This document shows positions 1 to 57,705 of a stretch of 57,705 bases of DNA, one piece after another; position 1 is the first letter of the stretch; every line of letters begins with the position of its first letter. Source of the stretch: Bacteroidota bacterium (GTDB lineage Bacteria; Bacteroidota; Bacteroidia; Chitinophagales; Chitinophagaceae). A program made the translations under genes and the position numbers. The stretch is taken from contig JABDDT010000014.1 of the NCBI GenBank assembly GCA_013287475.1, positions 1 to 57,705 on the forward strand, read 5' to 3'. The notes below the pieces were generated by a model, which searched no databases, was not told the DNA's origin, and was given only the letters and a program-made list of their open reading frames with translations.

Positions 1-14
1 AGTGAATTACCTCT

Positions 15-22
15 TAATTTTG
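15..22 (+). promoter_or_regulatory. -7 box TAATTTTG before aldo/keto reductase
   Basis: A perfect match to the Bacteroidota -7 consensus TAnnTTTG ends 4 nt before the ATG at 27. If used, transcription would begin at or next to the start codon. The -33 element would lie at or beyond the left edge and cannot be judged. Confidence 0.45.
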
Positions 23-26
23 AAAA

Positions 27-920
27 ATGGAATATCAGTTACTTGGGTCATCAGAGTTAAAAATCAGCAGAATCGGATTTGGCACGATGTCACTCGAAGT
101 GAATAACCCGCTCAATGAAACCATATTGAATAAGGCATTGGATGGAGGAATTAATTTTTTCGATACAGCTGATATGTATCAAAAGGGATGGAATGAAACT
201 TTATTGGGTCGCGTATTCCGTGAGAAAAGAAAAGGTATCATTCTGGCTACCAAGGTTGGAAATCAATGGAGGGCTGATGGATCGGGCTGGGACTGGAATC
301 CTTCAAAAGAATATATTTTATCAGCCGTGGATAAGAGTCTCCGGCGACTTCAAACAGACTATATCGATCTGTACCAGTTGCATGGTGGAACAATAGATGA
401 TCCCATTGAAGATATTATCGAAGCATTTGAACTTCTGAAGTCGTCGGGGAAGATTCTTAATTATGGTATTTCATCTATTCGTCCGAATGTAATCAGGGAA
501 TATGTTAAACGATCTGATATAATCAGTGTGATGATGCAATACAGTTTACTCGACAGGAGGCCTGAAGAATCCATGTTGCCATTTTTATTGGAAAACAAAC
601 TGGGTGTTCTGGCCCGGGGTACTATTGCGAAAGGGCTCCTTATTTCAAAACCACCAGAGGCTTTCTTAAACTATTCTTCAGAACAGGTGGAAAAAATGAA
701 AGCAGTCTTAAAAACCATATCGGAAGATCTTTCACCTTTTGAAACAGCAATCCAATACGTATTGCAACATCCCCCGGTCTGTTCGGCAGTAATTGGCATC
801 AGAACGATGGAACAATTGCAGGATGCACTTGATGCTGGTAAATTAAAATCATTGAAATATGTCAACATGAAAGAGCTTGGAGCCGTTTTGCCCGCAAATA
901 AATACATCGATCACCGGTGA
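27..920 (+). CDS. aldo/keto reductase
   Basis: NAD(P)H-dependent aldo/keto reductase of the TIM-barrel type, acting in the cytoplasm on a carbonyl substrate that the sequence does not reveal. The 297 residues make one complete domain. The catalytic tetrad reads as Asp46 and Tyr51 (FFDTADMY), Lys76 (LATKVG) and His119 (YQLHGG), so it should be active. The C-terminal part keeps the family's SAVIGIRT-like cofactor-binding stretch. There is no signal peptide. The ATG at 27 follows a -7 box by 4 nt, suggesting a leaderless mRNA. The last 10 nt overlap the end of the convergent glycosyltransferase gene. Its physiological role is open. Confidence 0.9.
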   Translation: MEYQLLGSSELKISRIGFGTMSLEVNNPLNETILNKALDGGINFFDTADMYQKGWNETLLGRVFREKRKGIILATKVGNQWRADGSGWDWNPSKEYILSAVDKSLRRLQTDYIDLYQLHGGTIDDPIEDIIEAFELLKSSGKILNYGISSIRPNVIREYVKRSDIISVMMQYSLLDRRPEESMLPFLLENKLGVLARGTIAKGLLISKPPEAFLNYSSEQVEKMKAVLKTISEDLSPFETAIQYVLQHPPVCSAVIGIRTMEQLQDALDAGKLKSLKYVNMKELGAVLPANKYIDHR

Positions 921-2095
921 TTATTTCCCAGTACATCATTATAAATCTGCAGGATTTTTTTACCAATTATTTGATATGAAAATTGCTCTTTTGCTTGTTT
1001 ACTTATGAGATCTTTTTCAAATGATTTATAGTTCGAAATCATTTGTTTCATTGCTTCTATCAGTTGGTTTTCTTTTCCGGCCTCTACTAAAATACCATTA
1101 TCAGTATTAACGACTTCACGAATTCCACCCACATCGCTTGCAATGACAGGAATACCTGTACAAAGTGCTTCCAGAATTACGCAGGGCATATTTTCATAAT
1201 AACTAAACATGATCAGCGCATCGGCGTTTCGCAATTCTTTTCCAACCTCCTCATAAGAAATTTCACCCGTGGTACGGATTCTCCCGGCAGACATGACTTC
1301 AGCGGATAATAATTTATTGACTGAAGAGTTTAAAGGACCGACCAATACAAGTTCCACGTCGAAATGCAGGTGCAGCATATGAATAAAACTATTGATAATT
1401 CCTTCAGGATTTTTTGGATATACCAAAGAAGAAATATGAATAAAACGGAATGCATGGGTTGTTTTTGCCAAAGCAGGATAAAATAAAAGAGTATCTACAA
1501 CATTTGGGATTTTTTGAAATGGGACATGAGCCCAAAATTGGTCAATTTGGTTGCCAAGGGATGTGCTGACCGGAAGAACAATAGTTGCATTTTTCAGGAT
1601 TATTCTGGTCAGAAAACGGGTTAAAAATGATTTTTTAAATAAACTGTCTTTCGCCACGGAGAAGTAACCTGACCAATGTTCGGTTAGTACATAGGGAATT
1701 TTATATTTCCATTTCATGTAAAGTGCAATCAATCCGGCTTTCATTGCTACCTGAACATGTACTAAATCGGGAAGTTCATTTTTTTTCCTGAGCTGCTGAA
1801 TGAACTCTCTGTTCTTTTTAAAATAATTAAGTAAGGATTTAAATTTTAAGAAAATATTGTTGCTTTCTCCCGGGGAAGTGTAATAAAGAATATATTCTTT
1901 CAGATTCTCGGTTTTTAATTCCGAATTTGTATAATTCGTTCTATTGGAGAAATTTATGGGAGCATATTTTCCTACCCACAGTACGATTAATGACTGGTAA
2001 ATAGATACTGCTTCTGCCTGACGTTTAATGAAGTCCCCGCTGAAGGGATCCGTTTCATTTGGATACCAGCTCGTCAGCCAAAGGACTTTTTTCAT
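911..2095 (-). CDS. glycosyltransferase family 4
   Basis: GT-B fold retaining glycosyltransferase, 394 residues, expected to move a sugar from a nucleotide-sugar donor onto a growing cell-surface glycan at the cytoplasmic face of the inner membrane. The N-terminus (VLWLTSWYP) is the usual first Rossmann strand with a loop. The C-terminal half holds the donor-site E-x7-E motif (Glu301 and Glu309 in ENMPCVILE) followed by GIPVIASDVGG. No membrane segment is evident. It lies 11 nt downstream of a polysaccharide flippase on the same strand, so both probably serve one exopolysaccharide or O-antigen-like polymer. Donor and acceptor cannot be told from sequence. Confidence 0.88.
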   Translation of the reverse strand: MKKVLWLTSWYPNETDPFSGDFIKRQAEAVSIYQSLIVLWVGKYAPINFSNRTNYTNSELKTENLKEYILYYTSPGESNNIFLKFKSLLNYFKKNREFIQQLRKKNELPDLVHVQVAMKAGLIALYMKWKYKIPYVLTEHWSGYFSVAKDSLFKKSFLTRFLTRIILKNATIVLPVSTSLGNQIDQFWAHVPFQKIPNVVDTLLFYPALAKTTHAFRFIHISSLVYPKNPEGIINSFIHMLHLHFDVELVLVGPLNSSVNKLLSAEVMSAGRIRTTGEISYEEVGKELRNADALIMFSYYENMPCVILEALCTGIPVIASDVGGIREVVNTDNGILVEAGKENQLIEAMKQMISNYKSFEKDLISKQAKEQFSYQIIGKKILQIYNDVLGNNHR

Positions 2096-2106
2096 GTTAT
2101 TGAATT

Positions 2107-3432
2107 TTATACAATATAATTTTCCGGAGAAGGTTCCTGAATATCCTTTCCGACCAACTGCCGGATTTGTTTAAGGTCAGACTTTCGGATCAGTAAAAAG
2201 TCTTTCCATGAAACAGAATATTCCTTCCGGTAAATATATATAGTGTAGCAATAGTAGCTAAAAAAACCGGCACTGCTTACCATGGATGCAGAGCGGATTC
2301 CATATCGGGGTAAAGCGATTATATCTCCAACGCAAATGACTGTCAGCGCCAATAAAGATCCTCGGACATTAATTCCAATTCTATTGCTGGCTGAAAACCA
2401 GGAAGTCATTGGATAATTCATTGTCACGCATAAAATACCCGGAATAAGTAAAATAAAAAGCAAATACATTTTATTGAAAGATGCTCCAAAAACCAATGGT
2501 ATAATATACCAGCCAACACTAAGAATCAAAAGACAAATCGCCCCATTGATCCAGAACAGGATTCGTATAACGGTCGTCAATTCTGTTGAATAACCGGATT
2601 TATTTGATGAGGAAAAAATGGGAAATAAAGTAGCCCCCAGAATGCCTGGCAGTATAAACAACATTTGTGCGAGTTTGGAAGCCTGGATATAATTGCCCAG
2701 GTCTTTTGCTGAGCAATAATATTGTACAAACCAGTAATCTATTCTATTTACCAGGAAATAAATCAGATTGGCAATCAGGGCAGCCAGTGAATATTGAAAT
2801 ACTTTTTTCAATAAAGGTTTTGCCGGTAATTTAAATCTGCCGGAAGAAGGATCGTTTATAAAAAAAACCAGCATTATCATTAGCCCCTGCAAAAAAAAAC
2901 AGAAGAAATAAATTTGGACAAAATATAATTTTATAAATGGATGATTTTTCCCAATAATTAATAAAAGAATCAGGAATAAATTAACAAGAAACAGCACTTT
3001 ATTTGGGGGAGCGAATTTTTTTTTCGAATAGAACATTGCTGTGAAAAAAGTAGTGAGCAGGACCCCCAGAATAAAAAGAAAACTGGCTAAAAGGAAACCT
3101 GTACCATTTAAATAAGCAGAATCTGAAAAATACAAAACCGAAAACCATACCGTAAAAGCGATCAGGGCAGCAGCTGCTGACCAGATCAGGCAAAAACCGG
3201 CCATCTGAGATGAAGAAAGGTTTCCGGATGCTATATAATAGGTTGATCCTGATTCGAGACTCAGGCTTGTAATCAGTAAAACCAGGGCCAGATTATTGAC
3301 AATAAAAAAAATCTGCCCACTCTTTTCTGCTGCGAAGAAACGGGCAATGCAAATATTTAAAAGTAGCAGTGAAAAAAAATACAATCCCCGCCAGAGGATA
3401 TGATTGAGGACGAGGCGGGGGGTGTTGTTCAT
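2107..3432 (-). CDS. oligosaccharide flippase (Wzx/MATE-like)
   Basis: Integral membrane protein of about 12-14 hydrophobic segments, 441 residues, of the polysaccharide-biosynthesis/flippase family that turns lipid-linked oligosaccharides across the inner membrane. Conserved-looking features are the N-terminal helix region with RGLYFFSLLLLNI and a central stretch NRIDYWFVQYYCSAKDLGNYIQ that resembles the D-x-hydrophobic, G-Y segment of Wzx proteins. I chose the ATG at 3432; reading further upstream would translate the tandem repeat at 3439-3531 (giving an artificial SYTLILLYSYT peptide). The gene lies between tpiA and a GT4 enzyme, which supports surface glycan assembly. Confidence 0.85.
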   Translation of the reverse strand: MNNTPRLVLNHILWRGLYFFSLLLLNICIARFFAAEKSGQIFFIVNNLALVLLITSLSLESGSTYYIASGNLSSSQMAGFCLIWSAAAALIAFTVWFSVLYFSDSAYLNGTGFLLASFLFILGVLLTTFFTAMFYSKKKFAPPNKVLFLVNLFLILLLIIGKNHPFIKLYFVQIYFFCFFLQGLMIMLVFFINDPSSGRFKLPAKPLLKKVFQYSLAALIANLIYFLVNRIDYWFVQYYCSAKDLGNYIQASKLAQMLFILPGILGATLFPIFSSSNKSGYSTELTTVIRILFWINGAICLLILSVGWYIIPLVFGASFNKMYLLFILLIPGILCVTMNYPMTSWFSASNRIGINVRGSLLALTVICVGDIIALPRYGIRSASMVSSAGFFSYYCYTIYIYRKEYSVSWKDFLLIRKSDLKQIRQLVGKDIQEPSPENYIV

Positions 3433-3438
3433 TTGTTT

Positions 3439-3531
3439 AGTATAAGAGTATAGGAGTATAAGAGTATAAGAGTATATGAGTGAATTTAATACCAAATTCT
3501 TATACTCCTATACTCTTATACTCTTATACTA
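3439..3531. repeat. palindromic octamer array (AGTATARG) x4/x4
   Basis: Left arm 3439-3478 has five octamers of AGTATAAG type (second is AGTATAGG, fifth AGTATATG). Right arm 3499-3530 has four CTTATACT octamers, the exact reverse complement, with one CCTATACT. The arms can pair over about 32 bp around a loop of about 20-30 nt. The right arm starts one base after the tpiA stop codon (3534-3532) and in tpiA's reading direction shows AGTATAAG, which contains TAA. It lies between tpiA and the flippase on the same strand and may end or limit transcription, or fix the tpiA mRNA 3' end. Confidence 0.95.
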
Positions 3532-4293
3532 TTATTTCAAAGCCCTTATTATTTCCAAAAACTCCGAGGCTAAAAGAGATGCTCCTCCGACCAATCCTCC
3601 ATCCACATCTTTTGAAGCGAAGATCTCTTTTGCATTGCCGGCCTTCACGCTGCCTCCATACAAAATTGAAATCTGATCTGAGAAGGATTCCCCATATTGG
3701 TTCTTCAAAACAGACCTGATATATGCATGCATCTCCTGTGCCTGTTCGGTGCTTGCTGTTTTACCGGTTCCTATGGCCCAGATGGGTTCATAAGCGATCA
3801 CAATTTTCAGAATCTCATCCTTTGATAAATGGAAAAGAGATTGTTTTAATTGATTCTCTACAAAACTATTCTGTTTATTTTGTTCCCGGGTCTGCAATGC
3901 TTCACCGCAACAAAAGATGGGAGTTATTCCGTTTAAGAGGCATAAGTTTACTTTATCTGCCAGCATAAGGTTGCTTTCACCAAAGTATTCCCTGCGCTCA
4001 CTGTGGCCAACGAGACAATAATCCAACGTAAGAGATTTCAGCATTTCGGCAGAAACTTCTCCCGTATAGGCACCGGACTTTTTATCAGAACAGTTCTGGG
4101 CAGATATAAAATAATTTTTTTTATGCTGGACTGTGTCTACTGCCATTTCCAGATAAGGAAACGGGACTGCAAATACAGCAATATGATTTTCCTTCAGGGA
4201 AATTTCTGCAGATACCATGGTTTGTAAAAGGGCAACTCCCTGTTGATATGTCAGGTTCATTTTCCAGTTCGCAGCAGCAATTTGTTTTCTCAT
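3532..4293 (-). CDS. tpiA: triosephosphate isomerase
   Basis: Glycolytic and gluconeogenic enzyme that interconverts dihydroxyacetone phosphate and glyceraldehyde 3-phosphate in the cytoplasm. The 253 residues match normal length. Catalytic residues are visible: Asn9 and Lys11 (AANWKMN), His97 (VGHSERR) and Glu169 (AYEPIWAIGTG), plus the C-terminal phosphate-binding YGGSV and GGLVGGASL stretches. It starts inside the last codons of the GlmU-like gene (4-nt overlap, ATGA), so the two are translationally coupled. A palindromic octamer array begins one base after its stop. No unusual feature is seen in the protein. Confidence 0.98.
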   Translation of the reverse strand: MRKQIAAANWKMNLTYQQGVALLQTMVSAEISLKENHIAVFAVPFPYLEMAVDTVQHKKNYFISAQNCSDKKSGAYTGEVSAEMLKSLTLDYCLVGHSERREYFGESNLMLADKVNLCLLNGITPIFCCGEALQTREQNKQNSFVENQLKQSLFHLSKDEILKIVIAYEPIWAIGTGKTASTEQAQEMHAYIRSVLKNQYGESFSDQISILYGGSVKAGNAKEIFASKDVDGGLVGGASLLASEFLEIIRALK

Positions 4294-5318
4294 TTGAATT
4301 GTTTTTCCTGGTCAAAAATATTTTTTAATTTATTTATTTCATCCTGACTTAATTCCCCGCCTTTGAGTTTTTTCCATCTATTTATATGCTGTATTGCTTT
4401 CTCAAAATCATATTTGGAAGCACCATAACCCCAGCTAAAAGAAGGAAGATAAGGAGGCGTAAATCCATTTCCAAAAACATGGCAGCAGACACCCATAACA
4501 GTTCCTGTATTAAAAGATGTATTTATCGCTGATCTCGAATAATCGCCCATCATTAGTCCGCATTTCAAACCTCCATCAATAAACGATTTTTTTAATGGAT
4601 TCCAGAGTTTAACGGACCCACCGCTATTTTTTACATTCGAATTGGAACTGCCGGCACCCAGATTACACCATTCCCCGATTACAGAATCACCCAGATAACC
4701 ATCGTGTGCTTTATTTGAATAACCGAAAATAACAGAGTTTTTAATTTCACCGCCCAGCACACAATGGGGACCTGCCGAAGTGGCTCCATAAATTTTAGTA
4801 CCCATTTTTACCAGTCCTTTTTCTCCCATTGCAAACGGACCCCGGATCATTGATCCTTCCATGAGCAGGGAGTTCTTTCCGATATAAATAGGCCCATCAC
4901 TTGCATTCAGATAACAGTGTTCCACTATGGCTCCGGGCTCCAGAAAAATGGCAGATCCTGTTAATTTATTTGTGGATGATATGGGTTCAGAGATCCTTCT
5001 TTCTGTAATGAGGCGGAAATCATTTTTTATTTCCCTTTCATTGTAATGAAGGATGTCAACGGGATTCCGTAGAATATTTTCACTCTTTGGAGAATAATTC
5101 AGGCTTTTTTGTGAAAGTGATCTGATCATTTCAGGATCAGGAATAGTATTAGCTTTAAAGGCAAGCGTACCGGATATTGCTGGTTCATTCTTAAGATAAA
5201 TATTCCATTTCTCCCGGATGGTTAAAATTCCACAACGAATATCAGCCACTGAACGGGTCAAAGAAAAGGGGAAGAAATCATCAGAAAAAGGGCCATCATC
5301 CAGTGAAAGGGAATTCAT
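4290..5318 (-). CDS. GlmU-like sugar nucleotidyltransferase/acyltransferase
   Basis: Bacteroidota-specific GlmU-family protein, 342 residues, thought from its family to act in UDP-N-acetylglucosamine formation. The N-terminus has the family signature: a DDG stretch, then FSLTRSVADIRCGILTIREKW, where the loop replaces the classic GlmU pyrophosphorylase motif. From about residue 125 a left-handed beta-helix of hexapeptide repeats follows (IFLEPGAIVEHCYL, GPIYIGKNSLLMEGSMIRG, VLGGEIKNSVIFGYSNKAHDG), ending with a helical tail. It heads a set with tpiA, flippase and glycosyltransferase, which suits supply of amino-sugar nucleotides to envelope glycans. Its exact reaction is inferred only from the family. 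A strong terminator sits just upstream and belongs to the preceding L31 gene. Confidence 0.85.
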   Translation of the reverse strand: MNSLSLDDGPFSDDFFPFSLTRSVADIRCGILTIREKWNIYLKNEPAISGTLAFKANTIPDPEMIRSLSQKSLNYSPKSENILRNPVDILHYNEREIKNDFRLITERRISEPISSTNKLTGSAIFLEPGAIVEHCYLNASDGPIYIGKNSLLMEGSMIRGPFAMGEKGLVKMGTKIYGATSAGPHCVLGGEIKNSVIFGYSNKAHDGYLGDSVIGEWCNLGAGSSNSNVKNSGGSVKLWNPLKKSFIDGGLKCGLMMGDYSRSAINTSFNTGTVMGVCCHVFGNGFTPPYLPSFSWGYGASKYDFEKAIQHINRWKKLKGGELSQDEINKLKNIFDQEKQFK

Positions 5319-5352
5319 GGATTAAAACTAATCTTAAAAACCTTTTCAAAAA

Positions 5353-5385
5353 AAAAGTCCCTCCCGTTCACCAGGAGGGACTTTT
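5353..5385 (-). terminator. rho-independent terminator of L31 gene
   Basis: A perfect 12-bp stem (GGAGGGACTTTT pairing with AAAAGTCCCTCC) with a 9-nt loop, followed on the minus strand by a run of about nine T. It lies 16 nt after the L31 stop codon and separates it from the GlmU-like gene. Confidence 0.93.
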
Positions 5386-5400
5386 AAAGAATTATAAATA

Positions 5401-5652
5401 TTAAGATTTTTTCTCGTAACGTTTTTTGAATTTATCGATACGTCCGGCAGTATCCACAAGCATATTCTTACCCGTAAAAAACGGATGTGATGTGTTTGAA
5501 ATTTCAAGCTTGATCAGGGGATATTCATTTCCGTCCTCCCATTTAATTGTTTCACGGGAATTAGCGGCAGAGCGGGTAAGGAAGCTCGTGCCATTACTCA
5601 TATCCCGGAATACGACCAGGCGATAATTTTCGGGATGAAGTTTTTGTTTCAT
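5401..5652 (-). CDS. rpmE2: 50S ribosomal protein L31 type B
   Basis: Ribosomal protein L31 of the type B, zinc-free form: 83 residues, with the typical [17 protein letters not shown] start, [12 protein letters not shown] core and DKFKKRY tail, and without the CxxC pairs of zinc-binding L31. I use the ATG at 5652; an in-frame extension of 19 residues upstream has no family support and would run into the leader. It is transcribed alone: a near-ideal promoter lies at 5707-5738 and a strong terminator at 5353-5385. The 5' leader is about 50 nt. Confidence 0.96.
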
Positions 5653-5706
5653 GATTTTTAATTTAGCCGTGCTCTTTATATAATGATCCCGGCACGAAAG
5701 GGAGCG

Positions 5707-5738
5707 CAAAATTAAGGGTTTTCAGGGTGAAATACAAA
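5707..5738 (-). promoter_or_regulatory. Bacteroidota promoter of rpmE2
   Basis: On the minus strand TTTG (5738-5735) is followed after exactly 20 nt by TAATTTTG (5714-5707), matching the -33/-7 consensus TTTG-N19-21-TAnnTTTG. Transcription should start near 5702, giving a leader of about 50 nt to the ATG at 5652. This is the clearest promoter in the window. Confidence 0.75.
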
Positions 5739-5746
5739 CTAATATT

Positions 5747-5775
5747 CGATGAATGATAACCGATGACCGATGACC
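5747..5775. repeat. short heptamer array CGATGAC x4
   Basis: Four degenerate heptamers (CGATGAA, TGATAAC, CGATGAC, CGATGAC) in tandem between the L31 promoter and the 3' array of yajQ. Confidence 0.7.
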
Positions 5776-5803
5776 GTCTTAACTTTACTCTCACTCGTTT
5801 TAA

Positions 5804-5831
5804 GCTTTGAGCTTTAAGCTTTAAGCCCTGA
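5804..5831. repeat. heptamer array GCTTTRA x4 behind yajQ
   Basis: Four heptamers (GCTTTGA, GCTTTAA, GCTTTAA, GCCCTGA) run into the hairpin at the yajQ stop codon. Read in yajQ's direction the unit is TTAAAGC, which contains TAA. Confidence 0.85.
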
Positions 5832-5845
5832 ACCGAAGGTTCAGG
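5827..5845 (-). terminator. 8-bp hairpin spanning the yajQ stop codon
   Basis: CCTGAACC and GGTTCAGG pair perfectly over 8 bp with a 3-nt loop. The yajQ stop codon (5843-5841) is inside one arm. No T-run follows on the minus strand, only the heptamer array, so it is not a classical terminator; it may mark the mRNA 3' end. Confidence 0.5.
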
Positions 5846-6332
5846 ACCTCATATTATCAAACTGAAGGGGAATTCCCAGGCTGGCGGATTTGCACAATTG
5901 AATTACGGCCTGTAGTTCATCGAGTTTTTTGCCCGTTACCCGAACCAGATCGTCCATAATGGCTGCCTGAACTTTCATACCCGAATCTTTAATCAATTTG
6001 ACGATTTTTTTGGCATCTTCCTGTTTCAGTCCGTTACGAACGGACACTTCCTTTTTGGTGACTTTTCCACTTGGATATGGTTCCTTCGACATATCATAGG
6101 CCAGCGGGTCAATACCCTGTTTAATTGACCTGCTGATTAGCACATCCGTAATCTGCCTTATTTTCATATCACTTGCCGCCTCGAGATCAATTTTCATTTC
6201 TTTTTTATTCAGTTCAATGGAAACCGGCGAGTCCTTAAAATCAAATCTGTTCTGAATTTCTTTTTTTGTAACATTAACTGCATTGTCCAGTGTTTGTGCA
6301 TCAATTTTACTGACAATATCGAATGATGGCAT
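5841..6332 (-). CDS. yajQ: YajQ family nucleotide-binding protein
   Basis: Cytoplasmic protein of the YajQ/UPF0234 family (163 residues, full length). The opening MPSFDIVSKID and the later AYDMSKEPYPSGK and VRVTGKKLDELQ stretches are family hallmarks. Known relatives bind nucleotides, tRNA/rRNA or, in Xanthomonas, cyclic di-GMP; which applies here is unknown. It is a single gene between the outer-membrane barrel gene and rpmE2. Its stop codon is embedded in a perfect 8-bp hairpin (5827-5845). Confidence 0.95.
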   Translation of the reverse strand: MPSFDIVSKIDAQTLDNAVNVTKKEIQNRFDFKDSPVSIELNKKEMKIDLEAASDMKIRQITDVLISRSIKQGIDPLAYDMSKEPYPSGKVTKKEVSVRNGLKQEDAKKIVKLIKDSGMKVQAAIMDDLVRVTGKKLDELQAVIQLCKSASLGIPLQFDNMRS

Positions 6333-6376
6333 AGATTTTAATTGAGAACCTAAAAGTAAATTAAAAAGCCGATTAC

Positions 6377-6410
6377 TCCCATTCTCCTATACTTCCATAC
6401 TCCCATACTT
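6377..6410. repeat. octamer array TCCCATAC x4
   Basis: Four octamers (TCCCATTC, TCCTATAC, TTCCATAC, TCCCATAC) end one base from the stop codon of the outer-membrane barrel gene. In that gene's direction the unit reads AGTATGGG, a member of the AGTRTRRK octamer type. Confidence 0.85.
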
Positions 6411-6411
6411 T

Positions 6412-8865
6412 CTAGTTGTTCCCTCCTTTTTTCAACCGGTTTGATTCATCATCTGCTCCGCCTGAATGATGATTATTTTGAGGACCCTTTAGCACTTTGC
6501 CGAATCGATAAGTAAATGTCAGACTCAGCTGGCGACTGTCACGTGAATTATGGAAGGTTGCTTCTGTTTCCTGAAAGTCAATTGTACCTTTCACCTGTTG
6601 GGTATAAAAAATATCACGCAGACCCAGTTTCAGGCTTGCTTTATCTTTCATGATCTGTTTTGCAATGGCAGCAGAAGTTTGACCCATGGGCTGAACCATA
6701 ATCTGACCTTCAATACCACTGGTTCTGTACCAGCCTGATAATTCAGCACTCCAGCCGTTGGTAAACTTAAACTGGTTGGTCATATTTCCCATTCCGGTTA
6801 CAGCACTCACATTCAGGTTTTCGCCATATAATTCACCTGTAAAATGATTGTAGTTTACATTTAAATATATTGTCGTATTCCACCATTTGGTCAGCGGCAT
6901 ATTCAGGCTTACAGCAATACCTCCATTTTCCCTTCTTCCGATATTTCCACGCCGAACAATCGTTGCATGTCCATCCTGTTCAAAGGTTTCAGCGAAAAAA
7001 TTCTGGGTATTACTGTAATTCAGTGTGGTGGTGAGCTTGTTTTTATATGTATGAGATAATTCAATATTTGTGCTTAGCTGGGGCTGCAGGTATGGATTTC
7101 CAGCCTGGTAAGTATATTCATCCAGGAAAAATAAAAAAGGATTCAGGTCACCATAATCAGGCCGGTCTATTCGTCTTCCAAAATTCAAATTGAATGAATT
7201 ATTACTATTCAAATCATAAGTAATATAAGCAGTGGGGAATGCATTTACATATGATTTTTTGAATGAAGAATCGTTGTTGTTTACTGTATAAATATTTCCA
7301 TACTGGTGGCCGTCGTAGTTGGTGTTTTCTACCCTGAGGCCGGCCTGCAAATTCCATTTGCCATATTTTTTTGTCAGGTTGATATAGGCTGCATTTATAT
7401 TTTCATGATATACAAAGTAATTCGTCTTGGTTGTGTCCGGCACATAGACTTCTCCGGTTACATCATAATAATTTGCCTTATTGTCTGTTGCGACAAAACT
7501 CGTCTTCAATCCTGCTTCCAGCTTGAAATCGTTCCGGAAAGGATGGGTATAATCTGTTTTAAAACTGTAGATATTAATAGTTGACGGAAGTTCGCCACTC
7601 AATGTGTTAGAAGATAACAAATTCATATCCGGATCATAAGTATAATTCTGGAATAATTGGTTGCTGCCGGATTTATAGTAGATATAATCTGCATCTGCTG
7701 TAAGTTCCCGGCCGGTTGAATCAAATTGCCTTCTGAAATTCAGGTTCATTGTACCATTGGACCAGATGCCATGGATATTTCCAAACGATTGCACAAGTGA
7801 GTCTGTCACATTATTCGAATTTTTTAAAGAAATATAACTTTGGGAAACATCCGTTTCATTATTCTGATATCCGCTGAATACGACACCCAGCGTTGTTTTG
7901 CTGTCCAGGAAATAATCCATACCCAATTTTATATTCAGTTCAGGTGAAAGGAATTTCATATGGGTGCTTTGCGTGAAAATAGAATTGATATTCTTAGTTC
8001 CCGGATCCAGGTAGTTTCTGTTTATATCAAGCTGCTGAAATCCCTGCCAGTAAGTGTATCCGCCGTTAAAGAATAAATTGAATTTATTTACACGATAATT
8101 CAGGTTCAGGCTGCCACCGGGTTTTGCATATTTTCCCTGGGTATATGTAAGCGTTGTAGACCCGTTAAATCCTTTGGCTTTATTTTTCTTTGTTTTGATA
8201 TTAATAATACCTGAATTACCTGCCGCGTCATATTTCGATGAAGGATTACTCATGATTTCCAACTGATCTACAGCTGAAGAAGGAAGACTCTTCAAATAAA
8301 CAGACAACTGGGCTCCCGACATATAAGTTGGTCTGTTATCTATCATGATGGTTACTCCCTGTTTTCCTTTCAGGCTGATATTACCATCTTTATCTACCGA
8401 TACACCGGGGGATTTTTCAAGTACATCCATGACAGATGTCCCTGCGTTGGCAGGTGACGCGTCTACATTTACAAGTATCCTGTCTGATTTCTGCTCGATG
8501 AATGGCTTTTTACCTACCACTGCAACCGAAGCCAGCTCATTGTTTTGTTTTTGAAGAATAATAACAGGTATTTCAAGAATTTTCATTCCAGAAACGATCG
8601 TAAAATTAGCTTCTTCCACCGGAATATGGCCTATTGCTGATATCCGGATATGGTAAATTCCGGGTGGTATGGCAGGAAAGCTAAATTTTCCATCCTTGTC
8701 GCTTACTTCATTTTTAAAAGAAAGGGAATCCCTCCCTTTTATCAATGAAATGCTTGCCGCCTCTAAAGGTGATTTATTTTCCTCCTGAACTGATCCTTTT
8801 ATCTGGGTTTGCGCATGTAAGTAGCCTGTTAAACCCAGCAAAAACAGTGTAGTAATGATTTTCAT
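6412..8865 (-). CDS. outer-membrane beta-barrel protein (TonB-receptor-like)
   Basis: Outer-membrane protein of 817 residues. Domains in order: signal peptide (about 1-18, LLGLTGYLHAQ), a CarboxypepD-regulatory-like beta-sandwich (about 20-105, IKGSVQEENKSPLEAASISL), a plug-like domain (about 120-225, with DVLEKSPGVSVDKDGNISLKG), then a long beta-barrel with alternating strands ending in LSLTFTYRFGK and a charged tail. This architecture is that of the Bacteroidota outer-membrane beta-barrel family related to TonB-dependent receptors; no SusD partner lies beside it, so the ligand is unknown and need not be a glycan. A promoter-like pair lies upstream at 8908-8939. An octamer array starts one base after the stop. 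Confidence 0.9.
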   Translation of the reverse strand: MKIITTLFLLGLTGYLHAQTQIKGSVQEENKSPLEAASISLIKGRDSLSFKNEVSDKDGKFSFPAIPPGIYHIRISAIGHIPVEEANFTIVSGMKILEIPVIILQKQNNELASVAVVGKKPFIEQKSDRILVNVDASPANAGTSVMDVLEKSPGVSVDKDGNISLKGKQGVTIMIDNRPTYMSGAQLSVYLKSLPSSAVDQLEIMSNPSSKYDAAGNSGIINIKTKKNKAKGFNGSTTLTYTQGKYAKPGGSLNLNYRVNKFNLFFNGGYTYWQGFQQLDINRNYLDPGTKNINSIFTQSTHMKFLSPELNIKLGMDYFLDSKTTLGVVFSGYQNNETDVSQSYISLKNSNNVTDSLVQSFGNIHGIWSNGTMNLNFRRQFDSTGRELTADADYIYYKSGSNQLFQNYTYDPDMNLLSSNTLSGELPSTINIYSFKTDYTHPFRNDFKLEAGLKTSFVATDNKANYYDVTGEVYVPDTTKTNYFVYHENINAAYINLTKKYGKWNLQAGLRVENTNYDGHQYGNIYTVNNNDSSFKKSYVNAFPTAYITYDLNSNNSFNLNFGRRIDRPDYGDLNPFLFFLDEYTYQAGNPYLQPQLSTNIELSHTYKNKLTTTLNYSNTQNFFAETFEQDGHATIVRRGNIGRRENGGIAVSLNMPLTKWWNTTIYLNVNYNHFTGELYGENLNVSAVTGMGNMTNQFKFTNGWSAELSGWYRTSGIEGQIMVQPMGQTSAAIAKQIMKDKASLKLGLRDIFYTQQVKGTIDFQETEATFHNSRDSRQLSLTFTYRFGKVLKGPQNNHHSGGADDESNRLKKGGNN

Positions 8866-8907
8866 GATCTTTAGTTAGGTTGGTACTGTGGTTAGATTAT
8901 TACAGTG

Positions 8908-8939
8908 CAAAGATTGGTACTAAGTATAATATAGATCAA
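8908..8939 (-). promoter_or_regulatory. candidate promoter of the outer-membrane barrel gene
   Basis: On the minus strand TTG (8939-8937) and AATCTTTG (8915-8908) are 21 nt apart; the second differs from TAnnTTTG by its first base. The leader would be about 40 nt. The rest of 8866-9147 (282 nt, between divergent starts and ends) holds only the heptamer array at 9089-9158. Confidence 0.4.
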
Positions 8940-9088
8940 TGCATTATGTTGGAAGGCTGATTTTATTGATAACCGGGAAAAATTCAAACATCTGTGAATT
9001 GGACGCAGCCGGGGAAAAGATGTTTCAGCCCGGAGGTATAATCGGGATAAGTGAATGGATTGGCGGATCGCGGAGAATCCACTTTCCT

Positions 9089-9158
9089 GCCTTGAGCGTT
9101 TTGCGTTAAGCGTTTGGCGTTAGGCCTTAAGCGTTATGCGTTTGGCCTTAGGCGTTAG
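9089..9158. repeat. heptamer array GCSTTNR x10 overlapping lgt 3' end
   Basis: Ten contiguous heptamers without interruption: GCCTTGA, GCGTTTT, GCGTTAA, GCGTTTG, GCGTTAG, GCCTTAA, GCGTTAT, GCGTTTG, GCCTTAG, GCGTTAG. The last two lie inside lgt and encode its final Asn-Ala and stop. In lgt's direction the unit is YTAACGC. Confidence 0.95.
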
Positions 9159-10431
9159 TCGTGGAAGGCTGGTGTTTTTTGAGATAATAATACAGAAAAC
9201 CACCTCCGATAATCAGCAGGGTGGAAATGATTTCAGCCTGGGTTGGATGAAATCCAAGGATTGAATAACGGGTGTTTACCCTGATCTTTTCGATAAAAAA
9301 TCTTTCAATTCCATTTATGATGAGATAAAATGCAAATAGAGTTCCGGGTACCTTGAATTTTTTTCGCACAGACCAGAGGAGAAAGAATAATCCTAAACAA
9401 ACGATTGTTTCATAAAAAGGTGTTGGAAAAACAGGTACAGGGAGGTAACTGCAATAAGATCCGACACAATTTGGAATCTTTATACCTGCTCCAATTACAT
9501 TATGCGGATAAGGATATGCGAAGAGCCAGTTTGGAAGAAATGAAGGTCCTTTTACTGCATAATGAGGAACATCCAATGTATGGAATTCACTCATAAAATA
9601 ATCTGAATTTCTGCCAAGCTGGAATTGAAAATTCTGTGCTGTTGCAGGAATGGATTTCAGATTTTCACTGACCGCATACGCACTGTTCGGTATGCCCCAG
9701 TCACCATCCCCCGATACCTGGCAGCCAATTCTGCCGGTTCCATATGCTAACATGAGTGCTGGAGCAGCGGCGTCATTCAGGTACCAGAATCCGATTTTAT
9801 GCTTTCTGGCATAATACCAGATAGCCAGGGCTGCAACAATCAATCCTCCATAAAAAGTAAGACCGCTAAATGATACCAGAGATGCTACAGGGTTTTTAAT
9901 AAAGTCATCCCAGGTTTCAAGGCTATTGAAAATCTTGGCTCCCAGAAAACCGAATATAGCAGCATATATTACGATATCCCCCACCCTGTCGTGGGGCCAT
10001 ATCCTGATAACTCTTTCTTCTGGTTTTGGTAGTTTATGTTTATACTTTTCATACCATTTTAAACTGGCAAAAAATAAGCCTAAAGCGAGTCCAGCCCACC
10101 CGTTACCAGCGGAAGAAAAAATATAATCTGCAGGGTTTTGGTTAAGCTGGGAATTTGAAGTGAAAAGACCGATAAGTTTATACCCGAATAAAAAAGCAAT
10201 TATAAAATTGGTTAGGAGCTCTCCGGGACTGGCGAGTTTACCAACAACAATCGTTTCATCTTCTGCTTCAAGAAGGCCCTGCCTTTCTTTCCTTTTCAGC
10301 TCGCTTGTAAGCACCATTGCGGCACCAATAAAAGAAAGCGCGACAAAAAACCCAAAACTGTTTATAAAATGAAGGAACTTTAAATCGACGCCAAACAGGT
10401 CTTTAACTGCGTAGTATAAATTCGGATACAT
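9148..10431 (-). CDS. lgt: prolipoprotein diacylglyceryl transferase
   Basis: Inner-membrane enzyme that transfers diacylglycerol from phosphatidylglycerol to the lipobox cysteine of prolipoproteins, the first step of lipoprotein maturation. At 427 residues it is of the long Bacteroidota type. The Lgt signature appears as GTGRIGCQVSGDGDWG from about residue 231; several hydrophobic segments flank it and the C-terminus keeps INGIERFFIEKIRVN. I place the start at the ATG at 10431: the longer open frame to 10707 would overlap the divergent dehydrogenase gene and its extra 92 residues look like its antisense. The last residues and stop come from a heptamer array. Confidence 0.93.
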   Translation of the reverse strand: MYPNLYYAVKDLFGVDLKFLHFINSFGFFVALSFIGAAMVLTSELKRKERQGLLEAEDETIVVGKLASPGELLTNFIIAFLFGYKLIGLFTSNSQLNQNPADYIFSSAGNGWAGLALGLFFASLKWYEKYKHKLPKPEERVIRIWPHDRVGDIVIYAAIFGFLGAKIFNSLETWDDFIKNPVASLVSFSGLTFYGGLIVAALAIWYYARKHKIGFWYLNDAAAPALMLAYGTGRIGCQVSGDGDWGIPNSAYAVSENLKSIPATAQNFQFQLGRNSDYFMSEFHTLDVPHYAVKGPSFLPNWLFAYPYPHNVIGAGIKIPNCVGSYCSYLPVPVFPTPFYETIVCLGLFFLLWSVRKKFKVPGTLFAFYLIINGIERFFIEKIRVNTRYSILGFHPTQAEIISTLLIIGGGFLYYYLKKHQPSTTNA

Positions 10432-10497
10432 AGGAGCTGCAAGATAAGGGTAAAAACTTGAGAGAAGCTTCGTATCCTTGCCTGAAAATCTTAGCTC

Positions 10498-11361
10498 ATG
10501 AATAAAATTGTCGTCATTGGAGCTGGTACTATGGGAAATGGCATTGCCCATGTTTTTGCCCAATATACTTTCCCGGTTTACCTCGTCGACCTGTACGCAG
10601 AACAATTGGAAAAAGCCCTGACAACCATTTCTAAAAATCTCGACAGACAGGTGCAGAAAGGAATTCTTTCTACGGAAGAAAAGATCAATGTTATTAATCG
10701 TATTCATCCTGTCCAGAATATCAGGGAAAGTGTTCAGGGGGCTGATTTTATTATTGAAGCCGCAACTGAAAATGAAAATGTCAAACTCCGGATTTTCAAA
10801 GAGCTTGATGAATATGCTTCACCGGCAGCCATTCTGGCCAGCAACACCTCATCCATATCCATAACAAGAATTGCAGCTGTAACCAAACGCCCAACCCAGG
10901 TTATAGGAATGCATTTTATGAATCCGGTTCCACTTATGAAACTGGTGGAAGTTATTAATGGGTATGCAACGGCTGGTCATGTTACTGAAAAAGTAATTGA
11001 ATTAACCAAAAAGTTGGATAAAACTCCCTGTGTTGTAAAAGACTATCCGGGTTTTATTGCAAACCGTTTACTGATGCCAATGATCAATGAGGCGATCATT
11101 AGTCTCCAGGAAGGCGTGGCTTCAGCAGAAGCTATCGATACCGTCATGAAACTGGGAATGGCTCATCCAATGGGACCTTTACAGCTGGCAGATTTCATAG
11201 GTCTTGATGTTTGTCTCGCCATTATGAAAGTACTGCAGGAAGGATTCGGCAATCCGAAATATGCGCCTGCAACATTACTGGTAAATATGGTGGCGGCCGG
11301 AAATCTCGGTGTAAAATCCGGAGAAGGATTTTACAACTATCGTAGTGGAGGAAAGAATTAA
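10498..11361 (+). CDS. hbd: 3-hydroxybutyryl-CoA dehydrogenase
   Basis: NAD(P)-dependent 3-hydroxyacyl-CoA dehydrogenase, 287 residues, oxidising or reducing short-chain 3-hydroxyacyl-CoA in the cytoplasm. The N-terminal Rossmann domain begins VIGAGTMGNGIAH (residues 6-18). The catalytic dyad is likely His139 and Glu151 (GMHFMNPVPLMKLVE). The C-terminal domain has NRLLMPMINEA and the family end GVKSGEGFYNY. It is divergent from lgt with 66 nt between starts. It may work in fatty-acid or branched-chain degradation with the EtfBA pair encoded further on, or in butyryl-CoA-type synthesis; no other beta-oxidation gene is in view. An octamer array begins 3 nt after its stop. Confidence 0.93.
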   Translation: MNKIVVIGAGTMGNGIAHVFAQYTFPVYLVDLYAEQLEKALTTISKNLDRQVQKGILSTEEKINVINRIHPVQNIRESVQGADFIIEAATENENVKLRIFKELDEYASPAAILASNTSSISITRIAAVTKRPTQVIGMHFMNPVPLMKLVEVINGYATAGHVTEKVIELTKKLDKTPCVVKDYPGFIANRLLMPMINEAIISLQEGVASAEAIDTVMKLGMAHPMGPLQLADFIGLDVCLAIMKVLQEGFGNPKYAPATLLVNMVAAGNLGVKSGEGFYNYRSGGKN

Positions 11362-11364
11362 GCT

Positions 11365-11472
11365 AGTATAAGAGTATAGGAGTATAAGAGTAAATGAGTG
11401 AATCTAAATCTTTATTCTTATATTCTTATACTCTTATACTCTTATACTCTTATACTCCTATACTCTTATACT
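11365..11472. repeat. palindromic octamer array (AGTATARG) between hbd and ribD
   Basis: Left arm 11365-11396: four octamers (AGTATAAG, AGTATAGG, AGTATAAG, AGTAAATG). Right arm 11417-11472: seven reverse-complement octamers of CTTATACT type (one CCTATACT, one CTTATATT). The two genes converge here, so each reads the AGTATAAG orientation. The ribD stop codon (11460-11458) lies in the second octamer seen from ribD. The arms could form a long hairpin serving both genes. Confidence 0.95.
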
Positions 11473-12552
11473 ATGAATATTCCGATAGTAACTAATCCTA
11501 TCGCTGGTGAAATTTTCAGTCTTCAGGTGTTTTGCATTTTTAAAATCAGGCGATGGAATCCCGTCTTCAATTATCATTTCAGTATTGGTTATAATCCGGA
11601 TTTCATCCCAAAGTTCCGAGTCAATAAAAGACTTCAGCAGCTTTGCACCTCCTTCAACCAGGATACTTAAAACGTGTAAAGAATGCAGCGAAGTTAAGAT
11701 AGATGGTATATCAGTTTGTTCTCCATTTATTTTCTTAAATAACAATTCCCCTGATTGCATTTCCTTTTTTCTGTTGAGTATAATAGTCGGAACCTTACCG
11801 TCAAATATATTCAGATCATCAGGAAGCCTGAGTTCTTTATCCAGAACAATTCTTATGGGATTTTTTCCTGTCCATAATCGATTGGTTAATTCCGGATTAT
11901 CCTGTAAAGCTGTTTCGGTTCCGATCAGGATGCCCGCTTCTTCGCTCCGCCATTTGTGTACCAGCCGATTCGAATAATCATTGGATATCTTAATTTTTTC
12001 ACCGGATCTTCCCCCTATTTTGTGATTGGAGGATTCAGCCCATTTTAAAACGATATAAGGTCTCTTTAGCTGATGAAAAGTAAAAAAGCGTTTATTTTTT
12101 TCTTTTGCCAATTCTTCCAAAACCGGATTATCTACGTTGACTCCATGGGCAATTAATTTTTCTATTCCTTTTCCATTTACTTCCTTAAAAGGATCCCGGC
12201 AACCTATAACTACCCTTGGAATTTTTTCACGGATAATAAGATCTGTACAGGGTGGTGTTTTCCCATGATGCACGCATGGTTCCAGCGAAACATACAGTGT
12301 AGATTGAGGAATCAGTGGCCGGTCATCAATTTTTACTGATGACAGACAATTTACTTCAGCATGCGGTCCGCCATATACTTCATGATATCCTTCCCCTATT
12401 ATTTTTCCATTATGAACAAGCACGGCGCCAACCATTGGATTGGGTGCGGTATGACCTGAACCTAATTCAGCCAGATGAAGGCATCTTTGCATGAATGCAG
12501 ACTGGGAAAGATTCTCATTGATATCAAAAATATTGGCCGGTTGTGAAGTCAT
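11458..12552 (-). CDS. ribD: riboflavin biosynthesis bifunctional deaminase/reductase
   Basis: Cytoplasmic enzyme for two steps of riboflavin synthesis: deamination of the pyrimidine intermediate and reduction of the ribosyl side chain. The N-terminal deaminase has its zinc ligands in GPHAEVNC (His64, with catalytic Glu66) and PCVHHGKTPPC (Cys93, Cys102). The reductase domain follows from about residue 150 (RPYIVLKWAES) and contains LVEGGAKLL. I use the ATG at 12552; an earlier TTG is possible. The last residues SIRV and the TAG stop are encoded by the octamer array, so the true ancestral C-terminus may have been replaced. No FMN riboswitch can fit in the 34 nt to the divergent prmC. Confidence 0.95.
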   Translation of the reverse strand: MTSQPANIFDINENLSQSAFMQRCLHLAELGSGHTAPNPMVGAVLVHNGKIIGEGYHEVYGGPHAEVNCLSSVKIDDRPLIPQSTLYVSLEPCVHHGKTPPCTDLIIREKIPRVVIGCRDPFKEVNGKGIEKLIAHGVNVDNPVLEELAKEKNKRFFTFHQLKRPYIVLKWAESSNHKIGGRSGEKIKISNDYSNRLVHKWRSEEAGILIGTETALQDNPELTNRLWTGKNPIRIVLDKELRLPDDLNIFDGKVPTIILNRKKEMQSGELLFKKINGEQTDIPSILTSLHSLHVLSILVEGGAKLLKSFIDSELWDEIRIITNTEMIIEDGIPSPDFKNAKHLKTENFTSDRISYYRNIHSIRV

Positions 12553-12573
12553 GGACTGCAATTTAATTCATTG

Positions 12574-12581
12574 TAAGTTTG
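12574..12581 (+). promoter_or_regulatory. -7 box TAAGTTTG before prmC
   Basis: A perfect TAnnTTTG match ends 5 nt before the prmC ATG at 12587. No good -33 element is seen 19-21 nt upstream. If used, the mRNA is leaderless or nearly so. Confidence 0.45.
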
Positions 12582-12586
12582 CCAGC

Positions 12587-13438
12587 ATGACAATCGAAGA
12601 AGCAAACCGGTTACTAATTTCTACGCTTACAGAACTTTATGACGAAAGGGAAGCCTCTTCTATCAGTTCCCTGGTCATGGAACGTCTCACTGGAATGCCT
12701 AAAAGTTTGCGTGTTCTGAAAAAGACCGGGCCGTTTTCAATAAATCAGGAAGAATTATTTCAATATTACCTCAGTGAATTAATGAAATTTCGCCCTGTTC
12801 AATATGTCCTCGGTGAAGCCTGGTTTGGTCCTTTCTCTTTTTTTGTAGACGAAAATGTACTGATACCACGTCCGGAAACAGAGGAACTGGTAGACTGGCT
12901 GATTAAAGATACTTCTTCAATGGATTCCGGAACTTCCGTTATGGATATTGGTACCGGAAGCGGGTGTATAGCTGTTTATATTAAAAAAAAGCGAAAAGAT
13001 TTTAAGGTAACGGGTCTTGACATCAGTGCGGCGGCTTTGGAAATTGCCCATAAAAACAGCCTGTTAAATGAAACAGACATACAGCTTATATTATGTGATA
13101 TCAGGGATCCCGAACAAAGATCAGGATTGACTTCAGTAGATATTATCATCAGTAATCCGCCTTATATTCCTGAAAAGCAAAAAGAATTTCTGGACCGGCA
13201 TGTAAGGGATTTTGAACCTGCACTTGCCCTATATGCACCCAATGAGGACCCCATACTTTATTACAAAATCGTAGGAGAAATTGCCATTCAAAAATTGCTT
13301 CCGGGAGGCGCCGCATTTTTGGAAATACACCACGACTTTTCGAAAGAGATCATAGAATGGTATGAAAAAAAGGGATTTTCCCTTGAATTAAAAAAGGATT
13401 TTTCAGGGAATAACAGAATGATAAAAGCATTTATCTAA
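12587..13438 (+). CDS. prmC: peptide chain release factor N5-glutamine methyltransferase
   Basis: Methylates the glutamine of the GGQ motif in release factors RF1/RF2, aiding translation termination. The 283 residues from the ATG at 12587 match the family length. Visible are the helical N-terminal domain, the SAM-binding DIGTGSG (about residues 120-126) and the catalytic NPPY (about 190-193). A longer frame from 12491 would overlap ribD and has no conserved content. The gene diverges from ribD by 34 nt and its TAA stop overlaps the TAG stop of the convergent porin gene in CTAA (13435-13438). Confidence 0.95.
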   Translation: MTIEEANRLLISTLTELYDEREASSISSLVMERLTGMPKSLRVLKKTGPFSINQEELFQYYLSELMKFRPVQYVLGEAWFGPFSFFVDENVLIPRPETEELVDWLIKDTSSMDSGTSVMDIGTGSGCIAVYIKKKRKDFKVTGLDISAAALEIAHKNSLLNETDIQLILCDIRDPEQRSGLTSVDIIISNPPYIPEKQKEFLDRHVRDFEPALALYAPNEDPILYYKIVGEIAIQKLLPGGAAFLEIHHDFSKEIIEWYEKKGFSLELKKDFSGNNRMIKAFI

Positions 13439-14781
13439 AAAGCGAAGTGTCCCCTGAGGGCAAATACATTTACCGGACCCCTTCTATCTTTATTATAGGC
13501 AGGATTAAGCACAAGCTGATAGTCTGCCGTCAGCCAAAATAATGGCGTTAGCTGCGCACTATAATATGTTTCCAAAATATTTTCGTGACCGTAATTCATC
13601 TTGCCATCTCCAATAATAAAACCATATCCGCCGGCTTTTAAAAATGCACGGTGATCAGAGGAAAGCCCATTTACAACTACCGCCAGTCCGGCAACATCAC
13701 CATATCTTTTCCATGGTATGCCTTTCTTTGATATTCCCAATTGAACAGTCTGGTCAATTTCTGTAAAAGCCCATGAAGCGTGTTTTCCATCGTTCCAGCC
13801 GATACGGGCAAAAATTCCAAGACTATTGGTCAACTCCTGTTCTAAATTCAGATAAAAACCTGTTTTTTTTCCGCCATATGTGGTTCCTTCCGCATTACCT
13901 GAGATGACATTGAGCAAAGTAGTATCACCATCAGATAATGCAGTGAGTCCTTGCTGATATGAAGGAGCTCTTGACGCTGTATAACTGGCTAAAAAACTAA
14001 TTACACCATGCCTTCCATTAAAATTCATCTTTTTATCAAATTCGGCACTCTCTGAATGCGCTTTTCCAAAAACATATTCTAATGCAGAATGATTGGCGAT
14101 TTTAGGTACTGCTACAGTTGAAATAGCAAATGACCAGCCTGGTTTAATAATTTCAATCACTATCCCCCAGGTATAGCCTTTTGTATTGGCAGGATAATCC
14201 CAGGCACCATTACTCATAAGGCTCCAATTTAAAAACTGCGTTCGCGGATCATGGCTAAAACTATTTTTATCAAAAAAATCGGAAATGGCGAACTTACCTG
14301 CATTTACGGTTATCCTGTTAACCGGAACTTTATCAGATACCTGATTGTTATCATCGGCTACATTTTCATATTCCGTATGACCCAATGGAAAATTCTGTTG
14401 TAAATAAACCCTTGCAATGGATAAACTGGGTGAGGGGTCTCCGATACGATAAGTTTCACCATTTAATGCTCCGGCAACTCCAAGAGCATAACTTAAACCA
14501 CTTCCACCGGATAATTCAGGATTTACATATACAGCAGCTCCGGTCCAAAGTTTTCTTCCAATAAATAAAGTGGAGGTAATACTGGTAGCACCGGTTTCAA
14601 CATTATTATTTAAACTGTTTGTACCACTATAAGGCGCTGCAAAACCGGAATGACTTTGAGTTACTACCGTCATTTGGAAATGGAAGGTCCATTTAGTTTG
14701 TTCGGCCGAATCAATGATTTGAGCTGAAAGAAGTTGTCCTTTTAAAATGTATATTATTATGAAGGCAAAATGTCTTCTCAT
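13435..14781 (-). CDS. OprB-family carbohydrate porin
   Basis: Outer-membrane porin of the OprB (carbohydrate-selective) family, 448 residues. I use the ATG at 14781, which gives a signal peptide (MRRHFAFIIIYILKGQLLSAQ); the upstream TTG-initiated extension would bury it. The family core is clear: NAGKFAISDFFDKN, then DPRTQFLNWSLMSNGAWDYPA and KGYTWGI, later LGIFARIGWNDGK. It ends in alternating residues with a terminal Phe (ALRGHFAF), the usual barrel assembly signal. OprB porins let sugars diffuse across the outer membrane. It lies downstream of a GMC-type sugar oxidoreductase, which suggests the porin feeds it. OprB is uncommon next to the SusCD systems typical of this phylum. Confidence 0.82.
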   Translation of the reverse strand: MRRHFAFIIIYILKGQLLSAQIIDSAEQTKWTFHFQMTVVTQSHSGFAAPYSGTNSLNNNVETGATSITSTLFIGRKLWTGAAVYVNPELSGGSGLSYALGVAGALNGETYRIGDPSPSLSIARVYLQQNFPLGHTEYENVADDNNQVSDKVPVNRITVNAGKFAISDFFDKNSFSHDPRTQFLNWSLMSNGAWDYPANTKGYTWGIVIEIIKPGWSFAISTVAVPKIANHSALEYVFGKAHSESAEFDKKMNFNGRHGVISFLASYTASRAPSYQQGLTALSDGDTTLLNVISGNAEGTTYGGKKTGFYLNLEQELTNSLGIFARIGWNDGKHASWAFTEIDQTVQLGISKKGIPWKRYGDVAGLAVVVNGLSSDHRAFLKAGGYGFIIGDGKMNYGHENILETYYSAQLTPLFWLTADYQLVLNPAYNKDRRGPVNVFALRGHFAF

Positions 14782-14942
14782 GCAGTTATAAATTCTATTT
14801 TCCTTAAAATTGCTTAGAGCAATTGATGGAACCTTCGGATAAGCCAGTAAATATCCATTTGTGATGGTAAGCAATATGCCAATAAAATAGATAGCAGCCA
14901 AGTAAAATAACCTAATGATAATGGCTCCATTCTAAAAACAAT

Positions 14943-16661
14943 TTAAAGATTACCCTTTTTCAACTCATTCACAGCAAAATCGCAGGCCCTCGCAGTAAGG
15001 GCCATATAAGTAAGCGAGGGATTTTGCCAGGCGGAAGAAGTCATACAGCTTCCATCCGTAATAAAAACATTTTTCACATCATGAACCTGGTTAAATTCAT
15101 TGAGCACTGATGTTTTCGGATCCCTTCCCATTCTCACAGTGCCCATTTCATGTATGGCCGAACCTCCTGGCTTATTATAGTTGAATCCGTGAATATTATT
15201 AAACCCGGACTTATCCAGCATTTCAACAGCTGACTCCTGGATATCCTGACTCATTGCTTTTTCATTCGCACCATATTTAAAATGGATATGCACAATTGGA
15301 AATCCCCATAAATCTTTCTTTGACTGGTCGAAAGAAATGTGATTGTCATAATACGGAAGTGTTTCACCCCATCCTCCGATCCAGAGTGTCCATTCTCCGG
15401 GCCTTAATGTTTTTTCTTTATAGGCTTTACCAAATCCGGATGTTTCTAATCCTGTATTATCCCAGATTTTTCTGCCACCGCTGGCCTGATATCCCCATCC
15501 GCGAATATAATTTTTTACAGATGTTTCGTTGTTCAGATTCCTGAATCTTGGCATATAAATACCAGCCGGTTTCCTGCCATAAAAGTATTTATCTTTCATG
15601 CCATCATAATTTCCGGAAGCTCCGGCTCCGGTAAAATGATCCATCAGATTATGGCCCACTTGTTTGGAATCATTTCCAAGTCCGTCAGGGAACCGGGAGG
15701 ATATCGAACGTAATAATATGGATGCAGTATTAATCGTAGAAGCATTCAGGAAAATTATTTTTGCAAAATATTCCGTTACCTCCTTTGTATGTGCATCGAT
15801 AACCCGGACTCCTGTCGCACGTTTTTGTTTATCATCATATATCACTTCAGCAACTACTGCATCAAAAACAACCGATAAATTTCCGGTGGCAGCCGCTGCA
15901 GGAAGCGTAGCAGAATTACTGCTGAAGTATCCTCCGAACGGACAACCCCGCTCACAAAGATTCCTAAACTGACAAGGTCCTCTCCCCTTCCATCCTTTCG
16001 TAAGGTTTGCCACGCGTGCAGGCGTAACAACACGGTCCTTATAATTGGCCGTTATTTTACCTGCGAAATAATCTTCAATACAATTCATTTCAATGGGAGG
16101 AAGAAAATTTCCATCCGGAAGCTGGGAAAGTCCTTCTGATCTTCCGCTTATGCCGGTAAATTCTTCAACATAATTGTACCATGGCTCGATGTCTTTATAT
16201 CGTATCGGCCAGTCAACACCATAACCATCCTTTAGATTGGCTTCAAAATCCAGATCACTTAACCGGTAACACTGTCGTCCCCAGGTCAGCGACCGGCCTC
16301 CCACCTGGTATCCGCGAACCCAATTAAATGGATCATCCTGTATGTATGGATGATCATGGTCGTTTACATAAAACTGTTTTGTAGCGGGATTATAATTTTG
16401 CGACGAAACAGGATCATTTATTTCATCCGCAATGGTATTGAAGAGGCCATGCGGAAATTCCCAGGGGGCTTTCATAGCAGTAGGATAATCCTTAATATGA
16501 ATCACATTCTTTCCCCTTTCAACGACCAGGGTTTTTAATCCTTTTTCACAAAGTTCTTTGGCTGCCCAACCTCCGCTGATACCGGATCCAACTACAATAG
16601 CGTCGAACTGATGTTGCTTAAGTCCTCTGCTGTTTGTGTATATCTGGTCCGGATCGCCCAT
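14943..16661 (-). CDS. GMC oxidoreductase (FAD sugar dehydrogenase catalytic subunit)
   Basis: FAD-dependent glucose-methanol-choline oxidoreductase, 572 residues. FAD binding: VVGSGISGGWAAKEL (about 23-37) and GGRSLTWGRQ (about 121-130). Active-site pair: His504 (AIHEMGTVRMG) and Asn547 (WQNPSLTYMALTAR). Cys230, Cys236 and Cys240 (GPCQFRNLCERGCP) resemble the cysteine cluster that holds an iron-sulfur centre in bacterial FAD glucose dehydrogenases; that role is an inference. There is no signal peptide. The partner small subunit is encoded 6 nt upstream and probably carries the export signal, so the pair would act in the periplasm. Relatives oxidise sugars at C-1, C-2 or C-3; which carbon is used here cannot be read. 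No cytochrome c gene (CxxCH) is nearby. Confidence 0.9.
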   Translation of the reverse strand: MGDPDQIYTNSRGLKQHQFDAIVVGSGISGGWAAKELCEKGLKTLVVERGKNVIHIKDYPTAMKAPWEFPHGLFNTIADEINDPVSSQNYNPATKQFYVNDHDHPYIQDDPFNWVRGYQVGGRSLTWGRQCYRLSDLDFEANLKDGYGVDWPIRYKDIEPWYNYVEEFTGISGRSEGLSQLPDGNFLPPIEMNCIEDYFAGKITANYKDRVVTPARVANLTKGWKGRGPCQFRNLCERGCPFGGYFSSNSATLPAAAATGNLSVVFDAVVAEVIYDDKQKRATGVRVIDAHTKEVTEYFAKIIFLNASTINTASILLRSISSRFPDGLGNDSKQVGHNLMDHFTGAGASGNYDGMKDKYFYGRKPAGIYMPRFRNLNNETSVKNYIRGWGYQASGGRKIWDNTGLETSGFGKAYKEKTLRPGEWTLWIGGWGETLPYYDNHISFDQSKKDLWGFPIVHIHFKYGANEKAMSQDIQESAVEMLDKSGFNNIHGFNYNKPGGSAIHEMGTVRMGRDPKTSVLNEFNQVHDVKNVFITDGSCMTSSAWQNPSLTYMALTARACDFAVNELKKGNL

Positions 16662-16667
16662 GGTTGT

Positions 16668-17243
16668 TTATTTGGTGGCCCAGGATGTTTGATTTGGTTC
16701 CAGATGGATGCAGGACAAATATTTACCGGGTACTGCAATATAATGCATTCCCAAACTGGCTCCTTTTTCTGAAATACAATATCCATAAAGGGTATACGTT
16801 TTCAGCATTTCAAAAAAAGGCCGGCCTGTGAATTTACTTTTTATCTTATCGATTAAAGCGTTGCTGACTTTCGATTTTTGTTCAGCCCAACTGAGCACAG
16901 CTTCCTTTTCTTCCTCGCTGCATTCGGAAAATTCCCGATGATATTTGGACAGCGTATATTCTTCCAGATCCTGCAGGCCTTTGATAAATCTGTTAAGCGT
17001 TTTGTTATCCGTGCATTCGTTGAGCATGGGAATCATGAATTCTACCGCACCGGCTTCTTTCGCACCTGGAGTGTCTGTTGCAGGTATAATAGTCTCCGCC
17101 AGTTCTGTCAGCAAAGATTTTTTTCCAAGCAGATAATTTTTGTCGGGAGTTTTTGTCAGAAAATACCATTCATAACCGCTGAAACCCACTACGGTTGCTC
17201 CTCCTGCCAGAAGGATGGTTCCAATGGCCTTTTTTCTTTTCAT
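16668..17243 (-). CDS. gluconate 2-dehydrogenase subunit 3 family protein
   Basis: Small subunit that partners GMC-type sugar dehydrogenases, 191 residues. The N-terminus (MKRKKAIGTILLAGGATVVGFSG) has a basic region and a hydrophobic stretch, like the Tat signals of this family, but the twin arginine is degenerate (RKK), so export by Tat is uncertain. The body keeps the family features: LLTELAETIIPATDTPGAKEAGA (about 45-67), a helical middle with FIKGLQDLEEY, and a C-terminal FFEMLKTYTLYGYC. The ATG at 17243 is 1 nt beyond the exbD stop (TAAAATG), so the two are translationally coupled. Its job is likely folding, export and electron transfer for the catalytic subunit. Confidence 0.87.
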   Translation of the reverse strand: MKRKKAIGTILLAGGATVVGFSGYEWYFLTKTPDKNYLLGKKSLLTELAETIIPATDTPGAKEAGAVEFMIPMLNECTDNKTLNRFIKGLQDLEEYTLSKYHREFSECSEEEKEAVLSWAEQKSKVSNALIDKIKSKFTGRPFFEMLKTYTLYGYCISEKGASLGMHYIAVPGKYLSCIHLEPNQTSWATK

Positions 17244-17244
17244 T

Positions 17245-17649
17245 TTATTGAACGCCTTTTTTGTCAACGGCAAGTACCGTTCTCGCACCCAGCTCTCTTG
17301 CTACACGCATGACAGCTACAACATCATCGATCGGAACCGTTTTATCTGCATTTATTACAATCGATGGTTGATCCGTTTCTTTTGCCAGAAACGGCTGGAG
17401 TTGTGCTTTCAGCTCTGTAAGACTCACTTTCGTGGTACCCACAAAATATTGCTGATTCGCATCTATTGATACCACTACAGTCTGTTTTGATCTCGTATCC
17501 GTTTTTGATTTGGGTTGCGAAAGTTTGATCACATTCGGATTAGCGAGAGTAGAAACGATAAGGAAAAATAATAACAGGATGAACAGAATATCATTCAGTG
17601 GTCCGGTGTGAACCTCACCTTCATCTCTATGTTTATTTCTTAGATTCAA
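17245..17649 (-). CDS. exbD: ExbD/TolR family protein (TTG start)
   Basis: Component of the ExbB-ExbD proton-driven motor that energises TonB or Tol complexes, 134 residues. One N-terminal membrane helix carries the conserved proton-path Asp (GPLNDILFILLLFFLIV); a periplasmic domain follows. The start codon is TTG at 17649: the protein begins MNLRNKHRDEGEV, as in Bacteroidota homologues, and there is no in-frame ATG upstream. It is the partner of the ExbB-like gene 102 nt upstream; that space is filled by a hairpin-forming octamer array. No tonB gene follows; instead two subunits of a sugar dehydrogenase do. Confidence 0.9.
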   Translation of the reverse strand: MNLRNKHRDEGEVHTGPLNDILFILLLFFLIVSTLANPNVIKLSQPKSKTDTRSKQTVVVSIDANQQYFVGTTKVSLTELKAQLQPFLAKETDQPSIVINADKTVPIDDVVAVMRVARELGARTVLAVDKKGVQ

Positions 17650-17662
17650 CTTAACTAATTTT

Positions 17663-17745
17663 AGTGTGGTAGTGTGGTAGTGTGGTGGTGTGGTAGTGTG
17701 GTAGTGTAGTTTTTAGTAACCACCACACTACCATACTACCACACT
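17663..17745. repeat. palindromic octamer array (AGTGTGGT) between exbB and exbD
   Basis: Left arm 17663-17710: six octamers AGTGTGGT (one GGTGTGGT, one AGTGTAGT). Right arm 17722-17745: three reverse-complement octamers (ACCACACT, ACCATACT, ACCACACT). The arms pair over about 24 bp with an 11-nt loop if adjacent units are used. The array starts 6 nt after the exbB stop and ends 13 nt before the exbD TTG start. Confidence 0.95.
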
Positions 17746-17751
17746 TTCAGT

Positions 17752-18456
17752 TCACCTAGTCGGTTCCTGCAAAATATCAATAAATTCTGCGCTGGCAACT
17801 TCCATTTTATTCGTCGTTTTATCTATCTGTGAATTCAGGTATCGGTACATGATATAGGCAATGATTCCAATGATCAAACCGCCGGCCGAGGAAATCATTT
17901 TTACATAAATACCCCCGGCAATATTCGAAATACTATATTCTCCGGTGGAAGCAATATTGTAGAATAACTGGAACATCCCGATAATGGTTCCCAAAAATCC
18001 GAACAACGGTGCTATATATCCGATTACTGATAAAATGGAAACGTTTTTTTCCATTTTATACAATTCCAGCCTGCCAACATTTTCCATGCTTTTTTCTATC
18101 GCATCAATGGGCTTTCCTATACGCTGAATGCCCTTATCAATCATACGGGCAATTGAATTATTCGTGTTTTTGGCCAGACTGCGTGCCGCCGTGACATTGT
18201 TATTAACTATATGATCCCTGATAATATTCATAAAATTTTCATCCGTCCTGGATGCTTTATTTATAGCCATCACACGCTCAATAAATACGAATATGGCTGT
18301 TACCAGTAATATTGCCAATGGGATCATCAGCGGACCACCCCTTTCAAGGATATCCCAGAGATTTTGTTTTCCCGGTGGCGGAATGATGCCGGCTCTTGCC
18401 AGACTGTCTCTGATTTTAGAAGAATCGATAATTACCTGCAGGAAGAATAAATTCAT
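17752..18456 (-). CDS. exbB: MotA/TolQ/ExbB proton channel family protein
   Basis: Inner-membrane proton channel subunit, 234 residues. Membrane helices are near 40-62 (GGPLMIPLAILLVTAIFVFIE), 140-165 (SVIGYIAPLFGFLGTIIGMFQLF) and 185-207 (GGLIIGIIAYIMYRYL), the normal ExbB/TolQ layout, and LGTIIGM is the family signature. With ExbD it would drive a TonB- or Tol-type transducer. It heads a minus-strand run exbB-exbD-small subunit-GMC oxidoreductase-porin. Because several outer-membrane receptors must exist genome-wide, this may be one of several Exb sets; the link to the sugar dehydrogenase is an inference from gene order. Confidence 0.9.
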   Translation of the reverse strand: MNLFFLQVIIDSSKIRDSLARAGIIPPPGKQNLWDILERGGPLMIPLAILLVTAIFVFIERVMAINKASRTDENFMNIIRDHIVNNNVTAARSLAKNTNNSIARMIDKGIQRIGKPIDAIEKSMENVGRLELYKMEKNVSILSVIGYIAPLFGFLGTIIGMFQLFYNIASTGEYSISNIAGGIYVKMISSAGGLIIGIIAYIMYRYLNSQIDKTTNKMEVASAEFIDILQEPTR

Positions 18457-18547
18457 TCGTAACCTTGGTTTTATTGAAGTAAAAATAAGCTTTCAGCCGT
18501 TAACTAACGTATCAGGTAGTTTTGTATTATTTAATGAAAAGCCAAAT

Positions 18548-18575
18548 TAAGCATAAAGCTCAAAGCCTAAAGCTA
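18548..18575. repeat. heptamer array AAAGCYT x4
   Basis: Four heptamers (TAAGCAT, AAAGCTC, AAAGCCT, AAAGCTA) in the 282-nt divergent space between exbB and ypdA. This is one of the few arrays not at a gene's 3' end. I see nothing else in that space except the -7 box at 18726. Confidence 0.75.
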
Positions 18576-18725
18576 AAAAATGCTATGGGCAGACCCCACC
18601 AGAACTGAATAAGATTTTCCATATTTGAATAAATAGTTTTATCCTATTCAGGATCTAAGTAAGGGTGAATGTACTATTTTTTGGAGACTGAAAACCTGAA
18701 ATTCCGGCATCGGGGTTTTATGTTT

Positions 18726-18733
18726 TATCTTTG
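18726..18733 (+). promoter_or_regulatory. -7 box TATCTTTG before ypdA
   Basis: A perfect TAnnTTTG match ends 5 nt before the ypdA ATG at 18739. No convincing -33 element is seen. It predicts a leaderless or near-leaderless mRNA. Confidence 0.45.
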
Positions 18734-18738
18734 AAAAC

Positions 18739-19716
18739 ATGGCTGATGTACTGGATATTTTGATCATAGGTGGCGGTCCCATCGGACTGGCCTGTGGACT
18801 GGAAGCAAAGAGGGCTGGATTAAGTTATCTTATACTTGAAAAAGGTGTGCTGGTTAATTCTTTGTATTATTATCCCTCCAACATGACTTTTTTTTCTACT
18901 TCTGAAAGAATTGAAATCGGCGATATTCCTTTTGTCAGTAATAATGTGAAGCCAACGCGACCCGAAGCCTTGGAATACTACCGAAGGATTGCAGTTTCCC
19001 AAAATCTCAATATTCATTTGCAGGAACCTGTGATTGAAGTGGTAAAATCCGGCGAATATTATAAAGTCTCTACACCCTTGTCTTCATATTTAGCCAAGAA
19101 CCTGATTGTGGCAACAGGTTTTTATGATATTCCCAATCTGTTGCATATTCCCGGAGAAGATTTGCCCAAGGTGAGACATTATTATAAAGAACCTCATTTT
19201 TATGCCATGCAAAATCTTTTAATTGTTGGCGCCAGTAATTCAGCTGTAGATGCGGCTCTTGAAAGTTTCAGAAAAGGTGCCAGAGTGACCATGGTGATCA
19301 AGGGACCTGAAATTGGGAAACGCGTGAAATATTGGGTAAGACCCGACATTGTTAACAGAATTGAAGAGGGATCTATTAAAGCATATTTTTACTCTCATTT
19401 GCTGGCGATCCGTGAAAAGGAAGCAGATATTCAAACACCGGAAGGCATCCTTACCATTCCTAATGATTATGTTTTGTTGATGACAGGTTATCAGCCAAAT
19501 TTTTCATTCCTTGAAAAATTAGGAATAGAATTATCCAAAGACGAGAAACGCTATCCCAGTTATAATAAAGAAACTATGGAAAGCAACCAGAAAAATATTT
19601 ATCTCGCAGGTGTGGTTTGCGGAGGAATGGACACACATCTCTGGTTCATAGAAAATTCCCGTGTGCATGCTAACCAGATTGTCCGTGATATTCTGGCCAG
19701 GAAAAAGGTGGCTTAA
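18739..19716 (+). CDS. ypdA: YpdA family bacillithiol disulfide reductase-like protein
   Basis: FAD- and NADPH-dependent flavoprotein, 325 residues, of the YpdA (Bdr) family that reduces bacillithiol disulfide in low-GC Gram-positives and is also found in Bacteroidota. The FAD motif is IIGGGPIGLACGLEA (about 8-22), the family stretch YYPSNMTFFSTSERIEIGD follows, and a second Rossmann motif is VGASNSAVDAALE (about 162-174). It lacks the CxxC of thioredoxin reductases, as expected for YpdA. The function implies a bacillithiol-type redox buffer in this organism, but no bsh genes are in view. Its stop overlaps the pepT stop (TTAA, 19713-19716). Confidence 0.9.
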   Translation: MADVLDILIIGGGPIGLACGLEAKRAGLSYLILEKGVLVNSLYYYPSNMTFFSTSERIEIGDIPFVSNNVKPTRPEALEYYRRIAVSQNLNIHLQEPVIEVVKSGEYYKVSTPLSSYLAKNLIVATGFYDIPNLLHIPGEDLPKVRHYYKEPHFYAMQNLLIVGASNSAVDAALESFRKGARVTMVIKGPEIGKRVKYWVRPDIVNRIEEGSIKAYFYSHLLAIREKEADIQTPEGILTIPNDYVLLMTGYQPNFSFLEKLGIELSKDEKRYPSYNKETMESNQKNIYLAGVVCGGMDTHLWFIENSRVHANQIVRDILARKKVA

Positions 19717-20960
19717 GAATTTTCTTCCCAGATCTGACTGAGATGAATAATTGTCTCAAGACTTTTCTCCATATCCTGCACACAAACATATTCATGTTTC
19801 CCGTGGAAGGCCATTTCACCTGTAAATATATTCGGACAGGGCATTCCCATAAAAGATAACCTGGACCCATCGGTTCCTCCTCTTGCTGCGGATTCTTTTA
19901 TTTCGATTCCGGCGCGTTTAATGGCCTCCCTGGCATAATCGGAAACCTGGGGATGTTCCACCAGTATTTCTTTCATGTTTCTATACTGTTCTTTTACTTC
20001 TGATTCAAATCGTCCTTCCGGAAATAAACGCATCACAAATTCTGCCTTGTCTTTCAGATATTCTTCGTATGCTTTTAATTTAGCTGTATTGAAATCCCTT
20101 ATTATGAATTCCACCTGCATTTTTTCAGGACTGCCTTCCATTTTAACCGGATGAACAAATCCGTATCGCCCTTCCGTTGTTTCCGGAGAAAATTCATCTG
20201 CCGGTAATTCTCTGATAAAAGCGGATGCAATTTTAATGGCATTGACGAGTTTGTCTTTTGCATGACCAGGATGAGCAGAAACTCCGTGAAAAATAAATTT
20301 CATGCTATCGGCCGAAAAAGTTTCTTCTTCAAAAGAACCGAGTTCTGGTCCGTCGAGGGTATAACCAAATTCTGCTCCCAGTTTTTTCATATCAAGTTTG
20401 TTAACTCCACGGCCAATCTCTTCATCGGGAGTAAATAGTAACCGGATTTTTCCATGTCTGATTTCCGGATGATGCATCAGGTAAGAAGCGAGTTCCATGA
20501 TAATAGCCACACCGGCCTTATCATCAGCGCCTAATAATGTTTTGCCTGAGGCTGTGATAATATCCTCTCCGATTTTCTCCAGTAAATAGGGATGATCGGA
20601 TGTCCGGATGATCTGTTCGGGATCATCTGGCAAAACAATGTCCGCCCCTGAATAATTTTTATGCAGTAAGGGTTTTACTTCACTGGCTTTACAATCAGGA
20701 GAAGTATCTACATGAGCGCAATAACAGATAACAGGAACTTTTTTTTCTGTATTGGATGGAATGCTCGCATAGACATATCCGCTTTCATCCATTTCAGCGT
20801 CAGTCAGTCCAGCTGATTTTAATTCTTCCAGCAGCAAACGACTGAGATTGAGTTGCTTTACGGAAGAAGGCTGTGTGGTGGAAGACGGATTACTTTGAGT
20901 GTCTATCCCTACGTATCTGAAGAAGCGGTCCACCAGGGTGGGTGAATGAACAGTAGACAT
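19713..20960 (-). CDS. pepT: peptidase T (tripeptide aminopeptidase)
   Basis: Cytoplasmic zinc metallopeptidase (M20 family) that removes N-terminal residues from tripeptides, 415 residues. Metal-site motifs are present: CYCAHVDTSPD (His and Asp), LLGADDKAGVAI (bridging Asp), FTPDEEIGRGV (Glu pair) and the C-terminal FTGEMAFHGKHEYV (His ligand). RGGTDGSRLSFMGMP is the PepT-type substrate/dimer loop. It is a single gene, converging on ypdA with overlapping stop codons. Confidence 0.96.
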   Translation of the reverse strand: MSTVHSPTLVDRFFRYVGIDTQSNPSSTTQPSSVKQLNLSRLLLEELKSAGLTDAEMDESGYVYASIPSNTEKKVPVICYCAHVDTSPDCKASEVKPLLHKNYSGADIVLPDDPEQIIRTSDHPYLLEKIGEDIITASGKTLLGADDKAGVAIIMELASYLMHHPEIRHGKIRLLFTPDEEIGRGVNKLDMKKLGAEFGYTLDGPELGSFEEETFSADSMKFIFHGVSAHPGHAKDKLVNAIKIASAFIRELPADEFSPETTEGRYGFVHPVKMEGSPEKMQVEFIIRDFNTAKLKAYEEYLKDKAEFVMRLFPEGRFESEVKEQYRNMKEILVEHPQVSDYAREAIKRAGIEIKESAARGGTDGSRLSFMGMPCPNIFTGEMAFHGKHEYVCVQDMEKSLETIIHLSQIWEENS

Positions 20961-21074
20961 ATTTGGATGAATAGTAAAATGAAGGTTAAAAATATCATCT
21001 TTCGGCAGTAGACAGAAATTTATTCCAAATATTTGACTGAGTTACGATCTTCGTGATTCTATAATTTTTAATAC

Positions 21075-21962
21075 ATGAGCAAATCCGGTACTTCAAAACC
21101 ATTGATAGAATCAGGCTGGCTGCGTGTGCTGCTGTATATTATTTCTTTATTTCTATTGATTACCATTTTCCTGAGCTTTTTTATAATCGGCCTTTATAAG
21201 GGAAAATTTGATGCAGCTACTCTTCAGTCCATATCTCAAAAAGAAAATCTCTGGATATTAATTTTGATTCTTTTCGTACTGACAGTAATCGTCAGTTATG
21301 TGTTTCGACGTTGGGTTGACAGGAAACCATTTATTTCCCTGGGATTGGATTTTAATGGCCATAGCCCGGAAGCCATTGCAGGAGGCATGCTCGCCATTTT
21401 CATTATTTCCGCATCCAGCCTTCTTTTAAAAGCGACCGGTCATTTAAAATGGATGGAAATCATTTTCGATCCGAAAGCTCTTTTCCTTGCTTTTGGAAGC
21501 ACCGTTTTAGTTGCTTTTTACGAAGAATTAATATTCAGGGGATATATTCTTAATAACCTGATGGATTCGTTTCCGAAATGGCTGGCTTTACTGATATCAG
21601 CGATATTATTTATGATCTTTCACTGGTCTTACCTGGGATTTTTCCCTCTTGCGAATATGCTGATCATGGGTTTGATACTTGGTTTGAATTATATATATAC
21701 ACGGAATCTTTGGTTCTCCATATGCTTTCATATCGGTTGGAAATTCATGGTGGGACCGGTTTTAGGATTTTCCGGCGATGAATCTTTCCAGACATTATTG
21801 CAAACAGATTTGAAAGGTGATGAAAGCATCACCGGCGGAGCAAGCGGTCTGGAAGGGTCTGTCCTTTTAACGGCCGTTTCCCTATTGAGCCTTATTGCAT
21901 TGTATTTATTTCTTCAGAGAAAATTCAGTCCAGGATCTCAACCAGCTCCAGGTCGAATATAA
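21075..21962 (+). CDS. CPBP family intramembrane glutamic protease
   Basis: Membrane protein of 295 residues with about eight hydrophobic segments, of the CPBP (Abi/CaaX protease) family. The active-site motifs are intact: Glu150-Glu151-x3-Arg155 (FYEELIFRG), His183 (FHWSYLG) and a later His219 (FHIGW). Known relatives process prenylated or bacteriocin-like peptides, or act in membrane stress; the substrate here is unknown. The 3' end overlaps the convergent SlyD-like gene by 38 nt, the longest overlap in the window. No neighbouring peptide gene suggests a substrate. Confidence 0.88.
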   Translation: MSKSGTSKPLIESGWLRVLLYIISLFLLITIFLSFFIIGLYKGKFDAATLQSISQKENLWILILILFVLTVIVSYVFRRWVDRKPFISLGLDFNGHSPEAIAGGMLAIFIISASSLLLKATGHLKWMEIIFDPKALFLAFGSTVLVAFYEELIFRGYILNNLMDSFPKWLALLISAILFMIFHWSYLGFFPLANMLIMGLILGLNYIYTRNLWFSICFHIGWKFMVGPVLGFSGDESFQTLLQTDLKGDESITGGASGLEGSVLLTAVSLLSLIALYLFLQRKFSPGSQPAPGRI

Positions 21963-22353
21963 GATCCTTCCCTGCCAGCGGATGATTTGCATTGAGAATT
22001 ATATTTTCATCCGTTATATCCGTGATAACAACCGGGAATTGCTGCCCTTCATTATTATTCATATTGAGCTGCATCCCAATTTCAGGTTTAAGATCTTGCG
22101 GAAGTCTTTCTAAAGGAAACTCGATTATCATGGAAGGATCTTCCGGACCATATGCATGGATGAAAGGAATTTCAATTGTTTTTTTATCACCAACAGACAT
22201 ACCCTGAACGCCATCATCGAAACCTTTTATAACCTGGCCGCTGCCAACAGTAAATTCCAGAGGTGAACGACCTGCTGAAGAATCAAAGGTGGTACCATCG
22301 GTTAATCTTCCGTGGTAATGAATTTTAATCGTGTCACCGGATTGAACGGCCAT
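21925..22353 (-). CDS. slyD: FKBP-type peptidyl-prolyl isomerase (SlyD-like)
   Basis: Cytoplasmic prolyl isomerase/chaperone, 142 residues. The FKBP core is split by the IF (insert-in-flap) domain as in SlyD: VQSGDTIKIHYHGRLTDGTTFDSS at the start, GQVIKGFDDGVQGMSVGDKK, then the IF region GPEDPSMIIEFPLERLP to about residue 115, then NHPLAGKDLIFDLELVEI. The histidine-rich metal-binding tail of E. coli SlyD is missing, so nickel delivery is unlikely. It overlaps the CPBP gene by 38 nt at the 3' end and diverges from fmt. Confidence 0.92.
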   Translation of the reverse strand: MAVQSGDTIKIHYHGRLTDGTTFDSSAGRSPLEFTVGSGQVIKGFDDGVQGMSVGDKKTIEIPFIHAYGPEDPSMIIEFPLERLPQDLKPEIGMQLNMNNNEGQQFPVVITDITDENIILNANHPLAGKDLIFDLELVEILD

Positions 22354-22383
22354 AGCAAAGTTTTAGATTTAAGAAATATCGAA

Positions 22384-22446
22384 GGCTTAAAGCCTAAAGC
22401 CTAAAGCCTAAAGCCTAAAGCCTAAAGCCTAAAGCCTAAAGCCTAA
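22384..22446. repeat. heptamer array AGCCTAA, 8 perfect copies
   Basis: One GGCTTAA unit and then eight identical AGCCTAA units (22391-22446), the most regular array in the window. It lies 31 nt upstream of the slyD start, in the divergent space before fmt, and is mirrored by the array at 22545-22579. Confidence 0.97.
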
Positions 22447-22544
22447 AGCATTTATATAGTCGGCGAAGTTAATTCAATCTGAATAATACAAAATCTCTGC
22501 CCGTTTATTTATTAGTTATTAGTTTCGTTTTGTTTTAGAAATTA

Positions 22545-22579
22545 GCTTTAAGCTTTGGGCTTTAGGCTTTAAGCATTTA
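22545..22579. repeat. heptamer array GCTTTAR x5 in fmt leader
   Basis: Five heptamers (GCTTTAA, GCTTTGG, GCTTTAG, GCTTTAA, GCATTTA), inverted relative to the 22384-22446 array and ending 3 nt before the fmt ATG. Any fmt transcript starting upstream carries it in its leader. Confidence 0.9.
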
Positions 22580-22582
22580 AAA

Positions 22583-23509
22583 ATGAATTCCAATCCAAAG
22601 ATAATCTTTATGGGTACGCCTGATTTTGCAGTAGCAAGTCTGCGCGCTCTTGTTGAAAGTGGTTTTCACATTGCTGCTGTTGTTACTGCGCAGGACAAGC
22701 CTGCGGGGCGTGGACTGAATCTTACTGAATCGGCGGTAAAACAATTTGCCGTTAACAAAAATATTCCCGTTCTGCAACCTGAAAAACTCAAAAACCCGGA
22801 ATTTCTTGAACAGTTGAAATCATATCGGGCGGATATCCAGGTCGTGGTAGCATTTCGAATGTTGCCTGAAGTTGTTTGGGCAATGCCCGATCTGGGTACG
22901 ATTAACCTTCATGGGTCACTCCTGCCCCAATATCGTGGTGCAGCACCGATCAACCGGGCTATCATGAATGGTGAGACGATGACCGGAGTTACAACTTTTA
23001 AACTACAACAGGAGATTGATACCGGTAATATTTTACTTTTTGAAGAAATTTCCATTGGCCCGAATGAAACTGCGGGTGAACTGCACGACCGCATGAAGGA
23101 AATTGGTGCTGCTTTAGTGGTTCGTACCATCCGGGGATTCTTGGATGGAACCCTTCAGGAAAAACCACAAAACATTCCAGATCGCTCAACATTAAAAACA
23201 GCTCCAAAAATTTTCACGGCTGACTGTGAAATCAGCTGGCTGAATACGGTTTCTAAAATTCATAATCAGATACGTGGCCTGTCACCATTTCCCGGTGCAT
23301 TTACTTCTTTCAGAGACAAAACACTAAAAATTTTCAGGGCACGACCGGAAGAAAAGGATCAAAGGCTAAAGACAGGTGAAATGGAAACAGATGGCAGAAA
23401 CTGGTTGCGGTTTTCTGCTTTGGATGGTTATATTTATGTTGAAGAGATGCAGTTAGAGGGAAAGAAAAGAATGAAAACAGCTGATTTCCTGAGGGGGTAC
23501 AGGGCCTAA
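22583..23509 (+). CDS. fmt: methionyl-tRNA formyltransferase
   Basis: Formylates initiator Met-tRNA using 10-formyl-tetrahydrofolate, 308 residues. The start KIIFMGTPDFAVASL is typical; the catalytic stretch holds Asn108 and His110 in NLHGSLLPQYRGAAPI, with the catalytic Asp in QEIDTGNIL. A C-terminal tRNA-binding domain begins about residue 205 (NQIRGLSPFPGAF). The final Ala codon and the TAA stop are the first unit of a heptamer array (23504-23552). The leader contains an inverted heptamer array that ends 3 nt before the ATG. Confidence 0.97.
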   Translation: MNSNPKIIFMGTPDFAVASLRALVESGFHIAAVVTAQDKPAGRGLNLTESAVKQFAVNKNIPVLQPEKLKNPEFLEQLKSYRADIQVVVAFRMLPEVVWAMPDLGTINLHGSLLPQYRGAAPINRAIMNGETMTGVTTFKLQQEIDTGNILLFEEISIGPNETAGELHDRMKEIGAALVVRTIRGFLDGTLQEKPQNIPDRSTLKTAPKIFTADCEISWLNTVSKIHNQIRGLSPFPGAFTSFRDKTLKIFRARPEEKDQRLKTGEMETDGRNWLRFSALDGYIYVEEMQLEGKKRMKTADFLRGYRA

Positions 23510-23552
23510 CGCTTAACGCGTAACGCTTAACGCGTAACGCGTAGCGCGTAAC
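23504..23552. repeat. heptamer array GCGTAAC x7 from fmt stop codon
   Basis: Seven contiguous heptamers: GCCTAAC, GCTTAAC, GCGTAAC, GCTTAAC, GCGTAAC, GCGTAGC, GCGTAAC. The fmt stop (23507-23509) is the TAA of the first unit; every unit contains TAA or TAG on the coding strand. Confidence 0.95.
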
Positions 23553-23574
23553 GAAGATTATAATTACGCTTTAT

Positions 23575-24492
23575 ATGAGAAGAAGAAATTTTATCAGGAA
23601 TGGGATCACAGCAGGAGGTGCATTGCTTGCGCCTGTTAGTTTACTGGCAGGAGAATCCAATTCGGGTAAGGAAACCGGCAATACCTTTAAACTGAACTAT
23701 GCATTTCATGATGGTATGTTTAAGAATCTGGCAGGAAAGGATTTCGGTGATCAGATCCGTTTTGGATATGATCAGGGTTTCAGATCTATTGAAGATAACG
23801 GAATGATGGACCGGTCCCCAGAAGAGCAGGAAAAAATAGGGAACCTGCTCACTAAACTGAATATGTCCATGGGCGTATTTGTTCATGGATTTGATCACTG
23901 GCCTGTTAGTACTTCCTTATGTTCCGGGAACAAGGAGTGGCGCGATAAGTTTCTAAAATTTACTAAAGATGCTATTGACACTTCTAAAAGGTGTACAGGA
24001 AAACTGATTACAGTTGTTCCGGGGAATTATGACCGGTCTATTCCGGTGGGTTATCAAACAACCCATGTACTTGAAGCATTGAAACCTGCTGCAGAAATTT
24101 TGGAACCACATCAGATCGTCATGGTACTGGAGCCACTGAGTGATACACCGGATTTGTTTCTTCGTCATTCTTCACAGGCATATGCCATTTGCAAATCAGT
24201 GAATAGTCCGAGTTGTAAAATATTATTCGATATCTATCATATGCAGAGAAATGAGGGAGACCTCATTCCCGGTATTGACAGGGCCTACGAGGAGATTGCT
24301 TATTATCAGATCGGAGATAATCCTGGCCGAAATGAACCAGGGACGGGCGAAGTGAATTATAAAAATATTTTCAAACATTTATATTATAAGGGATATAAAG
24401 GAATGCTTGGAATGGAACATGGAATGGCCGGCAAAGAAAAGCAAGGGGAATTGGACTTAATTAAAGCATACAGAGAGGCAGATAATTTTTAA
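23575..24492 (+). CDS. Tat-exported TIM-barrel isomerase (hydroxypyruvate isomerase-like)
   Basis: Probable sugar or keto-acid isomerase/epimerase of the AP-endonuclease-2 TIM-barrel fold, 305 residues. It begins with a twin-arginine signal (MRRRNFIRNGITAGGALLAP), so it is likely folded in the cytoplasm and exported. Metal-site carboxylates/histidines are visible in VLEPLSD (Glu), FDIYHMQR (Asp and His) and the final GMEHG (Glu). The DNPGRNEPGTGEVNY stretch is typical of hydroxypyruvate isomerase. A periplasmic isomerase is unusual metabolically; it may act on oxidised sugars, for example 3-keto sugars, formed by the GMC oxidoreductase in this window (inference). Its stop overlaps that of the convergent membrane gene (TTAA). 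Confidence 0.85.
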   Translation: MRRRNFIRNGITAGGALLAPVSLLAGESNSGKETGNTFKLNYAFHDGMFKNLAGKDFGDQIRFGYDQGFRSIEDNGMMDRSPEEQEKIGNLLTKLNMSMGVFVHGFDHWPVSTSLCSGNKEWRDKFLKFTKDAIDTSKRCTGKLITVVPGNYDRSIPVGYQTTHVLEALKPAAEILEPHQIVMVLEPLSDTPDLFLRHSSQAYAICKSVNSPSCKILFDIYHMQRNEGDLIPGIDRAYEEIAYYQIGDNPGRNEPGTGEVNYKNIFKHLYYKGYKGMLGMEHGMAGKEKQGELDLIKAYREADNF

Positions 24493-25910
24493 GCTATCAG
24501 ATCCCGGATGGGTACATTTCGCCTGATTTGAAACCGTGAAATTATCCTGCTGAAAACCTGCGCGGCCAGGATCAGAAAAAGAGGTTCAGTTTCAAAACGA
24601 AAACGCATATTTTCATAGTGTTCAAAAAATGAACTTACCCCGAATACAAATCCAATGGTTATCAAAATAAAGAGATTCCAGGGAGTAATAGCCCGGGTTT
24701 GTAAAGAAATGCGTGCTAACATAAAAAATACGAAGACATAAAGGATCAGTTTAGGTATCGCTGAAATGGTTAACAGAATTCTCCTTTCCTTTTTATCCCT
24801 TGCAAAAATGGTAAGATTAAAGGAATACAAAAGATCATAGTATTTTATTTTGCCGGTGTTTGCCAATGAAAGCGAATACAATGTACCAGGAGTGAAAAAC
24901 AATATGGAGGACTGAATGATATTTTTCGCATAGGAAGCAGGATGTTTGCGAATAAAATCTATACTCGCTTTCTGATATAGCTCTGAAACCGGTATATAAC
25001 TGACTTCTGTTTCGTTTATAAAACTATCATTTTTCATCTCCTGCAAAAGATCCCTGTCGTTCAGGCCTTTAAATTTATTTTCAAATTCCGGATTCAGAAA
25101 TTTCCGGTAAACGCTGATCCTGGAAAAAGGTTCATAGGCTTCGATGCGATTGGAATCCTTTACTTCATTATCATGGAAAACATTCCTTGCCATATTCATT
25201 CCGACCCAGGTTGAAGCTGTGAGTTTGCCAAAGAGGAATTTATTTTTCACATACCAGCTCCCAACCAATAAAATACTAATTAAAGATGCGAGAATCAGTT
25301 TATTCAACGCAGCTTTTCTTCTGAAGTAAAGAATCAGCGTGGCAGCAATAATGAATAACCATATCATATGATATACACTGCGTGTCAGACAAAGAAGGGT
25401 AAGTGGAAAAAAAATTCCGAAAGCATTCTGCCATCTTTCAGATTCCGTAAACCTGATCAGATAAAATACGGATATAAGTAGGAATAATGAAACTAAACTC
25501 GTATAAAATAATTCAGCTTCAAAAATGATTGTGGCCGGGCTCAGAATATACACAAGGGCTGTCAGCATCGGCATGAAATAGACTGTACTTAATCTTTTTA
25601 CAATAATAAATAATAACAATGCATTACAAAGAGAGATCAATTTAAGGATGATGTCAAATATCAAAATGTAATGAGTTCCACTTATTTTCAGAACGTAACC
25701 AAGAAAAAGATTGAATAATGGCGGTTGTGCATGATCGTACCAGACACCGCTCAGTAAATGATTCCTGAGTGTCTCTATGTCCAGGTATTGCCAGTATGCA
25801 GAAAGTGCAAGAATATCCAGATGAATACCCAGAAGCATTAGGATAAATCTGGAAACCACAAACACTGTAATTATAATTAATACCTGCCCCGAGTCCGTTA
25901 TGTTTTTCAT
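24489..25910 (-). CDS. GT39-like integral membrane glycosyltransferase
   Basis: Integral membrane protein of 473 residues with about 11-12 hydrophobic segments and a soluble loop near residues 235-300. The first periplasmic loop has WYDHAQPPLFNLFLGYVL, which resembles the acidic-plus-PPLF motif of protein-mannosyl/ArnT-type (GT39/GT-C) transferases that use lipid-linked sugars. Donor and acceptor are unknown. It is a single gene, converging on the TIM-barrel gene with overlapping stops and diverging from rlmH by 83 nt. Confidence 0.75.
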   Translation of the reverse strand: MKNITDSGQVLIIITVFVVSRFILMLLGIHLDILALSAYWQYLDIETLRNHLLSGVWYDHAQPPLFNLFLGYVLKISGTHYILIFDIILKLISLCNALLLFIIVKRLSTVYFMPMLTALVYILSPATIIFEAELFYTSLVSLFLLISVFYLIRFTESERWQNAFGIFFPLTLLCLTRSVYHMIWLFIIAATLILYFRRKAALNKLILASLISILLVGSWYVKNKFLFGKLTASTWVGMNMARNVFHDNEVKDSNRIEAYEPFSRISVYRKFLNPEFENKFKGLNDRDLLQEMKNDSFINETEVSYIPVSELYQKASIDFIRKHPASYAKNIIQSSILFFTPGTLYSLSLANTGKIKYYDLLYSFNLTIFARDKKERRILLTISAIPKLILYVFVFFMLARISLQTRAITPWNLFILITIGFVFGVSSFFEHYENMRFRFETEPLFLILAAQVFSRIISRFQIRRNVPIRDLIA

Positions 25911-25981
25911 TGAATCAATTTGGGCAGGTACAAAATAGATAAAATTTGATGCATTATAAAAAATACCCGTTCATATCTGTT

Positions 25982-25989
25982 TAATTTTG
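25982..25989 (+). promoter_or_regulatory. -7 box TAATTTTG before rlmH
   Basis: A perfect TAnnTTTG match ends 4 nt before the rlmH ATG at 25994. A TTTG exists upstream but 33 nt away, too far for the usual spacing. It suggests a leaderless mRNA. Confidence 0.45.
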
Positions 25990-25993
25990 CAAT

Positions 25994-26467
25994 ATGAAAA
26001 TTGAATGTTGGACAATCGGTAAACAAGATGAATCGTATATTTCAGAAGGAGTACAGGATTTCACAAAAAGAATTGGAAATTATTATCCGATCGAATGGCG
26101 GTTATTCAGCCTGAAGAAAACTGTAGCTACCTATACTCCTCAAAAATTAAAACAGGAGGAAAACGAATTGATTCAGGCAGCACTTAAACCTGAAGACTGG
26201 CTGGTATGCCTTGATGAAAAGGGGAAATCGCTTACTTCACGAAAGCTGGCAGCATTTATACAGGATCGTGGAAATGAAGCGGTCAAAAGACTTGTTTTCC
26301 TGATTGGTGGTGCATATGGCCTTGAGGAAACCATATTGAAAAAATCAAAATTTACCTGGTCGCTATCTGAGCTCACTTTCCCACATCAACTCGTAAGACT
26401 GATACTGGTGGAACAGATCTACCGCGCCTGTACCATTGGACGAAATGAAAAGTATCATCATGACTGA
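25994..26467 (+). CDS. rlmH: 23S rRNA (pseudouridine1915-N3)-methyltransferase
   Basis: SPOUT-family methyltransferase that modifies pseudouridine 1915 in helix 69 of 23S rRNA, 157 residues (full length). The trefoil-knot SAM-binding region is seen in VFLIGGAYGLEE (about 100-111), and the C-terminus HQLVRLILVEQIYRACTIGRNEKYHHD is nearly invariant in RlmH. It is separated by 53 nt from the rhomboid gene on the same strand. Confidence 0.97.
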   Translation: MKIECWTIGKQDESYISEGVQDFTKRIGNYYPIEWRLFSLKKTVATYTPQKLKQEENELIQAALKPEDWLVCLDEKGKSLTSRKLAAFIQDRGNEAVKRLVFLIGGAYGLEETILKKSKFTWSLSELTFPHQLVRLILVEQIYRACTIGRNEKYHHD

Positions 26468-26520
26468 TCAGTTTTGGATTTTGCAATTAAAGTATATCTT
26501 TAATCACCTTTATCTATTGC

Positions 26521-27135
26521 ATGTTCAATATTACCCTTTCGATTGTTGTTATTACAAGCCTTATTTCTTTAGCCGGATTCAGAAATGGTAAAGTGGTTGA
26601 TGAATTGATATTCTGGCCCCCGGCCATCAGTAAAAAACACCAATATTACCGGTTCATTACCTGCGGACTCATCCATGCTGACTACATACACCTTATTTTT
26701 AACATGGTGACTCTGTATTTCTTTGGCACATATATGGAAGCACATTATCAGGGTGATCTTGGCCTGCAGAAATATTATTACCTGGCACTCTATATCGGTG
26801 CTCTAATTGTTTCAAATATTCCTACATATATCAAGCACTATAATGATTATGATTACCGGAGTCTTGGTGCATCCGGTGCTGTTTCTGCAGTTCTGTTTTC
26901 CTTCATTTTACTTGGCCCCTGGCAACAGATTATTGTATTGGTTTTTCCTGTTCCTGCAATTATTTACGGAGGTTTATTTCTTTTTTATTCAGCTTATATG
27001 TCCAGAAAAGGTGGCGATCATGTGAATCACGACGCTCATTTTTATGGCGCTTTATTCGGAGTTATATTTACCATAGCAGTCAGGCCTGATGTTGTAAATA
27101 TTTTCCTGAATGAACTTAAACACCCTCATTTTTAA
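26521..27135 (+). CDS. rhomboid family intramembrane serine protease
   Basis: Six-helix rhomboid protease, 204 residues. The catalytic dyad is present: Ser118 in GASGAVSA and His173 in HDAHFYGALFG. Helix 2 keeps the oxyanion-side HADYIHLIFNMVTLYFFG with His52 and Asn61. It should cleave membrane-anchored proteins within or next to the membrane; the substrate is unknown. The last 20 nt overlap the end of the convergent tilS gene. Confidence 0.93.
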   Translation: MFNITLSIVVITSLISLAGFRNGKVVDELIFWPPAISKKHQYYRFITCGLIHADYIHLIFNMVTLYFFGTYMEAHYQGDLGLQKYYYLALYIGALIVSNIPTYIKHYNDYDYRSLGASGAVSAVLFSFILLGPWQQIIVLVFPVPAIIYGGLFLFYSAYMSRKGGDHVNHDAHFYGALFGVIFTIAVRPDVVNIFLNELKHPHF

Positions 27136-28459
27136 TTAGTAAAATTTTGTCGGTTGTATTACTGATACTAAAACGGTTGTCGATCCGGTATCCCACAACC
27201 CAGATGATATACTTGTCCATCACCAGGACCCATACTTTTTCCTTTTCCGTTTTGGATAGTTTCTGATCGATAAAAAACCTTGACAGTTTTTTCTTTTTCT
27301 TCATCCCAAGGGGATAAAAATAATCTCCTGCTTTCCATTTTCTAAGTATCAGGGGGAATTGAATTTTTCCGGCATCCAGAAAGGCATTTCCCGGATCTTT
27401 TGAAAATAACCCTGGCTCCTTCCGGGTAAAATTGCTAAACTGAAGTTTGCCCTGAGGATAAAATACCGATGAGGCAATTTGATCTACTATAATATGTGCG
27501 TTATTTGTTTCTTCAAGCGGAGCTATAATAAGCCAGTCGCGGTTCTTAATGATACGGTGGGAAGAACTGAATATATATTTCCCATTGGTACTATCCATTA
27601 ACTTTATGAGTTCCTCGGTTTGCCCCGGAGAAAATCCAAATTCCTTACTGATTTCGTAAATAATGGTATGAACAGGTATTGCTTTTTTGAGAAGCAGTAT
27701 CGGAATGTGGATTTCAGCACCATTCTGTTTAAGCAATTTTTTTTTGTGCAAACTGATTGCCTGATGATAGAGAACTGAAGCTTCGGAAAAACGAAGCAGG
27801 TTATTTTCCAGGTTATTATGAATTTCGGGAAATATATTTGTTAATGATGGAATTAACTGGTTACGAAAATAATTCCTTGTATAATTGTCTGAAGAATTTG
27901 AACTATCCTCGACCCAATCCAGTTTTTGTGAGATGGCAAATTCTTTTATCCTACTCCTGGAAATATTTAAAAAAGGACGGATGAGTTCCTCATTTATTTG
28001 AGGCATGCCGGTTAAACCGGTAATACCTGTGCCCCTAAAAAAATGCATGAGCATGGTTTCAATATTATCATCCAGGTGGTGCGCAGCGAAAAGGAATTGA
28101 AAGAGTTCTTTATTTTTTCCCATTAAAGCCCTGAACCATTCATACCTGAGCATGCGCGCAGCAACCTGGATGGAATATTTCTCTTTTTCGGCAAATATTT
28201 TTGCCTCAAATTTCTTTGTGAAGAAAGCCTTATTGTATTTCAAAGCCAGCTGGCGAACAAACATTTCATCTCTTTCGCTTTCTGCACCTCTTAACTGAAA
28301 ATTTGCATGTGCAATTCCAAAATCAAGTCCGAGCATCATACAACATTCAGTCATAACCACCGAATCCATTCCTCCACTGACTGCAAGGAGAATGCGGTTA
28401 TTTTTTGTGATGCCGAGTCTGTGAATTGAATCCTGAAATTCAGTAAGAAAATTTTCCAT
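27116..28459 (-). CDS. tilS: tRNA(Ile)-lysidine synthase
   Basis: ATP-dependent enzyme that attaches lysine to C34 of tRNA-Ile(CAU) so that it reads AUA, 447 residues. The P-loop SGGMDS is at residues 28-33, followed by the N-type ATP pyrophosphatase domain with AHHLDDNIETMLMHFFRGTGITGLTGM and the TilS C-terminal domain (KWKAGDYFYPLGMKKKKKLSRFF). It is transcribed from the TPR gene with only 2 nt between, and overlaps the convergent rhomboid gene by 20 nt. Confidence 0.96.
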   Translation of the reverse strand: MENFLTEFQDSIHRLGITKNNRILLAVSGGMDSVVMTECCMMLGLDFGIAHANFQLRGAESERDEMFVRQLALKYNKAFFTKKFEAKIFAEKEKYSIQVAARMLRYEWFRALMGKNKELFQFLFAAHHLDDNIETMLMHFFRGTGITGLTGMPQINEELIRPFLNISRSRIKEFAISQKLDWVEDSSNSSDNYTRNYFRNQLIPSLTNIFPEIHNNLENNLLRFSEASVLYHQAISLHKKKLLKQNGAEIHIPILLLKKAIPVHTIIYEISKEFGFSPGQTEELIKLMDSTNGKYIFSSSHRIIKNRDWLIIAPLEETNNAHIIVDQIASSVFYPQGKLQFSNFTRKEPGLFSKDPGNAFLDAGKIQFPLILRKWKAGDYFYPLGMKKKKKLSRFFIDQKLSKTEKEKVWVLVMDKYIIWVVGYRIDNRFSISNTTDKILLIKNEGV

Positions 28460-28461
28460 TA

Positions 28462-28773
28462 TTAATCTATGAGATCATCGAAAGCGGCCTGTAATTCATT
28501 AAATGCATGGCTGTCGCCCGATTGTTTTGCAGCAATCATGCCTTTTTCATACCAGGCTTTTGCGTTTTCAGTTTCCCCACTCCTTTCCAACAAGCGCCCG
28601 AGGTGATAATAAGATCCAATATAAGAAGGATCCCGGGTTAGTATTTTTAAAAATAACCTCCTGGCCTCTGAGTCATTCCCTATTTTGATATATTCCAGGG
28701 CGAGGGCGTGATTTAAAAACGGGTCTTCAGGAGAATTGCTTAAGAAAGATCTGAGCTTTTCTATTTTCTCCAT
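28462..28773 (-). CDS. small tetratricopeptide-repeat protein
   Basis: A 103-residue protein made of about two and a half TPR units: residues near 18-50 (LNHALALEYIKIGNDSEARRLFLKIL) and 52-84 (IGSYYHLGRLLERSGETENAKAWYEKGM). No signal peptide. Such repeats bind other proteins; the partner is unknown. It lies 2 nt upstream of tilS and is probably co-transcribed, with no promoter consensus visible in the 95 nt to the divergent etfB. Confidence 0.85.
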   Translation of the reverse strand: MEKIEKLRSFLSNSPEDPFLNHALALEYIKIGNDSEARRLFLKILTRDPSYIGSYYHLGRLLERSGETENAKAWYEKGMIAAKQSGDSHAFNELQAAFDDLID

Positions 28774-28868
28774 GCCTTAGATTATTTTTCGTTTTTTTTA
28801 TCATAAACTTGCCAACTCAAGAAATACCTCGTATAGTTGCATAAACAACTTTAATATTAAGTCATCAC

Positions 28869-29612
28869 ATGAAGATATTAGTCTGCATCAGTAAAACACC
28901 GGATACAACGGCAAAAATAGCCTTCACAGATAACAACCGGAAATTTGTGACAGAAGGGGTTCAATGGATCCTGAATCCCTACGATGAGTGGTATGCCCTT
29001 GTGCGGGCCATTGAGATTAAGGAAAAAGATCCTTCAACTGCATTACATCTTATCATGGTTGGTGGCGCAGATTGTGATGCTGTAATTCGAAAGGCGCTCG
29101 CCCTTGGTGGCGACGAAGCGATCAGGGTTAACGCCGAGCCCCGAGATAGTTTTTATGTTGCTTCTCAGATTGCAAATGTTGCAAAAGGAGCCGGCTATGA
29201 TTTAATTTTTACAGGAAAAGAAACAATTGATTTCAACGGTGCTTCAGTTGGCGGAATGATAGCAGGTTTGCTGGAACTTCCATTTATATCTCTTGCTGCC
29301 AGGTTTGATTTATCCGGAAATGAAGCTACCCTGATCCGGGAAATAGAAGGAGGAGAAGAAACAGTCTCTGTAAAACTCCCACTGGTAATAGGTTGTCAGA
29401 AAGGAATGGCAGAACAACGAATTCCGAATATGAAAGGCATTATGGGTGCGAGAAGTAAACCATTAAAAGTAGTTGAACCGGTTGCTGCAGAATCATTCAC
29501 AGAAATTGTTTCTTTTGAATTGCCACCAGTAAAAAAAGGTGTCAAATTGGTTCCTGCAGATAACCCTGAAGAACTTGTACGTCTGCTGCACGAAGAAGCA
29601 AAACTTATTTAG
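28869..29612 (+). CDS. etfB: electron transfer flavoprotein subunit beta
   Basis: Beta subunit of the soluble electron-transfer flavoprotein that takes electrons from acyl-CoA dehydrogenases, 247 residues. The start MKILVCISKTPDTTAKIAF and the AMP/FAD-loop signature near IPNMKGIMGARSKPLKVV are typical, as is GKETIDFNGASVGGMIAGLLELP. It pairs with etfA 60 nt downstream. The space between them is an octamer array that begins at the etfB TAG stop. Confidence 0.96.
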   Translation: MKILVCISKTPDTTAKIAFTDNNRKFVTEGVQWILNPYDEWYALVRAIEIKEKDPSTALHLIMVGGADCDAVIRKALALGGDEAIRVNAEPRDSFYVASQIANVAKGAGYDLIFTGKETIDFNGASVGGMIAGLLELPFISLAARFDLSGNEATLIREIEGGEETVSVKLPLVIGCQKGMAEQRIPNMKGIMGARSKPLKVVEPVAAESFTEIVSFELPPVKKGVKLVPADNPEELVRLLHEEAKLI

Positions 29613-29662
29613 TGTATTAGTGGGTTACAACTACCACACGACCACACTATCACACACTCACA
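29610..29662. repeat. octamer array (TAGTGTAT/CCACACTA) between etfB and etfA
   Basis: Starting at the etfB stop codon: TAGTGTAT, TAGTGGGT, TACAACTA, then CCACACGA, CCACACTA, TCACACAC and part of another. The first two units are AGTRTRRK-type and the later ones their reverse complement, so a weak hairpin is possible inside the etfBA message. Confidence 0.85.
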
Positions 29663-29672
29663 GTATTAAAAT

Positions 29673-30638
29673 ATGTCAGTTCTAATTTTCATTGATCATT
29701 CCGAAGGCAAAATAAAGAAGACTTCCCTGGAGGCAATATGTTATGGTGCTGCGCTGGCAAAACAAACTGGTGTGCCTGCTGAAGGCATATTACTTGGCAC
29801 GGTTTCAGAAGATCTGGGTTCCCTTGGAAAATATGGTATTCAGAAAATTCATACGGTCAGTCAGGAGTCATTAAATCAACTGGATGCCGAACAATATATC
29901 CGCATTATTTCAACTGTTGCAGGCACGTGTGGCGCCACTATAATTGTTCTTTCTCATACCAATACCGGAAGAGCCATTTCACCAGGTCTTTCTGTCCGCC
30001 TGAAAGCCGGGCTTGTAACGGGTGCCACCGCATTGCCTGAGACTTCAGCCGGATTTCTGGTGAAGAAAAATGTGTTTTCAGGCAAGGCATTTTGTACGGT
30101 ATCTATCAAAACTGATACAAAAATAATTTCACTCAATCCCAATGTTTTTCCTGTGAAAACCGGCGAAGGATCAGCAGAAATTATAGCAGAAAATATTCCG
30201 GTCGGGCCACCTGTTGTTACCATAAAATCAGTATCCAAAGCTACCGGAGAAATTCTCCTTACGGAAGCTGAAATTGTAGTAAGTGGCGGGCGCGGTATGA
30301 AGGGACCTGAAAATTGGGGCCCGATAGAAGAATTGGCTAAATTGCTTCATGCAGCAACGGCTTGCAGCCGACCGGTGGCTGATGCTGGATGGCGACCACA
30401 TAATGAACATGTTGGACAAACGGGTATTGCCATTGCGCCAAATCTCTATATTGCCATCGGAATATCCGGTGCTATTCAACACCTCGCAGGAGTAAACAGG
30501 AGCAAAGTTATTGTTGTTATCAATAAAGACCCCGAAGCTCCATTCTTTAAATCAGCCGATTATGGTATTGTAGGAGATGCTTTTGAAATTTTACCCAAAT
30601 TGATATCGGCAGTAAAAAAACTTAAAGGCGTGGCCTGA
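29673..30638 (+). CDS. etfA: electron transfer flavoprotein subunit alpha
   Basis: Alpha subunit that binds FAD and passes electrons on to ETF-quinone oxidoreductase or a related acceptor, 321 residues. The C-terminal FAD domain is complete: VSGGRGMKGPENWGPIEELA, SRPVADAGWRPHNEHVGQTG, then YIAIGISGAIQHLAG and VVINKDPEAPFFKSADYGIVGD. With EtfB and the hydroxyacyl-CoA dehydrogenase of this window it points to fatty-acid or amino-acid oxidation. No acyl-CoA dehydrogenase is adjacent. Confidence 0.96.
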   Translation: MSVLIFIDHSEGKIKKTSLEAICYGAALAKQTGVPAEGILLGTVSEDLGSLGKYGIQKIHTVSQESLNQLDAEQYIRIISTVAGTCGATIIVLSHTNTGRAISPGLSVRLKAGLVTGATALPETSAGFLVKKNVFSGKAFCTVSIKTDTKIISLNPNVFPVKTGEGSAEIIAENIPVGPPVVTIKSVSKATGEILLTEAEIVVSGGRGMKGPENWGPIEELAKLLHAATACSRPVADAGWRPHNEHVGQTGIAIAPNLYIAIGISGAIQHLAGVNRSKVIVVINKDPEAPFFKSADYGIVGDAFEILPKLISAVKKLKGVA

Positions 30639-30690
30639 TCGTTTTCATCCAGCACATGCGGATATTACATTTTTAAAGTGATTAGTTTTT

Positions 30691-30698
30691 TATATTTG
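30691..30698 (+). promoter_or_regulatory. -7 box TATATTTG before bifunctional nuclease gene
   Basis: A perfect TAnnTTTG match in the 110-nt space after etfA. It would give a leader of about 44 nt. No clear -33 element is found at the right spacing. Confidence 0.45.
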
Positions 30699-30748
30699 CC
30701 CTTTTAACATCAGACAGAATAAGTCAGCCCAGGGGGCAGATCCGTTTT

Positions 30749-31348
30749 ATGAAGAAGATTGAATTGGAAATTGTAGCCTTGTCGCATAGCATAACGCAAA
30801 CGCATTCCTATGCAGTGGTTTTGGGGGAGATCAATGGCCTCCGGCGTCTGCCTATCGTAATCGGAGGCTTTGAAGCACAGGCAATTGCCGTTGCATTGGA
30901 AAAAATGCATCCAAGCAGACCTCTTACGCACGATCTTATGAAAAATTTTATGACTGCATTTTCAATAGATCTCCAGGAAATTATCATCTCGGACTTGCAG
31001 GAAGGGATTTTCTATTCCAAACTGGTCTGTATAAGTGAACACGATACGGTAGAAATTGATTCAAGAACCTCCGATGCCCTGGCACTGGCTGTTCGTTTCG
31101 GATGTCCCATTTATACTTACGAGAATATTATAGAAAGCGCCGGTATCCTGATGGAAGATAGCGCCGGTAAGAAAAAGCTTCCAAAAGAAACAGTAACGAC
31201 CGAAGGTGGGGCAAAAGAAGATTTAGGAGGCCTTTCCCTGGAAGATCTTAACAGTTTGCTTTCGGAAGTGCTTGAGCAGGAAGATTATATCCGAGCCATC
31301 AAAATCAGGGATGAAATCAACAGCCGTAAAAAAGGGCGGACAGGATGA
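30749..31348 (+). CDS. bifunctional nuclease family protein with UVR motif
   Basis: A 199-residue protein with two parts: a BFN/DUF151 domain (about 1-135; KIELEIVALSHSITQTHSYAVVLGE, RRLPIVIGGFEAQAI, IDSRTSDALALAVRFGCPIY) and a C-terminal UVR-type coiled motif (about 165-195; EVLEQEDYIRAIKIRDEIN) like those of UvrB/UvrC and ClpC. Relatives have been reported as nucleases or as regulators of transcript levels; the role here is unproven. Its stop overlaps the ispE start (ATGA), so both are translationally coupled. Confidence 0.88.
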   Translation: MKKIELEIVALSHSITQTHSYAVVLGEINGLRRLPIVIGGFEAQAIAVALEKMHPSRPLTHDLMKNFMTAFSIDLQEIIISDLQEGIFYSKLVCISEHDTVEIDSRTSDALALAVRFGCPIYTYENIIESAGILMEDSAGKKKLPKETVTTEGGAKEDLGGLSLEDLNSLLSEVLEQEDYIRAIKIRDEINSRKKGRTG

Positions 31349-32154
31349 TTTCCTTTCCCCACGCTAAAATAAATCTGGGACTTTCCGTTATTTCAAAAAG
31401 ACCCGATGGTTTTCATAACCTGGAGACCGTTTTTTATCCTCTCCTGCTCCGTGATGCATTGGAAATTATCCCTTCTAAGGAAAACTGGTTCTTTCAAACA
31501 GGTCTTCAAATTCCACCCGGCAAAGAAGATAATCTGGTAATGATTGCTTATCAGATGCTTAAAAAAAAATATCCTCAAATTACACCGCTTGAAATTCATC
31601 TGCATAAATCAATACCGCTGGGTGCCGGACTAGGTGGCGGTTCTTCTGATGCAGCAGAAACCCTGAAACTAATTAATAATCTTTTTGATCTTCATATTCC
31701 CGGGAAGGAAATGGACGATAATGCGTTAAAACTAGGCAGCGATTGTCCTTTTTTTATGCAATCCTCTCCATGCATTGCCAGGGGCCGGGGAGAAATCCTG
31801 GAACCAGTTTCCCTTGACCTTTCGGCATATTCTATTCTTCTGGTTCACCCGGAAATCAGGATTGAAACAGCCTGGGCATATTCAATGATCAAACCGGCTT
31901 TGCCTGAAAATGATTTGAAAAAAAGCATTCTGCAACCTGTCCAAAACTGGGCAAATACTATTCGTAACGATTTTGAATCACCAGTTTTCGAAGTCTATCC
32001 TGCAATACGAAAAATTAAAGAAAAGCTATACATGTCCGGGGCAATATATGCTGCCATGACTGGAAGCGGATCAACTGTTTTCGGAATTTTTAAAAAATCA
32101 GAACTTCCTGATTCATTAGAGGTTGAAAATGCCAGACAAACTGTTATCCGATGA
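31345..32154 (+). CDS. ispE: 4-diphosphocytidyl-2-C-methyl-D-erythritol kinase
   Basis: GHMP kinase of the MEP isoprenoid pathway that phosphorylates CDP-methylerythritol, 269 residues. The ATP loop is PLGAGLGGGSSDAAE (about 91-105), the N-terminus SFPHAKINLGLSVISKRPDGFHNLETVFYP binds substrate, and MTGSGSTVFGIF near the C-terminus is the third GHMP motif. It is coupled to the bifunctional nuclease gene by a 4-nt overlap. A heptamer array (TGACNGT) begins exactly at its TGA stop. Confidence 0.97.
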   Translation: MISFPHAKINLGLSVISKRPDGFHNLETVFYPLLLRDALEIIPSKENWFFQTGLQIPPGKEDNLVMIAYQMLKKKYPQITPLEIHLHKSIPLGAGLGGGSSDAAETLKLINNLFDLHIPGKEMDDNALKLGSDCPFFMQSSPCIARGRGEILEPVSLDLSAYSILLVHPEIRIETAWAYSMIKPALPENDLKKSILQPVQNWANTIRNDFESPVFEVYPAIRKIKEKLYMSGAIYAAMTGSGSTVFGIFKKSELPDSLEVENARQTVIR

Positions 32155-32179
32155 CTGTTGACAGTTGGCCGTTGACCGT
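32152..32179. repeat. heptamer array TGACNGT x4 from ispE stop codon
   Basis: TGACTGT, TGACAGT, TGGCCGT, TGACCGT; the first TGA is the ispE stop codon. The rest of 32180-32389 is AT-rich leader with one short GCTTTAA-like patch and no gene. Confidence 0.85.
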
Positions 32180-32389
32180 AAGTAGAATTCGCATTTCCCT
32201 GATTAAAGTTTTAGGATTTCGCCTTTAAGCATTGGGCTTTTCAGTATATTGCACTATAATTTATTTCTTATTTCACAATTAGCCTCCATATCAATTCTTT
32301 CTGGCAATCTCGACTTACTCAATCATCGAGGACGCTAAGCATTTTACAATACCTGATCAGTTTTTTTAATTTTTACTTTTTACTTTTTT

Positions 32390-33625
32390 ATGCAAATGAC
32401 AACTGCCGAATCTCAAACCAGTTTACCTTTTATCGAACTTGAAAGCCAGTTCAGTGCACATAATTATCATCCTCTGCCTGTAGTGCTTTCCCGCGGACAA
32501 GGCGTTTATGTATGGGATGTTGATGGGAAAAAATATTATGATTTTCTGAGTGGATATTCTGCACTTAATCAGGGACATTGTCACCCGAAAATAATTTCAA
32601 CCCTTATCCAGCAGGCTCAGCGGCTTACCCTGACTTCCCGCGCATTTCACAACGATCAATACGCCGAATATGCGCGTTTCATTACCAGCTTTTTTGGATA
32701 TGATAAAGTATTGCCGATGAATACGGGTGTTGAAGCAGTGGAAACATCTATTAAACTTGCCCGTCGCTGGGGATACGATGTAAAAGGTATTCAGGAAAAT
32801 AAAGCCCGGATCATCGTTTTTGAAAATAATTTTCATGGACGAACCAGTACGGTTATTTCTTTCAGCAGTGATCCAAGTGCGTATACAGGATTTGGACCTT
32901 ATATGCCCGGTTTTGATCTGATCCCTTACAATGATCTATCCGCTCTTGCAAAAGCTTTACAAAATAAGGATGTAGCAGCAGTACTTATGGAACCCATCCA
33001 GGGTGAGGCAGGTGTGGTTGTTCCCGAAACAGGTTATCTGAGTAAAGCTTATGAATATTGTAAACAGGCAAATGTATTATTCATAGGAGATGAAATCCAG
33101 ACAGGTTTAGGCAGAACAGGAAAAATGCTTGCCTGCGATCATGAAAATGTGAGGCCGGATATTTTAATACTCGGAAAAGCGCTTAGCGGAGGCGTACTGC
33201 CCATATCTGCTGTACTTGCTGACGATGAAATTATGCTCACTATCAAACCCGGAGAACATGGATCTACATATGCCGGTAGTCCGCTTGCTTCTGCACTGGC
33301 CATCACCGCACTGACGGTTTTGAAAAATGAAAATATGACGGAAAATGCTGCCCTGATGGGAAATTATTTCAGAGAAGGTCTTGAATCACTAAAATCTCCA
33401 TTTATTGAAACCATAAGAGGAAAGGGCCTGCTGAATGCTGTTGTAATCCATCAGAACCACCCTGAGTTGGCATGGGATCTTTGCCTGATATTAAAAGAAA
33501 ATGGTCTTCTGGCAAAACCTACTCATGGAAATAAAATACGTTTTGCACCGCCTTTAATCATTTCGAAGATTCAAATGGATGAATGTCTTGAGATTATTGA
33601 AGACAGTCTCGCTGTTTTGAAATGA
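32390..33625 (+). CDS. rocD: ornithine aminotransferase
   Basis: PLP-dependent class III aminotransferase that converts ornithine and 2-oxoglutarate to glutamate semialdehyde and glutamate, 411 residues. The PLP lysine is Lys263 ([14 protein letters not shown]); [11 protein letters not shown] (about 234-244) precedes it and [14 protein letters not shown] is the ornithine-aminotransferase phosphate-binding region. The [12 protein letters not shown] and GHCHPKI stretches also match the ornithine subgroup rather than acetylornithine enzymes. The ATG at 32396 is an alternative start. It is 34 nt upstream of the VIT1-type transporter. Confidence 0.93.
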
Positions 33626-33659
33626 ATTTGAATATTTTTTAACTTGCTTAAAATTTTAC

Positions 33660-34400
33660 ATGATTAGTCCTGAAAATGTTGATCTGTCAGTAACAAATCC
33701 GCTTCCCATTCATCGGGAAGAGCATGTGTTCAGTGCTGAAACTTTAAGGGATATCGTGATTGGTATGTCAGACGGGCTTACCGTCCCTTTTGCGCTGGCG
33801 GCGGGGCTGAGCGGCGCTGTTACAAGTACGAATCTCATTATAATCGCAGGACTGGCAGAAATAGCCGCTGGTTCTATAGCCATGGGTCTTGGCGGTTACC
33901 TCGCAGGCAAAACAGAAGTGGATCATTATAATTCTGAAATGAAAAGGGAATTTGAAGAAGTGGAGACCGTTCCGGAAGTCGAAAAACAGGAACTCAAAAC
34001 TTTTTTTTCTTCCCTCGGTCTCAGTAATGAAATCCAGAATCAGGCCGTTGAAGAAGTAGTAAAGGACAAGGAAAAATGGGTTGAGTTAATGATGAAGTAT
34101 GAACTGGGATTGGAAAAACCAGATCCCAAACGTGCTACAAAGAGTGCTTTTAATATTGGATTTTCATATGTCGTTGGCGGCATGATCCCGCTTAGTCCTT
34201 ATTTTTTTGTATCCAATGGCCTCGATGGACTTAAAATTTCCTCTGCCATAACATTGGTCTGTCTTTTTGTTTTTGGTTATTTCAAAAGCAAGTTCACCGG
34301 CGTGAATAAAATAAGCGGCGCTTTTCGTGTGATGATGATCGGTGCAGTCGCCGCTGGTTGCGCGTTTGCTATTGCAAGACTGATTCAGGGACGTTATTGA
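33660..34400 (+). CDS. VIT1/CCC1 family Fe/Mn transporter
   Basis: Membrane protein of 246 residues of the VIT/CCC1 family, which moves iron(II) or manganese(II) out of the cytoplasm. The N-terminal signature is LRDIVIGMSDGLTVPFALAAGLSG; a cytoplasmic helical region rich in Glu (about 85-150; EMKREFEEVETVPEVEKQE, EKWVELMMKYELGLEKP) corresponds to the metal-binding domain, and further helices follow to the end. It is complete. A heptamer array begins exactly at its TGA stop codon. Confidence 0.92.
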   Translation: MISPENVDLSVTNPLPIHREEHVFSAETLRDIVIGMSDGLTVPFALAAGLSGAVTSTNLIIIAGLAEIAAGSIAMGLGGYLAGKTEVDHYNSEMKREFEEVETVPEVEKQELKTFFSSLGLSNEIQNQAVEEVVKDKEKWVELMMKYELGLEKPDPKRATKSAFNIGFSYVVGGMIPLSPYFFVSNGLDGLKISSAITLVCLFVFGYFKSKFTGVNKISGAFRVMMIGAVAAGCAFAIARLIQGRY

Positions 34401-34432
34401 GTTATGAATTATGGGTTATGGGTTATGAGTTT
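34398..34432. repeat. heptamer array TGRGTTA x5 from VIT1 stop codon
   Basis: TGAGTTA, TGAATTA, TGGGTTA, TGGGTTA, TGAGTTT; the first TGA is the stop codon of the VIT1-type gene. Confidence 0.88.
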
Positions 34433-34450
34433 ATTATAAGAGTATTTCAC

Positions 34451-34482
34451 TCCCATACCCCCATACTCCCATACTTCCATAC
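34451..34482. repeat. octamer array YCCCATAC x4
   Basis: TCCCATAC, CCCCATAC, TCCCATAC, TTCCATAC, ending 5 nt from the stop codon of the convergent small membrane protein gene. In that gene's direction the unit is AGTATGGG type. Confidence 0.9.
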
Positions 34483-34487
34483 TTTCC

Positions 34488-34874
34488 TCAGGTTCTAAGT
34501 TTCGTTTGAGATAGTAAACTGCAAATAAGAATTATCAATGAAAAAACCAGCATTCCTATAAGTCCTAATTTAATGGAAGGACAGATTCCAAGATAGCAGG
34601 CTGAATAGATAAAATAAGTCTTCATTGCATAAGCAAAAATCAATACGCTTACAAACTGATTTGCCCGCTTAGCCCATATTCTCGGCATCAGGAAAAAGAA
34701 TATAGATACAACAGAAAGAAAAATAAAAGCTTTACCAGGTTTCCCGTATTGATTTTGTTCTGAATAAAATCCCGTAAAATTCTGATTGAGGTCGGGATAA
34801 TAGGCCCAGGGAATAAAACAACAAAAGATCAGAAATAAAGCCGCGGCGATGCCGGCATAGGATGCATTTTTCAA
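34488..34874 (-). CDS. unknown four-helix membrane protein
   Basis: I do not recognise this 128-residue protein. It has four hydrophobic segments: about 5-25, 48-66, 72-96 and 102-122, joined by short loops, with a WAYYPDLNQNFTGFYSEQNQYGKPGK loop after the first that holds many aromatic and polar residues. The start is TTG at 34874, overlapping the dapF stop in TTGA, so it is likely translated by coupling from dapF at a low level. Similar small membrane proteins occur behind dapF in related genomes as far as I recall, but no function can be given. Confidence 0.75.
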   Translation of the reverse strand: MKNASYAGIAAALFLIFCCFIPWAYYPDLNQNFTGFYSEQNQYGKPGKAFIFLSVVSIFFFLMPRIWAKRANQFVSVLIFAYAMKTYFIYSACYLGICPSIKLGLIGMLVFSLIILICSLLSQTKLRT

Positions 34875-35677
34875 GCGACGGGTTTTTTCATATTTACCTC
34901 GACCATTCCTTCAAATGCTTTCTCTGCCGGTCCGCAGAGCCATATATTTGAATAACTGTTGTTATAACTTCGGTCATATTTTACAACAAGCTTCCCTCCT
35001 TTTGTAACAACAGTTACATCGTTGTATCCTACATCATTATGGTGACAAACGATAGCGCATGCTGTTACGCCTGTACCGCATGAAAATGTTTCATCTTCCA
35101 CACCGCGCTCATAAGTTCTTACTATAATTTCATCCGGGCCTTTCTCTTCAACGAAATTCACATTGATCCCTTCTTTCGCATATGGCTCACTGTAACGTAT
35201 TTCAGTTCCCTGTTTTACAACATCCATATCCATTACATCACTTACGAATTTTATAAAATGGGGAGACCCGGTATCAATAATAAAATTTCCATCCAATTCT
35301 TTATATCCGGAAACATCCTTCATTTTAAGGTTGATGATATTTGACCCGCTATCAATTTCTGCTTTGTGCTCTCCATCGCTGGCAAGGAAAAGATAGGACT
35401 CTTTATGAATGCCGAGATCATAGGCATAACGGGCGATACAACGGCCGCCGTTCCCACACATCGATCCAGAATTTCCATCTGAATTAAAATATTTCATCTC
35501 GAAATCATATCCTTCTTTCTGATTCAACAGCATGAATCCATCAGCTCCGATCCCGAAGCGGCGGTCACAGATACGTTTGATTTCCTCCCGCGAAATATCA
35601 GTGTAGATTTTGCTACGATTATCTACCAGGATAAAATCATTTCCTGTACCCTGGTATTTTGAAAATGGAACATTCAT
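34871..35677 (-). CDS. dapF: diaminopimelate epimerase
   Basis: PLP-independent epimerase that converts LL- to meso-diaminopimelate for lysine and peptidoglycan synthesis, 268 residues. The two catalytic cysteines are Cys74 (GSMCGNGGRC) and Cys200 (ETFSCGTGVTAC). The start MNVPFSKYQGTGNDFILVDNR is typical. It follows the nucleoside phosphorylase gene by 17 nt and overlaps a small membrane protein gene at its stop (TTGA). The predicted meso-DAP cell wall fits Bacteroidota. Confidence 0.97.
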   Translation of the reverse strand: MNVPFSKYQGTGNDFILVDNRSKIYTDISREEIKRICDRRFGIGADGFMLLNQKEGYDFEMKYFNSDGNSGSMCGNGGRCIARYAYDLGIHKESYLFLASDGEHKAEIDSGSNIINLKMKDVSGYKELDGNFIIDTGSPHFIKFVSDVMDMDVVKQGTEIRYSEPYAKEGINVNFVEEKGPDEIIVRTYERGVEDETFSCGTGVTACAIVCHHNDVGYNDVTVVTKGGKLVVKYDRSYNNSYSNIWLCGPAEKAFEGMVEVNMKKPVA

Positions 35678-35694
35678 AAGGTGTAAAGATAAAT

Positions 35695-36576
35695 TTAATG
35701 CGGCATGGATCGTATTACTTCGAATGATTTCTCTATCATCCGTTCAACTGCTAACAAACTATTGGCAGAAAATGTTTTGCTGATACGATTGGCAACGATC
35801 ACATTCAGGCTAAGGCACTGATGTCCCAGCATACTCCCGAGGCCGTAGATAGCTGAAGTTTCCATTTCAAAATTACTGATTCTGTAAGGGCCAAAGTTAA
35901 AACTTGTGAGTCTCTCTATCAGATCTGGGTGTCTTAAACCCAAACGAAGTATCCTTCCCTGAGGGCCATAAAAACCGGGGCAGGTAATTGTTATTCCGGA
36001 ATGAAAACCTTCCGTGAAATATTTTAAAAGGTATCCTGAAGCCGAAGCAATGGATGGATTCGCAAATTGTTGATGCAACTGGGTATGGGTGGTGAATGCC
36101 TGCAGAATATCCTGTTCAGCGCCCCTGGGTTCCATGCGGTAAAAATTAAGGAGATTATCTATTCCCAACCCATGAGTGGAAACGACAAACGAATCCACCG
36201 GAATTTCTTTTTGCAGGGATCCTGAAGTTCCCAGACGGATAATTTGTAACCGTTCAAGTTTTGATTTTATAAATCTTGTATTAAAATCAATATTGACCAG
36301 AGCATCCAGCTCGTTCATGACAATATCAATATTATCAGTTCCAATACCTGTAGATATTACAGAAAATCTTTCTGATCCAATATATCCGGTGTGTGAAACA
36401 AATTCCCGATGTTGCTGTTTGATTTCGATCCGGTCAAAAAATTTACTCACTACAGGCACGCGACCAGGATCACCAACCAATAAAATTTTATGTGCCAATT
36501 CATCCGGACGCAGATCGAGATGATAAATAGCGCCCCTGCTGTTGATGATCAGTTCGCTTTCTTCGATACGTTGCAT
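35695..36576 (-). CDS. nucleoside phosphorylase (uridine phosphorylase-like)
   Basis: PNP/UDP phosphorylase family enzyme, 293 residues, expected to split nucleosides with phosphate. The phosphate site is ILLVGDPGRVP (near residues 31-41), followed by STGIGTDNIDIVMNELD and the late NFEMETSAIYGLGSMLGH, where MET plus Glu binds ribose. The ATG at 36576 is chosen; an extension to 36627 would run into the tRNA-Cys promoter region. Base preference (uridine or purine) is not certain. It begins a minus-strand run with dapF and the small membrane protein. Confidence 0.9.
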   Translation of the reverse strand: MQRIEESELIINSRGAIYHLDLRPDELAHKILLVGDPGRVPVVSKFFDRIEIKQQHREFVSHTGYIGSERFSVISTGIGTDNIDIVMNELDALVNIDFNTRFIKSKLERLQIIRLGTSGSLQKEIPVDSFVVSTHGLGIDNLLNFYRMEPRGAEQDILQAFTTHTQLHQQFANPSIASASGYLLKYFTEGFHSGITITCPGFYGPQGRILRLGLRHPDLIERLTSFNFGPYRISNFEMETSAIYGLGSMLGHQCLSLNVIVANRISKTFSANSLLAVERMIEKSFEVIRSMPH

Positions 36577-36614
36577 TGCTCTTTGCAGGTTTAGGCAAAT
36601 TAATCCGAATATAC

Positions 36615-36622
36615 TACTTTTG
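36615..36622 (+). promoter_or_regulatory. -7 box TACTTTTG before tRNA-Cys
   Basis: A perfect TAnnTTTG match 13 nt upstream of the mature tRNA. The surrounding 13-mer ATACTACTTTTGC recurs identically before argS (43835-43847). Confidence 0.55.
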
Positions 36623-36635
36623 CCCAACCTTAAAA

Positions 36636-36706
36636 GGTTCCGTGGCCGAGCGGTTAGGCAGAGCTCTGCAAAAGCTTCTACAGCAGTTCGAATCTGCTCG
36701 GAACCT
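36636..36706 (+). tRNA. tRNA-Cys (GCA)
   Basis: The acceptor GGTTCCG pairs with CGGAACC, the D arm is GCCGAGCGGTTAGGC, the anticodon stem GAGCT/AGCTT encloses CTGCAAA with anticodon GCA, and the T stem AGCAG/CTGCT encloses TTCGAAT. The discriminator base is T, the identity base for cysteine. CCA is not encoded. It is the only tRNA seen. Confidence 0.96.
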
Positions 36707-36736
36707 CAAAATCCCAATTTTTATTGGTTAATATAG

Positions 36737-36766
36737 TTGGCACTCTTTTATTTTAAAGGGTGCCAA
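36737..36766 (+). terminator. hairpin terminator after tRNA-Cys
   Basis: TTGGCACTCTTT pairs with AAAGGGTGCCAA (one G-T wobble) over 12 bp with a short AT-rich loop, 31 nt after the tRNA. The T-run is weak, so it may act as a terminator or a processing site. Confidence 0.7.
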
Positions 36767-36924
36767 TTTAGTATGGTAAGACTCCAAAAATATTTTATGG
36801 GTTTAATTTTTCTGAATAAAGGCAGTCAATAAATTTTTTATCAATAAGGATAGAAAATGTTTTAATAATACCTGGCCGAGATTATTGACAAATGAAAAAT
36901 TGCGACCTTCATAAAAAATTATTC

Positions 36925-37893
36925 ATGAAAGCAGCCGTTTTACATCAATTGGGTAGCGCTCCAAAATATGAGGACTTTCCTGATCCGGTTCCAGGGGAAG
37001 GCCAGCTTTTAATGAACGTGAAAGCCGCTTCTGTAAAAAATATCGATAAACTTCGTGCAGGTGGAATACATTATGCCAGTTATACAAAACTTCCGGAGAT
37101 AGTTGGTTTGGACGCTGTAGGGACATTAGAGGACGGGACCCGGATATATGCTCAGGGTGTGGGCGGTACCATCGCAGAGAAGACCCTTGTCCGAAGTGGC
37201 ACATATATTTTATTACCTGAAGGTTTGGATGATATAACCGCTGCTGCATTGCCCAATGCCGTCTATGGATCTGTGATGGCCTTACTTTTCCGCGCCAAAA
37301 TGAAAAAAGGTGAAGTTGTACTCATCAATGGTGCAACGAGTGTGACCGGTCAGTTTGCTGTTCAGGCAGCCAGATATTATGGTGCATCCAAAATAATTGT
37401 TACTGGAAGAAATGAGACAATTCTGGAGGAACTCAAAGGAATGGGTGCTGCTGAAATCATTTCGCTTAAACAGGAAGATCCAATTATTATTAACAGACTG
37501 AAAGAATTGCATTCCATCAAACCCATCGATATTGTAATAGATTATTTGTGGGGAAATCCGGTGAAACTTATAATCAATGCTTTAAAAGGAAGTGGTGTAA
37601 ATAATTTTTCTACAATGGTGCGTATTGTTTCCGTTGGAAGCGAGGCAGGTAAAGATATTATCCTGGAATCGGATACCATCAGAAGTTCTGCAATAGAAAT
37701 TCTGGGATCAGGCATAGGAAGCCTTTCTCTGGACGATTTAAAAAAATTTGGATCTGAGGTGTTGCCTGAAATGTTTATGCTGGCAGCCGAAGGAAAACTG
37801 AAGATCCAAACTGAAACAGCTGAATTGAAAGATATTGAATCCGTATGGCAAAAAAATATGGATCCGGGTAAACGGCTGGTTATAAAAATTTAA
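36925..37893 (+). CDS. MDR-superfamily quinone oxidoreductase-like protein
   Basis: Zinc-free medium-chain dehydrogenase/reductase, 322 residues, NADPH-dependent. The catalytic-domain start MKAAVLHQLGSAPKYEDFPDP is typical of this superfamily, and the nucleotide fold begins LINGATSVTGQFAVQAARYYGA (about 130-151). No zinc-binding Cys/His set is seen. I prefer the ATG at 36925 to the one at 36892, whose extra 11 residues are outside the family pattern. Its substrate, perhaps an enone or quinone, is unknown. The stop is 10 nt from the convergent fucosidase stop. Confidence 0.87.
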   Translation: MKAAVLHQLGSAPKYEDFPDPVPGEGQLLMNVKAASVKNIDKLRAGGIHYASYTKLPEIVGLDAVGTLEDGTRIYAQGVGGTIAEKTLVRSGTYILLPEGLDDITAAALPNAVYGSVMALLFRAKMKKGEVVLINGATSVTGQFAVQAARYYGASKIIVTGRNETILEELKGMGAAEIISLKQEDPIIINRLKELHSIKPIDIVIDYLWGNPVKLIINALKGSGVNNFSTMVRIVSVGSEAGKDIILESDTIRSSAIEILGSGIGSLSLDDLKKFGSEVLPEMFMLAAEGKLKIQTETAELKDIESVWQKNMDPGKRLVIKI

Positions 37894-37903
37894 TTCAGAT
37901 TAA

Positions 37904-39385
37904 CTATCTGACAAAACTAATCCTGAAAGCTGTGGCATTTTTTGAAGGAAGGTATTCAGGTGTATGAATATAGAGCGCATCTTTACCCTGAGACCACTTC
38001 AGTATTTTATTGCTGCCAATAATTTCAATTTTATAAATGGTGCCGTTATTTTCTTTTGAACCGAGGGAATGAATATGAATTATTTCTCCTGGTCCAGGCG
38101 ATGCAAGTGTTATAACATACAAAGTATCTCCCCTGGTAGTAAAGCGAATGTCTTTCGATGTATATGGTTTTTGGGTTTGAAATTCACCACTGGCAGATTC
38201 TGTCGGGCCTTCACCATATATTTTCCATGGTCTTGTACCATATATAGCTTCACCATTTACAGCCAGCCATTTTCCAGTACCCTGTAAAACGTTTGTTTCT
38301 TCTTCTGTAATCGTTCCATCTGAACGGGGCCCGATATTCAATAAAAGATTTCCGTTTTTGCTCACTATATCGATCAGATTGGTTACTACATACTGAATTG
38401 ATTTAAAACTGTTGTCATTTGTAAATCCCCAGGAGTTATTGCCGATCGCATCATCTGTTTGCCATGCTTCCTGTCTTATGCCGGCCAGTTTACCTCTTTC
38501 AAGATCCAATACAGCTGTGTGGCCGGGATAAGCTTCGTGTTTATAATTTATCACGACTTCCTTATTCCATTTTATTGCCTGATTGTAATAAAATGCAGCA
38601 AAAGATTTTCTATAGGGTTCCATTTCGTTCTGATCTATCCACCAGTCAAACCATACCAGATCTGGATGATATAAATTTACCAGTTCAACATCACGTAGTA
38701 ACCAGTCATTCATGAATTGTTGTGATATCAGTGGTCCTTTCACGCCCGCTTTTGTTCCATCAAAAGGAGTGGCAGGGCCATAAAAATCAGCAAAAGCAGA
38801 ATCATTAACATCCGAATCAAATGATTTTCCTTCTCCAAAAAACCACCAGTGTTCAATGCGGTGTGAAGAAACTCCAAAATATAAATTTGCTTTTCGGCTT
38901 GCTTTTTCAAGTTCACCGATAATATCTCTTTTAGGTCCCATTTGAACTGCATTCCATCTCGAAAGTGAAGTATTATACATGGCAAAACCATCATGATGTT
39001 CGGCGACAGGAACTATATATTTTGCTCCTGCTTTTTTAAATAGATCAACCCATTTATCCGCATCGAAATTCTGAGCTTTAAACATGGGAATGAAATCTTT
39101 ATATCCGAATTTATTTTGCGGCCCATACACTTCGATATGATGTTTAAATTCTTTAGAATCCTTTACATACATATTACGGGGATACCATTCGTTCTGGAAT
39201 GCAGGTACTGAATAAATACCCCAATGAATGAAGATGCCAAACTTAGCGTCGCGAAACCAGTCCGGAATTTTATATTTTTCCAATGATTCCCATGTCGCCT
39301 GATATTTGGATTGCTGAGCCATTATTTGACCTGATAACAATAAGCAGGAAATTTGGATCGCTAAGAATATTCTTCGATACATCAT
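37904..39385 (-). CDS. alpha-L-fucosidase (GH29)
   Basis: Secreted glycoside hydrolase family 29 enzyme, 493 residues, releasing L-fucose from glycans. A signal peptide spans about 1-24 (LAIQISCLLLSGQIMAQ), ending in a Q-rich cleavage site typical for the phylum. The catalytic domain starts with WFRDAKFGIFIHWGIYSVPAFQNEWYPRNMY and EHHDGFAMY; the nucleophile is Asp247 in LVWFDWWID. LLNIGPRSDGTI marks the end of the barrel, and a beta-sandwich domain follows to the end. It is a single gene; the FucP-like transporter at the right edge could take up the product (inference). Confidence 0.93.
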   Translation of the reverse strand: MMYRRIFLAIQISCLLLSGQIMAQQSKYQATWESLEKYKIPDWFRDAKFGIFIHWGIYSVPAFQNEWYPRNMYVKDSKEFKHHIEVYGPQNKFGYKDFIPMFKAQNFDADKWVDLFKKAGAKYIVPVAEHHDGFAMYNTSLSRWNAVQMGPKRDIIGELEKASRKANLYFGVSSHRIEHWWFFGEGKSFDSDVNDSAFADFYGPATPFDGTKAGVKGPLISQQFMNDWLLRDVELVNLYHPDLVWFDWWIDQNEMEPYRKSFAAFYYNQAIKWNKEVVINYKHEAYPGHTAVLDLERGKLAGIRQEAWQTDDAIGNNSWGFTNDNSFKSIQYVVTNLIDIVSKNGNLLLNIGPRSDGTITEEETNVLQGTGKWLAVNGEAIYGTRPWKIYGEGPTESASGEFQTQKPYTSKDIRFTTRGDTLYVITLASPGPGEIIHIHSLGSKENNGTIYKIEIIGSNKILKWSQGKDALYIHTPEYLPSKNATAFRISFVR

Positions 39386-39580
39386 AAAACCCGTTTTAAA
39401 TTCTCATTCCTTATATTCTCAAATTCCCGGAATCTCTAAACCAGTAGTTCTTCATATTTTTACCGGAGTTTTAAAAATTGATATTATTTTCTCATTTCAA
39501 TATACCATTTTTACGACTTGCTCGGACGATGATTATGAATAGAACCGGGAATTAGTTTATAAATATTAATAAGGGGATCA

Positions 39581-40036
39581 ATGTTTAATATAAGAGTATA
39601 CGGAATTCTTTTGGGTGAAAACCGGGAAGTGCTGGTATCTGATGAGCTCATACGTGGCAACTACTATACAAAATTCCCCGGTGGCGGCCTGGAATTCGGG
39701 GAAGGAACAAGGGATTGTTTAAAACGCGAATTCAAGGAAGAAATGAACCTGGATGTGCGTGTAATGGATCATTTGTATACGACTGATTTTTTTCAGATGA
39801 GTGCCTTCAACCCGGAACATCAGATTATTTCAATCTATTATAGAGTTGTAGCACTGGAAGAAATCCGTGTTCCGTTAAGAACTAAAATATTTGATTTTGA
39901 TGAAGCCCAGATGGAGGCATACAGGAAAACAGGAGAAACAGAAACCTTTCGTTTCATCCCTTGGAATTTATTTTCAGAGGAATCCGTAACGCTGCCCATT
40001 GATAAAGTAGTCGCTGGTATTTTAAAAACTAGCTGA
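39581..40036 (+). CDS. Nudix hydrolase
   Basis: A 151-residue Nudix protein that should split a nucleoside diphosphate linked to another group. The Nudix box runs from Gly35 (GGGLEFGEGTRDCLKREFKEEMNL): Glu41, Arg49, Glu50, Glu53 and Glu54 are all in place; the usual Gly after the EE pair is Asn56. The substrate is unknown. Its last 8 nt overlap the end of the convergent Lrp gene. The upstream 195 nt to the fucosidase start show no clear promoter or repeat. Confidence 0.9.
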   Translation: MFNIRVYGILLGENREVLVSDELIRGNYYTKFPGGGLEFGEGTRDCLKREFKEEMNLDVRVMDHLYTTDFFQMSAFNPEHQIISIYYRVVALEEIRVPLRTKIFDFDEAQMEAYRKTGETETFRFIPWNLFSEESVTLPIDKVVAGILKTS

Positions 40037-40529
40037 TCAATGGCTGACCGGTTTTTATCACGCCCATGATAAAAGTGCTTTGAACCTGGGCGATATTATC
40101 TACCTGCCCCAGCTTATTCACATGAAAATTGTAATAGTCATCCATGTTTTCAGCAACCACTTTAAGCATGAAATCAAAGGCGCCAGAAATAATATAAAAT
40201 TCAATTACCTCGGGCATCTCCTGTATCGTCTTAATGAATTTCCCGCCGGACTTTTTATTATGTTCCTTGAGTGAAATATAACAGATGGCCATTAGTCCTT
40301 TATTAATTCGTGAATGATTCAATAAAGTGGCATACTGTAAAATCACGCCCTCGTCTTCCATTCTTTTAATGCGCTCGTGTACCGGGGTTGTGCTGAGGTG
40401 TACATTGGTTGCAATTTCCCTGACCGTTGCTTTTGCATTGGATTGTATGTAACGAAGGATGGCTTTATCTTTTTCATCCAGCGGCAAAACTGCACGTTCT
40501 GTTTGTTCTGTTAAAGGCTCTTTTTGCAT
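40029..40529 (-). CDS. Lrp/AsnC family transcriptional regulator
   Basis: DNA-binding regulator of 166 residues: an N-terminal winged helix-turn-helix (about 18-70; LDEKDKAILRYIQSNAKATVREIATNVHLSTTPVHERIKRMEDEGVI) and a C-terminal RAM ligand-binding domain (about 85-160; GAFDFMLKVVAENMDDYYNF). The ATG at 40529 is chosen over an upstream TTG. It diverges from ahcY across 117 nt, so it may control ahcY, itself or both in response to an amino acid; this is inferred from position only. Confidence 0.92.
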   Translation of the reverse strand: MQKEPLTEQTERAVLPLDEKDKAILRYIQSNAKATVREIATNVHLSTTPVHERIKRMEDEGVILQYATLLNHSRINKGLMAICYISLKEHNKKSGGKFIKTIQEMPEVIEFYIISGAFDFMLKVVAENMDDYYNFHVNKLGQVDNIAQVQSTFIMGVIKTGQPLIS

Positions 40530-40646
40530 ACGATAATCTACGTTTGTTCCTAAAATATACAAATAAATATCTATTTATTCCAAAATATTCTATAAATACC
40601 TATTATTTGTTCTACAAACCTACCTTTACGCTACAAAACATTATAT

Positions 40647-41972
40647 ATGTCAACAAAAACAAAAAATATTGATCTTACGCTTCCTTATAAGGTGAAGGAT
40701 ATGAGTCTGGCTGAATGGGGCCGTAAAGAAATCCGGCTGGCTGAAGCGGAAATGCCTGGTCTCATGTCTTTACGTGCTGAATATGGCAAATTGAAACCAT
40801 TAAGAGGTGCGCGGGTTGCGGGTTGTTTGCACATGACCATACAGACAGCTGTTTTGATTGAAACGCTGATTGAACTGGGTGCCGAGGTTCGCTGGAGTTC
40901 ATGTAATATATTCTCAACACAGGATCATGCAGCAGCTGCAATTGCAGCAACCGGTGTCGGCGTCTTTGCCTGGAAGGGACAGAGTCTTGAAGAAGCTGAC
41001 TGGTGTATTGAACAGACCTTATTCTTTGGCGGAACTGACCGCCCTTTGAATATGATCCTGGATGATGGCGGTGATCTTACCAATATCGTGTTAGACAAGT
41101 ATCCTGAGCTCGTACAGTACGTGAAAGGAATTTCTGAAGAAACTACCACCGGAGTACACAGACTTTATGAAAGAGTTGTGAAAGGTACCCTGCCTGTTCC
41201 CGCAATCAACGTAAATGATTCAGTAACCAAGTCGAAATTTGATAATAAATATGGTTGTAAGGAAAGTCTTGTGGATGCGATCCGCAGAGCCACGGATGTG
41301 ATGCTTGCAGGAAAGGTAGCCGTAGTCGGAGGTTATGGAGATGTGGGTAAAGGATCTGCGCAATCCTTACATGGTGCAGGTTGTCGCGTTATTGTAACTG
41401 AGATAGATCCCATTTGTGCTTTACAGGCTGCTATGGACGGATACGAAGTAAAACGAATGATCGACGCCGTCAGGGAAGCGGATATCGTAGTAACCGCATC
41501 CGGTTGCCGTGACCTGATTACTGAAAAACATTTCCGTTTACTGAAAGATAAAGCGATTGTTTGTAATATCGGCCACTTTGATATTGAAATCGATATGGCC
41601 TGGATCAATAACAACTATGGTCATACGAAAGATACTATTAAACCACAGGTTGACTTGTACAATATTGATGGAAAGGATGTGATCATACTTGCAGAAGGGC
41701 GCCTGGTGAACCTGGGATGTGCTACAGGCCATCCAAGTTTTGTGATGAGCAATTCATTCACTAACCAGGTGCTGGCACAGATTGAGCTTTGGCAGAATCA
41801 TGGCAAGTATGAAAATAAAGTATTTGTTCTTCCAAAACATCTGGATGAAAAAGTCGCCCGCCTGCACCTTCCTAAGATTGGTGTAACACTGGATGAACTG
41901 ACTGATGTACAAAGTGAATATCTCGGCATTCCTGTGAAGGGCCCGTATAAAGCGGATCATTACAGATATTAA
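40647..41972 (+). CDS. ahcY: adenosylhomocysteinase
   Basis: NAD-dependent enzyme that splits S-adenosylhomocysteine to adenosine and homocysteine, keeping methylation reactions running, 441 residues. Key stretches: [37 protein letters not shown], the active-site [16 protein letters not shown], the NAD fold [14 protein letters not shown]-like ([15 protein letters not shown]) and the C-terminal [14 protein letters not shown] with KADHYRY end. No SAH riboswitch structure is evident in the 117 nt to the divergent Lrp gene. A heptamer array follows directly and then a bidirectional terminator. Confidence 0.98.
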
Positions 41973-41980
41973 GCCTATAA

Positions 41981-42029
41981 CGCTTAACGCGTAACGCCAA
42001 ACGCGTAATGCGTAACGCGTAACGCAAGA
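41981..42029. repeat. heptamer array CGCGTAA x7 behind ahcY
   Basis: CGCTTAA, CGCGTAA, CGCCAAA, CGCGTAA, TGCGTAA, CGCGTAA, CGCAAGA, preceded by GCCTATAA that touches the ahcY stop codon (41970-41972). The unit carries TAA on the coding strand. Confidence 0.93.
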
Positions 42030-42060
42030 GGACATTAGTCTTAATACATTTAAAAATTGA

Positions 42061-42085
42061 AAACCCTTTCTTTAAAAGAAAGGGT
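42061..42085 (+). terminator. bidirectional terminator between ahcY and TIM-barrel gene
   Basis: An 11-bp stem AACCCTTTCTT/AAGAAAGGGTT with a 3-nt loop, followed by six T on the plus strand and preceded by A residues for the minus strand. It sits midway between two inward-facing heptamer arrays of convergent genes. Confidence 0.88.
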
Positions 42086-42115
42086 TTTTTAATTAAATAG
42101 AACATTAATTTTTCT

Positions 42116-42150
42116 TGCGTTCAGCATTCAGCGTTACGCGTTCAGCGTCT
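42116..42150. repeat. heptamer array GCGTTCA x5 behind TIM-barrel gene
   Basis: GCGTTCA, GCATTCA, GCGTTAC, GCGTTCA, GCGTCTA; the last overlaps the stop codon of the convergent isomerase-like gene (42151-42149). On that gene's strand the unit is TGAACGC, containing TGA. Confidence 0.9.
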
Positions 42151-43057
42151 AATATCCCCATCCATTCATAATGGCCAAATCCTGTTTTGAACAATCGAGA
42201 GGATCCATCCCCTGGTAGGATTCCTGTTCGATTATAAACCATTTGGTGCCACCACTGGTACGTCCGATATCGCAGACCTCTTTTGTCCCGACAATTCCTT
42301 TGCCAAGGATGGTGCTTTCATATTTTTCTGAGGAAGCTTTTGTTACGGGGATCTCGTCTTTTACATGCATCAGTTCAAAACGTCCGGGGAATTTTTTGGC
42401 AACATCAATTGCTTTAAATCCACCATTATACAGGTTGCCCATATCAAGTTGTTGTGCAACTAGTGCTGGATCCGTATTATTAAGTATCAGGTCGTAAAGT
42501 AATTGTCCATCAATCATGGTAGTGAATTCGAAATCGTGGTTATGATAGCCAAATTTCATTCCTGATTTCTGACAAAGCATTCCGGATTTATTGAATACAT
42601 CCATATATGCTTTGAAATCATTCATATTCTTCCGAAGACTGTTATCAAGCCATGGAGATACCAGATATTTCTGCCCGGCAGTAGCTGCGTCCTCAACCGT
42701 ATATTTCCATTTGTCTGAAAAATCATTTTTTGAAAAATCATAATCCTTTGGCATCATCTGTACATGGCCGCTGATCATATTCAGATTGTATCCATCCAGG
42801 AGTTTTTTAAACTCAGTGGGAGCATATCCATAAAATTTTCTGTCCCTATAACCAGCATGTTCCACATATTTGTAACCAATATCTGAGAGACTCTTTAAAG
42901 TTCCCGAGGGATCTTTATACATAGCTTCACGAACAGTATAAAGTTGGATTCCAATAAATTTATCAGGATATGCTGCAAATAGTTTATGTGAGCCAACGGC
43001 AAGAGCAGCAACAGATAATCCACTGGTTTTTAAAAAATTTCTGCGTGTTGTAGTCAT
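42149..43057 (-). CDS. Tat-exported sugar phosphate isomerase/epimerase-like protein
   Basis: TIM-barrel protein of the AP-endonuclease-2 superfamily, 302 residues, preceded by a clear twin-arginine signal (TTTRRNFLKTSGLSVAALAVG). The barrel begins FIGIQLYTVREAMYKDPSGTLKSL and keeps GYHNHDFEF (His pair), QLDMGNLYNGG (Asp) and ELMHVKDE (His, Asp/Glu), the metal-site pattern of this family. It acts outside the cytoplasm, probably on an oxidised or unusual sugar; relatives are found with 3-keto-sugar pathways. It is distinct from the other Tat-exported TIM barrel at 23575-24492. The stop codon is inside a heptamer array. Confidence 0.86.
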   Translation of the reverse strand: MTTTRRNFLKTSGLSVAALAVGSHKLFAAYPDKFIGIQLYTVREAMYKDPSGTLKSLSDIGYKYVEHAGYRDRKFYGYAPTEFKKLLDGYNLNMISGHVQMMPKDYDFSKNDFSDKWKYTVEDAATAGQKYLVSPWLDNSLRKNMNDFKAYMDVFNKSGMLCQKSGMKFGYHNHDFEFTTMIDGQLLYDLILNNTDPALVAQQLDMGNLYNGGFKAIDVAKKFPGRFELMHVKDEIPVTKASSEKYESTILGKGIVGTKEVCDIGRTSGGTKWFIIEQESYQGMDPLDCSKQDLAIMNGWGY

Positions 43058-43070
43058 GACAATCGTTTTT

Positions 43071-43105
43071 AAGCGTAAGGCTCAAAGCGCAAGGCTTAAA
43101 GCTTC
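43071..43105. repeat. heptamer array AAGCGTA/AGGCTYA x5
   Basis: AAGCGTA, AGGCTCA, AAGCGCA, AGGCTTA, AAGCTTC, starting 14 nt upstream of the TIM-barrel start. It mixes the GCG and GCT variants of the heptamer and is one of the few arrays beside a 5' end. Confidence 0.85.
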
Positions 43106-43252
43106 GTGAAATAATGAGATAATTGAATTAAATATACTAACAATAACAATCCAAATACGTACCAAGATGCAATGGATAATCTTATCTATAAATATTTTAT
43201 GTCGGGCAAACTCCGCAACTTGCTTGATGGAGGTCAGCTAATGAAGATCCAT

Positions 43253-43301
43253 GCTTAAGGCTTTAGGCTTTGGGCCTTCAGCTTTAAGCTTTATGCCTTA
43301 C
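43253..43301. repeat. heptamer array GCTTTAR x7 overlapping the GtrA gene end
   Basis: GCTTAAG, GCTTTAG, GCTTTGG, GCCTTCA, GCTTTAA, GCTTTAT, GCCTTAC. The GtrA-family stop codon (43286-43284) and its last four or five codons fall inside the array. Confidence 0.93.
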
Positions 43302-43775
43302 CGGGCTGGATTTAAAAGTAAAATTCTTTTGAGTCAGGTAGCTGAAGGAAACCACAATGGCAGTGGTTATGATTTTTGCAATGGTAGGATATATATGAAA
43401 TTGTTCCACAAACAGACGGATGAAAATATAGTTCAGGATTATGCATATTAAAACGAGAACAAAATACCGGAAAAGCTGAACACGGCCGTGCAGTACAGAT
43501 CCGGGAAATACCACATGCCGCATCAGCATAAAGCCGGTAGGGAAACTGATGAGAAAGGAGATAATAAAGGCGGCTATATGGGGCTTAAAAGAAATAAAGC
43601 CCAGATGTAAAACCTCTTTATGAAGGATATAGTTATAAGCCAGGAAAAAAACGAAAATATCAAGGATTGTGTTGGCGCCCCCGCATGCTGCATACCGGAA
43701 AGTCTGCGGGGAGAAGATCTTACGGAAAGGGGGATAAAAAAAATCTATTATGGAAATGATCTCCTTTTTTGGCAT
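43284..43775 (-). CDS. GtrA family membrane protein
   Basis: A 163-residue protein with four membrane helices (about 24-45, 58-82, 99-122, 128-150) of the GtrA/DPMS family, whose members help flip or position lipid-linked sugars for surface glycan decoration. Family features: FRYAACGGANTILDIFVFFLAY near the start and ITTAIVVSFSYLTQKNFTF near the end. No flanking GtrB-type transferase is present. The last codons and the TAA stop are inside a heptamer array. It diverges from argS by 88 nt. Confidence 0.88.
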   Translation of the reverse strand: MPKKEIISIIDFFYPPFRKIFSPQTFRYAACGGANTILDIFVFFLAYNYILHKEVLHLGFISFKPHIAAFIISFLISFPTGFMLMRHVVFPGSVLHGRVQLFRYFVLVLICIILNYIFIRLFVEQFHIYPTIAKIITTAIVVSFSYLTQKNFTFKSSPVRHKA

Positions 43776-43838
43776 AAATCCTCAGATTCCGGGCGCGAAG
43801 TTAATATAATCGAAGCAGATAGTATAGCTAACAAATAC

Positions 43839-43846
43839 TACTTTTG
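43839..43846 (+). promoter_or_regulatory. -7 box TACTTTTG before argS
   Basis: A perfect TAnnTTTG match 17 nt before the argS ATG, within the 13-mer ATACTACTTTTGC that is also found before tRNA-Cys. No clear -33 element. Confidence 0.5.
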
Positions 43847-43863
43847 CGCACAATTATTTTAGA

Positions 43864-45642
43864 ATGGAGCTTGTGCCCGGCATCAAACTGGCCGTTCAGG
43901 CTGTTTTAGCCGAAAAATATAATCACCGGATTGATTCACAGGACGTACTGGTTAACGAAACCAAGCCGGAATTCAAGGGAGATTACACCGTCGTTTTATT
44001 TTCATATAGCAAAATTCTGAAAATCTCACCCGATGCCCTCGGTCAGGGTATCGGAGAATTCCTGCTTAATTCTAATCCTGACTGGTTTTCAGAATTTAAC
44101 GTTATCAAAGGTTTTCTGAACCTGGTAATGGCGGATAATATTTTAATAGATTTCCTTCATACCCAATATAATAATGCATCCTACGGTTCGCAATCTGTTA
44201 ATGGGAAGCGCGTCATGGTTGAATATTCTTCTCCTAATACAAATAAGCCTCTGCACCTTGGGCATCTCAGGAACAATTTTTTAGGTTGGAGTGTAGCTGC
44301 CATTTATAAAACCTTAGGTTATGACATGATTAAAACATGTATTGCGAATGACAGAGGTATTCATATTTGTAAAAGTATGGTTGCCTGGAAATTGTTTGCA
44401 AACGGAGCCACACCAGAAAGTACAGGTTTAAAGGGTGATCATTTTGTTGGAGATTATTATGTTTTATTTGGGATCGAATTAAAAAAGCAGGTAGAAACCC
44501 TGATGACTTCTGGCCTTGCCAGGGAAAAAGCTGAAAAAGAAGCACCGCTGATGATTGCAGCACAGAAAATGCTGGTCGACTGGGAAGCAGGTGTTCCTGA
44601 AGTGATCGAATTATGGAAAAAAATGAATGATTGGGTTTATGCCGGATTTGATATTACATACAAACGCATTGGTAGCGATTTTGATAAGATATATTATGAA
44701 AGCCAGACATACCTTCTTGGTAAGGACCTCGTCGAAATAGGATTAGCAAAAAAAGTTTTTTTTAAAAAAGAAGATGGCAGCGTCTGGATTGATCTGAAGC
44801 CCGATGGACTGGATGAAAAGATCGTGCAACGAAGTGATGGAACCGCAGTATATATGACGCAGGATATTGGCCTGGCAGAAAGAAAATATGAAGAGTATCA
44901 TACGGATCTTAGCCTTTATGTAGTGGCGGATGAACAGAATTATCACTTTAAAGTCCTTAAACTTATTTGTCAGAAACTCCAATTGCCTTCTGCAGCAGGA
45001 CTATATCATTTATCATACGGACTGGTTGAACTTCCTTCAGGAAGAATGAAAACACGTGAAGGAACCGTTGTGGATGCCGATGATATTATTGATGAAATGA
45101 CAAGCATTGCGGCAAAACATACAGAGGAACTGGGTAAAGTAGATGATTTTACAGAAAAAGAAAGAAAAGAACTCTATGATACGATTGGACTGGGTGCTCT
45201 GAAATTTTTTCTTCTCCGCGTCGACCCGAAAAAGCGAATGGTATTTAATCCTGACGAATCCATCGACTTCCATGGATTTACAGGACCATTTGTACAGTAT
45301 GCACATGCCCGCATAAAATCTATATTAAGAAAAGAGTCAATGGGCGAATATTCCGGATCTGAAATAACATCGCTTCTTCCATTGGAAAAAGAATTATTGA
45401 TTTCACTTGAAAAATATAGTTCCTTACTACAACAGGCCTGTACTGAAATGAATCCTTCACTGGTCGCCAATTATGTGTTCAGCATAGCTAAAATATTTAA
45501 CTCATTTTACTCTGAGCATTCGATTGGACGGGCAGAATCTGAATATAAAAAACAATTGCGTTTAAGGATATGCGTTATGACTGCGCGTGTTATTCAATCA
45601 GCGATGAGTTTATTAGGAATCAAGGTTCCCGAAAGAATGTAA
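43864..45642 (+). CDS. argS: arginyl-tRNA synthetase
   Basis: Class I synthetase that charges tRNA-Arg, 592 residues. An N-terminal Add-1 domain (about 1-110) is followed by the HIGH motif as HLGH (131-134, in NKPLHLGHLRNN) and the KMSKS-equivalent MKTREGTVV, the degenerate form normal for ArgS. The C-terminal DALR anticodon-binding domain starts about 470 and ends with VIQSAMSLLGIKVPERM. A TAA stop is followed at once by a second TAA that opens a heptamer array. Confidence 0.98.
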   Translation: MELVPGIKLAVQAVLAEKYNHRIDSQDVLVNETKPEFKGDYTVVLFSYSKILKISPDALGQGIGEFLLNSNPDWFSEFNVIKGFLNLVMADNILIDFLHTQYNNASYGSQSVNGKRVMVEYSSPNTNKPLHLGHLRNNFLGWSVAAIYKTLGYDMIKTCIANDRGIHICKSMVAWKLFANGATPESTGLKGDHFVGDYYVLFGIELKKQVETLMTSGLAREKAEKEAPLMIAAQKMLVDWEAGVPEVIELWKKMNDWVYAGFDITYKRIGSDFDKIYYESQTYLLGKDLVEIGLAKKVFFKKEDGSVWIDLKPDGLDEKIVQRSDGTAVYMTQDIGLAERKYEEYHTDLSLYVVADEQNYHFKVLKLICQKLQLPSAAGLYHLSYGLVELPSGRMKTREGTVVDADDIIDEMTSIAAKHTEELGKVDDFTEKERKELYDTIGLGALKFFLLRVDPKKRMVFNPDESIDFHGFTGPFVQYAHARIKSILRKESMGEYSGSEITSLLPLEKELLISLEKYSSLLQQACTEMNPSLVANYVFSIAKIFNSFYSEHSIGRAESEYKKQLRLRICVMTARVIQSAMSLLGIKVPERM

Positions 45643-45645
45643 TAA

Positions 45646-45715
45646 GCCTAAAGCTTAAAGCCGAAAGCCTAAAGCCTTTTTAAGCTTAAGGCCCAAGGCA
45701 AAAGGCTTAAGGCTT
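45646..45715. repeat. heptamer array GCCTAAA/AAGGCTT x10 behind argS
   Basis: Ten heptamers: five GCCTAAA-type from 45646 (GCCTAAA, GCTTAAA, GCCGAAA, GCCTAAA, GCCTTTT) and five in AAGGCTT-like phase from 45681 (TAAGCTT, AAGGCCC, AAGGCAA, AAGGCTT, AAGGCTT). The two halves are partly reverse complementary, so a hairpin near argS's 3' end is possible. Confidence 0.92.
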
Positions 45716-45770
45716 TTTAATGGCAACGTAATAAACCAGTAAGATCATTAGAGATTCAAAAAAAATCTTT

Positions 45771-45805
45771 AAGCCTTTAGCTTTGCGCATTACGCCTTAA
45801 GCCTC
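45771..45805. repeat. heptamer array AAGCCTT x5 behind the PLD gene
   Basis: AAGCCTT, TAGCTTT, GCGCATT, ACGCCTT, AAGCCTC; the last overlaps the stop codon (45806-45804) of the PLD-family gene. It faces the argS array across 55 nt. Confidence 0.87.
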
Positions 45806-46826
45806 AATCATCATCTTCGTGCTTTTTCTTCAGATTGAGTCCAAGATTTTCATCACCTCCCTCACCCTTTTCTTCCAGATCAGAGATCAGGCCTTCGTCG
45901 GTAAGATCCAGCGGATGAGAATTTTGCCAGTCCTCGTGGGCGATTTTCTGAAGTCGTTCAATAATATCTTCATCATGCACTTCGATGGCAAGTTCTCTTC
46001 TGTCATCAAAACTACCCGGTGCCAGATTAATGGAACCTACGATCGCACGGTTACCATCTGCAATCAGCATTTTACCATGTAGTTTAAGGTGTCTGAGCGT
46101 ATGTACTTTAATTCCTACATCATCCATTATACGCAGACCACCAACTGATTCTACCAATTTATCTTTTTTCAGCGAATGCGGAGGGCGAGCCATAATATGG
46201 ACTTTAACTCCCCGCATGGCGGCTCTTACCAGTCTTTCAATGATCACTGAATCCTGGTAACGTTCATTTTGAACAAACAACGTATGTTTTGCCTCATCAA
46301 TAAAACGGGCAATCCGGTCACGTCCATTTCCTGTGCACCAGATCATATGGGCGTGTTCGCCCGGATCGAATACAGTTCTATCCCAATCAGCAATAAAACC
46401 TGCGACAACCTCATCCACTTCATGCTTATGATTTGTGGTAATTGCATAGTCGCGGGTAACCGTCAGATTCTTCGTAGCCCAGTTTAAGGATTTAATAAAG
46501 GCGGTTTCATCATCTATGATCATCGATTTCTCATGAGTAAGTCCGAATGCGGGGTTGCTGTCCTTCACTTCGATTCCGACTTCTTCCAGTAATTTGCGTG
46601 TTTCACCATTATCTTCTTCTCCACTTCTGCGTGCGGGATTCAGCATCACCTGAACCTTTACACCTCTTTTTTTTGCTTCAATGGTAGCACTAATGAGGTC
46701 GGGATCAGAAAATACAAACATTTTTATTTTGAGCGATTTCTTAGCCTTCCCTATAGCATCTAGAATTGGTTTTTTTGTATCATCGGGAAGTATAATGATA
46801 GTCCTGGTTGAATTTGATTTTGACAT
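45804..46826 (-). CDS. phospholipase D-like (cardiolipin synthase-type) protein
   Basis: A 340-residue PLD-superfamily protein with two complete HKD motifs: His98-Lys100-Asp105 (THEKSMIIDD, then SLNWATKN) and His250-Lys252-Asp257 (LHGKMLIADG, then GSINLAPGSFD). No signal peptide or membrane segment is seen, unlike classical cardiolipin synthases, and the tail is acidic (EEKGEGGDENLG, KKHEDDD). It could be a phospholipid-synthesising or -cleaving enzyme on the inner membrane surface, or a nuclease-like member. It follows the ABC exporter gene by 27 nt and is probably co-transcribed. Confidence 0.83.
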   Translation of the reverse strand: MSKSNSTRTIIILPDDTKKPILDAIGKAKKSLKIKMFVFSDPDLISATIEAKKRGVKVQVMLNPARRSGEEDNGETRKLLEEVGIEVKDSNPAFGLTHEKSMIIDDETAFIKSLNWATKNLTVTRDYAITTNHKHEVDEVVAGFIADWDRTVFDPGEHAHMIWCTGNGRDRIARFIDEAKHTLFVQNERYQDSVIIERLVRAAMRGVKVHIMARPPHSLKKDKLVESVGGLRIMDDVGIKVHTLRHLKLHGKMLIADGNRAIVGSINLAPGSFDDRRELAIEVHDEDIIERLQKIAHEDWQNSHPLDLTDEGLISDLEEKGEGGDENLGLNLKKKHEDDD

Positions 46827-46853
46827 ACTGTAATTGTAATTTAAAAAATAGGA

Positions 46854-48728
46854 TTAGTTTAATTTAGATTCTACCAATGGTTCTGCTCCGGACTGTATAT
46901 GATAAAGTTCTGCGTAGATTCCATTACTTGCAATGAGTTCGTCATGCGTTCCTTCCTCAGCTACATAACCTCCCTTCAGCACAACAATTTTATCGGCATC
47001 GCGAATAGTACTGAGCCTGTGTGCAATAATGATTACAGTGCGCCCGGACATCAGTCTTTCCAAAGCTTCCATCACGAGTTTTTCAGATTCTGTATCAAGA
47101 GCGGCCGTCGGTTCATCCAGAATCAGGATGGGTGAATTACGAATGATCGCGCGTGCTATTCCGATTCTTTGGCGTTGTCCTCCGGAAAGTGTGAGTCCCC
47201 GTTCTCCCACCATCGTATCATAGCCATGAGGCATCTTTGCAATAAATTCATCTGCATTGGCCATTTTAGCCGCTGCTTCAATTTCTTCCTGTGTCGCATC
47301 CTGTTTTCCATAAGCGATATTGTCTCTGATCGTTCCGAAAAACAAAACGGTATCCTGTAATACAAATGCAATCTGATCGCGAATACCTTTTTCTCCATGC
47401 AGCTGGTAATCTGTGATATCTACGCCATCGATCAGCACTCTTCCTTTCGTTGGATCATAAAAACGCGGAATAAGACTTACCACAGTGGATTTTCCTCCGC
47501 CCGTTGGTCCACAAATGCCGATTCTTTGACCGGCCTTAATTGAAAAATGCACATCGCTCAAAATGGGAGTATCCGGTTCATACGCAAAAGCTACATGTTC
47601 AAAATCTATATGGCCTTTTAAATTGGTGGATTCTTTGGCGTCGGGTTTTTGTGGTATGATGGTATCAGTATCCAGAATGGCCTGAATTCGTTCCAACGCA
47701 ACGGAAGCCTGGGCAATAGAAGTTGTCATTTTAGCGAGATCCTGCACGGGTTTGAAAAATTTTCCCAGATAAGAAAGAAATACTGTCAGTCCCCCGAGAG
47801 TCATGGCTTCTATCAGTACTAAATGCGCACCGCGCCAGAGAACAAATGCAGTACATCCTGAAACGATAAGTGCTACCACTGGTGAAAGCAATGATTTGAC
47901 TTTTCTGGCTTTCAAGGAAGCACTGACGGTACTCATGCTCACATCTTTCAGATGTGTTTCTTCCAAATCCTGCCTGTCGAATGCTTTTACTGCACGCACG
48001 GATTCAAGTCCCTGTTGAAGTACAGAAACCATGGTTGACTGCTGTGTTCTTACTTCATGGGTTGCTTTTTTTACGGCTGTTTTGAATTTCGCAACAAATA
48101 ATAAAAGCAGTGGTGTAACCGCAACAGCTACCAGAGCAAAATCCCAATTCATATAGAACATGAGCCCAAGCATTCCTAAAATAGTGAGCGCATCAATTAG
48201 TATACTCAGAAGTGCCGATGAAGCGAAACCCTGTATAGTAGAAACATCCGAAGTGATGGTACTGAGTATATTTCCAATCTGATGTGAATCGTAATAGGAA
48301 AGTGAAAGACGTTGTAAATGATGATATACTTTCTGGCGCAGGTCATTGGCTACATATTGGGCAACACTTTCTGTGTAATAATTATCGATATAGCCTGCAA
48401 TACCTCCAATCAACGCAATTAGCACAAGGCCAAATGCCGCTGCCGCAGCAATAGCCATTTTATCTTTACCGATGGGCAGATCATTTATCCATGAAAGCCA
48501 ATAGGGCAATGCGTGATGGCCGACTACATTATCAATAATAATTTTCAATGGCCATGGACCTAAAAGACTCATGGCGGTTTCCAATAACATAGCAGCAAAT
48601 ATCAGAACCAGCCATTTTTTGTAAGGCCTGATAAGTTCAAATACAAGTGAGGAAAGGCTTTTGGACGATTTTTTAAATATAATTGTTGTATCCGTCCTGT
48701 TGCTTTTTTTTGTATGTTCCTTTGACAT
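46854..48728 (-). CDS. ABC transporter, fused permease and ATPase (exporter type)
   Basis: A 624-residue half-transporter: a six-helix type I ABC exporter membrane domain (about 35-340) and an ATPase domain (about 370-610). ATPase motifs: Walker A GPTGGGKST (407-415), signature LSGGQ (514-518), Walker B ILILDEP (534-540), H-loop IIIAHRLS. It likely works as a homodimer like MsbA or multidrug/lipid exporters; the cargo is not evident. It is 44 nt downstream of glgB and 27 nt upstream of the PLD-like gene. Whether it belongs functionally to the glycogen genes or only shares their transcript is open. Confidence 0.92.
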   Translation of the reverse strand: MSKEHTKKSNRTDTTIIFKKSSKSLSSLVFELIRPYKKWLVLIFAAMLLETAMSLLGPWPLKIIIDNVVGHHALPYWLSWINDLPIGKDKMAIAAAAAFGLVLIALIGGIAGYIDNYYTESVAQYVANDLRQKVYHHLQRLSLSYYDSHQIGNILSTITSDVSTIQGFASSALLSILIDALTILGMLGLMFYMNWDFALVAVAVTPLLLLFVAKFKTAVKKATHEVRTQQSTMVSVLQQGLESVRAVKAFDRQDLEETHLKDVSMSTVSASLKARKVKSLLSPVVALIVSGCTAFVLWRGAHLVLIEAMTLGGLTVFLSYLGKFFKPVQDLAKMTTSIAQASVALERIQAILDTDTIIPQKPDAKESTNLKGHIDFEHVAFAYEPDTPILSDVHFSIKAGQRIGICGPTGGGKSTVVSLIPRFYDPTKGRVLIDGVDITDYQLHGEKGIRDQIAFVLQDTVLFFGTIRDNIAYGKQDATQEEIEAAAKMANADEFIAKMPHGYDTMVGERGLTLSGGQRQRIGIARAIIRNSPILILDEPTAALDTESEKLVMEALERLMSGRTVIIIAHRLSTIRDADKIVVLKGGYVAEEGTHDELIASNGIYAELYHIQSGAEPLVESKLN

Positions 48729-48772
48729 AACTGAGGTGTTTTGGTTTGTAAATCACCAAAAAATAGCGCGGA

Positions 48773-50728
48773 TTATTTCAGAATAACAGCTCCCAAAGGT
48801 GGTAGATGGACATTGATCTCATATTTATTATCATTTTTGTCCACGAGGGTTACGATAGGTTCAGGGTTGAATATATCGCCGGATCCGCCATATTTTCTTT
48901 CGTCGCTATTAAAAATTTCATTCCATTCGGGTTTATCTTTCGCATATACCTTCCAGTTATTGCGAACTACAGGAGTCATATTAAGGATTATCAGAATGTC
49001 GTTCTCAGGAAGTTTACCTTTTCTTCTGAAAACAATCACCGATTCCTGACGATGGTCGAGATCTATCCACTCAAATCCATGAACATTAAATTGATTTTCA
49101 TAAAGTGCAGGTTCATTCTGTAATAGAAAGTTCAGATCCCGCACAAAGTCTTTCATTTTCCAATGAAGTTCATATTTGAGCAGATACCATTGAAGTTCGC
49201 TCTTATAATTCCATTCGTCCGTTGCACCAAATTCATTGCCCATAAAAAGAAGCTTCCCTCCGGGATGTGTAAACATATAAGAATACATGAGCCGGAGGTT
49301 TGCAAATTTCTGCCAGTCATCTCCCGGCATTTTATACAACATGGGCGACTTGCCGTGTACCACTTCATCATGACTCAGAGGCAGCATAAAATTTTCGTCA
49401 TAATAATACATCATGCTGAATGTAAACTTATCCTGAAGTCCTTTTCGCATCAGCGGATCGGCTTTAAAATAATCCAGCGTATCATGCATCCATCCCATCA
49501 TCCACTTCATTCCGAATCCGAGTCCGCCTGAAAATGTAGGTTTACTAATTCCCGGCCAGTCTGTGGCTTCTTCTGCTATGGTTTGTGTATCCGGAAAATC
49601 TCTGTAAAGGGTTTCATTTAAATCCTTGATAAAAGCAATGGCTTCGAGGTTGCCATCTCCTCCGAATTCATTTGGTTCCCACTGACCTGTTGTGCGTGAA
49701 TAATTTAATTTCAGCATGGAACTCACTGCATCCACACGAATTCCGTCTGCATGAAACAGGTCGTACCAGAATCGACCGCTGCTTATGAGGAATGATTTTA
49801 CTTCTCCCCTTTTATAATTAAAAATATAACTGTTCCAGTCGGGATGATATCCTTTTCTCATATCCGCATATTCATAAGTATTCGCACCATCGAACATATA
49901 TAATCCATGTGCATCGTAAGGAAAATGCGAAGGAACCCAATCCAGTAAAACCCCGATTCCTGCTTCATGAAAGGCATTCACCAATTCCATAAAAGACTGC
50001 GGATCGCCAAATCGGGAAGTCGGTGCGAAATATCCGACGCCCTGGTAACCCCAGCTGCCGTCATAAGGATATTCCATAATGGGCATCAGTTCAACGTGGG
50101 TGAAACCCATTTCTTTAACGTAGGGAACCAGGCGTTCGCGGATCTGGTCGTAATTATTATATGCCTCTTCATTGTCGGGATGAGGACGCATCCAGCTTGC
50201 GAGATGAACTTCATAAACGCTCCAGGGCCGATCAAGACCATTGTGTTTTTTTCTCGCCTGCATCCAGGATTCATCCTTCCATTTATAATCAAGATCCCAT
50301 GTTATGGATGCAGTTTTTGGTCTCTGTTCCCAGAAATGTGCAAAGGGATCTCCTTTAATCGTTTCAGAACCATTGAAGCCCCTGATATGATATTTGTAAA
50401 CTTCGCCACGCTTTATATGTGGAATGAAACCTTCCCAGATACCTGATTTTTCAAGTCGTACAAATAAAGGATGACCGTTAGGATTCCAGTGATTGAAATT
50501 TCCGATTACGGAGACTGCTGTGGCATTAGGCGCCCAGACTGCAAAATAATAACCTTTGGTTCCCAGCACTTCGCGGGCATGAGAACCGAAAATATCATAT
50601 AACCTGTAATGGGTCCCGTTTTGAAAATTGCTTATATCCGAATCAGAAAAAAGAGAGTAGTTCCAGACAGGTTTTGTGGAATCTACGAAATGCGTATGCT
50701 CATATTCCCGGATAAGGTCGTTCATCAT
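48773..50728 (-). CDS. glgB: 1,4-alpha-glucan branching enzyme
   Basis: Makes alpha-1,6 branch points in glycogen, 651 residues, cytoplasmic. Domains: an N-terminal CBM48 (about 55-140, YYFAVWAPNATAVSVIGNFNHWN), the GH13 barrel (about 165-540) and a C-terminal beta domain. Catalytic residues: Asp333 (ADGIRVDAVSSML), Glu386 (TIAEEATDWP) and the late LSHDEVVHGKSPM Asp. It is 26 nt downstream of a GH13 secreted amylase-like gene and belongs to the glgA-glgC-MFS-GH13-glgB set. Confidence 0.96.
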   Translation of the reverse strand: MMNDLIREYEHTHFVDSTKPVWNYSLFSDSDISNFQNGTHYRLYDIFGSHAREVLGTKGYYFAVWAPNATAVSVIGNFNHWNPNGHPLFVRLEKSGIWEGFIPHIKRGEVYKYHIRGFNGSETIKGDPFAHFWEQRPKTASITWDLDYKWKDESWMQARKKHNGLDRPWSVYEVHLASWMRPHPDNEEAYNNYDQIRERLVPYVKEMGFTHVELMPIMEYPYDGSWGYQGVGYFAPTSRFGDPQSFMELVNAFHEAGIGVLLDWVPSHFPYDAHGLYMFDGANTYEYADMRKGYHPDWNSYIFNYKRGEVKSFLISSGRFWYDLFHADGIRVDAVSSMLKLNYSRTTGQWEPNEFGGDGNLEAIAFIKDLNETLYRDFPDTQTIAEEATDWPGISKPTFSGGLGFGMKWMMGWMHDTLDYFKADPLMRKGLQDKFTFSMMYYYDENFMLPLSHDEVVHGKSPMLYKMPGDDWQKFANLRLMYSYMFTHPGGKLLFMGNEFGATDEWNYKSELQWYLLKYELHWKMKDFVRDLNFLLQNEPALYENQFNVHGFEWIDLDHRQESVIVFRRKGKLPENDILIILNMTPVVRNNWKVYAKDKPEWNEIFNSDERKYGGSGDIFNPEPIVTLVDKNDNKYEINVHLPPLGAVILK

Positions 50729-50754
50729 TACTAATGTACGATCTTATTGTCAGC

Positions 50755-52620
50755 CTACCGTTTTTTTAGTTCCAGTATAGTAATTGAACGGGGAGGCAGC
50801 ATCATTTTTTCAGAAGCCGGATAATTTGTTCCGGTCATAATATCCGTTGCGGTTTCAAATCCCCTGGTTCTTTCTGAATAATCCTGAAAATTAAGATTTG
50901 CCGAAAGGGTATCCGAATTCAGGGCACAGAGAATGGTTTGATGCTGGTCATAGCGAAAATAAACGTAGACTCTCTTTGATGGTATGTATTGCATCAGTGA
51001 GCCATTCCCGAGAGCAGAAGAAGTTTTTCTGAAATTCGCCAGTTTAGAAACATAGTCAAATGCCAGGTTTTCACTGTCGGTTCTTCCGGAGGGCAGGAAT
51101 TTATTTCTGGAATCTCCGGCAAAACCTCCCGGGAAATCTTCCCTCACCATAGCATCCGAAGGATTCTTGAAATTTTTCATCAGAATTTCTGTTCCGTAAT
51201 ATAAATGCGGCACACCTCTTTCTGTAAGAAGTAAACCGATTCCCATCTTAAAACTTGACCAGTCCTCCCCTACGACTGAATAAAACCGGTCCATGTCGTG
51301 GTTGTCAAGGAAAATGCAATTGTTCATGGGATTCAGATAAAGCATATCCTCAGCCAGCGTAGTATATAAACGATTCACACCATCTGTCCAGCCATAATTT
51401 TTCTTCATGGATTCCAGCATCGCATAACAAACCGGGAAATCCAAAATGCCGGTCAGGTTACTTTTCCAGGAAACATTCAGGTTATTTTTACAGAAATAAG
51501 CGCCGGCAGCGACGGTGCTTACAGTGGCCTCACCAAAAGAAGTAATCTTTGGAAATTCTTTTTCCAGTGCCGCATTCAGATTATTAAGGAAAACAGGATC
51601 GCAGTATTTATAGGTATCCACGCGCCAGCCGTCGAGCTGAAATTCCTGCGTCATCCAGATGGCCTGTTGGATAAGGTATGTTGCAAGAAGATGATTTCTC
51701 AGATTCAGGTCAGGAAGATGGGGAACGAACCAGCCGGCCTCCATTACTTCTTTATCTTTTTCTGAAACGTGAATATCGAAAACGGCCTGTTCGCGGTGAT
51801 TAGTACCCTGATATTCGGGCCAGCGGTTTATCCAGTCTTCAGATGGCGGATCACTCATGATCCAGTGTGCTGCGCCAATATGATTGTACACTGCGTCCTG
51901 AATTATTTTAAGTCCCCTCGCATGTGCGGAACTGACCAATTTCAAATAAGCTTCTTTTCCACCGAAGCGTTTATCAATTTCATAATGGTCGGTGAACCAG
52001 TAACCATGGTATCCGCTCAGCCATCCGTTAGGTTCTTTTTCCAATGGCATGTCGTTTTCTAATACCGGAGTGAGCCAGAGTGCCGTAACACCCAATTGTT
52101 GAAAATAATCCAGGTGGTTGATGATGCCCTGCAGGTCGCCCCCATGACGTGACAACGGATTATTCCTGTCTGCCACGGTATCCCTCATATTCGCATAATG
52201 GTCATTGTTAGGATCGCCATTGCTGAAACGATCCGGCATCAGGAGGTAAATGAAATCGGAAGAATTAATTCCCCGCGCATAAGCAGTCCCTTTTCCGGGT
52301 GCGCGTTGATCCAAAGCAAAATTTAAAATATAATTGCCTCCATTGAAATTGATTTTTATAACGCCAGGTTTGGCATCCGGGCCGATAGTAAGATTCAGAA
52401 ATAAATAGTTCGGGTTTATTATTCTGAGTGAACTGTCTAATCTGACTCCCGGATATTCTATTTTATAACTTGCCTTCCCAATATTATTTCCATGAATCAT
52501 CAGCTGAAGATGGGTATTCTTCATGCCAGTCCACCAACTGGAAGGATAAACTTTTACATCATTTTGTGCGAAGCAGAAATAATAGAATAATAATATGGGG
52601 AGTGTTATGAATTTTCTCAT
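50755..52620 (-). CDS. secreted GH13 alpha-glucan hydrolase (neopullulanase/SusA-like)
   Basis: Exported glycoside hydrolase family 13 enzyme, 621 residues. A signal peptide spans 1-18 (LPILLFYYFCFA). The N-terminal beta domain (about 20-105, VKVYPSSWWTGMKNTHLQLMIHG) matches the cyclomaltodextrinase-N type of SusA-like neopullulanases. The barrel carries the catalytic triad Asp335 (GWRVDTYKY), Glu364 (SFGEATVS) and Asp442 (FLDNHDMDR). It should break starch, pullulan or maltodextrins in the periplasm into small units for the MFS transporter encoded directly after it (4-nt ATGA overlap). Confidence 0.93.
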   Translation of the reverse strand: MRKFITLPILLFYYFCFAQNDVKVYPSSWWTGMKNTHLQLMIHGNNIGKASYKIEYPGVRLDSSLRIINPNYLFLNLTIGPDAKPGVIKINFNGGNYILNFALDQRAPGKGTAYARGINSSDFIYLLMPDRFSNGDPNNDHYANMRDTVADRNNPLSRHGGDLQGIINHLDYFQQLGVTALWLTPVLENDMPLEKEPNGWLSGYHGYWFTDHYEIDKRFGGKEAYLKLVSSAHARGLKIIQDAVYNHIGAAHWIMSDPPSEDWINRWPEYQGTNHREQAVFDIHVSEKDKEVMEAGWFVPHLPDLNLRNHLLATYLIQQAIWMTQEFQLDGWRVDTYKYCDPVFLNNLNAALEKEFPKITSFGEATVSTVAAGAYFCKNNLNVSWKSNLTGILDFPVCYAMLESMKKNYGWTDGVNRLYTTLAEDMLYLNPMNNCIFLDNHDMDRFYSVVGEDWSSFKMGIGLLLTERGVPHLYYGTEILMKNFKNPSDAMVREDFPGGFAGDSRNKFLPSGRTDSENLAFDYVSKLANFRKTSSALGNGSLMQYIPSKRVYVYFRYDQHQTILCALNSDTLSANLNFQDYSERTRGFETATDIMTGTNYPASEKMMLPPRSITILELKKR

Positions 52621-54014
52621 GATGCAGCCAGTCTTTGTTGTTTCCTGCTGATACGGATATCACCTGCATCGTAAACAAACAGTACGCTGATGGCCGCGCA
52701 GAATAAAAAGAATCCCGCCAGCACAATGGCATAAATGGGTTGGCCTCCGTAAATATGTTTCACGATCCAACCGCCGAATACTCCATTTACAATTTGTGGA
52801 AGCGTGATGAAAAAATTAAAGATACCCATGTAAATTCCCAGTTTGCCCGGGGGTATAGAACCTGAAAGAATTACATAAGGCATTGCCAGGATACTGGCCC
52901 AGGCCAACCCCACACCAACCATTGAAAAGGTTAACATGGATGGATCCCTGATAAAAAAAATAGAGATCAAACCAATACCACCCGCCATCAATGACAATGC
53001 ATGGGTTGCCTTACGCCCGATTTTCCTCGCAATGGCAGGAAGAAGGAGTGCATAAAACATGGCTATCAGGTTATAAACTCCAAATGCAGAACTTACTTTA
53101 TTTCCGGCTTCATTATAGGCAACTGATTTTGCATATTCTCCGGTAAGTCCGTAAACATGTGTTGCCACTGCGTCTGTCGTAAATACCCACATAGAAAATA
53201 ATGCGAACCAGGAAAAAAACTGAACGAGACCCAGTTGTTTCATGGTTTTGGGCATGTGGCTGAAATCATAAATTATTTCACGAATGCCCGATCTTTTATG
53301 TGACTGATCCGGTTTGCCATGATATTTTTCATATACTGCCGGTGCATATTCCCTGGAAAAAAATACGGTTACTAAAATGGCAATGATTAAAACCGCTGCG
53401 CCAATATAATATGAGTAACGAATATTATCTGCCACTCCATTGGAGCCCGCCTCTAAACTAAAACCATGCTTCCCCATCCATTCAGGAAGATAGGATCCGC
53501 ATACAGCCCCAAGTCCGATAAGGAACGTCTGAATACTGAATCCCAGGGTTCTTTGTTTATCTGGGAGATTGTCAGCCACCAGTGCACGAAATGGTTCCAT
53601 GGCAATATTGATGGAAGTATCCATAATCATCACCATGCCCGCACCGATCCAAAGTGCAGGTATTACAGAAGAGAAAGAACCGGAATTTGGGAGAATCAGG
53701 AGTGCCAGGCAGGTTAAAATAGCACCTGTCAGAAAATATGGTTTTCTTCTGCCCAACCGATTCCAGGTTCGATCGCTATAGTGGCCGATGAGCGGTTGAA
53801 CAATCATTCCAGTAAGCGGAGCTACCAGCCAGAAAGCTGGTAGCTGATCTACATCAGCGCCAAAGGAGCGAAGTATCCGGCTTGTATTTCCATTTTGTAA
53901 TGCAAATCCAAACTGGATACCCAAAAAGCCAAAACTCATGGTGAAGATCTGCAAAACAGAAAGCCTTGGTTTCTCAACCAGCTTAATTTGTTCAGCTGCA
54001 GTATGTGCGGTCAT
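52617..54014 (-). CDS. MFS maltose/disaccharide transporter (SLC45/GPH-like)
   Basis: Major facilitator with 12 membrane segments, 465 residues, probably a proton-coupled importer of maltose or maltodextrins. The loop 2-3 motif is HYSDRTWNRLGRRKPYF (near residues 78-94), typical of the sucrose/maltose permease group, and the start has SFGFLGIQFGFALQNGNTSRILRSFGADV. It lies between glgC and the secreted amylase-like gene, linked to the latter by a 4-nt overlap, which supports uptake of its products. Confidence 0.88.
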   Translation of the reverse strand: MTAHTAAEQIKLVEKPRLSVLQIFTMSFGFLGIQFGFALQNGNTSRILRSFGADVDQLPAFWLVAPLTGMIVQPLIGHYSDRTWNRLGRRKPYFLTGAILTCLALLILPNSGSFSSVIPALWIGAGMVMIMDTSINIAMEPFRALVADNLPDKQRTLGFSIQTFLIGLGAVCGSYLPEWMGKHGFSLEAGSNGVADNIRYSYYIGAAVLIIAILVTVFFSREYAPAVYEKYHGKPDQSHKRSGIREIIYDFSHMPKTMKQLGLVQFFSWFALFSMWVFTTDAVATHVYGLTGEYAKSVAYNEAGNKVSSAFGVYNLIAMFYALLLPAIARKIGRKATHALSLMAGGIGLISIFFIRDPSMLTFSMVGVGLAWASILAMPYVILSGSIPPGKLGIYMGIFNFFITLPQIVNGVFGGWIVKHIYGGQPIYAIVLAGFFLFCAAISVLFVYDAGDIRISRKQQRLAAS

Positions 54015-54029
54015 AGCAATCGTTAAATA

Positions 54030-55304
54030 CTAAATCACAAATCCATTCGGAATCACTGCACCTTTTTTGACAACCACGATTCCGTCTTTTACAGTATATA
54101 AAGAATGGTCGGTATTTTCAAGATGCGCCCCGCCATTAATCCTGACATCGTCTCCTATTCGGCAGTTTTTATCAACAATACAATTCCGGATATAACATCG
54201 ATCACCAATGCCGACAGAAGGCAAACCGTGTTCTTTATCATGTCTGATCTCTTCAATAGTTTCATAATAATCTATCCCCATCAGGTAACTGCTGACAATG
54301 GTAGTACCAACGCCAATACGTGTTCTGATGCCTATTACACTGCTTTCGATGCGGGATGCGTTGATGATGCAACCTTCAGCAATAATCGTTTTCTCAAGTG
54401 TCGTACCGCTGATTTTTGCAGGTGGAAGCATGCGGGCCCTTGTATAAATAAGATTATTATTATCGAATAAATTAAAATCAGGAATTTCTTTTGTAAGTCC
54501 AAGATTTGCTTCAAAGAATGAATAAATATTTCCAATATCGGTCCAGTAACCATCATACTGATAACTGACTACTTTGTATTTATTGATCGACTGAGGCAGA
54601 ATTTCTTTACCGAAATCAGTTGCTTCCACATACTCATTCTGCAGCAGGTCCTGTAATAACTGCCGGTTGAAAATATAGATCCCCATAGAAGCCAGGTAAT
54701 GTCTTCCTTGTCCATGCATGATAGTGCCGGTATCGCTGGTCCAGTCTTTCAGCAAATCTTTTTTCGGTTTTTCTATAAAAGATGTAATAAATCCTTTATC
54801 ATTCTTTTTTAATATGCCAAATTCAGATGCCTCGCGATCAGCAACGGGTATGGTAGCTATCGTAATTTCAGCATTCATTTTAATATGGTTATTCAGCATA
54901 TCCATAAAATTCATCTGGTAAAGCTGGTCACCGGAAAGTATGAGTATGTATTCACTTTCAAATGGACCCAGGTGACGAAGACATTGCCTTACCGCATCAG
55001 CAGTTCCCTGATACCAGGTAGGATTATCAGGTGTTTGCTCTGCTGCGAGAATGTCCACGAATGCCGAACTGAATGCACTGAAATGATAAGTATTTTTAAT
55101 ATGCCTGTTCAGTGAAGCAGAATTGAATTGCGTCAGGACAAACATTCGGTCGATGCCGGAATTAAGACAATTAGAAATCGGTATATCTACCAGGCGGTAT
55201 TTACCTGCGATGGGGACGGCCGGTTTGGAACGGCTTGCTGTTAAAGGATACAACCGTGTTCCTGCACCACCCCCCAGAATAACTGCTAATACTTTTTTTG
55301 ACAT
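54030..55304 (-). CDS. glgC: glucose-1-phosphate adenylyltransferase
   Basis: Makes ADP-glucose from glucose 1-phosphate and ATP, the committed step of bacterial glycogen synthesis, 424 residues. The nucleotide loop GGGAGTRLYPLTASRSKPAVP is at about 11-31, YILILSGDQLYQM (about 115-127) holds the metal-binding Asp, and FIEKPKKD the sugar site. A left-handed beta-helix of hexapeptide repeats forms the C-terminus (GDRCYIRNCIVDKNCRIGDDV), where allosteric sites lie in relatives. It overlaps the glgA gene by 19 nt and lies 15 nt upstream of the MFS gene. Confidence 0.97.
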   Translation of the reverse strand: MSKKVLAVILGGGAGTRLYPLTASRSKPAVPIAGKYRLVDIPISNCLNSGIDRMFVLTQFNSASLNRHIKNTYHFSAFSSAFVDILAAEQTPDNPTWYQGTADAVRQCLRHLGPFESEYILILSGDQLYQMNFMDMLNNHIKMNAEITIATIPVADREASEFGILKKNDKGFITSFIEKPKKDLLKDWTSDTGTIMHGQGRHYLASMGIYIFNRQLLQDLLQNEYVEATDFGKEILPQSINKYKVVSYQYDGYWTDIGNIYSFFEANLGLTKEIPDFNLFDNNNLIYTRARMLPPAKISGTTLEKTIIAEGCIINASRIESSVIGIRTRIGVGTTIVSSYLMGIDYYETIEEIRHDKEHGLPSVGIGDRCYIRNCIVDKNCRIGDDVRINGGAHLENTDHSLYTVKDGIVVVKKGAVIPNGFVI

Positions 55305-56743
55305 ATAGTCTGATTTAATCTTTCATTCATTATTATAGCGAAGCATAAAGCCAGATATTGTTGCATACTGGTTTCCCAGCTGAAGTCAAGCCGCATCATT
55401 CTTTTTCTCAATTCTTCCACCAGAACCGGATCCTGATATAGTTGCACTGCCCGCCAGATGGCATGGGTGATATCGCCCACGATCGCGTTATTGAACCGAA
55501 TTCCATATCCGTCCATATCTCCGAAATCTATAACAGTGTCCTTTAAACCACCTGTAGTTCTTACAATAGGAACGGTTCCATATCGCATAGCATACATCTG
55601 GTTCAGTCCACAGGGTTCAACGCGTGAGGGCATCATAATAAAATCGGCGCCGGCATAAATTAAATGACTGAGGGCTTCATCATAACCAATAAATATACTA
55701 AAATCGCCTTCACTCAAAGTGCTTACCCTTTCGAGATTTTCCTGGATATTGGGAGCACCGCTCCCGAGAAGGAGGAAATTCATTTTTCTTCCTATATAAT
55801 AAAATGAATCCCCGATGGCTTGCGGTAAAAGGTCGGCGCCTTTTTCACCAACCAGTCTCCCGATAAATGAGATCAGTGGTTTATTGATATCCAACCCGAA
55901 TCTTTTGCAAAGTATTTCTTTATTTTTTGTTTTGCCTTCCGTATTGGATTTAATATTATAATGATGTTCCAGGTAACTATCTGATTCCGGATCCCAGACC
56001 CTGGTATCTATTCCATTCAGGATACCATAACATTTTCCCTTTTCATATTCAAACAATGCTTCCAGTCCGTTGGCCGACCACCGGAGTTCTTCCAGATAAG
56101 TCCAACTGACGGTCGTTACCTTCCAGGCGCAGCGCACACCGCAGGCCAGGGCATTGATACTCTTGTTCCATTCAAGTAAACCTGTTTTCCATGTATCCCA
56201 TGCCGGTATATAATAACTTTTATCCCAGCTCAGCCAACCCTGGTATTCGCCATTATGAATTGTAAGCACGGTCGGAATTTCGCGCAGGTTCTGATAACGA
56301 TAACAATGTTTTACCATAAAAGGAATGAGCGCGGCCTGATGATCGTGCACATGAACGACATCAGGATGATGTTTCCAGGATGCCAGCCAGTCAACTACGG
56401 CAATCTGAAAAGCAATGAAGCGTTCGGAATCATCGTCATAACCATAAATTTTATCCCGGTCAAGAAGTCCATTTATATCGACCATGTAGAGGTCGAAACC
56501 AAGAATATTTTTTCTTTCTTTGATAACAGTATAAATGAACCACCAGTTTCCCAAATTAGTATAACCTTTATGAACAACATCGAATTCATTATTGAAGAGG
56601 AATTTGGTCCGGTACATGGGCATGACCACTTTTGCAATATGTCCTGCTGCAGTCTGATATTTGGGCAATGCACCTACTACATCTCCCAGCCCGCCGGCTT
56701 TTGCAACCGGATAACACTCAGCTGAAACATGTAAAATCTCCAT
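55286..56743 (-). CDS. glgA: glycogen synthase
   Basis: GT5 glucosyltransferase that extends alpha-1,4-glucan from ADP-glucose, 485 residues. The donor loop is AKAGGLGDVVGALPK (residues 15-29), and the C-terminal half has GRLVGEKGADLLPQA and MMPSRVEPCGLNQMYAMRYGTVPIVRTTGGLKDTV with the catalytic E-x7-E-type site. It heads the minus-strand glycogen/alpha-glucan run. Upstream on the minus strand TAACTTCG (one change from TAnnTTTG) lies 5 nt before the ATG. It overlaps glgC by 19 nt. Confidence 0.96.
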   Translation of the reverse strand: MEILHVSAECYPVAKAGGLGDVVGALPKYQTAAGHIAKVVMPMYRTKFLFNNEFDVVHKGYTNLGNWWFIYTVIKERKNILGFDLYMVDINGLLDRDKIYGYDDDSERFIAFQIAVVDWLASWKHHPDVVHVHDHQAALIPFMVKHCYRYQNLREIPTVLTIHNGEYQGWLSWDKSYYIPAWDTWKTGLLEWNKSINALACGVRCAWKVTTVSWTYLEELRWSANGLEALFEYEKGKCYGILNGIDTRVWDPESDSYLEHHYNIKSNTEGKTKNKEILCKRFGLDINKPLISFIGRLVGEKGADLLPQAIGDSFYYIGRKMNFLLLGSGAPNIQENLERVSTLSEGDFSIFIGYDEALSHLIYAGADFIMMPSRVEPCGLNQMYAMRYGTVPIVRTTGGLKDTVIDFGDMDGYGIRFNNAIVGDITHAIWRAVQLYQDPVLVEELRKRMMRLDFSWETSMQQYLALCFAIIMNERLNQTICQKKY

Positions 56744-56885
56744 GAAACGAAGTTATAAATGAAAGCGAAGGCCTTAATTCAGATCAATTTAAGAAGGATT
56801 CAGGGATTCTCATGCTATATGAAAAAATTTTTAATCAAGCCAAAACTTAACTACTTTCAACACTCATTTAAACGATTGTCTGCTT

Positions 56886-57705
56886 ATGAGCCAAACCAAA
56901 CAGTCCACCAATAGCGGAGCCCTTGCCACGTTAGTTCTTGTATTTTTCTTCTGGGGATTTATCGCCGCTTCCAACAGCATTTTTATACCATTTTGTAAGA
57001 ATTACTTTAACCTGAGTCAGTTTGAATCCCAACTGATCGGGACTGCTTTTTATGGCGCTTATTTTATCGGATCCTTATTTCTGTATATTTTTTCAGAGGC
57101 AAGGGGAAGTGATATTCTAAATAAAATCGGATACAAGAAAGGGATTATTGTCGGGCTCGGAATTTCGATAGCAGGTGCACTCCTTATGATTCCGGCAGTA
57201 AGCGGAGAAACATTTAAGCCAATAGGCGATAATATTCAGGAAATCAAAAATTTTAAGACGGATCAAAAATTTGTAACGTCTGATAAGGTAGTCGTTTTGA
57301 AAAAAGAAGAAAAGGATTCCTATTCACTGATAGTACGTAATGATGAAGCCGGGAAAAAGTTTCTGAACGATCATAATATATTAAGCAATATCAATGCCCC
57401 TTTCGCACCAGCTAAGGATACCAAAATAGTAGACGGAGTTCCGGTAAAACTTTCGGCCAGTTTTCCATCTGACAAAGTAGATACAATCGTCGGTGCATTA
57501 AAAGGCGAAACGATAGCCATTGGAAATTTTACTTTTATTTTAATTGCATTATTTATTATCGCGCTCGGGTTTTCACTTCAGCAAACCTGTGCCCAACCTT
57601 TCGCAATACTACTTGGAGATCCTGCAACGGGGTCTCACAGATTAAATCTGGGAGGAAGTGTTAATTCATTTGGTACAACTGTCGGTCCGATTATCGTGAG
57701 TCTGT
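56886..57705 (+). CDS. FucP-like sugar MFS transporter (cut by window edge)
   Basis: The first 273 residues of a major facilitator of the fucose/glucose-galactose (FucP/GluP) type; the gene runs off the right edge. The start ATG at 56886 gives FFFWGFIAASNSIFIPFCKNYFNLSQFESQL, then AFYGAYFIGSLFLY; the later LGFSLQQTCAQPFAILLGDP and HRLNLGGSVNSFGTTVGP are strongly typical. Between membrane segments 3 and 4, where relatives have only a short loop, there is an extra charged, soluble stretch of about 105 residues (about 106-212). Segment topology places it in the periplasm. The substrate is likely a hexose or fucose. It diverges from glgA by 142 nt. Confidence 0.88.
   Translation, partial: MSQTKQSTNSGALATLVLVFFFWGFIAASNSIFIPFCKNYFNLSQFESQLIGTAFYGAYFIGSLFLYIFSEARGSDILNKIGYKKGIIVGLGISIAGALLMIPAVSGETFKPIGDNIQEIKNFKTDQKFVTSDKVVVLKKEEKDSYSLIVRNDEAGKKFLNDHNILSNINAPFAPAKDTKIVDGVPVKLSASFPSDKVDTIVGALKGETIAIGNFTFILIALFIIALGFSLQQTCAQPFAILLGDPATGSHRLNLGGSVNSFGTTVGPIIVSL

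Follow-up and report, generated by a model that had tools for sequence, protein, structure and literature searches.

Polar arrays of 7- and 8-bp repeats at the gene edges of a Chitinophagaceae-like genome: inverted pairing, shared units and a possible origin by DNA-level copying

Arrays of 7- and 8-bp tandem repeats lie in the intergenic DNA of the window, by which we mean the whole stretch of 57,705 nucleotides analysed here, which comes from a Chitinophagaceae-like MAG belonging to a poorly studied bacterial group. An in-house detector based on lagged self-match (score of at least 14, with a looser cut of 11) found 20 arrays in the window, 12 of period 7 and 8 of period 8, and none at a score of at least 14 in the 52,616 bp of called coding sequence or in dinucleotide shuffles (five for each intergenic region longer than 30 nt). 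Genes were called with a single simple in-house caller, and an array was assigned to a 3′ end when it lay between -40 and +45 of the stop codon. Arrays counted in this way are present at 14 of the 23 3′ ends followed by a gap of at least 40 nt (16/23 with the looser cut), and at none of the 29 ends with a shorter gap, one of which belongs to a gene cut by the window end. A first, sequence-only reading had reported 7/8-bp arrays at the stop codons of about 17 genes; the 16/23 roomy ends confirm this, and TRF finds arrays at most of the positions that it named. Rfam models at gathering scores matched only a tRNA in the window (36636-36706) and no structured-RNA family.

Most arrays can be described by their unit (X), its strand and the nearest gene. 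A AGTATAAG array with X on the plus strand (3439..3481), upstream of the start of a minus-strand gene ending at 3432, forms the inner arm of a hairpin with an inverted AGTATAAG array (3498..3535, X on minus) at the stop of gene 3532-4293; the former array was found only in the window's own genome (G000) among five genomes compared. A GATGACC array (5748..5776, X on plus) is followed by a GCTTAAA array (5799..5826, X on minus), 14 nt from the stop of gene 5841-6332. With X likewise on minus, a AGTATGGG array (6376..6409) stands 2 nt from the stop of gene 6412-8865, and a CTAACGC array (9089..9162) overlaps the stop of gene 9148-10551/10707. Past the stop of gene 10498-11361, whose protein is 10-11 residues shorter at its end than in the relatives G005 and G016, a AGTATAAG array (11365..11403, plus) faces an inverted one (11413..11472, minus) overlapping the stop of the convergent gene 11458-12552. 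Two AGTGTGGT arrays form the distal arm (17662..17710, X on plus) and the proximal arm (17722..17745, X on minus, 6 nt from the stop of gene 17752-18456) of a site compared in five genomes. A GCGTAAC array (23504..23553, plus) overlaps the stop of gene 22583-23509, and a ACTACCAC array, of AGTGTGGT type on the minus strand (29630..29662), lies 3′ of gene 28869-29612, for which it points inward and from which it is separated by a degenerate outward stretch. At the stop of gene 31345-32154 there is a GTTGACC array scoring 13 (32148..32179, plus), and at that of gene 33660-34400 a GTTATGR array (34398..34431, plus). A AGTATGGG array (34449..34503, X on minus) marks the end of ORF 34488-34874 (minus strand), which was missed by our caller and could be a 17th array-bearing end. 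A TAACGCG array (41978..42025, plus) past the stop of gene 40647-41972 and a TGAACGC array (42117..42148, X on minus) at the stop of gene 42149-43057 enclose a terminator-like hairpin with a T-run. Upstream of the start of the latter gene, TRF reports a short degenerate GCAAGGCTCAAA array (43071..43102, plus). A CTAAAGC array (43253..43300, X on minus) overlaps the stop of gene 43284-43775; AAGCCTA and GGCTTAA arrays (45644..45715, plus) follow the stop of argS (43864-45642, identified by Pfam); and an AAGGCTT array (45764..45813, X on minus) overlaps the stop of gene 45804-46826.

The remaining arrays lie between divergent starts. In the gap 22354-22582, a TAAAGCC array of about 9.7 copies (22382..22449, X on plus) forms the left arm and an inverted GCTTAAA array (22535..22577, X on minus) the right arm; matched arms occupy this gap in five of six genomes, and they abut promoter-like TATATTTGC in G008, G019 and G006. 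A short GCATAAA/GCCTAAA array detected by TRF (18549..18578, plus) also lies in a divergent gap. Because of their location, neither the pair 22382-22577 nor 18549-18578 belongs to a 3′ end. The proposal of a 3′-end element thus stands insofar as arrays prefer 3′ ends and falls short in that inverted partners and divergent-promoter gaps hold arrays too.

The wider genome was sampled blind in 32 stretches of the MAG totalling 640 kb; among the loci, L083-L090 had been chosen for TAAAGCC matches, and L091-L102 and L119-L138 blind to such matches; for L119-L138 the names of the units, though none of their contexts, had been printed before families were defined. In the blind stretches, an array accompanies 59 of the 272 3′ ends followed by a gap of 40 nt or more, and the window is richer in arrays than its genome overall; six 20-kb stretches of large contigs held no 7/8 array. 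Of 222 arrays in the MAG stretches, 153 have period 7 and 52 period 8; the corresponding numbers are 115 and 34 of 176 in 1.75 Mb of relatives, where edge counts used 57 of 80 loci, those below 15 kb being excluded. The culturable relatives Pinibacter soli and P. aurantiacus (loci L040 and L038) are rich in arrays. Arrays per edge in the blind stretches amount to 0.235 at convergent 3′, 0.164 at tandem 3′, 0.075 at tandem 5′ and 0.024 at divergent 5′ edges. The median distance to the stop in the MAG stretches is 0-7 nt regardless of gap length; in relatives, gaps of at least 200 nt have arrays less than 15 nt from an edge no more often than chance would give (11/40 against 9.3 at random). Array ends are sharp, and growth from one end was rejected since unit purity shows no gradient.

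Each unit family has a fixed polarity, outward from the gene. In the MAG stretches, 87 arrays point outward and 15 inward at 3′ edges, and 39 and 7, respectively, at 5′ edges. Where array contexts had not been viewed before family definition, the blind stretches gave 40 outward and 6 inward relative to the nearest 3′ edge (40 versus 2 within 15 nt of it) and 15 outward and 2 inward at 5′ edges. The sequence-only reading had proposed to be judged by whether arrays are no commoner at stops or lack an orientation bias; both a 3′ preference and a strand bias are present. As a rule, arrays come in inverted pairs turned towards each other (X...x), including in gaps upstream of starts and in one divergent gap. 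A further array in inverted orientation is present in many gaps, frequently directly 5′ of the next start, and many arrays have no detected partner. Among pairs 13-200 nt apart in the MAG stretches, the X...x arrangement occurs 52 times within one family and 18 times between families, x...X 0 and 1 times, and the same direction 14 and 2 times. Of the two-sided gaps, 24 of 44 have both arms from one family (mean under permutation 6.0, with a maximum of 13 in 1000), as do 10/20 among relatives (mean under permutation 1.8, maximum 8); in about half of two-sided gaps the arms come from different families. Hairpin loops are not conserved between loci, and a dispersed hairpin element with a conserved loop was rejected on that ground. 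G-richness of the outward strand is clear in relatives, where 30 of 37 scored families have it at 3′ edges and 13/14 at 5′ edges; it is weak in the window's genome (17 families versus 12 at 3′ edges, p 0.09 on flipping), whose largest family, TAAAGCC, is C-rich outward; a purine- or G-rich outward strand was therefore not retained as a rule. A link to promoters was also rejected, TAnnTTTG occurring within 60 nt upstream at 14/51 array-bearing 5′ edges and 53/388 others.

It had been suggested that nearly every unit contains a stop codon and that arrays might act as a back-up translation stop. Not every unit does: AGTATGGG has none, and the outward units carry a stop in 127 of 162 arrays at 3′ edges. 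Stops are equally frequent in the outward units of arrays at 5′ edges (48/60), where they have no use, and the stop-free AGTATGGG also points outward (7 versus 0 at 3′ edges), so that the stop codon was rejected as the cause of the arrays. AGTATGGG is the sole stop-free case used here, because the similarity cut merges units one base apart.

Orthologous sites were compared in related genomes. The period is equal at 14 of the 17 orthologous sites with arrays in at least two genomes (shuffled mean 6.1, p 0.0001), and the repeat unit often differs. Arms pair better within a genome (mean -33.9 kcal, n=28) than when swapped between genomes (-19.2, n=94; p 1.8e-5, 7 sites). Arrays do not extend their genes: when array-bearing genes were set against those of relatives (17 comparisons), 11 C-termini were equal, 6 were shorter and none was longer. 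That the arrangement is kept while the word changes hints that the arrays are shaped by DNA copying rather than being simple stop signals.

We tentatively favour, at a little short of an even chance, an account in which these genome-wide polar arrays, intergenic, mainly stop-anchored and forming convergent inverted pairs, are both made and kept alike by copying at the DNA level. Template switching or recombination would copy arrays into one another, from locus to locus and from one arm of a gap to the other, and selection, acting on the coding sequence at one end and on the following promoter or start at the other, would set their outer limits. In its likeliest detailed form, 3′ ends would grow outward from the edge of the gene, templated by another array, and this would produce the outward polarity seen at both kinds of edge. 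What the data show is where the arrays lie, which way they point, that they pair in inverted orientation, that loci share units, that orthologous sites keep the period while the unit changes, and that the transcribed strand is not favoured; from this we infer the copying mechanism. The arrays appear to be tolerated rather than useful, conserved architecture at some sites could also reflect a function, and copying gives no account of the periods 7 and 8. A more specific version, recombination-based end-healing, in which 3′ ends in gaps are extended by copying arrays outward from gene edges, like telomeres without telomerase, and then rejoined, seems to us unlikely; if true, a common, drifting stock of 7/8-mers would overwrite gene flanks, at times at the cost of the last codons.

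Two enzyme-based candidates were rejected. Y1 transposase (PF01797) and reverse transcriptase (PF00078) had no match in the array-bearing genomes G000, G005, G006, G008, G016 and G019, of which G008 is 99% and the others 58-86% complete; a very divergent reverse transcriptase could be missed. By comparison, 23 and 13 of 33 genomes of the genus, respectively, have a match. This speaks against a telomerase-like reverse transcriptase adding arrays and against REP/BIME elements with a RAYT, whose palindromic unit of 20-40 bp is also absent.

The main rival to DNA-level copying, which we hold to be possible and somewhat doubtful, is that the arrays act as RNA stem-loops at mRNA 3′ ends or within operons, in the manner of E. 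coli REP/BIME, blocking 3′ exonucleases or slowing ribosomes at the stop, the unit being free as long as the arms pair. The preference for 3′ edges and the anchoring at stops whatever the gap length agree with it, as do the hairpin at 17650-17751, present in 5/5 genomes with differing units, and the array at 6333-6411, which stands where G005 and G019 have a terminator hairpin with a T-run. All arrays with a detected partner fold at z < -2 (27/27 in the MAG stretches; relatives 13/13); however, 39 of 62 arrays with no partner detected do not (23/62 do; relatives 14/28), and array-free ends reach this value in 19/93 under a different shuffle. Matched arms between divergent starts also tell against an RNA role, and 40 tandem hairpins show no transcribed-strand bias (sense -54.1, antisense -54.9; G-U pairs 126 versus 141), so selection on RNA is not supported. 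Nor does a U-tract, as in intrinsic terminators, clearly follow the hairpins: at least 4 T in 8 nt follow 13/33 arms, against a background of 0.28, and at least 5 T follow 3/33, which is no clear excess; in relatives at least 4 T in 8 follow 3/14. Among 333 ends, a sample partly chosen for arrays, terminators occur at 7/109 array ends and 26/224 others, a weak trend on which replacement of classical terminators was rejected; if arrays do shape mRNA ends, they would outnumber the classical terminators found by the scan (109 array ends versus 33 terminator-like sites).

Independent replication slippage at each gene end, tolerated past coding DNA and with no exchange between loci, had been raised by the sequence-only reading as seeding at stop codons, and we judge it improbable. 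Gain and loss are fast, the 3433-3531 array occurring in 1/5 genomes, arrays avoid coding DNA, and among longer repeats heptamers are the most frequent in many bacteria (cited in PMC4679880 and PMC4692102). Yet the recurrence of the same unit families across numerous loci of a genome already strains slippage; each family keeps to one polarity, and arms are matched and inverted far above chance. Least probable of all is a functional boundary element, in which a protein would read polar sites (cf. Chi/RecBCD, BIME/gyrase) so as to protect or insulate transcription units. That arrays point outward at either edge of a gene, whichever way it is transcribed, and that the outward strand is G-rich in relatives suit this idea, but each genome has several unrelated unit families with no common motif, and in the window's own genome the G-richness is weak.

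The closest known parallels, as far as the published accounts describe them, are the GGGAATC arrays of Xanthomonas and the GGGGA(C/T)T arrays of Nostoc, heptamers that are genome-wide and intergenic, and that lie on the sense strand within 50 bp of a stop, some overlapping it, or on the antisense strand no more than 50 bp before an ORF (Rehm et al. 2015, PMC4692102). Convergent inverted GGGAATC pairs number 70 in Xcc and 75 in Xac, with few between divergent ORFs, and the single, G-rich unit was proposed to form quadruplexes (PMC4692102). The arrays described here are likewise heptameric, intergenic, sense after stops and antisense upstream of ORFs; they differ in comprising many families, octamers as well, and unit replacement at orthologous sites. 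Their main units lack quadruplex G-tracts, only AGTATGGG having a GGG run. The outward geometry is thus found in a second, distant phylum with units mostly unable to form quadruplexes, and the quadruplex reading of the Xanthomonas arrays therefore cannot be general. TAACTGA direct repeats of marine Beggiatoaceae, also found in some Bacteroidetes and cyanobacteria, are intergenic heptamers too, with stops in three frames of the forward strand; most are found immediately 5′ of start codons, in forward orientation relative to these, with only one inverted repeat reported in BOGUAY (MacGregor 2015, PMC4679880), whereas TAACTGA is not among the units here and our 5′-edge arrays are mostly inverted relative to the gene. 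REP/BIME elements are intergenic inverted repeats near stops, and REPs less than 16 nt from a stop are reported to lower translation (PMC2817692, PMC12306157); they have larger palindromic units spread by a Y1 transposase, in contrast to the 7/8-bp tandem arms seen here. STRR hairpins of filamentous cyanobacteria, e.g. between hupS and hupL, are 7-bp repeats able to form intergenic hairpins (PMC2670836), as are those described here, for which polarity, unit swaps and genome-wide pairing are added. No paper on such arrays in Chitinophagaceae was found in the open-licence literature.

Retention of the period at a site while its unit changes offers a way to measure the copying of dispersed short repeats between loci. 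In favour of copying, 15 of 25 polymorphic AGTATARG arrays begin with the unit order A-G-A, and the first-three order is shared (p 0.001); against it, a shared unit order is absent in three other families of the window's genome, in the G005 set and at the inner ends of these AGTATARG arrays.

The MAG from which the window derives (contig C14) measures 3.16 Mb in 137 contigs and is 74% complete; through ArgS, its nearest named loci lie in a Chitinophagaceae MAG (83% identity) and a Bacteroidetes MAG (80%). Our own-genome sample consisted of the window and 40 further stretches, 852.6 kb in total, and was compared with 80 named ArgS loci and pieces of related genomes. The degenerate tandem arrays are real and are restricted to intergenic DNA. 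The sequence-only reading had placed them at most free gene 3' ends, which holds in the window (16 of 23, or 14 of 23 under a stricter score), where none of the 29 tight 3' ends carries one; outside it, in 32 blind-picked stretches, 59 of 272 free 3' ends do. Nearly all periods are 7 or 8 bp: own stretches contain 153 and 52 such arrays among 222, and relatives 115 and 34 among 176. A few families recur genome-wide, namely GCYTAAR, GCNTAAC, AGTRTRRK, GTTGRC, GTTATGR and AT-rich ones. No 7/8 array lies in six 20-kb stretches from large contigs (L092, L093, L094, L095, L098 and L101), while others have 3–8 per 10 kb, which could reflect assembly breaks at arrays or genuine regional differences. 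In a 2.4-kb region (L086 6439-8857) several arrays are long, one GCGTAAC block reaching about 32 copies; the region probably also holds genes missed by our gene caller.

Array frequency per edge is graded by gene arrangement, in own stretches, blind-picked stretches and relatives respectively: 0.33, 0.235 and 0.136 at convergent 3' edges; 0.22, 0.164 and 0.063 at tandem 3' edges; 0.12, 0.075 and 0.040 at tandem 5' edges; 0.045, 0.024 and 0.008 at divergent 5' edges. In own stretches, arrays stay next to the stop codon also where gaps are wide: when the gap measures at least 200 nt, 32 of 75 arrays are found no more than 15 nt from an edge, against a random mean of 14.3. Relatives show no such edge-hugging in gaps of this size (11 of 40 versus 9.3 at random). 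Upstream of genes, a promoter-like TAnnTTTG often adjoins the array.

Every family has its own outward orientation. Among the 148 of 182 arrays (122 gaps) assigned to a family, those closest to a 3' edge point outward in 87 cases and inward in 15, and those closest to a 5' edge in 39 and 7; stretches uninspected when families were defined gave 40 versus 6 and 15 versus 2. Blocks 13–200 nt apart are convergent inverted pairs in 70 cases (52 of one family, 18 of different families), divergent in 1 and same-direction in 16. Both arms belong to one family in 24 of the 44 two-sided gaps of own stretches and in 10 of the 20 such gaps of relatives, clearly more than permutation gives. The isolates 26-R-25 (L030), Pinibacter aurantiacus (L038) and P. 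soli (L040) show this rule as well, using different units.

The GGGAATC arrays of Xanthomonas have this polarity too, together with overlap of stop codons, inverted pairing and scarcity between divergent genes; their authors left the function open and emphasised quadruplexes (PMC4692102). We file the present arrays as a variant of that kind, the variant itself being new. By our reading, GGGAATC is free of stop codons in both directions, which counts against stop-codon anchoring too. In one genome from another family of the order, GATTTGGG-like and CAAATCCC arrays face each other across a convergent gap (L229 7970-8723), resembling in kind the GGGGATT unit of Nostoc.

At orthologous sites, units often change while the arrangement tends to persist. 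Five genomes have convergent arms at 17650-17751, with differing octamers and an unchanged protein end (the short G016 array was identified by eye); in the divergent gap 22354-22582, five of six have such arms, drawn from three heptamer groups, and G016 has the right array only. Period is conserved at 14 of 17 sites (32155 depending partly on a TTTTTAC array), the exceptions being 5653, 6333 and 34401. Among five genomes compared, the array at 3433-3531 occurs in the window's genome alone, and that at 6333-6411 takes the place of a terminator-like hairpin of relatives G005 and G019. In 17 gene-by-relative comparisons of array-bearing genes, the protein is never longer and in 6 it is shorter; in 49 comparisons without an array, it is longer in 4 and shorter in 5. 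The protein of gene 10498-11361 stops 10–11 residues short of its G005 and G016 counterparts, and a AGTATAAG array begins 3 nt past the new stop. Arms pair better within a genome than when exchanged across genomes, with a p value that is only approximate, since a few members of the set lack arrays and some of its genomes are related.

The main rival reading, that the arrays function as RNA stem-loops, draws on the array-bearing 3' ends, 50 of 89 of which have a folding z below -2 when the remaining sequence is shuffled. Hairpins acting as RNA should allow G-U and shun A-C on the transcribed strand; however, 40 tandem hairpins show no difference between this strand and its opposite, array hairpins have no clear U-tract, and matched arms also lie between divergent promoters. 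Most simply, therefore, arm likeness is maintained at the DNA level. Sharing of units among loci requires exchange in trans, and the unit order that AGTATARG arrays, alone among the families, share at their gene-proximal end fits copying. Neither a reverse transcriptase nor a Y1 transposase was found in array-bearing genomes. Our first choice of mechanism, as an inference from all this, is therefore recombination, or template switching, between arrays. At three loci (L086 16680-16742, L088 9150-9204 and L125 10911-10965) the array is composite: a GCYTAAA block runs into an AGTGTGRK block, in one orientation and with an identical junction.

Elsewhere in the window, a 473-aa ORF (24489-25910) has no Pfam match. 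A conserved unannotated element at 32212-32345, between genes 31345-32154 and 32396-33625, is recognisable in all six genomes compared and combines a TATATTGCA-like promoter with a CTCGA...TCGAG inverted repeat; it has no Rfam match and is perhaps a small RNA or leader. Upstream of gene 40647-41972 lies an AT-rich two-copy repeat of about 29–31 bp (40543-40604).
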